The translations under genes were made by a program, and so were the position numbers. From NCBI RefSeq assembly GCF_003073045.1, contig NC_037592.1:5941924-6005923 (forward strand): DNA of 64,000 bases, in the 5' to 3' direction. The notes beneath the pieces were generated by a model, which worked only from the letters and a program-made list of their open reading frames with translations, was not told the DNA's origin and ran no database searches. The DNA is from Pomacea canaliculata (lineage: Eukaryota; Mollusca; Gastropoda; Architaenioglossa; Ampullariidae). Positions 1 to 64,000 of this stretch are shown piece by piece (position 1 is the first letter of the stretch; every line of letters begins with the position of its first letter).

Positions 1-533
1 TACTATTCTCAATGAATATATTTCTTCTAAGTCACCATAATTTATTTTTTTCCTTAATCAGAGAGAGATTTTAACTTAATTAGAGAGAGGAGTGATAAGA
101 GAATAAGAGAAGTGTGTATATATGTATACATGTGTGTAAACTACATCCCATCATCAACAGAGCCTGTCTGTCCCGTGATGCTGTGCGGGGCAGAACTCGG
201 TGTGAAATATAGTCGCCAAGCAAACAGTGGGCGGAAAAGCTTTTCTTGTTCAACCATAAAGCCTTGTTCGTTAAAAGTCGTTAAAATGTCAAACTGTCAG
301 CAGGTTTGTTAAACACATTTGATAAAGATGACATAAAATCGACGACGAGATTGGCGGCATGCACAGACGGGTACGAGAACAAACATCCGCACACATCCGG
401 GCTCCACACGCATGATGATGATGATGACGATGATAATCATAATCATCATAATAAAATAATAGTATCTATGTGTTATAGCGTGGTTTTCAGAGAGTACTTT
501 TCACATTCAGTGGAAATCAAAAGGAAAACTTAC
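1..533. other. Left-edge stretch, intronic to lectin copy 1
   Basis: No gene was recognised here. On the minus strand this lies downstream of CTLD exon 2 of copy 1 (534-699), so it is most likely intron 2; CTLD exon 3 and the rest of that gene would lie beyond the left edge. A short GAT-rich simple repeat sits at about 412-450 and accounts for an Asp/His-rich open frame on the plus strand. Confidence 0.5.
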
Positions 534-972
534 ACCAAGTTTGCTTTGCGCCATTTTGTAACAGTTACGTCAAAACCGTTAAATCTCAGCCGTGAGTTCA
601 AGACAGGCAAGTGGCCCCCCAGAGACTTGCAAAACATTGAAGCCTCATTCCAAGAGAGACTGAGACCGGAGTACAATGTCCACTGAGCTGCCGTGGTTCC
701 TAAAAGAAACGACCGTTACTGTTACATTCAATAGCAAAAATTGTTTACACGAAAACAGAAATAAATCTATACAAAAGGTAAAAAATGAATAAATCGTGAA
801 AATCTTATGTGGCCTTTATTGAAAGACAATAAATAAAATTAAGCGCCAAGACTATAAGACATGATTTACAAGTTCACTCACCTGTGACAGGTGTACAGAA
901 GTACGGCAGACACTCCCAGGTAGCCACCAGCATCCACAACAAGATAAACCTTTGCCTTCTTCTGGCCACCAT
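534..972 (-). CDS. C-type lectin receptor, copy 1 (partial: exons 1-2)
   Basis: Two exons of a CTLD membrane receptor are visible; the rest is beyond the left edge. Exon 1 (972 to 882) encodes a signal peptide: an Arg-rich start (MVARRRQRF), then the hydrophobic LLWMLVATWECLPYF, ending in phase 1 at a GTGAGT donor. I chose the ATG at 972 because it sits in an ACCATGG context; an in-frame ATG lies further upstream. Exon 2 (699 to 534, 166 nt) encodes the first half of the CTLD: QWTLYSGLSLSWNEAS, the first canonical Cys in FCKSLGGHLPVLN, and a KW segment ending at a GTAAGT donor in phase 2. Both exons are open and splice in frame (phase 1). Length and phase match copies 4 and 5 exactly. Sugar-binding residues would be in exon 3, which is not visible. 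Confidence 0.75.
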
Positions 973-1043
973 GGTTCTCGCCACTGGAATTGCTTCAAGA
1001 AAATGCATTGTCCCCGTAGTGAACCCACCCAGGTGTTCTCCAT

Positions 1044-1058
1044 CACGTGGTGACGTCA
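1044..1058. promoter_or_regulatory. E-box plus CRE palindrome upstream of lectin copy 1
   Basis: CACGTG (1044-1049) is followed by the full CRE/ATF palindrome TGACGTCA (1051-1058), 79 bp upstream of the copy 1 start codon. The same palindrome, or a one-base variant, occurs at a similar distance in the other four copies, which is why it is listed as a probable promoter element and not chance. Confidence 0.55.
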
Positions 1059-1914
1059 CACGCGAGCTGGTTCAGGCGCGCGGGGGAATGTCGGGAGGAC
1101 ACTAGCCAATCGCCATCCTCCGACATTTACAGGTGGAAGGCTTCTTGCTTCATTGGGGTGGGAGTTAAGGCAAGTGTTCTTGTTCATGTGTGTATATGTG
1201 GGAGGGGATAGTGCGTGTGTAGCGTTTGAAATGTCTACACACATATCTGGAACTATTTGTTCAAAACATAACCGTAAAAAAAACCCCAAGAAAACCTTGA
1301 GTCACGTGAGAGATGGAAGGAGAGAGAGAGCATGCTTACACAAGTTTCATTACTCTAAAAATATTTAGAGACCAGTCTACAAGAAAGGTGCGAGAAGGAC
1401 ATTGACAGAATTAATAAAAACAAACTGAGCACTTGGAATAAAAAGTGCAGCCTCACTGCTAATAACAAATCTTTAATGAATAACTCAGTAAAGCAATGAC
1501 GAAATATCAAATACATAACTATTTATGGAAATTGATGAACACACACATGTCAACGAACTATGATGGACACAAGTATATTGACGAAGCAGGATAGATATAG
1601 TGATGAGCAATGACAGGTGTATTGACGAACAATAAGACACGGATATATTGACCTACCATGATATTCATATATTGACGAGAAATGATCACTACATTAACCA
1701 ACAAGCATAGATATATACATATATTTAGTCTCTTTCGTCCTCCGATGACCTCAATTCGACCCCAGTGTGAGCTGATGACATGATATGATTGGACATTGCT
1801 CACAGCCATCTTTACTGTTATCACTAATATATATATTATCCATAATATCATCCAACTAACCACACACCACTGATCACCTGACTTCAAATCCTAACAATGA
1901 CCGACACTTCCTGT
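1059..1914. other. Intergenic between lectin copy 1 and the duplicated block
   Basis: No coding exon, RNA gene or mobile element was recognised. The sequence is AT-rich. Around 1550-1690 a loosely repeated phrase built on atattgacgaa recurs every 30-40 bases, resembling a decayed minisatellite. Confidence 0.4.
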
Positions 1915-2329
1915 CATCTCAAAATACACTGGTGTCTAATTCCTCAATGCTCACGCGCACCAGGTCCATGCATAAATCATTATGCGCCCACCAAGACATC
2001 AATTTTTTATGGAGACATGTACACACAAAGCCTAAAAAAACTTACATTGAGAGAACACAATTTTAAATGGAAACAGTTTTCCTTCAAAGTCAGTCATTTG
2101 ATGAAAACTCATTTTATTTCAAAGATAAGTTTCTCACCTTAAATAAACGTTGACCATTCAACATTCCTATGTCTCTTTTCCTTATTGCTAAATACCTTGG
2201 TGTTAGTACTTTGTCATTACATTTGAAAAAATTCTTACAGGCAATTATATTCTTTACTTTTCTAGTTTTAAGTTACAAAAAAAAAATCCATACTTTTGTT
2301 TCCAACTGTGCTGCATCCTTTGGTTTTCA

Positions 2330-2840
2330 TTATAACATTAACAATACTAATTATAATACTAATAGTTGAATTATTAATTTAATTAATTTTACTGGTTAAA
2401 ATGTTAATACTAATACTCATAATACCAATTCTAATGGTAATAATACTTTTTCCAATGCTGCTAGTTCTAACATTCATAACAATAGTAAGACTACAAGTTC
2501 TTATACTAATAATTATTCTGATATTATTAGTTATAAGACTACTAATTGTAGTAATAATAATAATATTATTATTAATAGCTTCTAGTTCTATGATTTATAA
2601 TAATACCAATATTACTAGCTCTAACATTAAAACAAATTAATTTTCATAGTCTTTTTAATACTTAATACCAATATAATATTATAACTAATATAATACTAAT
2701 AATACTAATCTTTTTATAGCTAATACTAATCTAATGCTACTAGGTCTAACAAGAATAATAATACTATTAAATAATAATATCAGTACTAATATTAGGCCTA
2801 ATGTCGATACTATTACCGATACCAATACTACTAGGTCTAA
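2330..2840. repeat. Degenerate ATN trinucleotide tract (left unit)
   Basis: About 500 bp of imperfect AAT/ACT/ATA trinucleotides, as in aatactaataatac. It produces long Ile/Leu-only open frames that are not genes. Its counterpart in the right unit is at 9405-9890. Confidence 0.8.
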
Positions 2841-3404
2841 TATGAATTCTCACTTCCTTTCTCGTTCTAAGAAATTCGATATTATGTGAAGCATACATCA
2901 GTAAGTACTAAAGATGTGTTGTAGTATTGTTCATGTAGTTCCTACAGGTACCACGCAAACTGTGAAATGTTGCTCCTGCAGTTTCTACAAATATTCAATA
3001 CACTGTGAATAGTCATCCTTATTCTTCATGCACTTGTATAGAAGCCTGCCTGTCTCGGCCAGTTCATGGATGGCTGACTTTGTCATGGATGGCTGACTTT
3101 GTCGCGCTGACGAGGACTGCGCCCTTTGCCACAAACACCTGCAAACCTGTTGAAGTCGCACACCACAAGCAGACAGCCAGCAACACCCACGACAATGACG
3201 AAGGTAGCAGATGAGGTGGAGGTGTACACACTGGGAGATCCCCACTCCGAGTTGTGGCTTCTTCTGTACTTGGACGTGGTGTTGCGGTGCATGGCGGGTA
3301 TCACCATGGAGACGTTGGGAGGGAGTTTTATTATGCACTTGCACACCACCAGCTCAGACCCTTGAGAAAAAAATGAATGTTTCTCTGATTATCGAAGTAG
3401 CGAT

Positions 3405-5062
3405 TTCACCTTTAAAAAAATGGCGCGGACAAAAACCTTCACAAACTAATAAACAATAGAAGAAAGAGATGCACAGAAAGTACTCTGGCAGACAAACGTG
3501 TTGCTAGCTATACCTATTGACAGATAATGTCAATACTATTAAAGTAGCGCTCAAAAAGATAGACATACTTAAAGAAAGACACACATATATATAGTAAAAA
3601 AATATATGTTATATAACACATTTCTGTTGTAAGTCAACAAAAGAAGGTGCTAGACATATTAACCACACATAAAGAAAGATATGTTTTGTTATACTACACT
3701 AAAGCCAGACATCATCATCGATACTGAAAATGAAAGCATTATAATTTATTGTCTTCAATATTTTCTTTATATTTGTACAAGGATTCCATAGGAGGAAGAG
3801 AGTAAAAGCCAAAGTTTTAAAAAAGGTTTCAGTTGATCATTAGCTTCATGCTCCGTGGGTTGACTTCCTTTAGTGCTTTGATCTCTTGTTATCTATTACT
3901 AGCAAGTCAATATTTATCTTTACCATTTGTCGACGGGGTCATCTCTGACGAGGAGCTGTATTTGAGGAGTCAGAAATAGTGGGAGGTTGATACTGACTGA
4001 GCTCATTGCTGGATGTACTTGTGGTTCCTGTGTTGTCAACAGAGGAGTCCGTGGACTGTGGAGTAGTGGCGGTCTCTGATGATGGTTGTGGTTGGGTTGA
4101 AGTGGACGTAGGGACGACCGGGGATGAAGAAGTTGTGATGGTGCTGAATGGAAATACCACAGGTTGTGGTAAGCTGTTGCTGTTGGTGGTGGAAATATTC
4201 GGCGGGCTGTTGTTGTCGACATTATCTGAGGAAAAATCTGCTTTAATAAGTTTTAATTAGCAATTTCACCTTTTAAAAAAATGGCGCTGGACAACAACCT
4301 TTACAAACTAATAAACAATAGGAGAAAGTACTCTGGCAGACAAAAGTTTCGCTAGGTACACCTATTGACAGATAAGAAAGACAAACACACACACACATAT
4401 ATATAGTAAAAAAATGTATGTATATAACATATTATTGTAAGTCAGTAAAAGAAAGGTGCTAGACATATTAACCACACATTAAGAAAGACATGTTTTGTAT
4501 ATACATGTACTAATGACGCCAGACATCATCATCGATACTGAATGAAAATGAAAGAATTGTAATTTATTGTCTTCAATATTTTATTTATATTTGTACAAGG
4601 ATTCTATAGGAGAAGCGAGTAAAAGTCAAAGTTTAAAAAAAAGGTTTCAGTTGATCATTAGCATCGTGCTTCATAGGTTTACTTCCTTTCCTGCTTTGAT
4701 TTCTTGTTATGTATTACTTGTAAGTCAATATTTATCCTTTACCATCATTTGTCGAAGGGGTCATCTCTGACGAGGAGGTGTGGGAGGTAGTGGGAGGTTG
4801 ATACTGACTGAGCTCAGTGCTGGATGTTAACCTCTCTGTACTTGTGGTTCCGGTGTTGTCAACAGAGTCAGTGGACTGTGCAGTGGTGGCGGTCTCTGAT
4901 GATGCTTGTGGTTGGGTTGAAGTGGACGTAGGGACGATTAGGGGATGAAGATGTTGTGATGGTGCTGCACGGATCTACCGCAGGTCGTGGTGAGCTGTTG
5001 ATGTTGGTGGAAATGTTCTGCGTGCTGATGTTGTTGATGTCATCTGAAGAAAACCTGATTTG
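3405..5062. repeat. Tandem duplication of a stalk exon and its intron (about 860 bp x2)
   Basis: The stretch from about 3405 to 4260 repeats as about 4262 to 5062. Both start with a phrase resembling atttcacctttaaaaaa, then an intron with an atgacg..gacatcatcatcgatactga phrase, then a Ser/Thr-rich minus-strand stalk exon. The right unit (8953-12531) has only one such unit, so the expansion happened in the left unit or was lost from the right. Confidence 0.8.
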
Positions 5063-5494
5063 ATAAGTTTTACTTATGACCAGTGGTCGAAGTCAAAGGT
5101 CATAGAGCGACAATTCTCTCGCTCATACTACACACTCTATCGCTCTCTCACACAAACTTTCTCTTTGTCACACACACTCTCGCACAGTCTTTTCGACTTT
5201 CCCACACTATCTCTCTCACTCACTCTCTCTCTCTCTCTCTTTCACACAATTCTTTCTCTCCTGCGCGCGAGAGAAGGAAGAATCTTACTTTCAAAGCATT
5301 CTTTTAGCATCGTGGTTGCTGACGAATTCACTGTAATGAGCAGTCTAGACAGCAATGTATTTATTCAAGTATACTGTGCATGCAAGAAAAACACTGCGCC
5401 CACACATTCTTGTCCGTTTGAGGGAGGATAACTCATGCACTTTTGCCAGCAGCTGTCCGGAGTAGACGCATTAAGCTGCTGAGTCTGCAGGTTT

Positions 5495-5533
5495 GGCAAT
5501 GAACCAGGCAATGAACCAGGCAATGAACCAGGC
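5495..5533 (-). repeat. 12-bp repeat x3 in the PAN exon, coding PGSL
   Basis: Three perfect 12-bp units near the start of the copy 2 PAN exon encode Pro-Gly-Ser-Leu three times. Copies 4 and 5 have only one related PGSL- or SGSL-like segment at this place, so this is a local in-frame expansion. Confidence 0.85.
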
Positions 5534-7953
5534 ATTGTAGTGGAACGACAACTACCTGCAAACACGGACACATGACCAAACTGTCTTGGTGACTTGACAG
5601 GTTTTAGTCCACAATAGACCACTTTATCTACTTAGCAACATGGATGTAAACAATGATCGGAAATTGTCAGGTCAGTAAATAAGTTGTCTGGAATCGTATA
5701 AGAAATTATTTCCACGTTAATAGAGGCAGATATAAAATACATACATACCAATAAACAAAAACAAAAATATGTAGATGGATCTAGCTTAAAGGGTGAAAGG
5801 TGTACGTGTATTGACCTTTGACATGGGTCTGACCTTTTCTGAGAGAGTTTATTTTCTTTGAACAAAGTCACAGCAGACAAGTCAATCTTACCTTTGTCAA
5901 ATTCGCACACAGCGCTGCACGGCCTTGCAGTTCCAGGTACACAATTTTTGGTTGTCCTGTTTGTACATAACACAAAAATCTGTCTGTTGAAAATTAGTTC
6001 ACCATCTCCCCAGAACGAGAGACCATCCGGCTGTGGCGAGCAGTCTCCCTCCCATCTGTTGGGCGTCTCATTAGGAGTTGGTGAGTAAAGGCCAGTCCAG
6101 ATGTCGTTTATCCTATTGTAGAAAATATTTAGTAGACACAATCATAATGGAAAAGTTTGAACATTGTGTAGTCAATGCTACACCGCGCATGTACAGTAAT
6201 CCCCTTTCCCTCCCTAACCACCACAATTTTAACACACCTTTTACAATTTTATTTTATTATAAAAATTATTCCTGTAAAGATTTACCAAAAAGTTATAGAA
6301 GGTTAAGTTTAGGTAGATGTTTTCATATTCAGTGCCTGGAAGAGCATTGATTGTAAGTGGTTCAACGTGTCTAGGGAACAATATATCTGAAAGCGTAACA
6401 AATCCCTCTTCGTCCGCCGCGTTTACCTTCCATCATTTATCTCCAGGCTAGAGCAGGCCTTGAACCACTAGACTTCTACTTTTATGTGTGCGTGTGTGTT
6501 TCCGAATACTGTAGTGTATGAACGATTGCGAATTTGTTCATTGCTGTTTGTAATGGTGCTTACATTATATAAAAATAATATTATATAAACCCATTATCTG
6601 TTTTAAAAAAGACCTACGAAGTCCCACTGCGCCATTTTACAGCTGTTTCGTTAAACCCGTGATATCGTATCTGGGTGTTCAAGACCGGCAGATGTCCTCC
6701 TAAAGAGTTGCAAAACTGGGATGCCTGGTTCCAAGACAGTTGTAGATGTGGGTACAGTGTCCACTGAGCCGCCGTAGTTCCTGTGCACAGAAGAAATGTT
6801 TACCGTCTCATCTAACTAAATCTTCGACTTCAAACAAACCCATCGCTGTTATCAGTCGTCTGATTAAATTGTTATGAAAAGGCAACATTGTGGAATCTGT
6901 ATGTCAGTGGTTATGAGTTGGTTGTGTATGTTTTGTCATTTTCCACAGGAAAAAAACTGAAATAGTTTTGTGTTGCTATTAAATATTTCTTTTATTCATA
7001 GTGGCAAAGTATTCTGAACTGAAAAGCAGGAGACATTTTATGAATAAGGCTGGTATAATTATCATTAAATAGTTTATTAATGTGCTGCAAGGAAAAAAAA
7101 TAAAAAGAGAGAAAAATTCCATTAAGAATGTTTGGTCTCTATTGTATGTCTGTAAAATATGGGATTTTATTTTTGTTTACACTTTGGAACCACGTTTTAA
7201 ACCATAACTTAGCCAGTTTATTCTATATTTATGAAGCAATGTTAAGTTTCTCCAGGGCAACAGGGAAACTAAGGTAAGATTTTGGTCTCCGAAGTTAGGA
7301 ATCATTGTCGAGACCCCGCTTTACCCCTGAGGTCTAGAACAAAGGGGAAAGATACTCTGGGGCAAAGGTATTATAAACATAATCGACGGAACTGTGACAA
7401 ACATGTTATGAAATCGTGGCATTCAAAATAAATAATTCTATACAAATAATTCACGGTAGAAGTTTCCCTGCACACAAAGGGAACTTAGTTTGTCACAATT
7501 CCAAGACCTAAGAAAAATCCCGATTTTTTTTATCGTCAAGCGCGAGTGTGACTTGTTTGTTGTTTGTGAATTAGGTCTGAAGATTATAATCACAATAGTT
7601 ATGGAAAGACTGCAGTAAATCGTGTCATTTATGACAATTACAAATCATCAATCTTTTTTTAATTTTTGCAACAGAGAGACAACAGTTGCTATCTAAATTT
7701 CGTTCACTGTTATGCTTTGTGTGCGGCTGTCTGCGCGTGCGGTGTGTGTGCGTGTGTCAAAATGAAGATGTTATCACACCAACCTGAGTAAGTTGTTGTA
7801 CAGAAACACGGCAAATATTGCCAAGTTGCCACAAGCAGCCAGCACCACAAAACTCTCCCTGTCGCCATTTTCCGCGCCGCACGAAGGACTAGCTCTGGAC
7901 ACCCGGGGTGTCGCCTTCACACGGAGTTCAGCGGAGGAATACACTGTCACGCT

Positions 7954-7961
7954 TGACGTCA
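7954..7961. promoter_or_regulatory. CRE palindrome upstream of lectin copy 2
   Basis: A perfect TGACGTCA lies 86 bp upstream of the copy 2 start codon, followed by gtcatg. It is at the same relative position as in copies 1, 3 and 4. Confidence 0.55.
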
Positions 7962-8473
7962 GTCATGTGCAATTCACTTTCAAATGCTGGGTAGCTAGTG
8001 TCTGTTTACGAGTCAAACAACAATTCTATGAACTTTTGATGAGACCTTTCAGGGACAGAGGTTTCTTCACGCTCTGTTAATATGTGAGAGTGCGCGCGCA
8101 ACACGGAAGGACTGGGAGATAACTGTGGAAGGGCGATGGTGAGGAATTTGACCACACACATAGAAATATGCACGTCTTTATAGTGCAGTGGTGTGTAGAG
8201 GAACTTTTTTTCAATACAATGAAGTTCTGCATCCATAAAAGTAAAAATCCCGAAATTCAAGATGCCAATATAATAAGCGGCTCAGACAAAACAATAATAG
8301 ACAATCGTACATGGACAGAAAATATTAATAAGTCATGACTGTTCATCCTAAGTTTTGCCAACAGAACAAAGATACAAATAACAGAACAGGAAGGAAAAAA
8401 TATATGTTTTTGATCGAGATACAATCACCCGAGGATATCTAACCGGAGTTGGACGCAGCGACACAATCAATAG

Positions 8474-8668
8474 CAGACCTGGGCAAAGGCCGGCCCGCGG
8501 GCCGGATCCGGCCCGCCTCCTGTCTCTGACCGGCCCGCTGGCCCGCCTGCCAGTATATACACTATATATACAGTATTGGGTAAAACTGAGTTAACTATAT
8601 TAGTCCGGCTCTCTAAAACCATCCCAATTCTCATGCGGCCCCTTGGGAAAATTAATTGCCCACCCCTG
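8474..8668. mobile_element. hAT-like MITE (about 195 bp)
   Basis: It starts CAGACCTGGGCAA and ends TTGCCCACCCCTG. These are imperfect terminal inverted repeats of the CAGGGGTGGGCAA type found on non-autonomous hAT elements. The interior is rich in GGCCCG inverted motifs. It sits exactly where the left duplication unit ends. I could not see a clear 8-bp target duplication. Confidence 0.6.
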
Positions 8669-9404
8669 CTATACACATAAGTGTCAATGTAAGCAATCGT
8701 CATTTGAGACTATTATGATTACTGAACTTGATCACATTGATCTCAGTAAATCCTCTAACAGAGGGAGAGCGGAACATGAGGCTTGTCACACGAGATGTCA
8801 GAGTTCACACAAAGAAACCGGACATCCATCTGATGACTGTCATCTCCATTGTTTCCCCGGCGCGTGCGCGTGATAGTGTAACAACTGAATTTTTTAAACA
8901 TAAAACTGTATAGGAGGCAGCTCATGCAGGCTTTGCATGTGATTTTGCACAATATCATCTCAAAATACACTGCTGTCTAAATCCTCAAGGTCTGTGCATA
9001 AATCATTATTTGCCCACCAAGACATCAATTTTGTATGTAGAAACACGTACACACAAAGACTAAAAACATTTACATTGAGAGAACACAACTTTAAATGGAA
9101 ACAGTTTCCTTCAAAATCAGTCAGTGATGAAAACTTATTTTATTTCAAAGATAAGTTTCTCGCCTTAAATAAACGTTGACAATCGTCTCATGATCAGAGT
9201 AAAATGGTCCAGACAATACTGAGAAAGCTTTCAACATTCCTATGTCTGTTCTCCTTATTGCTAAAACACCTTGGTGTTAGTACTTTGTTAGTACACTTGA
9301 AAGAGTCTTACAGGCAATTATACTCTTTAATTTTCTAGTTTTAAGTTACAAAAAAATCCATACTTTTGTTTTAAACTGTGCTGCATCCTTTTGGTTCTCA
9401 TTAT

Positions 9405-9890
9405 AATATTAACAATACTAGTTCTCATTCTAATAGTTGAATTATTAATTTAATTATTTTACTGGTTAAAATGTTAATACTAATTTTCATAATACCATTT
9501 CTAATGGTAATAAAACTTATTCCAATACTGCTAGTTGTAACATTAATAACAATAGTAAGACTAATAGTTCTTAGACTAAGAATTATTCTTTTATTAGTTA
9601 TAATACTACTAACTGTAGTTATAATAATATTAGCTTCTAGTTCTACTATTTATAATAATACCAATATTACTAGCTTTATTGTTATAACAAATTAATTTCT
9701 ATAGTCTTTTTGATAACTAATACCACTATAATATAATGAAACTAATATAATACGAATCTTTTAGTATCTAATACTAATCTAATGCTACTAGGTCTAACAA
9801 GAATAATAATAGTATTAAATAATAATATCAGTACTAATATTAGGCGTAATATTGATACTATTACCTATACCAATACTACTAGGTCTTAAT
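9405..9890. repeat. Degenerate ATN trinucleotide tract (right unit)
   Basis: Counterpart of the tract at 2330-2840, with the same order of imperfect trinucleotides and scattered substitutions. No coding content. Confidence 0.8.
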
Positions 9891-10191
9891 ATAAATTCTC
9901 GTCTGCTATCTTGTTCTAAGAAATTTGATATTACCTGAAGCATAAATCAGTAAGTATTAAAGATGTGTTGTAGTATTGTTCATGTAGTTCCCACAGGTAC
10001 CAAGCAAACTGTGAAATGTTGTTTATTCAGTTTCTACAGATATTCAATACACTGTGAATTGTTGCTTTCTCGTCAGACATGTCCACTGATCTGTTCAGTC
10101 ATCCTTTGTTCTTCATGCTCGTGTATAGCTGCCTGCCTGTCTCAGCCAGTTCATGGATAGCTGACTCTGTCATGGATGGCTGACTATCTGT

Positions 10192-11884
10192 TCATGGATG
10201 GCTGACTTTGTCGCGCTGACGAAGACTGCGCCCTTTGCCACAAACACCTGCAAACCTGTTGATGTCGCACACCACAAGCAGACAGCCAGCAACACCCACG
10301 ACAATGACGAAGGTAGCAGATGAGGTGGAGGTGTACACACTGGGAGATCCCCACTCCGAGTTGTGGCTTCTTCTGTACTTGGACGTGGTGTTGCGGTGCA
10401 TGGCGGGTATCACCATGGAGACGTTGGGAGGGAGTTTCATTATGCACGTGCACACCACCCTCTCAGACCCTCGAGAAAAAAAAAGAACATTTACCGATTA
10501 TGGAAGAAGCGATTTCCCCTTCAAAGAAAATCGTGCGGACAGCAACCTTCACAAACTAACGTACAATAGGAGAAAGAGAGACACAGAAAGTACTCTGGCA
10601 CATCTATTGACAGATAATGTTAACACTATTAAAGTAGCACTCAAAAAGATAGACATGTTTAAGGAAAGACATATATATATATAAATATTTGACACATTGA
10701 GTTTAATTTCTATTGTAAGTCAATAAAGAAAGACGCTAGACATATTAACCACACATTAAGAAAGAAATATTTTGTTTATACTACAATGAAACCAGACATC
10801 ATCATCGATATTGAAAATAAAAGCATTGTAATTTATTGTCTTCAATATTTTCTTTATACTAGTGCAAGATTTCCATAGGAGGAAGTGAGTAAAAGACAAA
10901 GTTTTAAGAAAAGGTTTTAGTTTATCATTAGCTTCGTGCTCCGTGGGTTTACTGCCTTTCCTGCTTTGACCTCTTGTTATATATTACTTGCAAGTCAATA
11001 TTTATCCTCACCATTTGTCGAAGGGGTCATCTCTGACGAGGAGGTGTGGGAGGTAGTGGGAGGTTGATACTGACTGAGCTCAGTGCTGGATGTTAACCTC
11101 TCTGTACTTGTGGTTCTGATGTTGTCAACAGAGTCAGTAGACTGTGGAGTAGTGTCGGTCTCTGATGATGTTTGTGGTTGGGTTAAAGTGGACGTAGGGA
11201 CGACAAGGGATGAAGAAGTTGTGATGGTGCTGCATGCATCTACCGCAGGTTGTGGTGAGCTGTTGATGTTGGTGGTGGAAATTTTCGGCGTGCTGATGCT
11301 GTTGTCGACATTACCTGAGGAAAAACCTGCTTTCTTAAGTTTTACTTATGACCAGTGGTCGAAACGGAACTGTGACAAACACATTTATGAAATCTTGGCA
11401 TTCAAATAGATAGTTGTTTACAAATATTTCACGGTAGAAGTTTCCCTACACACAAAGGGAACCTTGTTTGTCACAATACCAAGACCTAAGAAAAATCCCG
11501 CTTTTCTCTCGTCAACAGCGAGTGTGCGCGCAATGTTTTCTCTGACTTGTTTGTTGTGTGTGAATTAGTTCTGGAGATTATAATCACAATAGTTATGGAA
11601 AGACCGCAGTAAATCATGTTATTTGTGACTATTACAGGTCATCAATTTTTTTTTATTTTGGCAACAGATAAAGAACAGTTGCTATCTAAAATTCGTTCAC
11701 TATTATGATTTGTGTGCGTGTGTTGTTGGTTTTTTTGTGTGTGTGGGTCTGCGTGTGTGTGTGTATGTGTGGGTCAAAATGAAGATGTTATCACACCAAC
11801 CTGAGTAAGCTGTTGTACAGAAACACGACAAATATTGCCAAGTTGCCACAAGCAGCCAGCACCACAAAACTCTCCTGTCGCCAT
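10192..11884 (-). pseudogene. Lectin receptor copy 3: signal-stalk-TM only, CTLD and PAN exons deleted
   Basis: Three exons are visible: signal 11884-11801, stalk 11314-11012 and TM 10469-10192. The stalk is fully open (303 nt, Ser/Thr/Pro-rich, starting NVDNSISTPKISTT) and the TM exon is open (NTTSKYRR, helix TFVIVVGVAGCLLVV, tail ending KVSHP). Exons for CTLD and PAN are absent, removed with about 2.3 kb by a deletion that joins intron 1 to the stalk-side intron. Because every module has phase 1 borders, signal-to-stalk splicing would keep frame. However, the signal exon is 84 nt instead of the 85 nt of copy 2: one G is missing near codon 5, which moves the hydrophobic core out of frame. 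It is either a dead copy or a sequence error in that base. Confidence 0.75.
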
Positions 11885-11968
11885 TGTCAGTGCCACATGC
11901 AGGACTAGCTCTGGACACCCGGATGTCGCCCTCACACTAAATTCAGCGGAGGAATACACTGTCACGAT

Positions 11969-11976
11969 TGACGTCA
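11969..11976. promoter_or_regulatory. CRE palindrome upstream of lectin copy 3
   Basis: A perfect TGACGTCA lies 85 bp upstream of the copy 3 ATG. The flanks are nearly identical to copy 2, as expected from the segmental duplication. Confidence 0.5.
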
Positions 11977-12531
11977 GTCATGCGCAATTCGGTTTCCAAT
12001 GTTGTGTAGCTGTAGTGTCTGTTACTAGTCGAACAACACTTATCCATGAACTTTTGATGAGACCCTTCAGGGACAGAGGATTCTGCGCGCTTTGTTAATA
12101 TGTGTGAGTGTGCGCGCGCACGGAAGGCTGGGGAGATAACTGTGGAAGGGCGATGGTAAGGATCGGGTATGTAGCAAGTGTTGTTATTTTTGCCACACAC
12201 ACACACATGAAATATGCACGCCTTGCAGTGTAGTGGTGTAGAGAAACTTTTTTTCAATACAATGAAAGTTCTGCATCCATAAAAGTGAGAATCCCGAAAT
12301 TCAAGATGTACCAATAAACAAGCGGCTCAGACAAAACAATAATAGACAATCGTACATGGACAGAAAACATTAATAAGTTGTGACTGTTCATCCTACGTTT
12401 CGCCAACAGAACAAAGATACAAATAACAGAACAACTAGGAAAGAACGACCAGGAAGGAAACAATATATTTTGTTGATCGAGATACAATACCTGAAGATAT
12501 CTAACCGGAGTTGACGCAGCGACACAATCAA

Positions 12532-13766
12532 TAACTTAAAAAAAATTATTCTCTTTAGTGAATGTTATCGGATTGAGTGGGACACTGTCAGTATTTTTTC
12601 GGTGACAGCTCATCACAAAGCCTAATTTTAAAGGCAAAGGTTTTATTGAACTGTTTAGATGTTTGCAAACCTGTAAAATATTAATTATTTGCCCAGGATG
12701 CTGTTTCGGTACATTTATTTTAAAACCTGATCCTGCAAGAGCTTCTTTTACTTCTGTTAGGGTAGTTGTCTGTGGTCGACACTAAGAAAATCGTTCATCC
12801 ATGAGGGGTGCAAGGATGTACCTGTGCTCGCTCTCGAATGCGCGCACGCGTGTGTATGTGTGTTTGTGAGCACTAACATGCATGTATATGTACTTCAGTG
12901 GCAATTATTATATCTGTCCAAATACTATTTCCAAAATTCTAGGTACAGAATTGTCATGACTTATATAAATCTGTAAACTAGCGAATGACACTCGGTTATC
13001 ATCATATGAACACATGCTGTGCGGATGACATAACAAAACAAGGCAATAGCAAGAAATCATAGAACATGTCTACTTGCCGTTTAGAATGAAGCCTTTGATA
13101 AAAAAGATATAAACTGCATAACTACGAGATGTCATTGTCTTGTTTTCCTCTGTCATTCATTCTTTGCTTTCCGTGCTGGACCAAAGTACAGCAACACAAA
13201 CATCATTTGAGCATCCTCCGTTTGCTGTAAGCGGACACCCCGATTGTGAGTACATTTAAATCTTTGGGTATAGTATTCTTGATGTGTATTCTTCCACCTG
13301 TATCGTAGGTGTCTAGCTGAAAATATAAAGAGAGGAGTTCTAAGAACTCTGAAATGTTTAGGGTATATTGATTATGGTTTGGTTTCACACTCGTCGATGG
13401 ACTTGTAACTTTTTAGACAGAGGTGCCAAACTGGTGGCTGCAAAGTATGTGAGACCTCACTCCTAACACCCAGAATATCAACAAAAAAGAGCCGACCAGC
13501 AACTAGTCTGTACTCAAATTAATTAACTATATGGCAGATAAAGATAACGAATATGGTCCAATCGATCTAGTACAGTTCGCGTGACAAGAGATTCGAACCG
13601 AACACTCTCATGTCTGCTGTCACTTATCTGTTTGTTTTCTTCGATGTATTTTGAAAATTATTACCACTGATAAAAATTGTTTTCCAATCAGTTACAATTT
13701 CTTCGCATACGCTGTTTTAGTATTAAACGACATAGTGTTAAGATAATCAGTCAGTGGCTAATGATG
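12532..13766. other. Intergenic, nothing recognised
   Basis: AT-rich sequence between the right duplication unit and the 3' end of lectin copy 4. A 61-codon minus-strand frame at 13203-13388 has ordinary amino-acid composition but no recognisable family, splice context or start support, so I do not call it a gene. Confidence 0.4.
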
Positions 13767-16700
13767 TCAAGCGGTTGGATTTGCCCCTTGAACTGTTCCC
13801 GGGTACTTTTTGCCACAAAGACTTGTCAACCTGTTGATGTCGGACGCCACAAACAGGATGCCAGCAACGACCACGACAATGACGAAGGTGGCGGAGGAGG
13901 TGGAGGTGTACACGCTGGGAGATCCCCACTCCGAGTTGAGGCTTCTTCTGTTCTTGGACGTGGTGTTGCGGTGCATGATGGGAATCTGCATCATCAGGGA
14001 GATGTTGGGGCGGGACTTCATACATGGGCACAACAGGGTTGAGAAACTGAAAGTAGAAGGGAGATGTTTAATTTTTAACCGCTTGTAAATGCCGCAATGC
14101 TTTTACTTAAAGAAAAGCACGAAGAATGCAAAAATAGACATAAAAGAATGAAAAAGGCAGACAGACCGATGATCATAATTTTACAAACCCCTTGATTGAT
14201 ACAAGCTGAATTTATCGTAGTATGTATATCTTTTCGCACCAGACTGTCGATAATTTACAGACTTTACTTTGTTTGTATCATTCATTTTCTTTTTCATTTA
14301 ATGCTTTGATTTTTGTTTTTATCTATAAGCTACAATCGTCCTCACTTTTTGTTGCAGAGGTCTCTTTAGATGATGATCCATCTTGTGTGACATCCGAGAC
14401 AGTAGTATGTCGATACTCAGGGAGGTCAGAGTTCATTGACAGCTGCTCTGTGTTGTCCTTGTCCTTAACAGTGCTTTCCCTTTCCACAGGTCCTTCTGAT
14501 GTCGTCTTCCTGTCGTTTACCGTCGTCAGCAGGACTTCATTTTGAAACTCTGAACCGTTGGCTGCTAGGGTACTACCTGTCTCCATAAGTGTTGGGGAGG
14601 ACATCTCCGCTGTCGGCCATGTTGCTTCTGTCTTGGGTTCAGCGCTCCACTGTGCTTTTGTCTCCTCAGTCGTTCTCTCCTCTGACCTTTGTGGATGAAG
14701 TTGAAGCCGTCTGTAGTCGATTGGACAACAGTGGTGGTGCACGGATCTCCTGCAGGTCGTGGTGAGTTGCTTTTATCCACGTAAGCGTAGTTCACGCAGC
14801 AGTTGCTAACATTGCCTGAAAAGGGTGTCTTTCATTAGAGTGCTTTTTTTCATTTTTTTCTGCTGATGAAGATGTTGAAAAGTGAAAGTTCTTCTCCATA
14901 AAGCAGGGATGGGCAAAGTTTTCTTTTCGCGGGCCTCTCACAGTTGTAAACTACGCAGCGGGCCGGTAAAATACCAAAAACCCTCGCCACAACTACACAA
15001 TAAACCTTGGGAAATGGGATGAAAGTGCAGTGATTAAGAAAACAGAGAGAGAAAGACTCACCGTCGAAACATGATTTTATCATCGTGGTCGTTAAGGTGT
15101 TCGTCGTCATACTCACGACGGATATCAAAGTGTCACCCAGGTATCCTGTGCACGTTGTCGGGCCAAACAACGCACCCACACATTCCAGACCACTGGAGGT
15201 CGGGGGGAAGCTCATGCACTGCTCCCAGCAGCTGTCCATGGCAGACTCATTGAGGGTCACAGTTTGTTGTGGTGGTGAACGCAGTGAGCCAGACTGTGTG
15301 TTCTTACGACAGCCACCTGCAAAAAGTGTGAACAACACAATGAGATGAAGAGAGAGCATTGCTCTACCGCCGACAGTGTCTCTCTCTCTCAAGTGTAACT
15401 CATCAAAACAACAAAAATTTACCCTAGGAAGTAGGTTTATACATTTTATGGCAAAGATTGGCATCTTTTAAATGATAAAATAAACAGGTTGTTATCATCC
15501 CGTAACTTTTACATCGTTGTGTCGTCAGGTGTTGGATGGGGTAGTATGCTGTTGGAGGGAGAGGTGAGGGGTAGTGAGATATTACAGGGGGGATTGAAGA
15601 GACCTCACTTATCTCGGGTCTAGCTTTTGTAAGGTAGTTATCACCTCCTTTTTTCGCTTCCTTGCCTTTCCCAACCTCTGGAGAGTCAGTTAACCATTCC
15701 CGACAAGTGTGTCGACTGGGAGACGACGGATGCACTACACGTGTATCCAATTTTTATCCCATGGCTCCCAAATACTTTGAGAAACGATAAGATAAATCAT
15801 TTATACAAGAGTCCAACAGACAAATAAACAAAGAAAAACACAGAAAAAATAAGGAATGTCAACTAGAGCTCCGTTTACCTGTGTCAAACTCGCACACGAC
15901 ATTGTACAGATCCCAGCAGTCCTTGGTGCACAGTTTTCGAGATGATTTTTGATACCTTACACAAAGGTCTTGATCCAGATCATTAGGTTCACCCGATGCC
16001 CAGAACTTTAGACCATCTGGCTGCAGCGAACAGTCTGCCTCCCACCTGTTGGGCTCGTTGTTGACAGTTGGCGTGAAGAGGCCGGTCCACACATCATTAG
16101 ACCTTAGTGTAAAAAATAGTAATAATAGATTGTAAAGATTTTATGTTATGTTGCATACTCGATTGTTACCATTAGGGTGGTGTCACACCAAAATCACTTT
16201 TAGTTCCAGAATATATCTCGAAAGCTTCAGTCGGTGCTGCTTCTTTCTTGAGAGTAAAGGTTTAGTTTTCCTTCTACTACATCCATTATTCACGAGTACA
16301 GTAACCGCTTCTTAGACACCCTTAATGGAATGGTAAATATTGTAACACTTTGCTTGCTATTATTCTTATCAATTTATTATAAGTTAGTATGATTTGTCAG
16401 ATTTAATTAAAATGGATATTTTAATAGCCAACATTGCCTTTTTATGTTCTGTTATGATGCAGGTATGTGCACGCATAGAATCGCTTGATAGACGCACATT
16501 TGATTTGAAAAAAAATCATGTTTGTGTCCATCGTGTCCACAAATTCAAGCAACAGACACCAGCCTCAACTTACAGCAACTTCTGTGTATTCCAGCTCACA
16601 GCCGTTGCGTCAAAAGAGTTCCATCTCAGCTTGGAGTTCAAGACCGGAAGATGTCCGCCTAAAGATTTGCAAAAGTGTGAAGCCTCGTTCCAAGACAGGC

Positions 16701-17819
16701 TGAGACCCGAGTACAGTGTCCACTGAGCTGCCGTGGTGGCTAAGAAAGACCAAACGTCACGTGACTTAGTGGGAAGCTTCACTGACCGCAGAAAATACAC
16801 GAACAATCTCTTTGGGGAAAAAACCTATAAAGATCAGAACTTTTTTTGCAAAATGTTAAAAAAAAATACACCTTTACCTTCTGGTCAATCATTCCGTGTT
16901 CGTGTCAAAGGTTATGCAGATTTGTTTGCTTGTACAAAATAATTTTAAATGATGCAATAATAGTTTTTTTTTCTCGCTGTCAAATATTTTTGTACAGTAT
17001 GTCACCAAGTGCCAACAGACAAGTCTTTTTATTTCTAATTACAAATTAGACCGTAAATGTCTAACAGTAGCAGACGGGGAAGAAGGCTTTGACTCCTGTT
17101 TCGGTTTGTCAGATTTTCCCCTCACAACCTGACATTGAGATGTGTCCAGTTCCTGGATGGTCACTTGTCTTGCACTTGCTTCATAACAGAAAAGCTACCT
17201 ACTGACTTGTGGTTACTGCCTGAGTTTTATTTTTTCTTGAATTTGTTGTGCAGGGCTACGAGTTAGCTCATTTAGTTTTCACATCCGTTTTTCAGTCGAG
17301 AAAAAGACATTACGCACTAAAAAGTCGAACATTCCTAAACTGTATTCCTTTACAAATATTAAGATAAGTATTTAACTTATAAGTAAATAATTTGGAGATG
17401 TATTATAGTCTTGTTGTCTCTAAAAATATTACAAAACAGAAAAAAAACAGAACGGGTTGTGAACTGTGTAAATCGCGGGATGTTGCATCATCTTGGTACA
17501 ACAGCATCCGAACGGAAGACTATAACTCTAACCATGTCATCCACTTAAATTACAAGTGACTTTAATTCAGTAGCTTCTTGACGCGCGTGCGTGCATGTCA
17601 TTAATAAAACAAATATCTTCAACAACTATATCGGTAAAGACGATAAACTGTATAAATCGTAAATCGTTAAAAACAATAAAGCAGCTAAATATAGAATGGA
17701 AGAAATGACTGTGACCATACCAACCTACATAAGGTGTCGAACACAAACAGGGAGGACACTGCCCCATAGTCCACACACACCCACCACCAGGAAACAGTCT
17801 CCTGTCTTCGTGTCATCAT
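13767..17819 (-). pseudogene. CTLD-PAN-mucin-TM receptor, copy 4 (frame-broken)
   Basis: Exons: signal 17819-17725; CTLD-a 16739-16574 (166 nt); CTLD-b 16102-15879 (224 nt); PAN-like 15316-15062; stalk 14815-14346; TM 14046-13767. The two CTLD exons and the PAN exon are open and splice in consistent phase. CTLD-b shows WTGLF, QPD, the Ca/sugar-type motif EPN, then DLCVRY, a second Cys pair and VVCEFD; the WND motif is replaced by WDLYN. PAN shows SCWEQCMSFPP, ECVGALF, CTGYLGDTL and SCFD. The signal exon ends in the wrong frame: its Cys-rich end (QCPPCLCSTPYV) is one frame away from the Met. The stalk changes frame after STTDGFNF, and the TM exon is about 4 nt shorter at its 5' end, which breaks frame before the helix TFVIVVVVAGILFVA. 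It may be a decaying gene or unpolished sequence. Confidence 0.72.
14904..14967. mobile_element. hAT-like terminal fragment in intron 4 of copy 4
   Basis: It starts CAGGGATGGGCAAAG and continues with gcgggcc...gcgggccgg, as at 8474. The other terminus is not evident, so this is probably a one-ended remnant. Confidence 0.4.
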
Positions 17820-17901
17820 TGTCCTCGGTACTGGCAGAATGCTGGTTCCAGACAGCATCGTTACTCCTTTCATAGCTCCGACAGAAATAACGGTCCCGGG
17901 G

Positions 17902-17909
17902 TGACGTCA
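17902..17909. promoter_or_regulatory. CRE palindrome upstream of lectin copy 4
   Basis: A perfect TGACGTCA lies 83 bp upstream of the presumed ATG at 17819, in the context ggggtgacgtcatac. Confidence 0.55.
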
Positions 17910-20380
17910 TACACAAACAGCCATGCGCGCGGTGGCTGCTGGGGCGAGTACGCAGCAAGTCCTTGTCCACCATCTTTAGCTGAGACAACGTCAGGTGGGG
18001 AGGGGAAACTTCGAGAAGCTTTGTCCTTTTAGTGAGACATTGTGGATGATTAGAAAGGAGTATGTAACATTCTGTGTGTGTATATAAATATCATACTTCA
18101 TAGTTCGGCGTGGTGTGGCGTTGAGTGTTAAGAAAGTAGTGTAGTCAGAAAAGCGCAATATTGTATAGAGATAAAAGCAGAAAAAAGGAAGAAAACGTGG
18201 AAAGAAAGCTAGAAAGAAAATTTCAAATGGATTATAATATATATATAAACAAAGGGACTCCTTACTGACCAGTCTCAAAGTAAAATACTGCTACAAAATT
18301 AATTGCATCTTCTTTTCTTCAAAAATTGTCTATTTGCCAATATTGACGTAGTCAGCGATGCATTGTCGGCTAACGGCTTCTTCCTTTTTGAAAGTCGCAT
18401 TTTAATGAACAGACAACGATTTATCGAACTAGAGTAGACGTCTTTATGGATGGACACTTACCTACTGTTGCTCGCTAAGCGTAGCTGGGAGAATTTTTAA
18501 ATATTCAATATTTATTCAATCCATTGTTCTAGTGTCTTTTTATCAACAAAACTCTTGTTAGAACACTCAAAAAATCATGTACTTGTCTGTGGTAGAAAGC
18601 TTTCAGACATATATGTGTGTGTGTGAGAGAGAGAGAGAGAGGAAAGGAGCGAACGAGAGAAAACAAATGTGCAAACGTGACGAGTCAAACATTTTCAAGA
18701 TGTAAGGTTCAAACTCTGGTGATTGAATACAAATGTGACAGATAGCTAGCCATTGATATTTGAAGTCACAGTATGAAGGCCATATGGAAGGACAGCTTCC
18801 AGAAAACAGGAGAGCGTCTCTTCTGCCTTAACCAAACCTGAAGACTTACCCCGGGTAACCGGGCAGGTGGGCGATACTTAGGGCTTAACTCCAGTTACCC
18901 ACGTCAAGATAAGTTACAGGGGGACCATACATACAATACTCACAACTTCCATCACTCAGTTTTAACTACACGGCTCACGAGCCCACCCCCCCTGCTGTTC
19001 TTCGAACACAAGACTCAGTGAGATGTCTTAATAAAAGATTTATTTAAACAAACAAAACATACAATACAAAAACTTGAGCATGTCCCAGTACTACCTACCC
19101 ATGCTAAACGTACTTCCACTGTTCCAGTCCAGCTACCTCTCTGTATCTCTTAGACTTCATTGACACCTCCGCCAGCCGGCTGGTCACGCTTGGCTGCCCC
19201 CCACAGTTACATACTCGCATAGGCACATACTCTCCCTCCTTTCTTGAATAAGGATTCTCATTCTTGTCAACAAGCCACCCTAGACCCTAGTTGGGCCTAT
19301 TGTTACTTCTCTTGCAAAGTTTTGCTCTAATATTTCCTACGGCAAGGTTTTTGTTTGCTCACGTTATGCCCTCGGTTAGAGTTCAACAGAAAAACTTGAT
19401 GTTCAATAAAATTTACTGTACTTGTTGTAGTTGAAATTAACTGCCACCCTGAATAATAAGCCACAGATTCCACAGACAGGGATGGGTAGTTGACTAATCT
19501 CTCACATCATCATACAGGACATCGCTTCCTTCCAAGTCACCCACCTGTGACGAATCGGTTCCGTATGGAGAAGGTAAAGCAGCGAGTGTGAGAGAAGATA
19601 TTATTTCATGTTTTGTCTGTTTTAGGCGTTTACTGCTGACACGGTAAAAACACAAACACACCTTCAGGCTATTACTAAACTCGTGTAGAAATTCTTCAAG
19701 ATATTAATTAATCGCGTATGCATATTAAATATGGAAGAAAAAAGCGAAATAACTCGAAAATACACATACCTATGTTTAAAATTTACTCCAAACTAATCCC
19801 ACCAACACACACGCACCCTGTTCTTACACAGAAAGAAAAGCAGAATCAGATAATAATAATTTTAAAAAAATCCGAAGAAAAGGTACATGTGAACGCCATG
19901 TAATTTTTATAGATGTACGAGAACAATGCTTGTCTTGGTCTAGGTAAGGGACATAAGCACACAATTATAGTGTGCTTCTCTCCCCTTCATTCCGCAATAT
20001 ATTTAAACAGTCTACGGTAAAATAAAGGTGGTGAAGGTGGTCGATACTCTCTCTTTCTTTTTACATATTAATATATTTTGTCTTCTGTCGATTATCATTT
20101 GGTTCCAAAATTACCTTTAACGTAAACATTGCTAAAGAATATTTTTTCATTAAATGCTTCCCCTTGCTGAAACACCAGCAAATTTTTCTTTGCGATTGGG
20201 AAAAAAAATTTTACAATTCTTTTAAGTGTAAAGGTTTTCTTTTTTCACATTATTGTATCATTATTTTCTTTCTGTTCGTGTATCCCTAAACTTATCATTA
20301 ATCATTCTTATTAACAGAAGACTCTTCACGTCCTGCCAGTCAGTTTTTCTGTCCACCTCTCTGTCTGACAATGATTAAAT
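17910..20380. other. Intergenic, no gene recognised
   Basis: Between the promoter of copy 4 and the 3' end of copy 5. It contains a (GT)n/(GA)n run at about 18616-18645 and, around 18840-19560, a less AT-rich stretch (ccccgggtaaccgggcaggt, later cagggatgggtagttgac) that could be an unrecognised repeat. No open frame has supporting features. Confidence 0.4.
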
Positions 20381-20944
20381 TCACTTCCTCGATGTTTCAT
20401 CGACTGTTCCTCTGTGTTTTTTATCGAAAAGTGTCATCAACTTGTTGGTGTCACAAATTACAAACAAGAGGCTGGCAATGACCGTGAAAGCGATGAAGAT
20501 GGCGGAGTAGGCGGTGCTGGGGATGCTGGGAGAGCCCCACTCGGAGTTGTGGTTCCTTCTGTACTTGGACGTGGAGTTGCGGTGCACGATGGGTAGAGTA
20601 CTGGAGATGTTTGTATTGGCTTTCACGCACGCGCACAACGGTGATACAGAACCTGTCGACAGAAATCGTAGAGAGTGGGACTGGTCCATTGACTGCTATT
20701 GACGGTTAGCTCCATGTTAATTTTTTATGAAGATTTTATCAATCAAAATAAATAAGCCCTCTTAGTTGGTGTATGTTCGTGTTTGTGTTTATGCGTGTGC
20801 GCGCGTATGAATGTACCTATGTGTGCATGTGTTTGTAGCTGTATGTGCTTATGTAAGTGGTATTTTTTTAAATGTTAATATTAACGGAGACACAAAAGAT
20901 CACCTCCTAATTGTGGCTGACAGACACACAGTGACATGACAGAC

Positions 20945-21012
<68 letters not shown>

Positions 21013-21946
21013 AAACTACTCATCTGTTGCTTGTACAATGTCATCCAGAACAGAAGAAAATTCGAGCTGTACTGAATGTCTTAAAAAAGATTCCTATTGA
21101 TAAGTCAATGTGTTTTGATCGTCGTCTCGGCTCACTGAATGCTTCAACCTTATTTCATCGATCACCAGTAAGAAGAATTTGTTTATGCTTACCTTTCGGC
21201 GACAAGGGCCGCTTTAACAAGGACCTACATTGTGTGAAACCAAGACAATAGTAGTTTGAGATTTCGTGCTGAAGCTACTTGTGCTCTCGACGATGACTTC
21301 ATTAGACTGGGAAGTAGCCGCAGTGCCATCTGTTGTTGGTGTCCTGGAGCTTGGCATCGTCGGAAAATCGCTGAATTGTAAACCTGGGCTGCTGAGTGCT
21401 TGGGTAGCACTGGTCCTATTCACTTCCAGGGTGTAATTTTCCCTTGACGACCATGTTGTGTAGGTCTGGTGCTCAGTGCTCCCCTGTACTCTTGTCGTCT
21501 GAGTGGTGGTCTGTGATCTTGGTGTTTGAGTTGAAGTGGTTGTCGCCTGAGTGGTGGTCTGTGATCTTGGTGTTGGAGTTGAAGCGGTTGTCGTCTGAGT
21601 GGTGGTCTGTGATCTTGGTGTTTGAGTTGAAGTGGTTGTCGCCTGAGTGGTGGTCTGTGATCTTGGTGTTGGAGTTGAAGCGGTTGTCGTCTGAGTGGTG
21701 GTCTCTGATCTTGGTGTTTGAGTTGAAGCGGTTGTCCTCTGAGTGGTGGTCTCATCTGATCTTGTTCGTGTTGAGGTGGCTGTAGACGTCTGGACACAAC
21801 TGGAATTGGGGACGACTGGGACGAAGGGAGTTTTAACAGAGCTGCAGGGATTTCCTGCTGGACTGGTTTGTCATTTTTATTGAAAAAAGTATATCCACTG
21901 TAGCATTCACTAATTTCATCTGAAAATGACATATTTTTCATTCGCT

Positions 21947-22024
<78 letters not shown>

Positions 22025-25000
22025 TCATATATGCCAAATTTATAAAGCTCATACACTCCTAAGGATTATTCTCTTAGCACCTAAGAACAAGAACGACACA
22101 TGGACTGGATATGAGAGACAGGAAAACAAAAAAACATGAACTATTAAAGAATAAACAACAGTACTAACAAAGAATAAAATCAAATACAGAAAACACAAAG
22201 AGGAACCAAATAACAAGAACAAGAGCTGAGACTAACATGATATTGCAAAAGAAAGGGTATGAAAAGGGACTATTATTATGGGAAAGGTTGTTAGGAGTAA
22301 TGTTTATGGAAGAGGTCCGTTTTCAGTGCACGTTTAAAGCATTCAATAGTGGGTAGGTGGCGGGTATGGAAACGGCGAGAGTTCTATTGTTTCGCTGCAC
22401 AATAACTAAAACTCCTGTGGACATGTGTTGTTGTTTTGGTGACAGGAAGAGTAAGGAGACGATCATCAGACGAGGAGCGGAGTTGTCTAGCTGGGGCATA
22501 AGGGAGGAGCAGTTCAGAGAAATAATCAGGGCAGGTGCCAGCAAAGAAATTAAAACACAGCACGGACAGTTTGTACTGGATGCGAGAAGGGATGGGAAGC
22601 CAGTGTAGAAAACAAAGAAGAGGGGTGGCGTGGTCCCGTTACAAGCTCTAAGCACCAGACGTGCAGCAGAGTTCTGTACTTTCTGGAGTTTGTGGATGAG
22701 CAGCCAGCAAGCAAGGAGTTGTTTTACTGTTGACCGCTGCTTTGACATTTCTCTCTCTTCCTCGCCTATATCTGTTTTTCTCAAGCAGACAGACAGACAG
22801 AGGCAGGAACTCTCACCTTGAAAGCATTCTTTTAACATCGTTGTTGCTGTTTGCACGACTGATACGTTCAGCAATGCTGTCTGAGTGGACATCAACGTGT
22901 CACCCACGTATCCCGTGCACTTTGTCAAGACAGAGTCAAAGACTGCAGCTATGCACTCTTCCCCGCTGACAGTCGAAGAGTAGTTCATGCACGCCTGCCA
23001 ACAGCTGTCTTTGGAAGACTGACCCAGGTTTACGTTTATGACTTTTACAAGCGATGTGAGCAGTGAGCCGGGCTGTGTGCTATAACTACAGCTCCCTGCA
23101 ACCATGATTCATCATCTTATGGTCCAGTATAAGGAATAAAGTGTAAATGCAAGTTTAAAACATTTTTACTGAGTCACATTTCATACAGAAAATTTTGTTC
23201 TTATTAACAAGTTGTTAAATGCCAGACGGCGTGCGAGAAAAATATTTCAAACTAAGTCTTACAAACAGGCATTAGCGATCTTTTACCGCCATTATTCTTC
23301 TCACAACCTATACTAAGGTGATTTAGTTTTGAACTCCAGATAACGAAAAGTAAGTTCAGCTTACCTGCATCAAACTCGCAAACGACATTTTCCGAACTAT
23401 TGCATTGCCTGGTGTGAAATCTGAGGGATGCAACTTGTACCGGACACAAAAGTCTGTCCCTAATGCGTCAGGCTCTTGGGGTCCCCACACGGTTAGACTG
23501 CCCGGCTGTTGAGAACAGTTTTCCTCCCAGGTGATGGGGGCCTTTCCGGAATTATTGGAAAATAGACCAGTCCAAATGTCCTGGGACCTAACAGTAAAAA
23601 CTCTTCATGTTTTCACATCGCTTTTAGTGTATACTTACTTATCTTCAAAGAGCATTTATTGTCAACCATCACATTTTAAACAATCACAATACCACTAATT
23701 AAACTGTTTCGTTGTTTCTATAACTTCTGATTTTATGCGTCAACTGGCAGTTACTGATAGGTGATTATAATAATAAGTGCAGTGTGTAGTTTGTATGTTA
23801 TTGGTATGTTGTTTGCATGTGTTATTACAGCTTCCTTCCAAACTCAGCGTTAGCTATTTGTTTTAATCTTTAATTACTGAAAGTAGTTGTGGTCTTAACT
23901 ATGTTAGTTTTTTGCTGTGACTATTTATTGAGCACTTCCTAATAAGACACCCTGGCTCACTCTGTTCTACGGTTTTACAATTTTCCCGCCAAGACCCTGC
24001 CTATAGCTTTGTACAGGGCTATGTGCCGAGCTACATACCGACTCAGTGGACATCTAAATTATTCAGTGGAGGCTAGGAAAGGCCGATGTAATGATAGAAC
24101 GAAAGTAAATACGATTATAAGTGCTTTTTTTTAAAAAAAGTAAACAGACCTGCGACAAAAGCAGAAGGAAAAAGGGAAAATGATATATTTATGCTATATA
24201 GTAATTTTTTGAAGGAAAAATTAGAAAAAAACAACATAAAAGCATAAAGATAGATCGAATCACGATGGCAAGGATAAGATGTTTCTAAAAATATGCTGAC
24301 TGAGAGGTGGACTGGCGGGGAAGGAGGTGGGCAGTCTTCATGGTGCCCCAAAAGATGCGCACAGAAACATTTTTCTCTAGTTTTAAATTAAATCTAACAT
24401 ATTAATGTAAATGTGATTCATATAGTCATCTAGATGTTTATTATTTTTTTGTTAAAGTACAAAATAAGAGTAATAGTTTGTAGTTAGTAGTTGTACTATT
24501 TTCTCAGCTTCCTCCTAAACTCAACATCTTTAAAAATTAATGGCAACTAATTGCTTAGTTTTCTGAAAGGCTCCTTTGATTTTTGTTCTGGTGCAAAGTT
24601 AGGAAGTATTTTAACTAAATATTGGAGGGGGTGAGTCATTTTGATGTTCTCCCCTCAGATAAAAACAAAAACAAAAACAAATTAAAAAATATCTAATCAC
24701 ATTCAATCGCCAATTAGAAAAGTAAAATTAAGAATGCAGAATTAAAATATTAAGAAAATAAAATGTTATAAAAAGTCTTTATAATAACACAAAGGAGAAT
24801 TCATGTCATGAATTAATGAAAAAAACAAGAACCACACTGATTCGCGTCTCCCTGTTGTCTCCCTGTTGTGAGCGTTTCCGCCAGTCGCGGTCGTGGGCCA
24901 GAGAAACAAAATGACGGCCGAGGAAATAAGAATTTTTCCAGTCTGACAGCTGGGACTCAAAGAACACCTGCGCGGGCAAAACAACCTGATGCTAGGATGG

Positions 25001-26242
25001 TAGGGCGACACAGGATTTTGTGAGATAGTTTATGTGTGTGTATGTGCTTTCAGATGTTCCTTTATTAACTTTTGAACATATTGTAGCAGGATGAACTTAC
25101 ACCAAATTATTTTTATCCCATTTTAACACCGTTGAGTTAAAGCCGTTACTCCGTAGCTTGGTGTTGAAGACCGGCAGATGTCCTCCCAAAGACTTGCAGA
25201 ACATAGAAGCCTCGTTCCAAGAGAGACTAAGACCTTGGTAGAGTGTCCATCGGGCTGCTGTAGTTCCTAAACCAAACAGGGAATAGCTTGTTCAGTATGA
25301 ACCTCCATTAACATGGAACAAAAAATGTACAGTTTCCGTGGAGAAAAAAATCAGTTAGCTGGTTATTGAGCACGTGGGACTGTCTTTGTAATAAAAGAAC
25401 GATATTTGAATTGTAGTCTTTTTCTTGAAATTGTAAACTGTAAAGGCATCACAAAGCTTAAATATTTAATAGGAACCACCTTTAGATAATGCTACGGCTT
25501 TATGCTCCTCGAGGAGTAACAAGGAATGAACTGAACTGAGTTTTAGATAAAGGAAGTCTCAGAACCATGTATCGTGAAGAGAGAAAAATCCTATAAGCAT
25601 GTAATAAAATATTGACTATGGAATTAATGAAAATCCTTTAGGTTAATCAATATCTCTATGGCGCTGGTTGCAACAGCAAAGAAGAAGGGAAGAAAAACAA
25701 GAACAATAAAGGAAAACTTCAACTAAACAGAAACAATAAAACAGAAAGACAGAAAAAAATAAAAGGAAAGAAGAAAGAAAAAAAAAAAAACCAAATAAGC
25801 GGTAGTATTTCAGTTCTATTTTCGTTTTGAAGTATAAGTATATAGACATAGTAGTCTGACACAACCATTACGCAATTCATGAACGGATTTAATCTCCAGC
25901 ATAGACAACTTGTACTAAAAACATGTAAAAAATCTTTATCGTTGTATTGAAATGTTTCCCAAAATACTGAGAATTCAACTGAAATATACACACAAGAACG
26001 TTTGCAAGGGTTTGTGTGAGTCTAGTAATAGCAATAACCTTAGCAGCTATCTATTCTATAAAAATTCAAGAGAAAAAAAATCAACAAATGCAGTCAAAGT
26101 GTTTTAAAACGGTTACAACCATCACACTTAGAAAGGAAGAAAAACATTGTCAACAACCTTCGTAGCAGATCATACACGGGATCTGAAGCATCATCATCAG
26201 AAGCCAGCACCAATGAGCACCTCTCCATCTTCTGCTCGCCAT
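20381..26242 (-). CDS. CTLD-PAN-mucin-TM receptor, copy 5 (most complete; two frame breaks)
   Basis: Exons: signal 26242-26158 (MASRRWRGAHWCWLLMMML, 85 nt, phase 1); CTLD-a 25266-25101 (166 nt); CTLD-b 23587-23365; PAN-like 23095-22817 (279 nt); mucin stalk 21919 to about 21190; TM 20652-20381 (stop TGA, 90 codons). Signal, CTLD-a, PAN and TM exons are fully open. CTLD-b is 223 nt against 224 in copy 4: it reads SQDIWTGLFSNN, then EPD and DFCVRY in one frame and NVVCEFDAG in another, so one base is missing near 23430. The stalk changes frame soon after its start, then continues as a Thr-rich frame with 48-bp repeats. The TM exon has NSTSKYRR, NSEWGSPS, the helix AIFIAFTVIASLLFVI and a basic tail. 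Predicted role: cell-surface carbohydrate or microbe recognition (inference from CTLD architecture). If the breaks are sequence errors, this copy is a functional gene. Confidence 0.72.
20949..21010. repeat. (TAA)n microsatellite
   Basis: About 20 uninterrupted TAA triplets in the intron between the stalk and TM exons of copy 5. Confidence 0.95.
21494..21785 (-). repeat. 48-bp coding minisatellite in the mucin stalk of copy 5
   Basis: Five to six 48-bp units start at 21494, 21542, 21590, 21638, 21686 and 21734. On the minus strand, in the Thr-rich frame, each unit encodes 16 residues of the form STPTPRSQTTTQATTT. Odd and even units differ consistently (gtcgtc/gtcgcc and tttgag/ttggag), giving a 96-bp higher-order repeat. 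The long Gln/Leu/Pro frame over the same bases is a shadow. Confidence 0.9.
21949..22735 (-). mobile_element. LINE 3' end with (TTA)n tail, in intron 4 of copy 5
   Basis: On the minus strand, from about 22735, the translation gives the end of a non-LTR reverse transcriptase ORF: IHKLQKVQNSAARLVLR, then pieces such as STGVLV..QRNN in one frame and ECFKRALKTDLFHKHYS in another. A 3' UTR follows, ending gctttataaatttggcatat and a run of about 24 TTA triplets (21949-22020). This matches the usual 3' end of molluscan CR1/L2-like LINEs. The copy is strongly 5'-truncated and has several frame breaks. It sits in the same orientation as the host gene. Confidence 0.8.
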
Positions 26243-26293
26243 GTTGTGGCTGCTGGCAGGACCTGGCGCTGTCCTGGATGTTGCTGAAGAGGT

Positions 26294-26316
26294 CACGTGG
26301 CCACGAGAGGACGTCA
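26294..26316. promoter_or_regulatory. E-box and CRE-like site upstream of lectin copy 5
   Basis: CACGTG at 26294-26299 and GACGTCA at 26310-26316 (the palindrome is TGACGTCC on the minus strand, one base from consensus), 68 bp upstream of the ATG. The E-box/CRE pair in this order also occurs at copy 1. Confidence 0.45.
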
Positions 26317-26319
26317 CGC

Positions 26320-27991
26320 GCGAGACCAATCAACGTGCGGTGGTTGTGATAACAATCCAGGCGTGTGACGACAAGGTTCTAACGATCTGTTTGCATGATA
26401 CTGTTCTCAGGGAGGGAGGTGGTGTCGCAATGAGTCCGAGGGTGTGGACAAACTTTTGTTTGATACATTGAAACGGAAACAACACAACTTGCTGCGTTGG
26501 TGGAGTTACAGGAATTGCAAGACGAGGGACGATTTTCAAAAGATAAAGATAAATGATAGTAATTACATTTTGTAACCAGGGTGGTGTGTCAGTGGCTGTC
26601 GGTGCCCTACTGGGTACTTGACCCCAAACTTGACCTCATTGATGCTGGCTTTACCTGGTCCGCTGGATTCAACTGCTCGAGGTTTCCAAAGTATCACTGA
26701 CTAGAATGTTTGGTCCGAGAGAGCACATGCTTTAGTGGTAGTTGGTGGATGCTCATGTATTTTTCTTTAGAAAACAGTAAATAAGAACTGGTAGAGTGTG
26801 GATATGGATACATAACCCTGAGAGAGTGCCCACAGATGTCCAAGTGAGTGTCGCTGCTAGTCTCTGTGTCACGGCGTGTGTCGACTTGCCAGTCCATGTC
26901 GCCCCTTGCTAGTGCTGACTGTTCATTCTCCAACTATAAACTGTAAATATTTGTACCCACGTATGCGTGAACTCTAAAATTGACAGATGTCGACACTTCA
27001 GAAGATGATCGACATTAAAGAACATGTTTTAAACATTATAAACTTCTTTACAATCAATTACAAGTGGTGATAATTACACATGGCTGCTATACAGTTCAGT
27101 TTAACAAGCACTCAAGAAAGCATTCAAGTATGTGGTCATAGTTTCTCTCTCTTTGTCTTTCTTCCACAGTAAACAACTGGCAAAACGCGACTCAATAGGA
27201 TCAACAACAAATAATATAATGTCCGGTGTATTTTGTATTTTCAGTCAATATTTGTCACTTTCTTGTATTTGATCTTTCGTTTTGTGCATCTTCTTTTGAT
27301 GAGAAATCAACATGGAAATTTGAAGCTTGTGCTTAAAAGCAAAATGAAAAAAACTATTTTCTGGATAGTCATCTCTCGCCTCCTGCTTTTCTTTCTTCTT
27401 GTCTTCTTTCTTTCCTTTCTAGCATTTTTCTTTCATTACCTCCTTTTCCTTTGTGTGTGTGTGTGTGTGGGAGTGACAGAGAGTGAGTAATACTACTTGA
27501 TGGGCATTCAATACACTTAAGCTTGGTACGAAGATACAGGACAGTGATGACATGTGACACGCGCACAGTGAAGCAGTTGACACAGTCACGCGCGCTGTTA
27601 GTCACACAGGTGGAAATACCAGGTGAGGAGACAAGATCGTGAGGGAAAACCCCACGGCCTGTGAAGCTGGCCTGCAAGCTTTGCATGCTGGGTAATACCA
27701 CTTAATCCTAAATACTTTCTCCTTCGTACGATTGCCTTTTAAATTTTTTTTACAAAAGGATCATTGCAGTCTGATTATTAGTAATTACAAAGAGCAAAGT
27801 TGACTGCACGCCAGAAATCTGAAATCTTGAAATTCAAGCCCACTCGAGAAGACAAGTTTCCCAGCTTTTTCAAAAACTTTTAAAGGCAGCTGAAGGATTG
27901 GTTGTTCAAAGAAATTGGGCAGGGAACAAGTTTTTAATTTGAAAATAGAAAAACTCCGAAGTCAAATAATCACTGAAATTCTCTCCAGCTG
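26320..27991. other. Intergenic, nothing recognised
   Basis: It contains a (GT)n run at about 27450-27475 and AT-rich sequence. No exon-like frame with splice sites or recognisable protein similarity on either strand. Confidence 0.4.
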
Positions 27992-29408
27992 CTACTCTTC
28001 AGTGTATAAAAGCCACATCTCGTTTTGTTCAAACCGTGACATTCGACCGTGACGACATATATGTTCTCGGGAACGTTGGCCAAACATTTTTCTCTCTCTC
28101 CTACATAGATTATGATGAGATATTTCTTCTGGAGTCTGAAGCTCTTCTGACAGTATGTCATGAAACAGGATGTACTGCTGAAGTCGTTGAGGGACAGAAA
28201 GACACGTGACCTTCTCTTCCCTCCTGGTGCCACAGCCAAGAGCGTGAGAGACAGTCAGGCGACACAGAGACTCGAGAGACCGAGGCTGAGAGGCAGCCTG
28301 CTTCAAAATGTCCAGCATTTCTGTCTTTGCTCTTGTCTTGTTGTTTACGAATTTTTCCTCAAGGTGCGCACTGAGCTCAAACAATTCCCTGTTGTTACTG
28401 GCACCTGATTCTATCAGAATCTTCAAGGCCTGGACGTCTTCCACTTCAAAGGCGGCTTGAGTTGGAGATGGCATTGAGGAGGCTGAAGCAGTTCTGGTTC
28501 TGGCAGCTTCTGTCAACGGCTGGCTGATGGGTAGTTACTCCAATTTTTACGAGAAATTTTAGAAACCTTAATTCAAAATCTCTATAGACATCTAAGGAGA
28601 ATCGGAGCAGTGAGTGTCCATGACGATCAGGCAGCAACGGATTGACTCCTCTGTCGACAAGTAAACTAAACAATTCACGATGACAACCATTTCCAAAATA
28701 GATAGAAGAATATACCTTGTGTTCAAACAAGATTGTTCTTCCTTTCCTATTCTGACTGTTGAAGTCAACTCCCTGAGCCTGAATTGCATCCAACAAAGCC
28801 GTCAATATTGAGTGAGGAATGTTGCTATGGTGAAAAATAACAAAATCAAAAAGAGAGAAATATATGTGTACACTTGCGCCTGCGCCATACTCTAACAGTG
28901 CAATAATATAATTCCAGTTTTCATGTTTTGCTGCAAGGGTCAAAGGTGAATGACCATGTCTGTCAAGCTCGTTGATGTTTAAGCCATGTGCAAGTAAAGT
29001 TTTCGTGAACGATCTTAGCTTTTCATCACAAATGTCTTTTTGTTTAGCCAGCTCATGAAAATAATGTGTCCCCGTCAATGAAACATTATCACCGATCTTC
29101 ACCTCACATCGAGGAAGAAGCGCTAGTATTGCAGGCCAGTTGTTACACTGGACAGCCATTTCAAAGGCGGTCCTCCCATCGGGAGAACGGGCTTCAGGGT
29201 CGACCCCACTGTCCAGTAAGTGTTTAATAACTCTTAGAGTGCTGTTGTTAGAGTCCACACATTCACATTCTGTTGGCGGGTGTTGTGAAGCTCTCATCAG
29301 CAATGTGAAGCCTTCGCTGTCCCTTGAGTCCGGGTTTACCGGAATGTCTTGAGGTTTTGACAACAGATCCATGTTTTTATTGCTCTCAGATGAATCGCCA
29401 GGTTCCAT
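27992..29408 (-). pseudogene. Ankyrin-repeat SOCS-box (ASB-like) gene with one frame break
   Basis: The first frame runs from ATG 29408 to a stop at 28446 (320 codons). It holds ankyrin repeats, e.g. residues about 33-100 (EGFTLLMRAS, LLDSGVDPEARSPDGRTAF), about 135-180 (LLAHGLNINELDRHGHSPL) and about 240-285 (LLVDRGVNPLLPDRHGHSLL). A second frame then continues the protein without a gap (FEVEDVQALKILIESGAS) to a stop at 27992. It contains a SOCS box at about 28285-28130: PRSLESLCRLTVSHALG, then VPQRLQQYILF. The junction at about 28450-28460 has no splice signals, so a single extra base is the simplest explanation. ASB proteins are substrate receptors of Cullin-5/Elongin BC ubiquitin ligases. 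Everything lies in a single exon. Either a sequence error in a live gene or a young pseudogene. Confidence 0.75.
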
Positions 29409-29983
29409 ACAGAATATTCTAGATAATCAACCGATGATACCTTGAAATAAAGTGAGATTAGCCTTTCTCCCCTTTTTATTACTTGTTGTATTCCCCACAC
29501 AGCTGTTTTAAATGCCTTGTTTATTAAGGGTGTTAAAATGTAGAATCACACAATCAGTAGACAAGGCCACTGCACTGTAACCGGAGAGTCGAAGTTGTTG
29601 TTTCGAAAACAAGATATTATTGCAGCTGTTGGCCGGTGGACCTGGAACCACAAAATGTCACGATTCAGTCCTTGATGTGTTTGAGTAGTTGTTAAAATGT
29701 GAAAATGTTTGTTTGTGTGTGTGCACGCGTATGGGAAAGGCAGTACTGGATGCTACCAAATAGAAAATAAAATGTGTATGGTATAAAAGTGAGGGTGATT
29801 TTTCTATGCGAATGTGGATGCATGGTTGTTAATAATTCAGTCTGCATAGTTATGCAATGCACTCTGAGCAGGTCCTTGGAAAATGGCTATATAAATCCTC
29901 ATTATTACAAGCATTTGTGTTTAGTATTTAGAGCCAAATATGTCTTTGAAGTTATGCTTACCTTTGTTTTATGATGCCTTCAG

Positions 29984-30624
29984 ATATATAACAACGAAGA
30001 ACATTTAACTTTCTTTGAATCCTACCAACGATCGGATGCTTGGAAGGGTAACTATACTTTGACAGGAACTTGTTTGCGCGCCCCATTAGTCACCCAAGCA
30101 ACGACTGGAACATTTGATGGCAAAGTCAATTTTAAATCAGTTTGTGGACATGACACTAGACAAGATGCAACACATTTCAAAGGAAATCTGTTAAATCACG
30201 CTACCTGTGCAGGTGAGACGTCTCTGAATGCCGTGTTTGATGTGCAGCCCTGGATGTATGCACCCTGGTTGCACACAAACAGCTCCAACCGTCACGTGAG
30301 GTCAACAGGTCGCTACCTGGAGAAACTTGATCAGTTCCGCTTAGGTCAGAGAAAACATTCGTGTGATGAAACTCTTCGTTGTGCATTTCGTAAAAATACT
30401 TGAAATAAAAAAACCCAACGAAATGAATCCTTTATTTGTATTCGAAAATAAATGTGCGTGTAAAGGAAAGTTAACAGTGGATATTTTTGTGAACATCCTC
30501 TCTGTTTACTGTCCTTTGTTTGCGTTCAGTGGCCGGTGTCGTGGATGAGTCAGACTTGACCGGTCTACAAGGAAGAACTGCATCGAGACAAAAAAAGCCC
30601 ACCTTTACTTTAAGTGATGAATAA
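29984..30624 (+). CDS. Possible two exons of an unidentified gene
   Basis: Exon-like block 29984-30212 is preceded by a pyrimidine-rich tract ending ccttcag and followed by GTGAGA. It is open and encodes a compact segment with WKGNYTLTGTC, TGTFDGKVNFKSVCGHD and NLLNHATC. A second block, 30540-30624, follows ttgcgttcag in the matching phase and ends VDESDLTGLQGR...LSDE-stop. I do not recognise the family. No start exon is visible between the ASB gene (upstream, opposite strand) and here. The regular composition and matched splice phases are the only support. Confidence 0.35.
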
Positions 30625-33600
30625 TGTTAAGGAAAAAAATATTATTTTCATAGAATAAAATTAGATGAACACCTTTCCTCTGGTTGTAGGTTGTAGTTTC
30701 TCAGTACAGGAGGGAAGTGGATACTGGAGAGTGCGAGGGGAGGATGAAGAGGCTGGTCGAGGGGGACTCCTGGGATGGATGGTACCTCGTGCCAACCTTA
30801 CATTTCTCTCTTCTTTGCTAAGTCGGAAGAACCTTTTCACTTTCTCAAAGAAAAAGCTGCAGCTTATTTTAACCACTGTTAAAATCTTTCCCCATTTAAG
30901 TTACCACATGACAGTGACCATCATTACTTTTAAAACCGAGATAAGCATACAATGAATCATGTCATTGTCTAGGCAGCTTCACTAGCGTATATATGTACCA
31001 CAGTTTTATGAACTTTCCACAACAATAAACCTATGTACCTGTACTGGAGAGTAAACTTAGCTAGTGCTACGTTTAATAATTTAAATTTTGAAATACCACG
31101 ATTGGGGAAAGACATTACACACATTAAAATAATAATGTTTTTGCAAGGTTTATCATGATGGAATATTTAGCTGCATGTAATCCTCAGATAATCTTTGAAT
31201 GTATATTGTGCAACTATTGCATCAGCTCGGTGACTGTTATGTACAAATCATTTTTACCATAATTTCTTTAGTGAGATTTTGGACTTTATTTCGAGGTGAG
31301 AGAGCTGTGTGAGACCTTAGCTTTAGAGGCAAGATTGAGTACAAGTATTTAGCTTTTGGCATCTCCGTCAGTAGAGAGCTTGCGTCGTCTGCTACACAAC
31401 ATCGTGTTGGGAGTCTATGATGAGGTCTCCGTATCAAAGAAGGACTATAATAAAGGTGTTGTGTAATGCTGATTTCTGCGTGCAAGTGTCGACTATAAAC
31501 TTGATGTCCAGAAAAAGGGAATGATGCACATCAAAGTTTATGGCGAATGGTAGATGTTAATGCATGTGCAGGTTTCTCCGACTAAAATCATGTAGAAATG
31601 TCACATACAAGAAAATTTGAGGCAAGTAATATACTTCTACTTTTGTATCCTTTGTGCTAAATTTATAGATAATAAAGGATAATTTAATGTAAAGAAAATC
31701 AGTTCCGGTAAAGGGAAATGATCCTTTTAAATTATCTGTGATGATTGGTGTTGCCTCCCTTGCGCAACGCTGCCATTCACTCCCCTACTTCACATCGCCC
31801 TGTATAAAGCACGCCTGAATTACATATACACAGGGATGGGGAGTAGCTGTAGCCTATACTGTAACAAAAAAGTAGCTTGTAGCTTAGCCGGCTACAAAAA
31901 AAAAAGTAGCTTGTAGCCGTACATGTTTGGCTACTTGACTGTATCTAGTAGTGTACAAAGTATAATGTCTTTGGGTTGTAGATTTGCATCTATATTCCAG
32001 CACGGCAGCAATGTAAAAGATAGAAGGTCTTTGTGCGAGGGCGGAAATGAGTGCAATGTCAAAGTAAAAATGTCTTTTTGCGCGAGGAGGAAATGATGTT
32101 CAACAATGTAGCGATGTTCAAAAATGCGACGAAATAGAATGTCTGTGCTAGAATGTTCGAGGGAGGGAGAATAAATAGCAGGGCTGACAGTGGTGGAGGC
32201 ATAATGAGTAGCTTATGCATTTCTAAAAAAAATTGCAACTTTACTGCTGTAGCTCTGTATGTTTTTATAGTTCAGACTGGATGTCAAAAACGACAAACAG
32301 AGAAATTCAAGCTCTTGTATCAGATCATTTTGAAAAATATATTTCAGTGTGTACATTATTGCTACTCGTATGCCAGGACTATGCTTTTGGAAACAATGTC
32401 AGTGTCAGTGTTAACTTATGATCTGCCAGTTTGTCCATAAGATAAAGAGGTTGACATTTTCCAAAGAAAATATGCTCGTCTTTCTAAAAACAAATAGTTA
32501 CAAACGTGTCTCCTAGACTTTTTTACACTCCGATTTTTAAAAAACTAAAGCCTACTAAAATCGAAAAGTGCAAAAAAGCCATGTAGCCTAGACTTTTTGC
32601 AAAATCGTGTACCGGCTACATAAAAAAAGTAGCTCAAGTACGAGCTGAAATATTCAGGTAGTGTTCTATGGAGCACCCATCATTCACACCAACAAATGGA
32701 TTCCAGCCTATACCAGCTCAAAGCAAGACTTCTCTACATTCCTATCAAAACCTCAATTGCTTATTGATGACATCCACCTAATTTAAACACTCTTTAATAC
32801 CAATAAAGAAATGAATATCAACCAAATCTTAATCATTAGTCACAAGACCTTCAAATTACACATCAATCTCTATCATAGTGCATATGCCATTTTCCCCTTT
32901 TTTTAATGCCAAAACACGTCCTGTAGAAATCCCTAGTATTGGTTAACTATCCCACTGGATAGAAAAACGAACTACTCAAATGATGTGCAGATCATATATA
33001 CAAAATACGAGTTAACATTTATTGAAACTAAAGTTAGGATTAGTTTATTTTTATTAAGGGATAAGACAAATGAAAAAATAGAATAATGAGTTTAAACTGT
33101 GCTCTCCTTTTCATTCTTTTTTATTGCACGCCTTCAACGTTCTGCCGTTAGCCGGATGTTTTTCACGAGGTAAGTGACATGGAATTCCTAAACAACAACA
33201 CACCCAAACACACAAAGAGGTCAAGGTGAAGAGAAACGACGGCGACTTCACCCGCTCTTCTTCACTTTTACTTCAAGAACCCGATGTTGCTGGGCAATCT
33301 GACCTAGTGATCTCTCAACTGGAGTGAACATCGCAGGGGAAACATATTTTTTTAATTAACTGCCCTCATTGTCTGTGCTCGTGACCACGACAGAGCATTA
33401 GGACAAGAGGAAGTATAAAAATCTGACAATCGTGTAGCAGACGGCAATACAAAGGAGCTGAAAAATCACAAACATACTGGAGCTGTGTGCAGCTGTGAGT
33501 TTTCATGGGTGAGCATTGTTGCCTACTTGTTTCTTAAAAAGTATTTTTTATTTTTTAAGATTTTAGTTAATTTAAACATCACCGACGGGTGACTTGCAGC

Positions 33601-34355
33601 TTTTAAAGTTATACCAACCAACTGGATTTTCGTTAATGTTTCTCTTTTGGGGGATTTTTTTTTCTTAAAGCTTATTAAATGGTATGGTTATTTCTCAGAG
33701 CCATTTGAGCTTCAGTAAAAGGAAACATTAACATAACATACACAGAAGATGTGAGCACAAGAGACTACAATATGTTACACATACTTTTGTCAAGCGAGCA
33801 TACTTCACATTTTCAAGACCAGACAACAGCTGATACAATGTATATATACATTTTATATTTGCAGTTGTAGATTCAAAAATATTTTCTTCTTGATTCTTCT
33901 TTATATTTTCCTCTTGATTGATCTTAATTCACGAGCTTCAACCTATCCTAAAATCTTGATTTATTGTTGAACAATAAAGGACATTTGTAAGAGATTGGCG
34001 GCTTGCAAGTGGGTCACATATTGTTTCATGTTACAGTTAGTGCAAGTCTGTATATTTACAAGATATGTGCTGGGTTAAAAAAAAAGTAAGTGAAGCTTGT
34101 AGGTATCAGGGACATTACCCATTTGTTCACATCCGTCCATACGGGTAGCACATAAATCAATTCATTGAAGTAAGATGTAAAAAAAAATAAATTCAATAAA
34201 GTCTACCTTCAGCTCGGCAATTGTATCAAAACCTTAAATGCTGTCCTTTTTATTCACGTAAGCATTATTCCTCTGTTAGTACCTCTTTGATGCCAGGAGA
34301 TATACTGATAACTGTTCATTTCTGTGTTTAACCGCGTGTCTCAGACCCTACAACA
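30625..34355. other. Intergenic upstream of GPCR copy 1
   Basis: AT-rich. Apart from the element at 31831-32680 I see no gene. The last kilobase presumably holds the promoter and 5' UTR of the GPCR at 34356, possibly with an upstream untranslated exon, but nothing in the sequence identifies it. Confidence 0.4.
31831..32680. mobile_element. Probable hAT-like non-autonomous element
   Basis: It starts CAGGGATGGGGAGTAGCT, a common hAT-type terminus. It carries repeated gtagcttgtagc and ccggctaca motifs near the left end, and an inverted-looking ccggctacataaaaaaagtagc with a decayed ggagcacccatc near the right end. The right boundary is uncertain. No transposase frame is seen. Confidence 0.45.
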
Positions 34356-36269
34356 ATGAGCCTAACCAACGAGACGATAACATCACGAGAACTCAACTGG
34401 ACGGTTGAGGAGGCAGAGGAGTACTTGAGAGGCCTGAGTCCAGAACAAGATGCAGGACTTGATACCCACCATCGCCGTCTTCGGGCTTCTCGTTTTTGTA
34501 GGGATACCCGGAAACACATTCATCATTCTCGTCTACTCCACGTGTTACAAAGCCGGCTCCACCAAGGTGTTTGTGTTGGCCATGGCTGTGTTTGATCTCG
34601 TGTCGAGCGCACTCAGTTTTCCGCTGATAATATTCGAGTTCCACTTCTTGTACACCTTTCCCGACTTTCGCTTCTGCAAGCTCATGCAAGCGATGCAAAG
34701 ATTTCCGTTTGTTGCCTCCAGCTGCATCCTGGTGGGCGTGGCTCTGGATCCGTCGTCATCGCATCTGTAAACCTCTAAAACGACAGCTGAGCCCTCGTCA
34801 AGCCTCCTACGTGGTCATTCTCTCACTCATTCTGGCTTTGTTGTTCACTTTCCCCTTCCTGCCCCTTAAGGGCGAGTCGCTTTTGACTACAGATGTTGAC
34901 GGCCTGTTTGGAAGGCGATGCGGTTACATAAGAGAGTACAGGAACTCAGTTTATGCAACTATTGAATCTTCCTTTCTGTCATTGAATATTGTTGTTGGGA
35001 TTGTTGTGTTTTTGTTTTGCTATTCTCAGATTGGATACCAGTTGTATAAACAAAAGAAGAAAAGAAACTGGGTCTGCCAGGTTGAGCTTCACAAAAGTGA
35101 AGGAATTAGCAAGGAAGCATCTACAAAAACTGTCAACCAAACTTGCGATTATGTTCAGAAGAGTTCTATTGCTTGCAGAGAACATGGTGAAATGGATAAG
35201 TTATCTTCCCCTGAACAAGTGCAACCGGCTGATTTTTCCATTTCCGACCAAACCGGAACTCTGAGTTCTGTGTATCTGTCTTCTACTATAACTCAGGAGT
35301 CTCCAAATCTTGGAAAACCAAATGAGACATCAGGAGGGGAAGAGCTGGTAGTGCAGTCTGAACCCCCATCAAAATCATCGGAGCCTTGCTCAGCAGACCA
35401 TGTACTTTTGAATAAAGAAACGGTCACATCGAGTACTACCATTGCGACCAATGGTACTGGTGCTGACCAAAGAGAAACGACCAGAGAAGGAGATCTGAAC
35501 GGAATGGAAATTGTTGTTTTAAAGGGCCATCCGTCGTTCGACATCGCAATAACAGGAACATCCGTTCACGAACTACCCTCATGATGTTTGTTCTGAACTT
35601 AACTGTCATCCTCACTTTTATCCCTACACCATAGTGACGTAAGTTCCTAATTTTAATTATTCATTTATATGATTCTAGTTCATAGTAGTGGCCTTATCGC
35701 AGTCGTAAGGAAGCAGCTTACAGACAGTTCTACTTGTATGTTCTGAATAATCACGCCCATCTCTCAAGCAGTATTGAATTTTGTACACGAACTGAAAGTA
35801 TCGCGAATTGTTTTAAAATCAAACAAGGGTTTCTTTCGACACTCGTTTATAATTTAACAGTTGATATTATATACGAGTAGGCTTAACATCTTTGTTTTCT
35901 TGTTATACGTGGTAGGTTTGGATTCTAGCAAGATCAGGAGGTTTATTAATGAAATCCATCTGTAACTAAAGAAAAAATAATAATGCTGACAAAAACAAGT
36001 TTTTTTTTATTTAGTGTACATATTTCCACATAAAAAAAAACATTTATCCAGCTAAGATTTCAAATTGTATTTGTTATTGCAGTGTGATCTACGATGGTGC
36101 ATTTGAGCAATGTCCGCTGCTGAGTGACTGGACCATGAACTTGTGCTTGATCATAGCAACACTTCCATATGTCAATTCTGTTGTCAATCCGTTTATTTAC
36201 AGCATCTGGAACCCTGAATTTCGTCTGAAGAGTGTCCAGTTTCTCAGGAAAGTCAGGAGTATTCTTTGA
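34356..36269 (+). pseudogene. Class A (rhodopsin-like) GPCR, copy 1, frame-broken
   Basis: Exon 1 is 34356-35638 (donor GTAAGT) and exon 2 is 36083-36269 (after ttattgcag). Exon 1 holds an N-terminus with N-glycosylation sites (NET, NWT), TM1 (VGIPGN, the GN motif), TM2 (LAMAVFDL), TM3 ending in ALDRRHRIC (a DRR in place of DRY), TM4-5, a long Ser/Thr-rich third intracellular loop of about 170 residues, and TM6 (SRTTLMMFVLNL). Exon 2 holds TM7 with NSVVNPFIYS (NPxxY) and a short tail. Four single-base frame changes occur: after LSPEQ, at the DRR codons, before SRTTLMM and at the end of TM6. They sum to zero, so exon 2 is back in frame. Ligand unknown; the long loop and motifs suggest an amine- or peptide-type receptor. 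It is paralogous to the minus-strand gene at 39418-41177. Confidence 0.75.
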
Positions 36270-37179
36270 AGTTTATGCACGGAGCTTTCCATTAATTTAA
36301 TTTTGTTTTAGATGCTTGGTTTCAACGTGTGTCATGTTTAATAGTATCTGTTCCTTTTCACGATCTCCTTCAGTTGTTATTTTTGCTGGCACAAGTTTAA
36401 ACATTACCGTAATTTTAGTGATGTATTCGTTCTACCAAACAAAAAAATCAACCTGCAAACTAACCAAGAGACAGCTGTGTTTTTGTGAAAAATATGATAC
36501 AACTTTAGTTAATAATTTTTTGTACTGAACTATTTTGATCAAGTATTCAATTAACTTAGCAAGAATTGTTTTAACTTCTGTAAATGTGTACAGTTTGTTG
36601 CATCACTAGCTAGACAACAATGACTGTTATGTCCTGCGGTGCAGAATACCCTGCACACTAGAGAGTATTGGCTGCCATGAATGTCATGAATTAATACCGT
36701 AGCCCTCAGTAATGTAACACTGCTGAATGACTTATATCTATTTTATTTCATTGGCATCATGAGTGGAGGAGGAGGAGAAGGGAGAAGGGAGAGCGTGGGG
36801 TGGAAAGAAAATAAGAAAAGATACAGTTTTATTTATCCCAGTGGTAACATACAGCTTTTAATATCCCAGAGTTCAATTAGTATCAGCTCTGTTAGGAAAC
36901 AAGGGTTCGAACCACAGTACAATACTAACACTCACAATACTTTAACACAATCATACCCGCCATACCGCTGTAAAACAAATCCTAGATTTGTACACTGTAA
37001 TTGTAATTAGTTTTGGGCCACTAACAGTCCACAGATCAAGTTTTCGCCGTTCTGTTTACGGCCAGAGAAAATGTTCAGAGCAGTGCAGGTGTAAATATTA
37101 CCTGTGTGGCGTGTGTCTCAAACCGAGTAAACAAAGCATTGACAGCATTTGGCATAACCGTACTGTCTACACCTCAGAG
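36270..37179. other. Intergenic, 3' of GPCR copy 1
   Basis: Probably begins with the 3' UTR of the GPCR. No other gene or RNA recognised. A GGTTCGAACC-like box at about 36904 has no tRNA fold around it. Confidence 0.4.
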
Positions 37180-38085
37180 TGAGATTTCCGATCCCTTCAA
37201 CAATGGCTATGTTCCTGAAGCCCTGTCAACCTTCACGAATGTGATCTGTACTAAAGTTGGGGTCCACGTTCTCCCTATATAGCAACACGGCCTGACAAAC
37301 AAACACATTGCGGGTTTCTTGTCATGGACACAACCCGTGAAAAACAAACATGTTTTTTTCATTCAGTATTGCTTTCATGATTCTTGTCACCCAGGGTTTG
37401 TTGTCTGGGTAATCGCTTTGACAGAATGATATGATCTACACAAGGAGATTACAAGGATATGGTGTTGACCAAGTCGTCGACATAAGTATATGTGTATCAA
37501 AAGACTTTACAGTATGTACACGCGAAACAGCCTCATAAACTTGTAACATCTACAGTCTAGCTCTTGGTGCTCTACTCAGATGATATCATGTGCCGAGACT
37601 GGGAAGGAGTAAAGAGCTATAAGCAGTTTCATAGAAAAGGTCAAGTGTGGTCTTAAACGCTGAGTACGAGGACATGCGATATGCTGGTCAAAGATCTTAA
37701 GAACCTGTGTCTGGTCTTGATGGTTGAAGTCTGCTAAGATGAATTTAGAAGCGAATAAAGTCGAAATTGTGTGTTACAGCAACGTGCTGTAAAGCGTTGG
37801 TGACCTTTGCCCTGGGATGAATATACACCAAGTGAGCAGAACGGTAGGGCAATGCTCTTGGTAATATGAGAGTAAAACAATCGTGATCAGGTCAAGGTCG
37901 CGAGTACACATCCTTCCTCGAAGAATTTCCGTATCACTGTGAACTTTTTTAAACTTAAAAACAGGCACCTCTTCCGGTGCGACATTTGCGAAAAGTTATT
38001 CAGCCTCCCGGACTCTTTATCGGTAGTTGTGGCAGGTCTGTCTGGTCCGACTGGGCCAAAGAAGACAGTGACATCTAGATTAGTC
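37180..38085 (-). mobile_element. Degenerate LINE ORF2 fragment (endonuclease to pre-RT)
   Basis: On the minus strand, pieces in shifting frames give an endonuclease segment (YYQEHCPTVLLTWCIFIP; LADFNHQDQ; TTLDLFYETAYSSLLLPSLG) and then the linker before reverse transcriptase (DYPDNKPWVTRIMKAILNEK). This order is typical of CR1/RTE-like non-LTR elements. Many frame breaks; no reverse transcriptase core is visible downstream, so it is truncated. Confidence 0.7.
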
Positions 38086-39417
38086 ACTTTTATTTAACCA
38101 GGTTTCAGTATATCTCATCAAGAATCCCTATGTAATCGGTTAATGTTGATCCACGCTTCTTCAGTCTTGCTATTAGACCTTTGATAACTTTGATAAAAGG
38201 ATAAACTGACAAGATGAGTTCTGGCATCGATCATAAAGGTAACACTTGAGTCTCGGCTTCACGCTGCCTCTGGCAGCACGATAAGGAGAATACAGCAAAA
38301 ATTAATGTCCCCTTCTACAAAATGAAAACTAAAAAATGGGAGGAGAAGAGCCCAGAAATCGGCCCTAGTCAAAATAGTAGAACAAGGTGAGGTCAAAGTG
38401 CATCAATGCCGTAAACTGGGTCATATTTGAATTTAAATAGAATTCGACATCAGTTTGAAAAATATGCATCACCTTTACAATGCCATAAGTCAACACCACT
38501 TGAATATTAACCATTTTTGACTGAAAACCTCTTTGAAATAAAGGTACCAGTGTAAAATTATGCAAGAATAGAACGGGCCATGTGAATGCCATCTGCTCAG
38601 TCCACGTGTTGTGTTGGGCGACACTTGTCTTGTGTTTCCGGCTGAAAGGAAAACAACATCTGTTGGCGACAGATTAAAGAGCACAGGAAGCTAGAAAAGC
38701 TGCAAGATATTTTCTGACAGATAAGCAGATCGAAAGAAGAACACAAAAAAGCATCAAATAAACATGAAATAAAAGCAAGAAAACAAAGCTAGGAAAAAAA
38801 TATTAAGGAAGGCAAATATTAAAGAATATCAAGAACTTTATGAAGGACATGTGTGTCTCAGTTTTAGACAGTCTTGTTTTTGTGGCTAGGGCATGAAATT
38901 AAACATTGAAAAATTAACCGAAATAAGGAGACACATAAACGAACTCAAGAAGTGTTCACAGACAAAGAGAAGAAAATAAACTTGGCGGAGGGAGAGGAAG
39001 GTCATATTGGAAAAAAATGTGGTCACTGATAACCACAGACATCAAGAGCATGCGTTCATTGGAGTGAAAACATAAGTAAAACTTTGCCAGGACTCAAATA
39101 CTCTGTTTTAGCAAGTTTGGTCAAGTTATATGTGGCACACACACACACACAAACTGGTTTATGGGCGAACATTTGAGACTATTAAAAACGCGGGAATTCG
39201 GATGTTTCACTCTTTGGCAGTTTGCGACTTAAAGAACCTTGGGCTTTCTTTGTTTGCTTACAGCCAGTATGATAAGATAACCATTGCCTAACAGCGACTA
39301 GTTTAGGACAACCATTGCCGTTTCTATACAGATACTTGAAAGATCATCCAACATCTCCACCCTTCACAAGCCCATGCAAAACAACCCTGTTTAAATGTAT
39401 CGGGTGCACACCCGTGT
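38086..39417. other. Intergenic between LINE fragment and GPCR copy 2
   Basis: AT-rich, with an A-rich stretch around 38690-38960 and a (CA)n run at 39137-39151. No gene recognised. The two GPCRs converge on this interval. Confidence 0.4.
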
Positions 39418-41177
39418 TTAGTCTCCACCACCCCGAAGCTGGCTGTGACTGGTTACGAAAAGAAGCTGACGACACTTCTGGCGAAACCTCGGGTGGCAGA
39501 AACTGTAGATGAAGGGGTTGACGACGCTGTTGACGTTTGGAAAGTACAGCGCGATCATACACACATTCATTGGCCATCCACTCAGCTGCTGACAGTGGGC
39601 AAACTCGTCCTTGCTGATGCACCTGCAAATAAGCATTTGCATTTATTTTGTACATGGAGGTTCACCCCGAAAATACTTGAACGGCTTAGTGCATTGAAAA
39701 GAGAAATGATTGTTTAGGAGGTCCAATCCCTTCACTTAAACTTTTCCTTCGTACTATCTTTTCTACCAGTCAGTGTCACAAAAGAATCAAATTACTAGGG
39801 AAAGGAATGTAATGTATAATGACGAGGGATTTGGAAAATAAGTTATTGTTGCTAGCCTTAAGAATCTCATTGTATTGTCAACTGGTCAATTGTTCTCTCT
39901 ACCCCTGCCCCACAAACCTACAATAATCAGTATCTCATAACAAATTCGTAAAATCTACAGATAATATATCACGACCATTGGCCTTCACATTCATGAAATG
40001 CGAAGATTTAGTTGATGAAATAAAATATGAAGCTTCAGTAGATTGAATAATGACTTTTTTTTTTGCTTTAGTCAACAACAAAAAATAAAGGTAATCTCAT
40101 GACCCTTGGGTGTTAGTCGGTCAACTTACGCCAGGACGATGAAAGGGAGGAAGGTGACTATCCCCGTAATGGTTAGCACGAACATCATCAGGGTAGTGCG
40201 CGATCCAATCCTCCTGCTACCCCGACGCCAGACGCCCACCTCTGATCGGCTGGCGCTCTCCTCCCTTTTCTCGACATTTCCTTCAGCAATAGTACCCTCC
40301 TCCAGCGTATTGCTTGGCGTCGCCATGCTCGACGATGGTGTCGACATCACTACTCGTTCTCTGTCGTCATGATCCTCCAGGATGCTACCGTCTCCTCGTT
40401 TACCACCCTCGGACTCGGCTTTGAGTTCCCTGTTCCTGGTGTCCTCCGCTGGTACCCGAGGTCTGAGAGCAAGTGATATAATGTTCTTCTGTTTGCGAAG
40501 CCGATGTGCGATGTGGGAATAGCAAAAGACCATGATAATCAGCCCCAGCACAAAGTTTAACATCAGTGTTAAATTCTCTGCTTGTCTGTACATCGAGCTG
40601 CCCAGGTCGTTGGTGACCCCACACTGGCTTCCGTTGACCTCGCTTTGGGCAGTGTTCATCCGCAAGTCGCCGTACAAAGGAGTGAAGGGAAATGATGCCA
40701 GAGAAGCCATGATGACTGACCCCACAACCAGGTACACGGCCTGGCGAGGACTCAGCTGTGGCTTCAACGCTTGACAGATCCGGTGACGACGGTCAAGAGC
40801 AACGGACACCAGAAGCCATGCCGAGGCCATGACCGGAAGTCTCTGAAAGATGAACATCACCCTGCAAAGGTCAGGGTCTGGAAAGTTGTAGTGAAACCGT
40901 AGTCGGATGATGTATAAGGCAAGGCAACAGCGCTGGTGGTGAAGTCGCACACGGCCATTGCCAAAATGAACACTCGGGTGGAGCTCGCCTTGAAGTATTT
41001 CCAGAACACCAGGAAGACCAGGGCATTACCGGGAATCCCCACCAGCATCAACAGCGACAGGAAGAGGATGGGGGTCAAAAGTTCAAGAGTTTTCTGCAAA
41101 CTCAGGGTTTCTAGGTATTCCTCGATCGCAGAATCGGTCCAGTTGTGTGCTGATACTCCAGTTTTATTTGATACCAT
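39418..41177 (-). pseudogene. Class A (rhodopsin-like) GPCR, copy 2, one frame break
   Basis: Exon 1 is 41177-40130 (donor GTAAGT) and exon 2 is 39622-39418. N-terminus with NKT and NWT glycosylation sites, TM1 (VGIPGNALVFLVF), TM2 (LAMAVCDF), TM3 ending ALDRRHRIC, TM4 (YLVVGSVIMASLASFPF), TM5 (LNFVLGLIIMVFCYS), a long loop, TM6 (TLMMFVLTITGIVTFLPF), and in exon 2 TM7 with NSVVNPFIYSF and a short tail. The intron between TM6 and TM7 is in phase 2, at the same site as in copy 1. A single base change at about 40930, in TM2/loop, moves ALPYTSSDY out of the frame that continues YIIRLRFHYNFPD. Everything else is open over more than 340 codons, so this could be a live gene with one sequence error. 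Confidence 0.75.
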
Positions 41178-42759
41178 TTTCCACGAATGGAGTGAGAAGA
41201 CCTGTGAATATATCGGTAATAGAAATAAATGCCTCTGGTATGATCGTGATTGTTAAGTCGTGTTCATGATCTTGAAAGATTTGTACGCTATCGTCATTTG
41301 CCAAAACCGAGAATGAGAAAGTAGTTCGAAACGAGACAAGGGGAATTTAGAACGGTAAAGGTTAATTAGAAAAATTACTAAAGGTATATTTTGTAGTTTC
41401 ATTTGGTTACTTTTTCTTTCATTTTTCAAGTCGGTCAGTCTGGCATTATTTCTAGTCATAACTGGATTTCGTGGAAAGGTAAAAACGATTTTATATGACT
41501 GACAAACCATCTCTATAGCGTTGACCAATATTTATGAGATAAATATCTGTCCTCAAACCAAAAGATGCAGGCGTGAATGAATCTGTTATTCATTCAAGAG
41601 GACATAGAGGTTTGGCTAAATTTCTACTTCCTGTGCAGTAGTACTCACTAGGCACTTTAATTCATTTAGTTTCACACTTATTACTAAGACATTTATGAAA
41701 GTAAATGGTCTTCCAGTTGTAACAACTCTATACTGTCCGTTTTATATCTATCAAAAAAGCTAAAGATGATAAGAAATACAAGTCTATATACCTAAATATA
41801 TTTGTGTTTCGTGAAAAAAAATAAACCCCCTAAATCTACCCATCATCACAAATTATTTCAGCACTAGGCATTCGGTTTTATCCTCAGCCTGAAATCTCTG
41901 GCTGGGAAACAAAAATCTTGGCTCTTGAAAAAGAAACGAAAGTAAAAGTTGCATTAAGATTAGAAGTGGAATAAGAAAATAAGTTTTACAATATGAGCTT
42001 ACCGAAAAACAACAAGAACAAAAGATTAAAGCATTAGCTTACCGAGAGACAGTTGACTCTCTCCTCTATGTACAGACTCGAATGAGATACATTTGTACAG
42101 CAACTTATTGAAATATTATCTGTTATTTCCTTGTAGTGGGCCCACTAGTGACAAAACTCTTTTCTTCAAGTATTGTGAAACCGGGAAACTGAAGTCATAA
42201 CTTGAGTGACTAAACACTGCATCAGGAGGACAGTATTTTTGATAAGCTGTTTATAGTCCATCGTCTGCCTTGGATGGTCGGTTGGTTGAACAGGATATAG
42301 CTTCAACAGCGTGACAGGGTCACACAACTAAACCAGACCAGCTTCTGCAGCTTCACTGTTATAATTAGGTTTCCTGGATTCCTTAATGTATTTCTTCCTT
42401 GTTGCTCCTTTGACGAGCACAGGAGCGCATCCTCGAGTATTTGCTTCGGAAAAAAGATTCATTGGTTTTCATGTTCTCTGTACGAGATTCGGAGAAGGCA
42501 CTTGTTCTCGAAAACCTTGATACTCTTCTTAGTCTCGACAAGCCGAGTCCATGTTTGACATTTGTAGAGCGGTTGGGACAAACGAATATCTAAGCCAGTG
42601 TGATACCGAGCATTTCTACCCTCTTCAGCATATTTTTCTGCTAGAGTTTGACTTAGTCACAGGATATTAAACTACCCCCAAAGGATGAGCGTTTTAACTT
42701 TCCTCCGTCTTTTTTTTTAATTTTCTGACTTGCAAAATCCATCGTACAAGTTTTAATTA
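41178..42759. other. Intergenic, upstream of GPCR copy 2
   Basis: AT-rich; no exon, RNA gene or repeat recognised. Confidence 0.4.
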
Positions 42760-43464
42760 AAGTAGAATTTCCATTATCCGGTCTCCAATTAATCATGCAT
42801 TCAGTTATCCTTGATCACCTTTAAAAAAAAAACAAAACCTGCTAGATATCACAAGATCGCCAAGAATTCCGACTACAAGAATGTACTGTACGTGAGCCAC
42901 AGCTTTTCTTTTCGATGGGTTTTTGAAAATTATTTCAAAAGGATTTAAAGTATAGCATTTGTGCACCAGTCAGGCAATCCCCTGCTGTGAAATATTATTA
43001 GACTGAATCCGATGTAAGAACTCGTTCCGAACGCTCTCCCTCCAGTCTCCAAATTCCCAATACTGCCATTCGTCAATAAGTTTTAATTGACATTTGTCTT
43101 CTGCTTCAATGTTTTTCTTGGAAAAGATTGTGTATGAGTCACACCGTCTGTGTAGGTGATACTTGTTCCGCGTGAATTCAGTTGGCGTCCGCACCTGGAG
43201 GCGAGAAAGCGGCTTTAGGTAAGTTCGTGCCGAAAAGTCAGGTGCGGGAACAAAAAGAAAATGTTGTTTTGTCAGTTGCTGCTAAACAGTAAAGTGTGGA
43301 ACGTGCCGAAAAGGGGGAAATCAATTGGCGAGCTTTCATCTGAAACCAAACAATGCACCTATTCCAGCATTTGCAAATTTTTAGAATTATTTTCAATTAT
43401 CCATGAATTTCGACTCTATGGAGGACGGGCGCCGGTCATTAAACCGGATAATTGAGATTCCGCT
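42760..43464. mobile_element. Tigger/pogo-like DNA transposon remnant (705 bp)
   Basis: The left end AAGTAGAATTTCCATTATCC and the reverse complement of the right end CAGCGGAATCTCAATTATCC agree at most positions and resemble pogo/Tigger terminal repeats. TA dinucleotides flank both ends (42758-42759 and 43465-43466), as expected for this superfamily. Open frames inside (minus 42970-43194, plus 43261-43455) are short, with no DDE motif seen, so it is non-autonomous or heavily deleted. Confidence 0.55.
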
Positions 43465-44135
43465 GTAATTTTATTTTAAAAATAAACAGCTCCTGCTCAA
43501 TCAGCAAAAACACATATTTTGGCTGGAGGAAATAGAAAGAATTTTTTTATACAACTGAATCAAAATGGTCATCTGTAATGTTCTTCACTCTCTTGCAACA
43601 TATACAGATTTTAGGCTGGGAATGATAATATCTCCCAACATCATGCCTATACTTTATCAGTAATGCCATTAGGCTGTAGCTTCTCGCTGCAAATAATGAA
43701 TAAAATAAGAAAGCTGATATCATACATAACAGGAGAAATATAGAGGGTTAGAAATAAGTAAAAAGTAAATGATAAAAAGACTCAGAGCATAAACAAAAAT
43801 ACCTCACCGTCTCTAGGGCATGGCATTTGGTAGAGAGCCTAACCTCTCCTACTGCTCACATCTCTGATAAATCAAATGCCATTTTAGCAGTTAAGCACAC
43901 TTACCACTAAGCTACAGAATCTTTCCAAAAGACATGGTAAGAGTAGCATATATATAATGTATATCAATGTTTTCACTGCAGGTTTAAACACATGCTGACA
44001 TTTGTGGAACCAACACACACACACACACACAAAATTATTCCAGAAAGAGTATTGGATATTAAACACAAACAATGCAGTTTATTTTCCACTGAAATTCTGA
44101 TAAAATAGCAGCTGAAAGAAGTTTAGAGCCATTTT

Positions 44136-45810
<1,675 letters not shown>

Positions 45811-45823
45811 TTCGCGAAAATTC
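45811..45823. promoter_or_regulatory. Perfect three-unit heat-shock element
   Basis: TTCGCGAAAATTC, i.e. TTCnnGAAnnTTC with no mismatch, 107 bp upstream of the FKBP4/5-like start codon. This is the binding pattern of trimeric HSF1. It fits an Hsp90 co-chaperone whose vertebrate relatives are stress-inducible. Confidence 0.7.
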
Positions 45824-45929
45824 GACAAGTTTCCCTACGCGATAAAGAAAACATCGCCACAAGACTGACGAGGCTGCTTTCGGAGAGTGCACGCTGTGTA
45901 GAAAAAGACATTATAAACCACGAACGTAA

Positions 45930-48900
45930 ATGGCTGAACAAGGAGTCGATATAAGCCCCAAACAGGATGGGGGAGTTTTGAAACAAATTTTGCGCGCTGG
46001 CGAAGGAGAAGCGGTGCCGGTAAAAGGCAATGAAGTCACAGTGCATTATGTTGGAACTCTTGAAGACGGCACAGAATTCGACTCCAGCAGATCCCGACAA
46101 GAAACTTTCAAATTTACGCTTGGAAAAGGTAATCAAGTTATGTGACCGAAGTGAATATTCCTATAAGTGAATTGATCTCAACGTTACTCTAGAAGCAGTT
46201 CGTGACAATCGAATGTCTACCCGGCGATCTAGCTGTTTTGATCAAGCACGATAATATGCGACTTAGGAAAGTTAGGTGAAAAATGCATATTCAAGATAAT
46301 TTTAAAGTCAGATTCACACCTAATGTTACGGATCCCATCTTCAGGCCCCATCTATTTTAGTTTGGTAAAATTGCAGCTTTAGTTGTGTGAATCATGTTGA
46401 TGAGAATTTGATTGTACTATGCTTAATGCATAACTCGGTTAACAGTGGTTAGTGTGACTAGCAACTTTTGTTATCAGTGTCTCTGGCATTTTGGCAGTGA
46501 CCACTTTGGTCTCGGCAGCGGGTGGAGTTCTCTTAAAGTTGTAACTGAATTGTCTTGATCAATGTGGCTCTCTGATAAGTTTCAAAACTGTACAACACTC
46601 TTAACTACATTATTTAACATTAGAACTTTTTTTTTTATTCCAGGGAGTGTAATCAAAGCATGGGATATTGGTGTTGCTACCATGAAAAAGGGCGAGTTAG
46701 CTCGTCTGACATGCAAACCAGAGTATGCTTATGGAGAGGCTGGAAGTCCACCAAAAATCCCTCCTAATGCCACTCTTATCTTTGAAGTGGAACTGCTTGA
46801 CTGGAAAGGTACGCAATACCATTCCTTCAAACAGCAATTTTTTTATATCTTGCCATATTGATTGAAACTGGTGATCAAGAACAAAGCTGACCATCTAGAG
46901 GTAAAACAATTAAAATTCCTGTTAAAGATCACGATCCCATTTTCCTACAGCCGCATTTTTGGAAGGTGATGTATAGGATATCTTTTAATTGAAATGCATA
47001 TTGTATACAGCTAGCTTTCAAGTAACAGAGTATTCAGTTAAATGACATACCATTTGATTCAAACAGCAAAACAAGGGTGTCATATTTTTAAATGATTTAG
47101 CATTACCTGAGATCAGTATGTTCTGGATCTGTTGATTTGCAAAATACTGCCTGCTGTCATCATTATGTCTGCACTGCTTATAACCATATAAATCGGCACC
47201 TTATAACAGATCTTTTATTAAAATGGAGATGTGCATACTTTATTACATTTCAAAAAGTTAGGGAAAATAAATTTAAATAAATCTGTACTAAGAAGCTGTG
47301 TAACTTAGCTGAAACATTTTGTTGTTTTCTGTAGTCCCAGTATTAATCATTATTTCTGCATAAATGTTTAAGAGCATTTAAAAATTATAATTTTCTTGTT
47401 TAGGCGAAGACCTTTCTAAAGATGGAGGTGTTATCAAACATTTGATCAAGGAAGGAGAAAAATGGGTCACCCCAAACGATGGAGCAACGGTCAACAGTGA
47501 GTGAAGTAGTTGACCTTTCTCAGCCTGAACCCATTTCAAACTTTTAAAAAAAGATTCAATTTTTGACTTAAGGCCCATCAGCCATAAACTGCTTTTGTGA
47601 TGATTGGTGATTTAGTTGGTTCTAATCTGGCTCAAATCTGATGGGTTTTACAGATGGCTGCTCTCTCTCTTGAAAAGGATTTTGAAGGTGTCTTTGTACA
47701 ACAGAAAAAAAAGGGCATTGATGTTATGTTTCTTTTGCAGCGAGGCTATTTTAAATTATTTTAAATTCAATTTTTTGAATGGTATTGTGTATGTGTGTGA
47801 ATAAGACTGATAGTGATATATTTTAACATGCTTTTTCCTAGAAGTATGTTGCTACATGTTTTTGGCAGTCATGCCTGCTCTGAACCTTGACTTAACTCGC
47901 TGTCACTTTATGGATAAGCAAATTTTTATTACATTTAAAAAAAAGCAGCTCAGCAGTGTGTTTGATACTGTGATATAGGTTTAGTGAAATAACACACTTT
48001 TGCTTTCTTTTCTTTGTTCCAGTTCGATACAAGGCATTTTATAACGGGGCTGAGTTTGAATCAAGAGAGGTTTCATTTATCCAGGGAGATGGAGATGAGG
48101 TTGGAATTGTTAAAGGGGTTGAAATTGCAACAAAGAAGATGAAGAAGAATGAAATATGTCGACTGGATGTTGCTGCCAAGTATGCCTATGGCACTGCCGG
48201 CTGCCCAGAAAAGAACATTCCACCAAATGCTAACCTAGTTTATGAAGTTGAGATGATTTCATTTGAAAAGGTAAGGACTAAAAAGATATATTCTGTAGAG
48301 ACTGAAGTCGTAATCTATAGACAGTTGAGTTGTTGGCAACCTGCATGCATGCGCACAGTTTTTGAAATATTCTCTTTTGTTCAGCTTATTTCTAGCTGAG
48401 GCATTTTACCTTTGCACCTGAGTATTTCCTTATTTGTGCATTTGTCTCTCTTGTTTGCAGGCAAAAGAAAAGTGGGAATTGGATAGTAAGCAGAAACTGG
48501 AACAGAGTAAGATTTTCAAGGAAAAGGGAACTGGATATTTCAAGGTGTGCATCAAGATTCTTAAGTGAGAAAGTTTATTGTTTAATGTTGTGGTGGATTA
48601 ATTTTAATAAGAATGTTGAAGGTTTCTTAAAGGGGCTGTAGGGGAAGTTTTAGCCTCAGTGTTTATATTGTTTTCTTAACAACTTTGTTCATATCCATGT
48701 AGACTAACCTACCTTTCTGTTTCATCGCATTCACTTACTGTGCAAATGCATTATTTGCAAATAAATATAAACTTCTTAGCTGACCCAGACCTCATCATGC
48801 AGTTTTGTTTTTCCGCACTTTTTGTTAAAATCATTGTGTTTTAATTTTCTCACAGAATGGAAATTACTCTAAGGCAGTAAGATATTACAAGCAAGTTATC

Positions 48901-50953
48901 AGTTATTTGGAGTACGAGACAAGCCTAACAGGAGAGGAAAAAGAAGAGAGGGATGCTCTGATTCTGAGTTCTCACCTGAACCTGGCCATGTGTCATCTAA
49001 AACTCAAGGAGTATTCAGAGGTAGCAAGCTATCTTTTATTTTGGTAAAGATATAAAATTTGTGTTTACCTGTTTATTAGTTTTGAAAGCATCTTGGTAGC
49101 TAAAAGTGTTAATATAAAGAGGATGCAGTTTAATGAAAATGGTTCAGTATTTGATCACTGGTTTAGTTACTTTGAAATTTTTTCAGAAACAAAAATGTTT
49201 TGTCCATTCACTCCTGCTGCTATCTGTACCTGACACTGAGAACACAACTGGAAAGTCTAGTTATTAGTGTGCAGAATTTTTGTACAGAAAACTTGCCTTC
49301 CTGTGTTTACAGTCTGTACAGGAATATTGAAAACAGTTTATTGATGACATGACTAACTATGTAGAAGAATTTAAGAAATGATCAATAAATAAAATTCTGC
49401 CTGTAGGTCAGTTATTACTGCAGATGTGAAGGTGTGAGTTAGTGAATTTGTGGACTGCTTTAAGTTTATTTGTTGTTGTTGTTTTGTTGGTTTTTTTTGT
49501 GGTTTTGTTGTTGTTGTTTGTTTGTTTTTGGTTGGGTTTTTTTGGGGGTTTTTTTTTGGTGTCTTTTTAAAAATGTTTTTCTATTATACTTTCCATACAG
49601 GCTGAAGAAGCATGCAAGAAGGCCCTTGAAATGGATAGCAAGAATGTGAAAGCATTATTTAGAAGAGGGCAGGTAAGACCGTTTTAAAAAGAAAACAATG
49701 TCCTGGCCATGGCTGTTTAGAAGCCAGTTTCTTCTGGTGATAATGTACACACCTGATTTGTCATAAACAGTAATATAGAATGCAATTGTTTTTTTGAGGT
49801 GCTTCAATATAAAGAAGTGCTAAATGGTGAAAATGTTCAGTATTAAGCTGACAATACAAGTGTGGTCCTTTCTTTTGAGATCAGTGACGCACATACCTTA
49901 AAAGACATAATTATGTATGCATATTTGGGGAATTATTATTTTATCACGAGGAAAAAATGATGTACTCATGTTGACTTTTCAGGATACAACATGTTGAAGC
50001 TATAAAAGCTATTTTTGGTAGGTTTCTTTTTCTCCTTTACAAATTTGACTTCTTAGGCCCTTTTTGTCTTTTCAAGGCAAGACTGGAGCGCAATGAGTAT
50101 GAATTGGCCCTTGAGGATTTTGAGAAAGTGGTTGAGCTGGAACCAGATAACAAGGCTGCCAAAAATCAGATCTTGCTGTGCAAGCAGCGAAAGAAGCAGT
50201 TCCTGGAACGAGAAAAGAAACTTTATTCTAATATGTTCCAGAAGCTCTTGTCTTCAAAGGTTGGTTAGATTCATGTCAAGTGCATGTGTGGGTGTGTAGG
50301 AGTAAGAGAGTTAATTCAAATGTTGTACATACATAAGCATGGGGCTTTGGCAGTTAATGAATCAACTATTGTGGGCTTTTATCTTTTACATCTTATAGTC
50401 TTTAGCACTGAGGGTGATTTAGCAGTTTAAAATTTGTTTTAGAAAATATGAAAAGAGCAGCTTCAGCTACCTTAATTAGTGTAGGGTAGAACTCACATAC
50501 ATACCATGGTCATGTTTTAAAAAGTTGATATTTAAACTTGACTGTATGCGTACAATGCAAATTGAGAATAGGAAAGACGTCAGAACTTTGTTGATGTAAA
50601 ATTATTAGTCTGCAAACACATCTAAGTATTGAAGATATAGGTAAACTAGTTTGTGAAAGATTTGTCATGTTTTTAGGGAAATTCGTGTTCATCACATACA
50701 CTTCCAATAAACTTTGTTACTGATATGAAACTTTCTGCTTCATTAGAGCAATAAAGACTCCGCCAATCAGGTAACTGAGGTGGGTGAATGGAACAATGAC
50801 ATGGCAAAAGGCATGATGCCATTGCAGGAAGAGAAAGCAGCATTTGAGGAGGGCCTCTTAAAAGAGATTGGAGATAGCATGGAAATTGGTCATGGAGATA
50901 AGAATGGTGGTGACAACAATCCTGAGGTGGTTCAGCAGATGGAATGCAACTAG
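45930..50953 (+). CDS. FKBP4: FKBP4/5-like Hsp90 co-chaperone peptidyl-prolyl isomerase
   Basis: Exons: 45930-46128, 46644-46808, 47404-47496, 48023-48270, 48461-48544, 48856-49020, 49601-49672, 50077-50259 and 50747-50953; all GT-AG, phases consistent, 1416 nt, 471 aa. Domain 1 (about 30-122) keeps FK506/PPIase residues: [34 protein letters not shown]. Domain 2 (about 138-235) is divergent (EFES in place of FD) and probably inactive, as in vertebrate FKBP52. A TPR region follows (about 245-400: [35 protein letters not shown]) with the Lys/Asn/Arg residues of the MEEVD clamp, then an acidic tail. FKBP51/52-type proteins bind Hsp90 and steroid-receptor complexes. No frame break anywhere, a useful control for sequence quality. 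The ortholog name is by architecture; FKBP4 and FKBP5 split within vertebrates. Confidence 0.95.
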
Positions 50954-51167
50954 GAGGTGCAAGGTTTGACTTGGAGGACCTATGATGTGGACATATAAAA
51001 ATGATGGAACGTTTGTGTGAAATTTAAAAAAACACTTTAAATGGTTTTGTTTGTGTCTTGGTTGCTTGTAAGATGCATTTGGCAAAGTAATTCACATCTC
51101 TGTGTTCAGCATAACTTAAAAGCTGTTAATGGTTATCATCACAGCTTTTAATCTCTGTGTAGCGTAG

Positions 51168-51261
51168 CAGGGTTAGGGAATAAATTTTTCTGCCTTGGAC
51201 CATTTGGATGTTTTTAAGATCATTTTTAAATGGCCCATGGCCCAGACGTTCCCCATCCCTG
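51168..51261. mobile_element. Short hAT-like MITE (94 bp)
   Basis: Left end CAGGGTTAGGGAA and right end TTCCCCATCCCTG match as inverted repeats at 11 of 13 positions. It lies in the presumed 3' UTR or just downstream of the FKBP gene. No obvious target duplication. Confidence 0.5.
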
Positions 51262-53161
51262 CTATATAGAAACAGGCACATCTTTCAGTCCCTTTGGAAA
51301 TTGTTGATCATCATCTTGAAAGACACTAACAATTGTGCATCTTGATCTGTGAATTGTTAATAGTGAAAACATTTTCATCTTATTCTAATGTTGATATTTC
51401 ATTGTTGCATGGGAAACTGTCATTCTAATCTTGCATGAACAGCGCAGTTAGCTTGCCTCCGTGTGGGGGGGAGGGAGGGGTTTGGTGTTTTACGTGAAGC
51501 CAGCAAATAAGGCTCTATCACAGCAAGGCAGCCAGCCCTGTAAACATGGGGGAAATGTGCTCTACAAATTCACTCTTTTCATCTTGACATGCTTTGGATG
51601 ATGATGAAAGTTAGTGCTGAACTATTTACATTCACATAAGCAGTCTTATCACTCTAGCTTCATCTGCTTTCAGGTTAGTAAGTACACATCACTGTCAACA
51701 ATATTTCTGATCATCGTTTTTTAAAAAAATAAAATTACCCATCTTTAAAGCTCACAGTAAGTTTCAGTGCTGTTATTAGTCTTTCTGGTATATGAATAAA
51801 ATGTATTGGTAAGGAGAGCACAGAGGCATTGTTGAGGCTGATGTTTCGGTTTCATGTGAGGAGATAGCAGAGATGTGTTTATTCTACAGCACTGCTGGAA
51901 GCCAGCGAACTGCCAGGGCTTAGCTGACTGACAGATAACAAATTTTATTTTGTGAACAGAGCTTGAATAAAAACGTATTAGAAGAAAAATTTTAATAAAT
52001 CCTTGTAGCTGAATTATCAATAGAGGTAAAAAATGTATTTTGTTCGTGATGTTTGAAATATGTTCATGCAGAGAGTCAAAAGTTGAAAGCAATGTTCTAA
52101 ATGTAAATATATGTATGTTGCATCACATTCTTCTTAAAATCCTTGTGTCATATTGAAAATGTTTAAATTTAAATGTTCACAGGTGCATTCAAATGTGAAT
52201 CATTTTTCATTACGATGGATACTGCTCAAGAGTTAATGAATTGTTCTTCACATTAATGATTGTTTGTTATGCTTTGTTTATAGTGTTAAAAGACATCAGT
52301 TTTTTTTTTTTGTTTTTTTTTTTTTTTTTTCATTTTTTTGGCAGCGGTTTTATACTGAGGTCATCATTCATTAGCGAATGTTAACAATAGTGCTACAACT
52401 CCGTTAAATCCCGTCAGTTTTACTGTTATTGATGTTTTTTTTTTAAGTTTGGGAACAAAGTGGTGGTTCTTTCCCACTTCCCCTCCAAGAGTACACAATT
52501 TAAAACAGCAAGAAACAGTGGAGTTCTGGAGAGAGTTTTTAACTTGTTTGTAGGAGCAAAAGCGCTGATACAAAAACTCTTGAGAATGCGTTGTCATAAT
52601 TAACACCCTCATATAATAAAGCATACACCATATTGGTTTTTGTAGCACTTATGGGAAAGTACAAATAACAAGAATAATATCCCATTATAAAGTAATAAAA
52701 ACAAACAAAAAAAAATTGTTCATTCATTAATGAATTAAGACTGCGAAGTACATATTAAATCAGAAAAATTATTTTTCCTTTTTATTTAAAATGAAAGTGA
52801 CTAAACCGGTTGGGTCCAGAACGACCGACAAATAGGTAAACTATGCTTAAGATATCTCATACCTTTCTCTCACCCTCCTCGCTCACACACACACACAAGG
52901 GGGTCACACTAAGCTCAAGTTTCGTGGATGAACCAATCGAAGATGCTCACACCTGTGCGCAAACGTCAATCAATGCACTGCAACATTTCCGGTCGAGCAC
53001 CACAGGCAACTTTCTCCTATTCAACTATCTGCTAGAAAACCGCTTTACCTTCAAACCAACCAGGTTAACCGATCACCCAGCTTGTTCAGCATATCAAGCC
53101 GATCGGTGTCTGCTGGTGAGGAGAGTCGATTGTCGATGTTTGCTAATGAGTCCCGCATCAC
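51262..53161. other. Intergenic and upstream of the 12-cysteine gene
   Basis: It holds a G-rich patch (about 51465-51481) and poly-T runs (52301-52330). From about 52560, sequence is shared with the duplicated block at 61030. No other gene recognised. Confidence 0.4.
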
Positions 53162-55525
53162 ATGACAATGTTTAATGCTATCGTGGTCTTCACCTGCACC
53201 TGGCTGTTTGCAAGTAAGCAAGACCTCTGACTTTTCAATATTTATCTGAAACAAATACTAGAAAATGAAGTAAAAATGACTTAAACTGAATCGCTTACAG
53301 AACACAATTTTATGTAAGTATATTGTCGTATGTCAGCCATTATTTTTCTGTTTTCGTGTTTCCAACCGCGCTCTTCTGGCCTGTCTTTACGTGTAGGAGC
53401 ACAGAAGAGGTAAAACTTAGAAGAGATGATATCTTACTTTCTGTATCCCTATCCGTCTCGCGAGGCCCGAGGCCCTGACATGTTAATTTTAGAGTGTAAT
53501 CTTTGTTACAACGCAGGTGATGCTCACATATATTTTGTTTCAAATTGTCTTTTTATGTTTGAACTTTTGTAAGGAGATTTCAGTAGCATTGTAAGAGGCA
53601 TTAACTAAGGGCGGGACATATAAGAGAGTTTTCACTTTTCATGAAAGATGTTCCTACAGGTTCTCTTTTTCGTAGTCGTCTCTTCATTTGGTAGTGGGAG
53701 CGCATGTTTAATGCAGAAAAAAGTTGATAGTTCTTTGTTCCCTTCACCCCGTACTTCCTTCCACCCGTATACTTGGTCATGCGAAGCAGACCATAATAAA
53801 GCGGGTGATGTAGTCCCCAAATATTTTATTATATATATATAGCAGGCAAAATTCCGTGCTTGCGTTTGTTTCACCACGGATGTGTATAGGTGGACTGCTG
53901 TCTGTCTCCCGAGACCAACGCATAGCTGCTGTTAGTTTCGGCAAGCCTAAACAATGAATGTTTTCCAAAGTCAGAAGCTTTGTATGCACTAGCCTCACTT
54001 TAGTAGTTAACTGGAAAAAATCGTCTGCAAGTAATACAAGTTCGTGTTTTTACGAAAGGCAGCTGGTTCTGCTTGGATGAGCAGTAATAATTGCTTTCCG
54101 CAAGTTAACTGGTCTTGGTTGAGTGAGCAGTAAACAGCTTTTAGTCACAAGTTGGTGATCCTGCTTTGATGAGCAGTAAAAACATGTGTTGCCAAAAGAT
54201 GGCTGGTTTCTTGGTTTTCCCCCTTAACCTCCTTTCCAAGGCGACTATAGGTTCCTAGGGTTTGATTACTGCGAGGCGACTTTTGTCTTGCCTCAACTCC
54301 CGAACACTAGAGAAATACTATTTTTCCGCAAGGTGGTTTGATCCCGCAGGAAAGCGGCTCACGCCACTCAACCCCCTCTTTACCCACCCTAGGTTTTAGT
54401 AGGCTAGAATAGTAGGGGTAGCATATAAATATTAATTATTAGTTTTATATAGTAAATAATGTCAATAAATATGTCCTTGAATTTACTTAATTGTGTGATC
54501 GTCTTAGTCCGAAAGAATGCTAGCGTGTTGTAGGTGTAGTCGTGCGAATGAGATGAACGGGTATCACTAGAGCGAAAACAATTTGTGTCGTCCATGTGAC
54601 ACAGCAGAGAGCACACCTGAACATCCGTGGAGTTGAATGACGCACCGAGGTTGGTCTGGGAAAAACAGGAACTTCTAAGGTCCTCTGAATGCGGATGTAT
54701 AGTAGATGGAGAAAAGGAACACAACGGGAGGTAGATTAAATAACGCATCCTACGAACGAGAACTAGAATTTTGGCATAAAATTTCCTTGGGAAATTCCGT
54801 CCTCTTCCCTGGAACACAGAAGTAAGGGAAGTAAGAATGGCTCTTTTTGTAAAATGTCACTTCTGCGCCATAGTCTGGTGGACTTGAGGGGAAGAAAAAA
54901 CGAGTATCTTGCTTGACCAGTCGTACCGAGTCTTCCTCCGTGCAATGTTAACTTTCCGGCGAGGGTTATGTTTGTTCGTCCCTGGTCTTTCGTGTGCAGC
55001 TCGTATCTACAACACTTTATTGTTGTTGTTATTGTTGTTCTTGTTGTTTTGTAAAAGTGACAGTGTGATGTAAAATGGCGGCGTGTTTCAGATGCAGACT
55101 CCACAACGTGTCCTGAAGCCCTCGACTGTATTAGTAAAGACTCATCAGGTCTTAATTGCAGGTATCTCAGATTCTTATTTTGAGTCTCCACCCTCGCATT
55201 TACACCTTTTCACAGGCAATCTTCACAATTAGTTTCGGTTTTCTGACATCGGATCATTTACATGAGCCACATTCGAGATTTGCAAATTAAACTTCCACGA
55301 AAAACAGAACATCTTTGAAAATGTGTAAAGTGTGAATAATTAAAGTTGTTTGAGATACTATGTTATCATCAATATCTACATTTACTATATTTTACCTCTA
55401 TGCGCCTGTAGCATCTTTGGAAAGTATGTAATACTTTACTCACTGCGATTTCTTGGCTGTTGGTGCGTGTGTGTGTGTGTGTGTTCGTTTATCGGCGAAA
55501 AAAAGTGGTTTCACTATTTATATAT
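52560..55525. repeat. Tandem duplication, left unit (12-cysteine gene 5' part)
   Basis: Homologous to 61030-64000, where the window ends. Shared landmarks are gagcaaaagcgctgatacaa (52554 vs 61060), the signal exon, the Ser/Thr gene-flanking repeats, exon 2 with its (TTG)n-rich upstream tract, and the (GT)n run at 55466. The offset falls from about 9.0 kb at exon 1 to about 8.5 kb at exon 2, so the intervening intron differs by several hundred bases. Confidence 0.85.
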
Positions 55526-58500
55526 CTATATGCACACATATTGCTAGATCACTTCAATGTGTAATCTTTCAGTGACTATGATGCTTACTTCAACTGCATC
55601 AGTGCCCTTCCTGCAAGCTGCGGTGTGGACCAGAGCATGGTGACCTTTAAGGCCTTGGTACAGCCTGCGAAGGACTTTTGTGATGGTAATAAGGCTAACC
55701 CATTCACAGAGATTGTTGATGATGCACATAGAAGCCTTTACATAGAGTAACTTTTTGTATTTGCAGAAAAGAGTAAATGCTCTTTGATGTAATTCATATT
55801 CACTAATTTATTAGTTTCTTTTAACACTACAAAACTCGTTGTAATTTCAACATTTAGAGATTCCTAACCTTTCATTTTATGTTGTACGGGGCTCTTGCCT
55901 TGGTTATTTTTCCTATTAAAATACCCAACAAATTTTGTTCTCTCATTGATAGCCATTATGTTTTCAGACACTTTTGCAAACGATTTTTAGCTGTACACCT
56001 CTTGTCAGACCTTCTGTATTTGCCTCGTAGCAAACGAGAGTAAACGAGACAGATACAGCAGCCGCTCTTTGTCTTTTTCTGGGCCTTGTATCTCGAAAGC
56101 ATTGTCCTTGTCAGACATAAACAACGTGTGATTGCGCTTTGCTTCACAAGGAGTCTACCACACTCAACACCTGTGTTTTGTCTCATAAGTTGTCTCTGTG
56201 ACAAACCCACTTGAAGCGAGTTTATGTCCCTCTTCTCTTACCACAAGACAGCGATTGCGATAGACAATACGTCAATGGCGACAAAGACGACGACGATTTT
56301 CAATGATGATGGTGATGATGAAGATTTATTTTAGAAGTATGATACTTAAGTCATTTTAAGTAGATTAAGAGACTTTTATGCTTCAGGTAGACCTGTAGTC
56401 TATCACCGTAGTGATTATTCTTGCTGTTATTATTATTATAACTCATGATTTTAGTCAGAGACTGACAGTTATTTGGTTGATTGATTGGTCAGCCCTCACA
56501 CCTCATTTATCCAAAATCAACTCGTGTCCGAGCTATGGAAAATGCCTGACGGAAAGTACGTGGGGCCAGATTATAAACCCATCTACTCAGCCCCAAGAAA
56601 ATGTGTTCGGACTGCTGTTCAAGTCCAGCACCTTTTGCGGGTAAGAAACATTCATGGTTCGTAGCCGAAATATGCAGGACCACAATGTGCGATGGCTAAG
56701 ATGTTGGGCTTCTCATGGGTGAGCATTAAGGTTTTATGACTAGAGTGAACTATAATTAAACACTTATTAACTATACATGCCCTGCAAGTCTCTGTCCATT
56801 TATTTGTACATTTGAGTTTGTTGTAGATATTTTCATACTGTCGTTTAGTTCTATAAACATTTTGTCTCATTTTCTGGCCTAAAGGATAATGGAGAAAATA
56901 TAACTTCATTAATTTTAGTTTTTGAAATTTTATTTGGAAAGTTAAATATAAAGTAGCTGTAAATTAGTTTTATTTGTTTATTTTTAACAAACTATTGAGA
57001 CCTCAATCTTGACAGTAGAATTGAAATGGAGAATACATGGCGTGGAGATGACCGAATGCAGGAAAGTCTTTGTATTTCTTGCAAAAACCATATCATCATT
57101 AACTAAGACACAAAATAAATTGAAAGCAAGGTCATTTGAGGTGATTCTCAATACACATATACAAACTGAAATAATTAGTGCACATGAAAAGATCTTCAGA
57201 TTAAAGGAAGAAATAAAGGGGCATAAGCAAGAAAAAAGTCAAAGAGTGGACAAGCCTGTTATTTAGTCTAGTGAGGTGCAATATATTCTTTTTTGATTGG
57301 ATACAGTTGGGTGACCTAAAGAGGCAGAAAGTGGTCAGGCAGACAGACATTATTAGTGTACATAAATTCGTTTACCTTTAAAACCCATTAGCCAACGGTC
57401 GAGCTGGAACTATTCTAGGTACGTGTTTATGTGTAGACGATTGTGACTCGTCTGTCGACGTGTATCTCAGCAACGAAATTGTATATTTACCCAGATTTGG
57501 ATAAAATAGTATCTTGCAATAAACTTAGAAATATTTCCACCTAACCAAATCTTTAAACAGATCCTTGATATCACAGAAAACCGAGGCAGTCTTAAAAATG
57601 GTGGTAAGGTGTATCATGTGGAAGTTATACTAGTGTATTTTGTATGTTTGCAGGAGAGAAAACAGAAAATAACACTTAAAAATCAGTATGTGAAGCTGAC
57701 GATAACCTAACTCTAGATTTCTGAAATTGTATTGCATTTGTTTAGATATATATATAAGATAAAGAATCATTTTATTGAGAAGACGTTGCTGCTTATTTTC
57801 TAAATGATTCTTAGTCTTAATAATAAATGTTACAGCAGAAATTTATTTTTTAAATTGATTACAGAGTTTATACCTGATTTAATCCGATGAATCATCAAAA
57901 TCCTAAATCTGAGATTATGTGATTTGAGAACTTTTGTTTTCTGCTCAGACTTCTGGATGACATGGCTGCTTGTGTAGTAAATGAGACTGGACGATGTTCC
58001 TTCAGTAACGACCTCTCGAATACCATGAAACATGCCAAGCAGAATATTTCCGATGTATGTGATGGAAAGGGTACGCAGAATTTTTCTTTTTGTTTTTTTT
58101 ATTTTTGCTTTATTATTTTGTAAATATATCTTATTTTCACAATAGGAAATATCAAATAGCAGACGAGGTTAGCTATCAAAATAATGTCAGAAAGTTGTTC
58201 AGTTGATGTTCATATTACTATTCTTGCGATACATGAAGATAGAAATGTGGCTTGTGATGTATTGTACACTCAAACCATAATAGTCCAAGTAATTACAAAC
58301 AAAGAGGACACAAAGTTTGTCATTATTGGATTCCGTGACATCTTGTTGTCGCTTTCAAAATTTAATTAAAATTTTATCTTTAGAGATGGCTCTATATAAA
58401 CATTTGTTCTATGAGTATCTCGATGATCGGAAATGGCTGGCGAACCAAACATTAGAGGAAATTTATTCTGTTAATATGTGTTAAAGAGATTTCATGGGGC

Positions 58501-58739
58501 AGGCGAGAAACATGTACAGCAGGGATACAAAGTATAGTAATTCACTAGAAGAAAGAATAAAGTAGTATGATAGTTCTTGTTCGATCCCTTTAGTATTCAT
58601 GTTTTTTCCCCCATCAGTAATTTTAGCGACCGTTTAGTAATATCTGGAAAACATTTTATTTTCAGGAACTGGAGGTAACCTCATGATACACGCAGCCCTC
58701 ATTCTGATTGCTGCAGTCATCGCAAGTTTTATCAAATAA
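53162..58739 (+). CDS. Small secreted 12-cysteine, probably GPI-anchored protein
   Basis: Six exons: 53162-53213, 55092-55161, 55573-55685, 56493-56640, 57949-58070 and 58666-58739. All have GT-AG borders with matching phases, about 192 aa. The start is ATG 53162 (MTMFNAIVV) or ATG 53168; both copies keep both. The signal peptide is NAIVVFTCTWLFA. The mature part has 12 Cys (TTC, LDC, LNC, FNC, ASC, DFC, NSC, GKC, TFC, AAC, GRC, DVC), two N-glycosylation sites (NET, NIS), then a small-residue stretch GKGTGGN and the hydrophobic end LILIAAVIASFIK, the layout of a GPI-anchor signal. I cannot name the family; the spacing loosely recalls Cys-rich secreted domains such as DUF19, untested. Fully open, so probably functional. 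A second copy begins at 62194. Confidence 0.75.
54059..54211. repeat. Minisatellite, about 50 bp x3, in intron 1 of the 12-cysteine gene
   Basis: Three imperfect units centred on gctttgatgagcagtaaaa with a caagttggtgg-type core. A related but shorter array is at about 62607-62720 in the duplicate. Confidence 0.6.
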
Positions 58740-61029
58740 AAGAAGCAAGAATACCTTTTACAGAACAATCTGATATGAAAATACTTTTCTCATATAATAT
58801 TTCTTGCTGTTAATATTTGTATTCAGAAAGCTTCTACAGATGTAAACATCTTTTTTTAAAAAAAAGTAAGCTATCCATGTTATATTGTTCTATTATACAT
58901 TATATTTTGGACTCCTTTTTAGTTTAGCAATACTATTGACTACTCAAGACGCGGTATTTACAAATGATTTGCCAATATGATTGTTTCTTGTTTATTAAAA
59001 GACTAATATTTTTTAACTGGTAGATTAATGTAGCTACTTACATGTTAATTTTTTGCAACATTTATTTTGTTTTGTTGTCTTTATGCGACAATTTGTAAAT
59101 CATTCCTTCTACGTTAATGGCGATGTGACTGTCCTGGTGTTCAGTCTTTCTCTCAGTAATAACGAACATAATTATCTAACAACATGTTTTGAAAACAGTT
59201 TGCATTGTCAGAATCATCTTGATGAGGGAAGGGAGGCTATCGTCGTAAGATCATTTAAAGTTGATAAAGAGTTATGCGCCAATGATAGCCAATGTTCATG
59301 TTAAGAGGACTTCACGAACAATAAACATTTCACAATGTATCGTAGCAACTTTTTTCACAAATTATAAAAGAATCAATTTAAGTCATTAGCATTACTAACA
59401 GTACCGACAACCTGCAATAAAAAATAAACTGTTTTGTTTACACTTACAGTATTCGTGTTATAATTCTTTTTTTCTTTGTTCTTGCTATCATAGTGAGTTT
59501 GAATATGTTAGCTAAAACATGAACACATATTATAGATTAAATGACCTTTTTATTTTCATTTGTTGGATGATCAGTCTTGAAACTGCACGTACCAGGTAAG
59601 TGAATACGAGATACACACCTCCTGTGGACTGTTGGTTGCTGCTGAGACCGAGCACGGACACACTAGTCAACCGAACGATGATGAATTATATCGTATGATA
59701 CTTGTAGTTGGATCAGCTTTGATCCTCCGGGTGGAGGTAGTGACCCCAGTCCAAAATCTGTGCTGAAACATCCTCATCAATAGATGGAATATGAGGACAT
59801 TTAGAGTAGAAGGACGACTCAGGATCCAAAAGTATCAAGGGTCTTTGCGAGGAGAGACGGAAAAAAAAGGAATTGTGACACCTATCTTACTCCCGTAAAT
59901 TGACTGACATTGATTTAATTAGTTAACAAAACGTATATTCTTCTCTTTTCGCCCACACGAGAAGCACACCCCCTTCTATACATGATAGTACGCGTGCATA
60001 CTCTATACCCAGACATTTCAGTTCCATCCCCGACTGCATACCCTGACATACCCGCACACAAACACTTGCACTACAAACAGTACCCGCGAATTCAAGAAGA
60101 CACATTCACCTTTCAGTCCTAACTTGTGCCACAGTGGAGTTCCGTGGCTACTGCTTTCCTATCAGACATTTAACTCAGACGGGTACCTGACCCCAGACGA
60201 CACGTGACAAGTCGTCGGTTGGTGTGACTCATCAGCAAGAATCTTGCACGCCCTGCAAAATTGTGCAGGGTATGGTTATACCTACATTGGCTACATTTTG
60301 TCTTCATTTTTCCTTTTCTTTTTAAATCATAAGAAAATCGTGTCCCATTATTTATAAATACTATAGATAGATCATTAATAAGAAGCACAAACAAAGTTAC
60401 ACTATTTACCGCCATTTGTGCACTCGTATTGTGTAAAGAAGTCGCAATTTCTGATGGAGGTTTTAACAGATTTGTAATATTTTGTGTGCATTTTTAACAT
60501 TATTAGCCATATTGGAAACTATATATAAGATAGTTTTTAAAAAAAGTATATTTTATCAGAAATAGAGACATAATTTCAGTATGTATATCCCTCTCAAATA
60601 GCTCAGAAAACTATTCTATATAGTATTCTATAGTATTTTCTAACTTAAAGGTCTCTCGGAGAAACATGAGAATTCTGTCGAGAGAAGACCCACGATAGAC
60701 CTAAACTATTAAACTAATCTTTAATCTCAGTAACATAATTTTAGTGGACTCCATTATTCATATTATATGGAGTAAGCAATTTGTATGTCGCTCAGCATTG
60801 TTTTGTAGAAGCATAAAATCATACAGTGAACAACATCTTATGGATATCTACCAAATACCACTGCATTAGGTAACCTAAACCCTAACCTAACCATAACCTA
60901 AAGTCGTGCTTGTAATACTGAAATTGAAATCTTGCAGGGAGATCACAATGACCCAAACCCCACACTTCACAGCCATACAATGATTCACGGGAAATTATTT
61001 TACCTGATAAATCCACCTGCATAGCTGAT
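58740..61029. other. Intergenic between the 12-cysteine gene and its duplicate
   Basis: Begins with the 3' UTR of the 12-cysteine gene. Near 60869-60903 there is a short degenerate CCTAA-rich stretch (ctaaaccctaacctaacc). No other gene or mobile element recognised. Confidence 0.4.
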
Positions 61030-61532
61030 GGACGAGAGAGTTTTTAACTTGTCTGTAAGAGCAAAAGCGCTGATACAAAAACTCTTTTGAGAATGTATTA
61101 TCATAATAAACACCCTCATATATAATAAAGCATACACCATATTGATTTTTGTACCGCTTTATGGGAAAGTACAAATTATAAGAATAATAACCCATTAAAA
61201 AGCGATAAAAACCACAAATCACTTTGTTCAGCCATTGATAAATTATTCAGACTGATAACCTATCTTCCAAACAAACTACACCATAGGCAATATGAGGTTC
61301 CCTAACTCATTCATATCCAGAGCTATAAACAAACATAGAATAAATTAATAAATAAAGTGAAAGTCTAGACCCTTAAAACCTATGCACATCTTGTAAAGAA
61401 GTTAACAAAACATACCAATACCAAGCTTACTTGAACAAAAATTATTTCAGAAAGTTATCTCTACAGAAAAATAAAATGATAGCCAGACCATCTTCATGAC
61501 CGACAAAAAGGTAAGATATGATTAAGATATGT

Positions 61533-61876
61533 CAGTGGCGTAGGAAGATGTTCGGCGTTGGGGGGGCAAACTCCCTGCTGACAGTGAACGGCGTTCGCAC
61601 TCGCACATTTCGTAAAAAAGGATGGGGGGGGGTACTGCACGCACGCACGATCTGATCGTCAGAGGTGTTAGAGCCTCCACTTGCCTCAGGGCCCGCTTTT
61701 GTGACGGTGATGACCGTCTCCTCTCTACGTTCCCCTACCTTCAGTTCTTTGCTCTTTGTGAGGAATTACGTCTCAAATAATGGGGGGGGGGCAAAAGGAT
61801 ATTCCTGCCCCCCCCCCTGTATTTTCCTTGGGGGGGGGCGGCTGCCCCCGCTGCCCCCCTGGTTCCTACGCCACTG
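61533..61876. mobile_element. MITE with TIRs and a TATGT target duplication
   Basis: It starts CAGTGGCGTAGGAAG and ends GGTTCCTACGCCACTG, near-perfect inverted repeats, 344 bp. TATGT is duplicated on both sides (61528-61532 and 61877-61881). Removing the element and one TATGT gives aagatatgtgatactttc, which aligns with the uninterrupted paralogous site at about 52847-52866. The interior has poly-G and poly-C inverted tracts. Confidence 0.8.
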
Positions 61877-62193
61877 TATGTGATACTTTCTTTTTCCTCG
61901 CTCACACACAGACACAAAGAGGTCACACTAAGCTCAAGTTTCCTGGATGAACCAATCGAAGATGCTCACACCTGTGCGCAACCGCCAATCAATTCACTGC
62001 ATCATTTCCAGTCGAGCACCACAGGCAATTTTCTCTCATTCAACCATCCGTCTACTTCCCAACCGCTTTACCTTCAAACCAGCCAGTTGAATCGATCTCT
62101 CAACTTGTTAAACCTAGCAACCAATCAACCCGACCGGTCTCTGCTGGTGAGAAGAGTCGATTGTCGATGTTTTCTGCTGAGTCCCGCATCACG

Positions 62194-63667
62194 ATGACAA
62201 TGTTGACAGCTATCGTGGTCTTCACCTGCACCTGGCTGTTTGCAAGTAAGAAAAAGACCTCTGACTTATTTTCAATATTTATCAGAAACAAATACAAGAA
62301 AATGAAGTAAAAATGACTTGTTTAAACTGAATCGCTTACAGAACACAATTTTATGTAAGTCTATTGTCGTATGTCAGCCATTATTTTTCTGTTTTTGTGT
62401 TTTTCCCCCCGCGGTCTGCTGGCCTGTCTTTATGTGAAGGAGCACAGAAGAGGAAAAACTCATAAGAGCGACATCTTATCTTCTGTAATTCTATCTGTCT
62501 CGCGATGCCCGAGGCCCTGACATGTTAATTTTAGAGTGTAACTTCTGAGTTGAGCGCAGGTGATGCTCACCTGTATTTTGTTTCAAACTGTCTTTTTATG
62601 TTTGAACGTTTCCGCAAGGAAAATGGTGTTGGTTGAGTGAGCAGTAAAACCTTTTAGCCGCAAGTTGAGTGGTCCTGCTTTAATAAGGAGTAAAAGTATA
62701 TGTTACCACAAGATGACTTGTCTCTTGGTTTTCCTCATCAACCTCTCCAATGGCTTAATTTTTGCAAGGCGGTTAGGTTCCTAGGGTTTGGTTACTGCGA
62801 GGCGACTTTTGTCTTGCTCCTCCCCCCTCCCCTCCCGAATACTAGAGAAGTACATCCGTCTGCTTGTCCCGACTGGATTGCATCACATCTCCATTCGTCG
62901 CTGCCTAGTTAACAAGCTTCAAAAGGATCAAAATAATACTGTTCGTATTCTCTTCCGAAGGTTAAAGGCGGATCACACTACACCACTGCAAGCTTCCCCA
63001 GCTGCCAGTCTATTGACTACAAGATCCCACAGTGTGCTGTTGCTGTCTTCACGGCCTTGTCCTGTCACACCTGTCTGTCTTGCCCTGTCACACCTGTCTG
63101 TCTTGTCCTGTCACACCTGTCTGTCTTGTCCTGTCACACCTGTTTGTCTTGTCCTGTCACACCTGTCTGTCTTGTCCTGTCACACCTGTTTGTCTTGTCC
63201 TGTCACACCTGTCTGAGTTACTTATGTCTTATCACCCGAGTCGGTCTCTCCAGTCTGCTTGTGTTAAACTCGGCAAACACTTTTTTTCTAAGCCCAACTG
63301 TCCAGAATTTTCTTCTACTTTTCCTCCAAACCGTGTCTTTTTTTGAAGCCTTCGAATAGTCCTCAAGTACTATATCGTTGAGAAGTATCTTGCTTGACCA
63401 GTCGTACAGCTCCGCCCTTTCCGCGTCTTCATCCGTGGAATGTTATCTTTCCGCCGAGGGTTATGTTTGGTTCGTCCCTGGTCTTTCGTGTGCAGCTCGT
63501 ATCTACAGCGCTTTGTTGTTGTTGTTGTTGTTGCAGTTGCTGTTGTTGTTGTTGTTGTAAAAGTTACAGTGTGATGTAAAATGGCGGCGTGTTTCAGATG
63601 CAGACTCCACAACGTGTCCTGAAGCACTCGCCTGTACTAGTAAAGGCTCACCAGGTCTTAATTGCAG
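62194..63667 (+). CDS. 12-cysteine protein, tandem duplicate (exons 1-2 only)
   Basis: Exon 1 is 62194-62245 (MTMLTAIVVFTCTWLFA, donor GTAAGA) and exon 2 is 63598-63667, with the same lengths and phases as the first copy. Exon 2 keeps the cysteines (TTCPEALAC and LNC) while neighbours change, e.g. DCISKDSS becomes ACTSKGSP. Exons 3-6 would lie beyond the right edge. Both visible exons are open, so no evidence of decay. Intron 1 differs from the first copy by a LINE scrap and a minisatellite. Confidence 0.7.
62895..63000 (+). mobile_element. LINE reverse-transcriptase scrap
   Basis: The plus-strand translation LVNKLQKDQNNTVRILFRR followed by DHTTPL matches the C-terminal signature of non-LTR reverse transcriptases (compare IHKLQKVQNSAARLVLR in the copy 5 intron). 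Very short. Confidence 0.55.
63056..63214. repeat. 23-bp minisatellite, seven copies
   Basis: The unit is tgtcacacctgtctgtcttg followed by tcc, repeated seven times with C/T variants (ctgtctg vs ctgtttg). It gives three overlapping repetitive open frames that are not genes. There are no spacers, so it is not a CRISPR array. Confidence 0.9.
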
Positions 63668-64000
63668 GTATCTCAGATTCTTACTTTGAGTATCCACCCT
63701 CGCATTTACATCTTTTTCACAGGCAATCTTCACAATTAGTTTCGGTTTTCTGACATCGGATCATTTACATGAGCCACATTCGAGATTTGCAAATTAAACT
63801 TCCACGAAAAACAGAACCTCTTTGAAAATGTGCAAAGTGTTCAATAATTAAAGTTGTTTGAGATACTATGTTATCATCAATATCTACATTTACTATATTT
63901 TACCTCTATATCGCCTGTAGCATCTTTGGAATGTATGTAATACTTCACTCACTGCGATTTCTTGGCTGTTGGTGCGTGCGTGTGTGTGTGTGTGTTTGTG

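Follow-up and report, generated by a model that had tools for sequence, protein, structure and literature searches.

A nine-gene tandem array of predicted CTLD, PAN-like, stalk and transmembrane proteins in the snail Pomacea canaliculata

Introduction

Snails depend on germline-encoded lectin families. A run of minus-strand exons in Pomacea canaliculata raises the questions of whether such a locus encodes one family of membrane receptors, whether its broken reading frames mark decay and whether the products would serve immunity. The window, that is, the whole stretch of DNA analysed, covers 64,000 nucleotides of contig NC_037592.1 (RefSeq assembly GCF_003073045.1, positions 5,941,924 to 6,005,923). 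The reading that we favour, with a probability of about 0.6, is that of a lineage-expanded tandem family of nine predicted type-I single-pass proteins, each built on a plan of CTLD, PAN-like module, mucin-like stalk and transmembrane (TM) segment. Expression, population and knockout studies gain a concrete target here, a compact cluster of nine genes from an invasive snail with a promoter element in common and a single-copy relative of like exon plan.

Extent and exon plan of the array

Exon searches of the genome delimit a 54-kb tandem array at C3:5,913,965-5,968,165, with nine genes, all on the minus strand, which together contain nine TM exons and eight each of the CTLD1 and PAN-like exons; outside the array, the same searches returned no further copy of these exons at E up to 0.1. 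Four genes lie to the left of the window, and loci A to E lie inside it, A running out of the window (Table 1). The exon order is signal peptide, CTLD, cysteine-rich exon, Ser/Thr stalk, TM segment and short tail, with the CTLD split by a phase-2 intron. An earlier note on this DNA had described five tandem loci of common order, and that order is indeed complete in B, D and E, and in A once the DNA outside the window is added, but C consists of signal peptide, stalk and TM exons only, without CTLD and PAN, and the array comprises nine genes rather than five. Among the 24 delimited window exons, the splice signals are AG at 19/19 acceptors and GT at 20/20 donors, the borders having been set with those signals in mind.

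Table 1. Features of loci A to E. Positions are those of the window, except where prefixed C3.
Locus	Feature	Position	Strand	Remark
A	Signal-peptide exon	882..972	-	fifth of nine genes; phase-1 donor
A	CTLD first half	534..699	-	
A	CTLD2	C3:5941646-5941867		left of window
A	PAN-like exon	C3:5941101-5941355		left of window
A	TM exon	C3:5939615-5939850		left of window
A	CRE palindrome TGACGTCA	1051..1058		upstream of start
B	Signal-peptide exon	7784..7868	-	
B	CTLD first half	6618..6780	-	
B	CTLD second half	5892..6112	-	two frameshifts in assembly
B	PAN-like exon	5289..5555	-	two frameshifts in assembly
B	Stalk exon a	4743..5043	-	frame conflict, by eye
B	Stalk exon b	3924..4225	-	second copy of stalk exon; frame conflict near end, by eye
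B	TM and tail exon	3083..3360	-	with stop
B	CRE TGACGTCA	7954..7961		
C	Signal-peptide exon	11801..11884	-	1-bp frame conflict near ATG, by eye
C	Stalk exon	11012..11314	-	
C	TM and tail exon	10192..10469	-	
C	CRE TGACGTCA	11969..11976		
D	First (signal-peptide) exon	17725..17819	-	frame conflict, by eye
D	CTLD first half	16574..16739	-	
D	CTLD second half	15879..16102	-	EPN present, WND absent
D	PAN-like exon	15062..15316	-	open
D	Stalk exon	14346..14815	-	frame conflict, by eye
D	TM and tail exon	13767..14046	-	frame conflict at 5' end, by eye
D	CRE TGACGTCA	17902..17909		
E	Signal-peptide exon	26158..26242	-	
E	CTLD first half	25101..25266	-	
E	CTLD second half	23365..23587	-	one frameshift
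E	PAN-like exon	22817..23095	-	open; sub-threshold PAN_1 match, in this copy alone
E	Stalk exon	21229..21919	-	frame conflict near 5' end, by eye
E	Stalk repeat	21492-21752		48-bp unit, 5.4 copies
E	TM and tail exon	20381..20652	-	with stop

The lectin-like head

The split CTLD proposed from the letters alone is borne out by its phase-2 intron and by Pfam: the spliced heads of D and E, the two tested of the eight in the array, match Lectin_C over profile positions 2-107 of 107 with 45.8 and 42.4 bits, respectively, against a curated cut-off of 22.6 bits. Lectin_C was the sole Pfam entry found in these two heads at E up to 10, and no IgSF domain appeared there. Calcium-dependent sugar-binding C-type lectins carry EPN or QPD together with WND in the second half of the domain. 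In the eight CTLD2 regions, the EPN place is occupied by EPN in two copies and by EPD in five and is disrupted in B (by eye), QPD occurs in four at an earlier place (by eye), and WND was found in none of the eight in any frame, which leaves the array CTLDs outside that class. With EPN or EPD kept and WND missing, any binding is probably not classical calcium-dependent sugar binding.

The second cysteine-rich module

The assignment of the second module to the PAN/apple type is harder to secure. When the eight copies were scanned against Pfam at E up to 10, some rows containing X or lacking a piece, PAN_1 matched one copy (E) with 15.8 bits, under its cut-off of 21.4, and PAN_3 matched one of eight at E 0.078; Defensin_like (E 0.0035, one of eight) and zf-Tim10_DDP (best E 0.063, three of eight) scored about as well as the PAN entries or better. 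The Pfam check therefore gives the expected family in a single copy and below threshold. Profile comparison by hhalign with eight PAN domains of the same genome stayed at noise level, both in local mode (14.95, equalled by 2/100 shuffles, left-out PANs scoring 39-105) and in global mode (5.18; shuffles with a mean of 3.5 and a largest value of 10.7 of 96). A sequence search of the PDB with the eight-row alignment yielded three chance matches only. An AlphaFold model of the E exon, with the D exon as sole partner, had a pLDDT of 37.5 and was unusable.

These results would suit a separate six-cysteine module, other than PAN, in the same exon slot. Against this stands a gene at C5:27.67 Mb of the same genome, with CTLD, PAN, Ser/Thr stalk and TM segment (Lectin_C 39.8, PAN_1 38.5 bits), whose PAN exon shares with the array exon its slot and phases, a GxC start, a C..G end and collinear cysteines (by eye). 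Global alignment of the PAN-like profile gave z 5.06 with the C5 PAN and z 3.79 with eight PANs including that of C5, each with 0/300 shuffles as good, while the negative controls CTLD2 and CTLD1 gave z -1.54 and 1.07. The failure of both hhalign runs somewhat raises the odds that we allow a non-PAN module, which we still consider unlikely; we infer a PAN domain here, for which the C5 gene is the best backing. The PAN/apple label of the earlier note may stand, on a gene of like plan and the global alignment and not on Pfam or hhalign.

Stalk, membrane anchor, tail and promoter element

A TM-like stretch is present in 9/9 copies (best 19-residue Kyte-Doolittle mean 2.39-2.73, some rows being read across a frameshift), in agreement with the single helix first proposed, and the short basic tail is likewise confirmed: tails have 22-32 residues, K/R exceed D/E in eight of nine and equal them in copy g4. 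A tyrosine occurs in the tail of one of the nine copies. A new observation is that silent sites of the TM exon are conserved among copies, and this exon has a weak coding signature, with no codon-position bias and a dN/dS of 0.71. The silent-site conservation might have come from an antisense open reading frame that overlaps the TM exon, but this frame has a stop in g1, g2, g4 and E and is therefore not a shared gene.

Also newly noted is a CRE-type promoter element common to array genes: in seven of nine, the palindrome TGACGTCA lies upstream, at 82-109 bp from the first residue shown. The window has only four such elements, at A to D, a number reached by 0/100 shuffles.

Broken reading frames

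No copy is open from end to end as assembled, and frames are broken in all nine. Thirteen of the 33 conserved exon copies hold 20 frameshifts of one or two bases (18 on an alternative reading of the g1 CTLD2, by which two of its three shifts vanish), and further frame conflicts were seen by eye in the signal-peptide exon of C, in the signal-peptide, stalk and TM exons of D and in the stalk exons of both B and E. Together with the lost head of C, this damage could mean that the array is a graveyard of genes, most or all of them pseudogenes in decay. However, the 2437 aligned codons of the 33 conserved exon copies contain no stop codon, where about 3 to 7 would be expected beside 20 frameshifts (probability of none 0.05 to 0.0006, given that 3.7% of random substitutions make a stop and assuming 4-10 substitutions per frameshift), and the heads bear the constraint described below. 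Three unrelated neighbour genes also look split (in one, Ank and SOCS box do not share a frame; in two GPCRs, 7tm_1 is spread over two frames), and the assembly was built from PacBio reads, corrected with Pilon, of a highly heterozygous animal, as stated in the part of its description drawn on here (PMC6129957). Since the neighbours are frameshifted too, assembly error is likelier than decay, and wholesale decay of the array seems improbable. A rough count gives the array a higher density of frameshifts than its neighbours, and some of its copies could therefore be dead all the same. Frame-broken exons of this assembly should not be taken as pseudogenes without read support. In the neighbour genes themselves, very short introns could also produce the apparent splits.

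Selection and turnover

The heads evolve under constraint, against rapid positive selection: dN/dS is 0.27 for CTLD1, 0.30 for CTLD2 and 0.25 for PAN, and it exceeds 1 in none of the 76 pairs with computable dS, 8 more pairs being saturated. Diversifying selection on the heads is rejected on these values of 0.25-0.30. Silent sites are close to saturation in CTLD2 and PAN, so most copies are old; B/C and a part of g1/g2 are the exceptions that seem recent. Locus C is a duplicate of B minus the block with CTLD1, CTLD2 and PAN, the junction lying near window positions 11363-11364. Turnover is visible in the duplication of genes, the deletion of a head and the exchange of single exons, and the exon loss, stalk expansion and turnover claimed earlier hold in the head deletion of C, the 48-bp repeats of E and the exchange of exons, whereas rapid diversification of the heads is not supported.

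Possible functions

We infer ligand binding and stalk O-glycosylation; in the most likely mechanism, the CTLD-PAN head, kept off the membrane by the O-glycosylated stalk, would bind cell-surface or microbial ligands. As eight of nine tails lack tyrosine, the proteins would depend on a partner for signalling, or else serve in adhesion or tethering or as shed or decoy molecules. An immune use of the array, like the cell type concerned, is conjectural. The genes could also encode real receptors with non-immune tasks, such as gamete or cell recognition, mucus or epithelial adhesion, or accessory functions in chemosensation, a serious possibility that we nevertheless place on the unlikely side: heads shaped by purifying and not by diversifying selection, a CRE compatible with many tissue programmes and tails nearly without tyrosine fit it, while a tandem expansion with exchange of exons and loss of a head recalls the PTC loci of Biomphalaria as far as the partial accounts of these go, a likeness that is no test.

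Within the favoured reading of a lineage-expanded receptor family, we tentatively raise a rather doubtful further idea, namely that this unnamed gastropod receptor cluster is a cassette system. A common homogenised anchor exon and the CRE promoter would be kept alike through exchange from copy to copy, and the CTLD2-PAN heads would stay apart and be preserved one by one, so that one cell programme might display a fixed panel of distinct heads, plus headless forms like C, on a shared anchor.

Comparison with known systems

The closest relative in the same genome is the C5 gene, which resembles the array in domain order, in the places and phases of the head introns (by eye) and in having EPN without WND, and differs in a PAN that passes Pfam and in a long cytoplasmic part; a search with its PAN exon gave nothing else at E up to 0.1. 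The array and the C5 gene are probably related through an ancestor with CTLD, PAN, stalk and TM segment. A cluster on C11 has the reverse domain order, and three 6-7 kb stretches around PAN_1 matches (on C10, C9 and C6, of 20 regions) contained no CTLD by a home-made profile.

The earlier note did not recognise the combined architecture as a named family, and the open-access literature searched gave no name for a CTLD-PAN-stalk-TM family among the matches listed; combinations of CTLD and PAN are nonetheless already published, and the array is made of known parts. According to the sections consulted of the respective papers, class IV CTLD proteins of Caenorhabditis elegans join a CTLD to CW/PAN-3 (PMC5297725), and CLECT genes that include an Apple-like domain occur in Biomphalaria pfeifferi (PMC10075465). 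The former share the joining of C-type lectin-like and PAN-type modules but form a nematode family, for which these sections state neither stalk nor TM segment (PMC5297725), and the array reaches PAN_3 in the one weak match given above; the latter share the gastropod setting and the pairing of CTLD with an apple-type domain, a likeness that goes by a brief description giving no domain order, stalk, TM segment or cluster (PMC10075465). The CREP/VIgL snail lectins, in the excerpts available, have a signal peptide and a CTLD, as the array does, and require one or two IgSF domains (PMC10075465, PMC10875847), which Pfam does not find in the D and E heads.

The PTC1/GRC and PTC2 clusters of Biomphalaria, as portrayed in extracts from two reports (PMC7494358, PMC10875847), are clusters of single-pass TM genes tied to parasite resistance. 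The array shares with them single-pass membrane genes in tandem (nine TM exons, all with a TM-like stretch) and strong structural turnover. It differs in its domains: FN3, TMEM154, Ig and CTL are those named in the same extracts, and no FN3 or TMEM154 match appeared in the TM exon of E or the two heads scanned (one of nine TM exons). Hyperdiverse alleles and a genetic link to resistance belong, in those extracts, to the PTC clusters (PMC7494358, PMC10875847).

Extent and plan of the array

The receptor-like cluster formed by loci A-E of the window (C3:5941924-6005923), all five on the minus strand, is real, and it is larger and older than first described. Exon searches of the genome (440,159,624 bases, 24 contigs) recovered nine TM exons (from ten rows, of which two overlap), eight copies of the cysteine-rich second-module exon, here called PAN-like, and eight CTLD1 exons (CTLD1 and CTLD2 being the first and second CTLD half exons), all within C3:5,913,965-5,967,190; no further copy of any of the three was found outside the array at E up to 0.1. 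The right end becomes 5,968,165 once the first exon of locus E is counted, while four genes (g1-g4) and most of locus A lie left of the window. The five tandem loci of the earlier note belong to an array of nine genes.

Exons read with their splice sites follow the plan signal peptide, CTLD1, CTLD2, cysteine-rich exon, stalk and TM with tail, with intron phases 1, 2, 1, 1 and 1; the domain order first proposed was right, the PAN identity of the second module being only probable. The 24 exons delimited in the window have AG acceptors (19/19) and GT donors (20/20), their borders having been placed in knowledge of those signals. A hydrophobic stretch marks the first exons of eight genes (11-residue peak 1.18-2.43, locus C scored without its start), and the frame-broken first exon of locus D scores -1.01 on the piece used. 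Tails span 22-32 residues and hold a single tyrosine across the nine genes.

Coordinates of the features discussed (window positions unless a contig or stretch of the same genome, C or L, is named)
Feature	Position	Description
C5 gene	L047:6281 to L050:397, C5:27.67 Mb	CTLD-PAN-stalk-TM with long cytoplasmic part
C11 cluster	C11:4.35-4.51 Mb (L048, L049)	separate tandem PAN-then-CTLD cluster
TM exons	3083-3360, 10192-10469, 13767-14046, 20381-20652	unusually conserved at silent sites
TGACGTCA copies	1051, 7954, 11969, 17902	immediately upstream of A, B, C and D first exons
g2 stalk	C3:5920928-5921343	Ser/Thr-rich exon with internal repeats
ASB-like gene	27992-29426	ankyrin and SOCS box
Rhodopsin-type GPCR genes	34438-35584 (+), 40126-41252 (-)	opposite orientation, alike by eye, apparent frameshifts
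FKBP_C/TPR exons	46559-50268	two FKBP_C, one sub-threshold TPR

Identity of the extracellular modules

The CTLD assignment was upheld in loci D and E, whose spliced CTLDs match the full length of the Pfam Lectin_C profile at 45.8 and 42.4 bits, against a cut-off of 22.6. At the EPN position, read by eye, two of the eight CTLDs carry EPN and five EPD, locus B being disrupted, and WND is absent from every frame of all eight CTLD2 regions. The textbook reference for a C-type sugar site is mannose-binding protein; because the array CTLDs fall short of its site, classical calcium-dependent sugar binding by them is unlikely.

For the second module, the PAN assignment first made stays below the Pfam threshold: PAN_1 matches one of eight copies at 15.8 bits (cut-off 21.4) and PAN_3 one of eight (E 0.078), and Defensin_like (E 0.0035, 1/8) and zf-Tim10_DDP (best E 0.063, 3/8) fit roughly as well. 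Local hhalign against eight PANs of the same genome gives 14.95, at noise level (2/100 column shuffles equal or better; positive controls, PANs left out in turn, 39-105), global hhalign gives 5.18 where shuffles reach 10.7, and AlphaFold on two sequences yielded no usable fold for the module (pLDDT 37.5). The failure of both hhalign modes raised the odds, still low, that the module is not a PAN. In our own global alignment, chosen for fixed-end modules, the window module reaches z 5.06 against the PAN of the C5 gene and 3.79 against eight PANs including it, with 0/300 shuffles as good in either case (negative controls: CTLD2 -1.54, CTLD1 1.07).

The C5 gene was found by pairing exon matches (at least 143 for CTLD, at least 120 for PAN_1; best 150 candidates of each). 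Among the matches listed, 11 CTLDs have a same-strand PAN within 3 kb: nine, all on C11, show PAN-then-CTLD order by nearest PAN, a tenth, also on C11, sits between two PANs, and the eleventh, on C5, shows CTLD-then-PAN order. In the C11 cluster, all four of the CTLD stretches recovered from L048 and L049 retain WND. The C5 head (CTLD and PAN) passes Pfam at 39.8 and 38.5 bits, respectively, and is followed by a Ser/Thr stalk and then TM. By eye, this gene and the array share a CTLD intron of identical position and phase, four residues ahead of W in WxGL, a CTLD2 ending in a split glycine codon at the fifth residue past the last cysteine, a PAN exon that opens GxC and closes C..G in phase 1, and a stalk beginning in phase 1; they differ in the long cytoplasmic part of the C5 gene, against the short tails of the array. 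Because of this likeness and our global alignment, we call the second module PAN-like, probably a diverged PAN. The main explanation, a family of nine CTLD-PAN-like-stalk-TM membrane proteins, carries a probability of about 0.6, lowered by the hhalign failures.

Stalk turnover and loss of the head

Against locus B, locus C aligns at 82-90% DNA identity on either side of a gap that spans the CTLD1, CTLD2 and PAN exons of B. This bears out the exon loss claimed earlier. Since the outer introns are all in phase 1, the head is removable without frame damage, as seen in locus C. Stalk expansion was likewise confirmed, the locus E stalk comprising 5.4 copies of a 48-bp unit; in locus B the stalk exon is duplicated. 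By eye, the stalks of g1-g4, A and D contain the motif PAGDPC, and those of B (exon a), C and E a variant of it. Ser and Thr together make up a fraction of 0.35 (g1), 0.47 (g2) and 0.32 (A) of the longest stalk frames.

Broken reading frames

None of the nine genes is intact as assembled. When the four conserved exons are aligned with frameshifts allowed, 20 shifts of one or two bases appear in 13/33 exon copies, two of the three in g1 CTLD2 being alternatively readable as none; locus D has no shift in this alignment, but reading by eye shows conflicting frames in its signal peptide, stalk and TM. Some copies may be dead, and by a rough count frameshifts are denser in the array than in its neighbours. 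Against decay, no in-frame stop occurs in 2437 aligned codons of the four exons, where 20 neutral frameshifts should have been accompanied by about 3 to 7 stops (P of none 0.05-0.0006), given that 3.7% of random substitutions there create a stop and assuming 4-10 substitutions per frameshift. Neighbouring genes, moreover, show the same fault, although very short introns are a possible alternative cause: the ankyrin and SOCS box matches of the ASB-like gene lie in different overlapping frames, an apparent assembly frameshift, and 7tm_1 is split over overlapping frames in both GPCR genes. The FKBP_C and TPR exons are all open where read. The available part of the assembly paper describes PacBio reads, smartdenovo, Pilon correction and a highly heterozygous genome (PMC6129957). 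Residual indel errors explain the broken frames better than decay does.

Selection and possible sequence exchange

The rapid head divergence proposed earlier was not supported. Pooled dN/dS, which compares paralogues rather than alleles and leans low through codon alignments fitted to protein profiles, is 0.27 for CTLD1, 0.30 for CTLD2 and 0.25 for PAN, and no pair with computable dS exceeds 1 (0/28, 0/27 and 0/21; one CTLD2 and seven PAN pairs are saturated). These low values speak against rapid positive selection of the heads among paralogues.

The TM exon has a dN/dS of 0.71 (3/36 pairs above 1), no third-position excess of change and a GC3 of 0.68-0.79 versus 0.40-0.64 elsewhere. At fourfold sites with the first two bases shared, the eight pairs tried differ in the TM exon as follows: A-E 1/13, D-g4 3/29, A-B 5/32, D-E 4/14, B-D 4/27, g1-D 5/27, g1-g2 5/26 and B-C 0/44, the TM exon being the only conserved exon that B and C have in common. 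In CTLD1, CTLD2 and PAN these pairs differ at between one third and three quarters of such sites, except for g1-g2, a mosaic (0/28, 7/25 and 13/18, respectively). Intron alignments (blastn, E 1e-10, at least 80 bases) are confined to B/C and the vicinity of the g1/g2 CTLD. Homogenisation of the TM exon by gene conversion, perhaps GC-biased, would fit this pattern; nucleotide-level constraint keeping the exon alike is the alternative. A shared antisense ORF over the exon was ruled out, not being common to all copies.

A recurrent promoter element

The palindromic CRE TGACGTCA occurs four times in the window versus 0.76 expected, a count reached in 0/100 shuffles. In seven of the nine array genes the element lies 82-109 bp ahead of the first residue taken into account (in locus C, a residue downstream of its ATG); locus E has TGACGTCC at 74 instead, and g4 an aligned variant. 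Two more copies in the 104 kb sit away from array genes, and its presence in 17/56 loci (many overlapping) means that it is not array-specific. The array copies share descent and are non-independent events, though most introns no longer align. The element suggests that the array genes may be under bZIP (CREB/ATF-type) control and jointly expressed.

Comparison with known systems

No named CTLD-PAN-stalk-TM family appeared among the top matches in the open-access literature searched, nor in the available parts of PMC10140915, PMC9334734, PMC11417965, PMC8861042 and PMC8791074. The earlier view of an unnamed architecture holds to that extent, but the combination of CTLD with a PAN-type domain is already published: the accessible portions of two papers describe nematode class IV proteins with CTLD and CW, 16 of them in C. 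elegans (PMC5297725), and, in a single sentence on Biomphalaria pfeifferi, CLECT genes that carry an Apple-like domain (PMC10075465). The array is a putative immune repertoire. In Biomphalaria, as the parts available report, clustered single-pass membrane genes are tied to parasite resistance (PMC7494358, PMC10875847).
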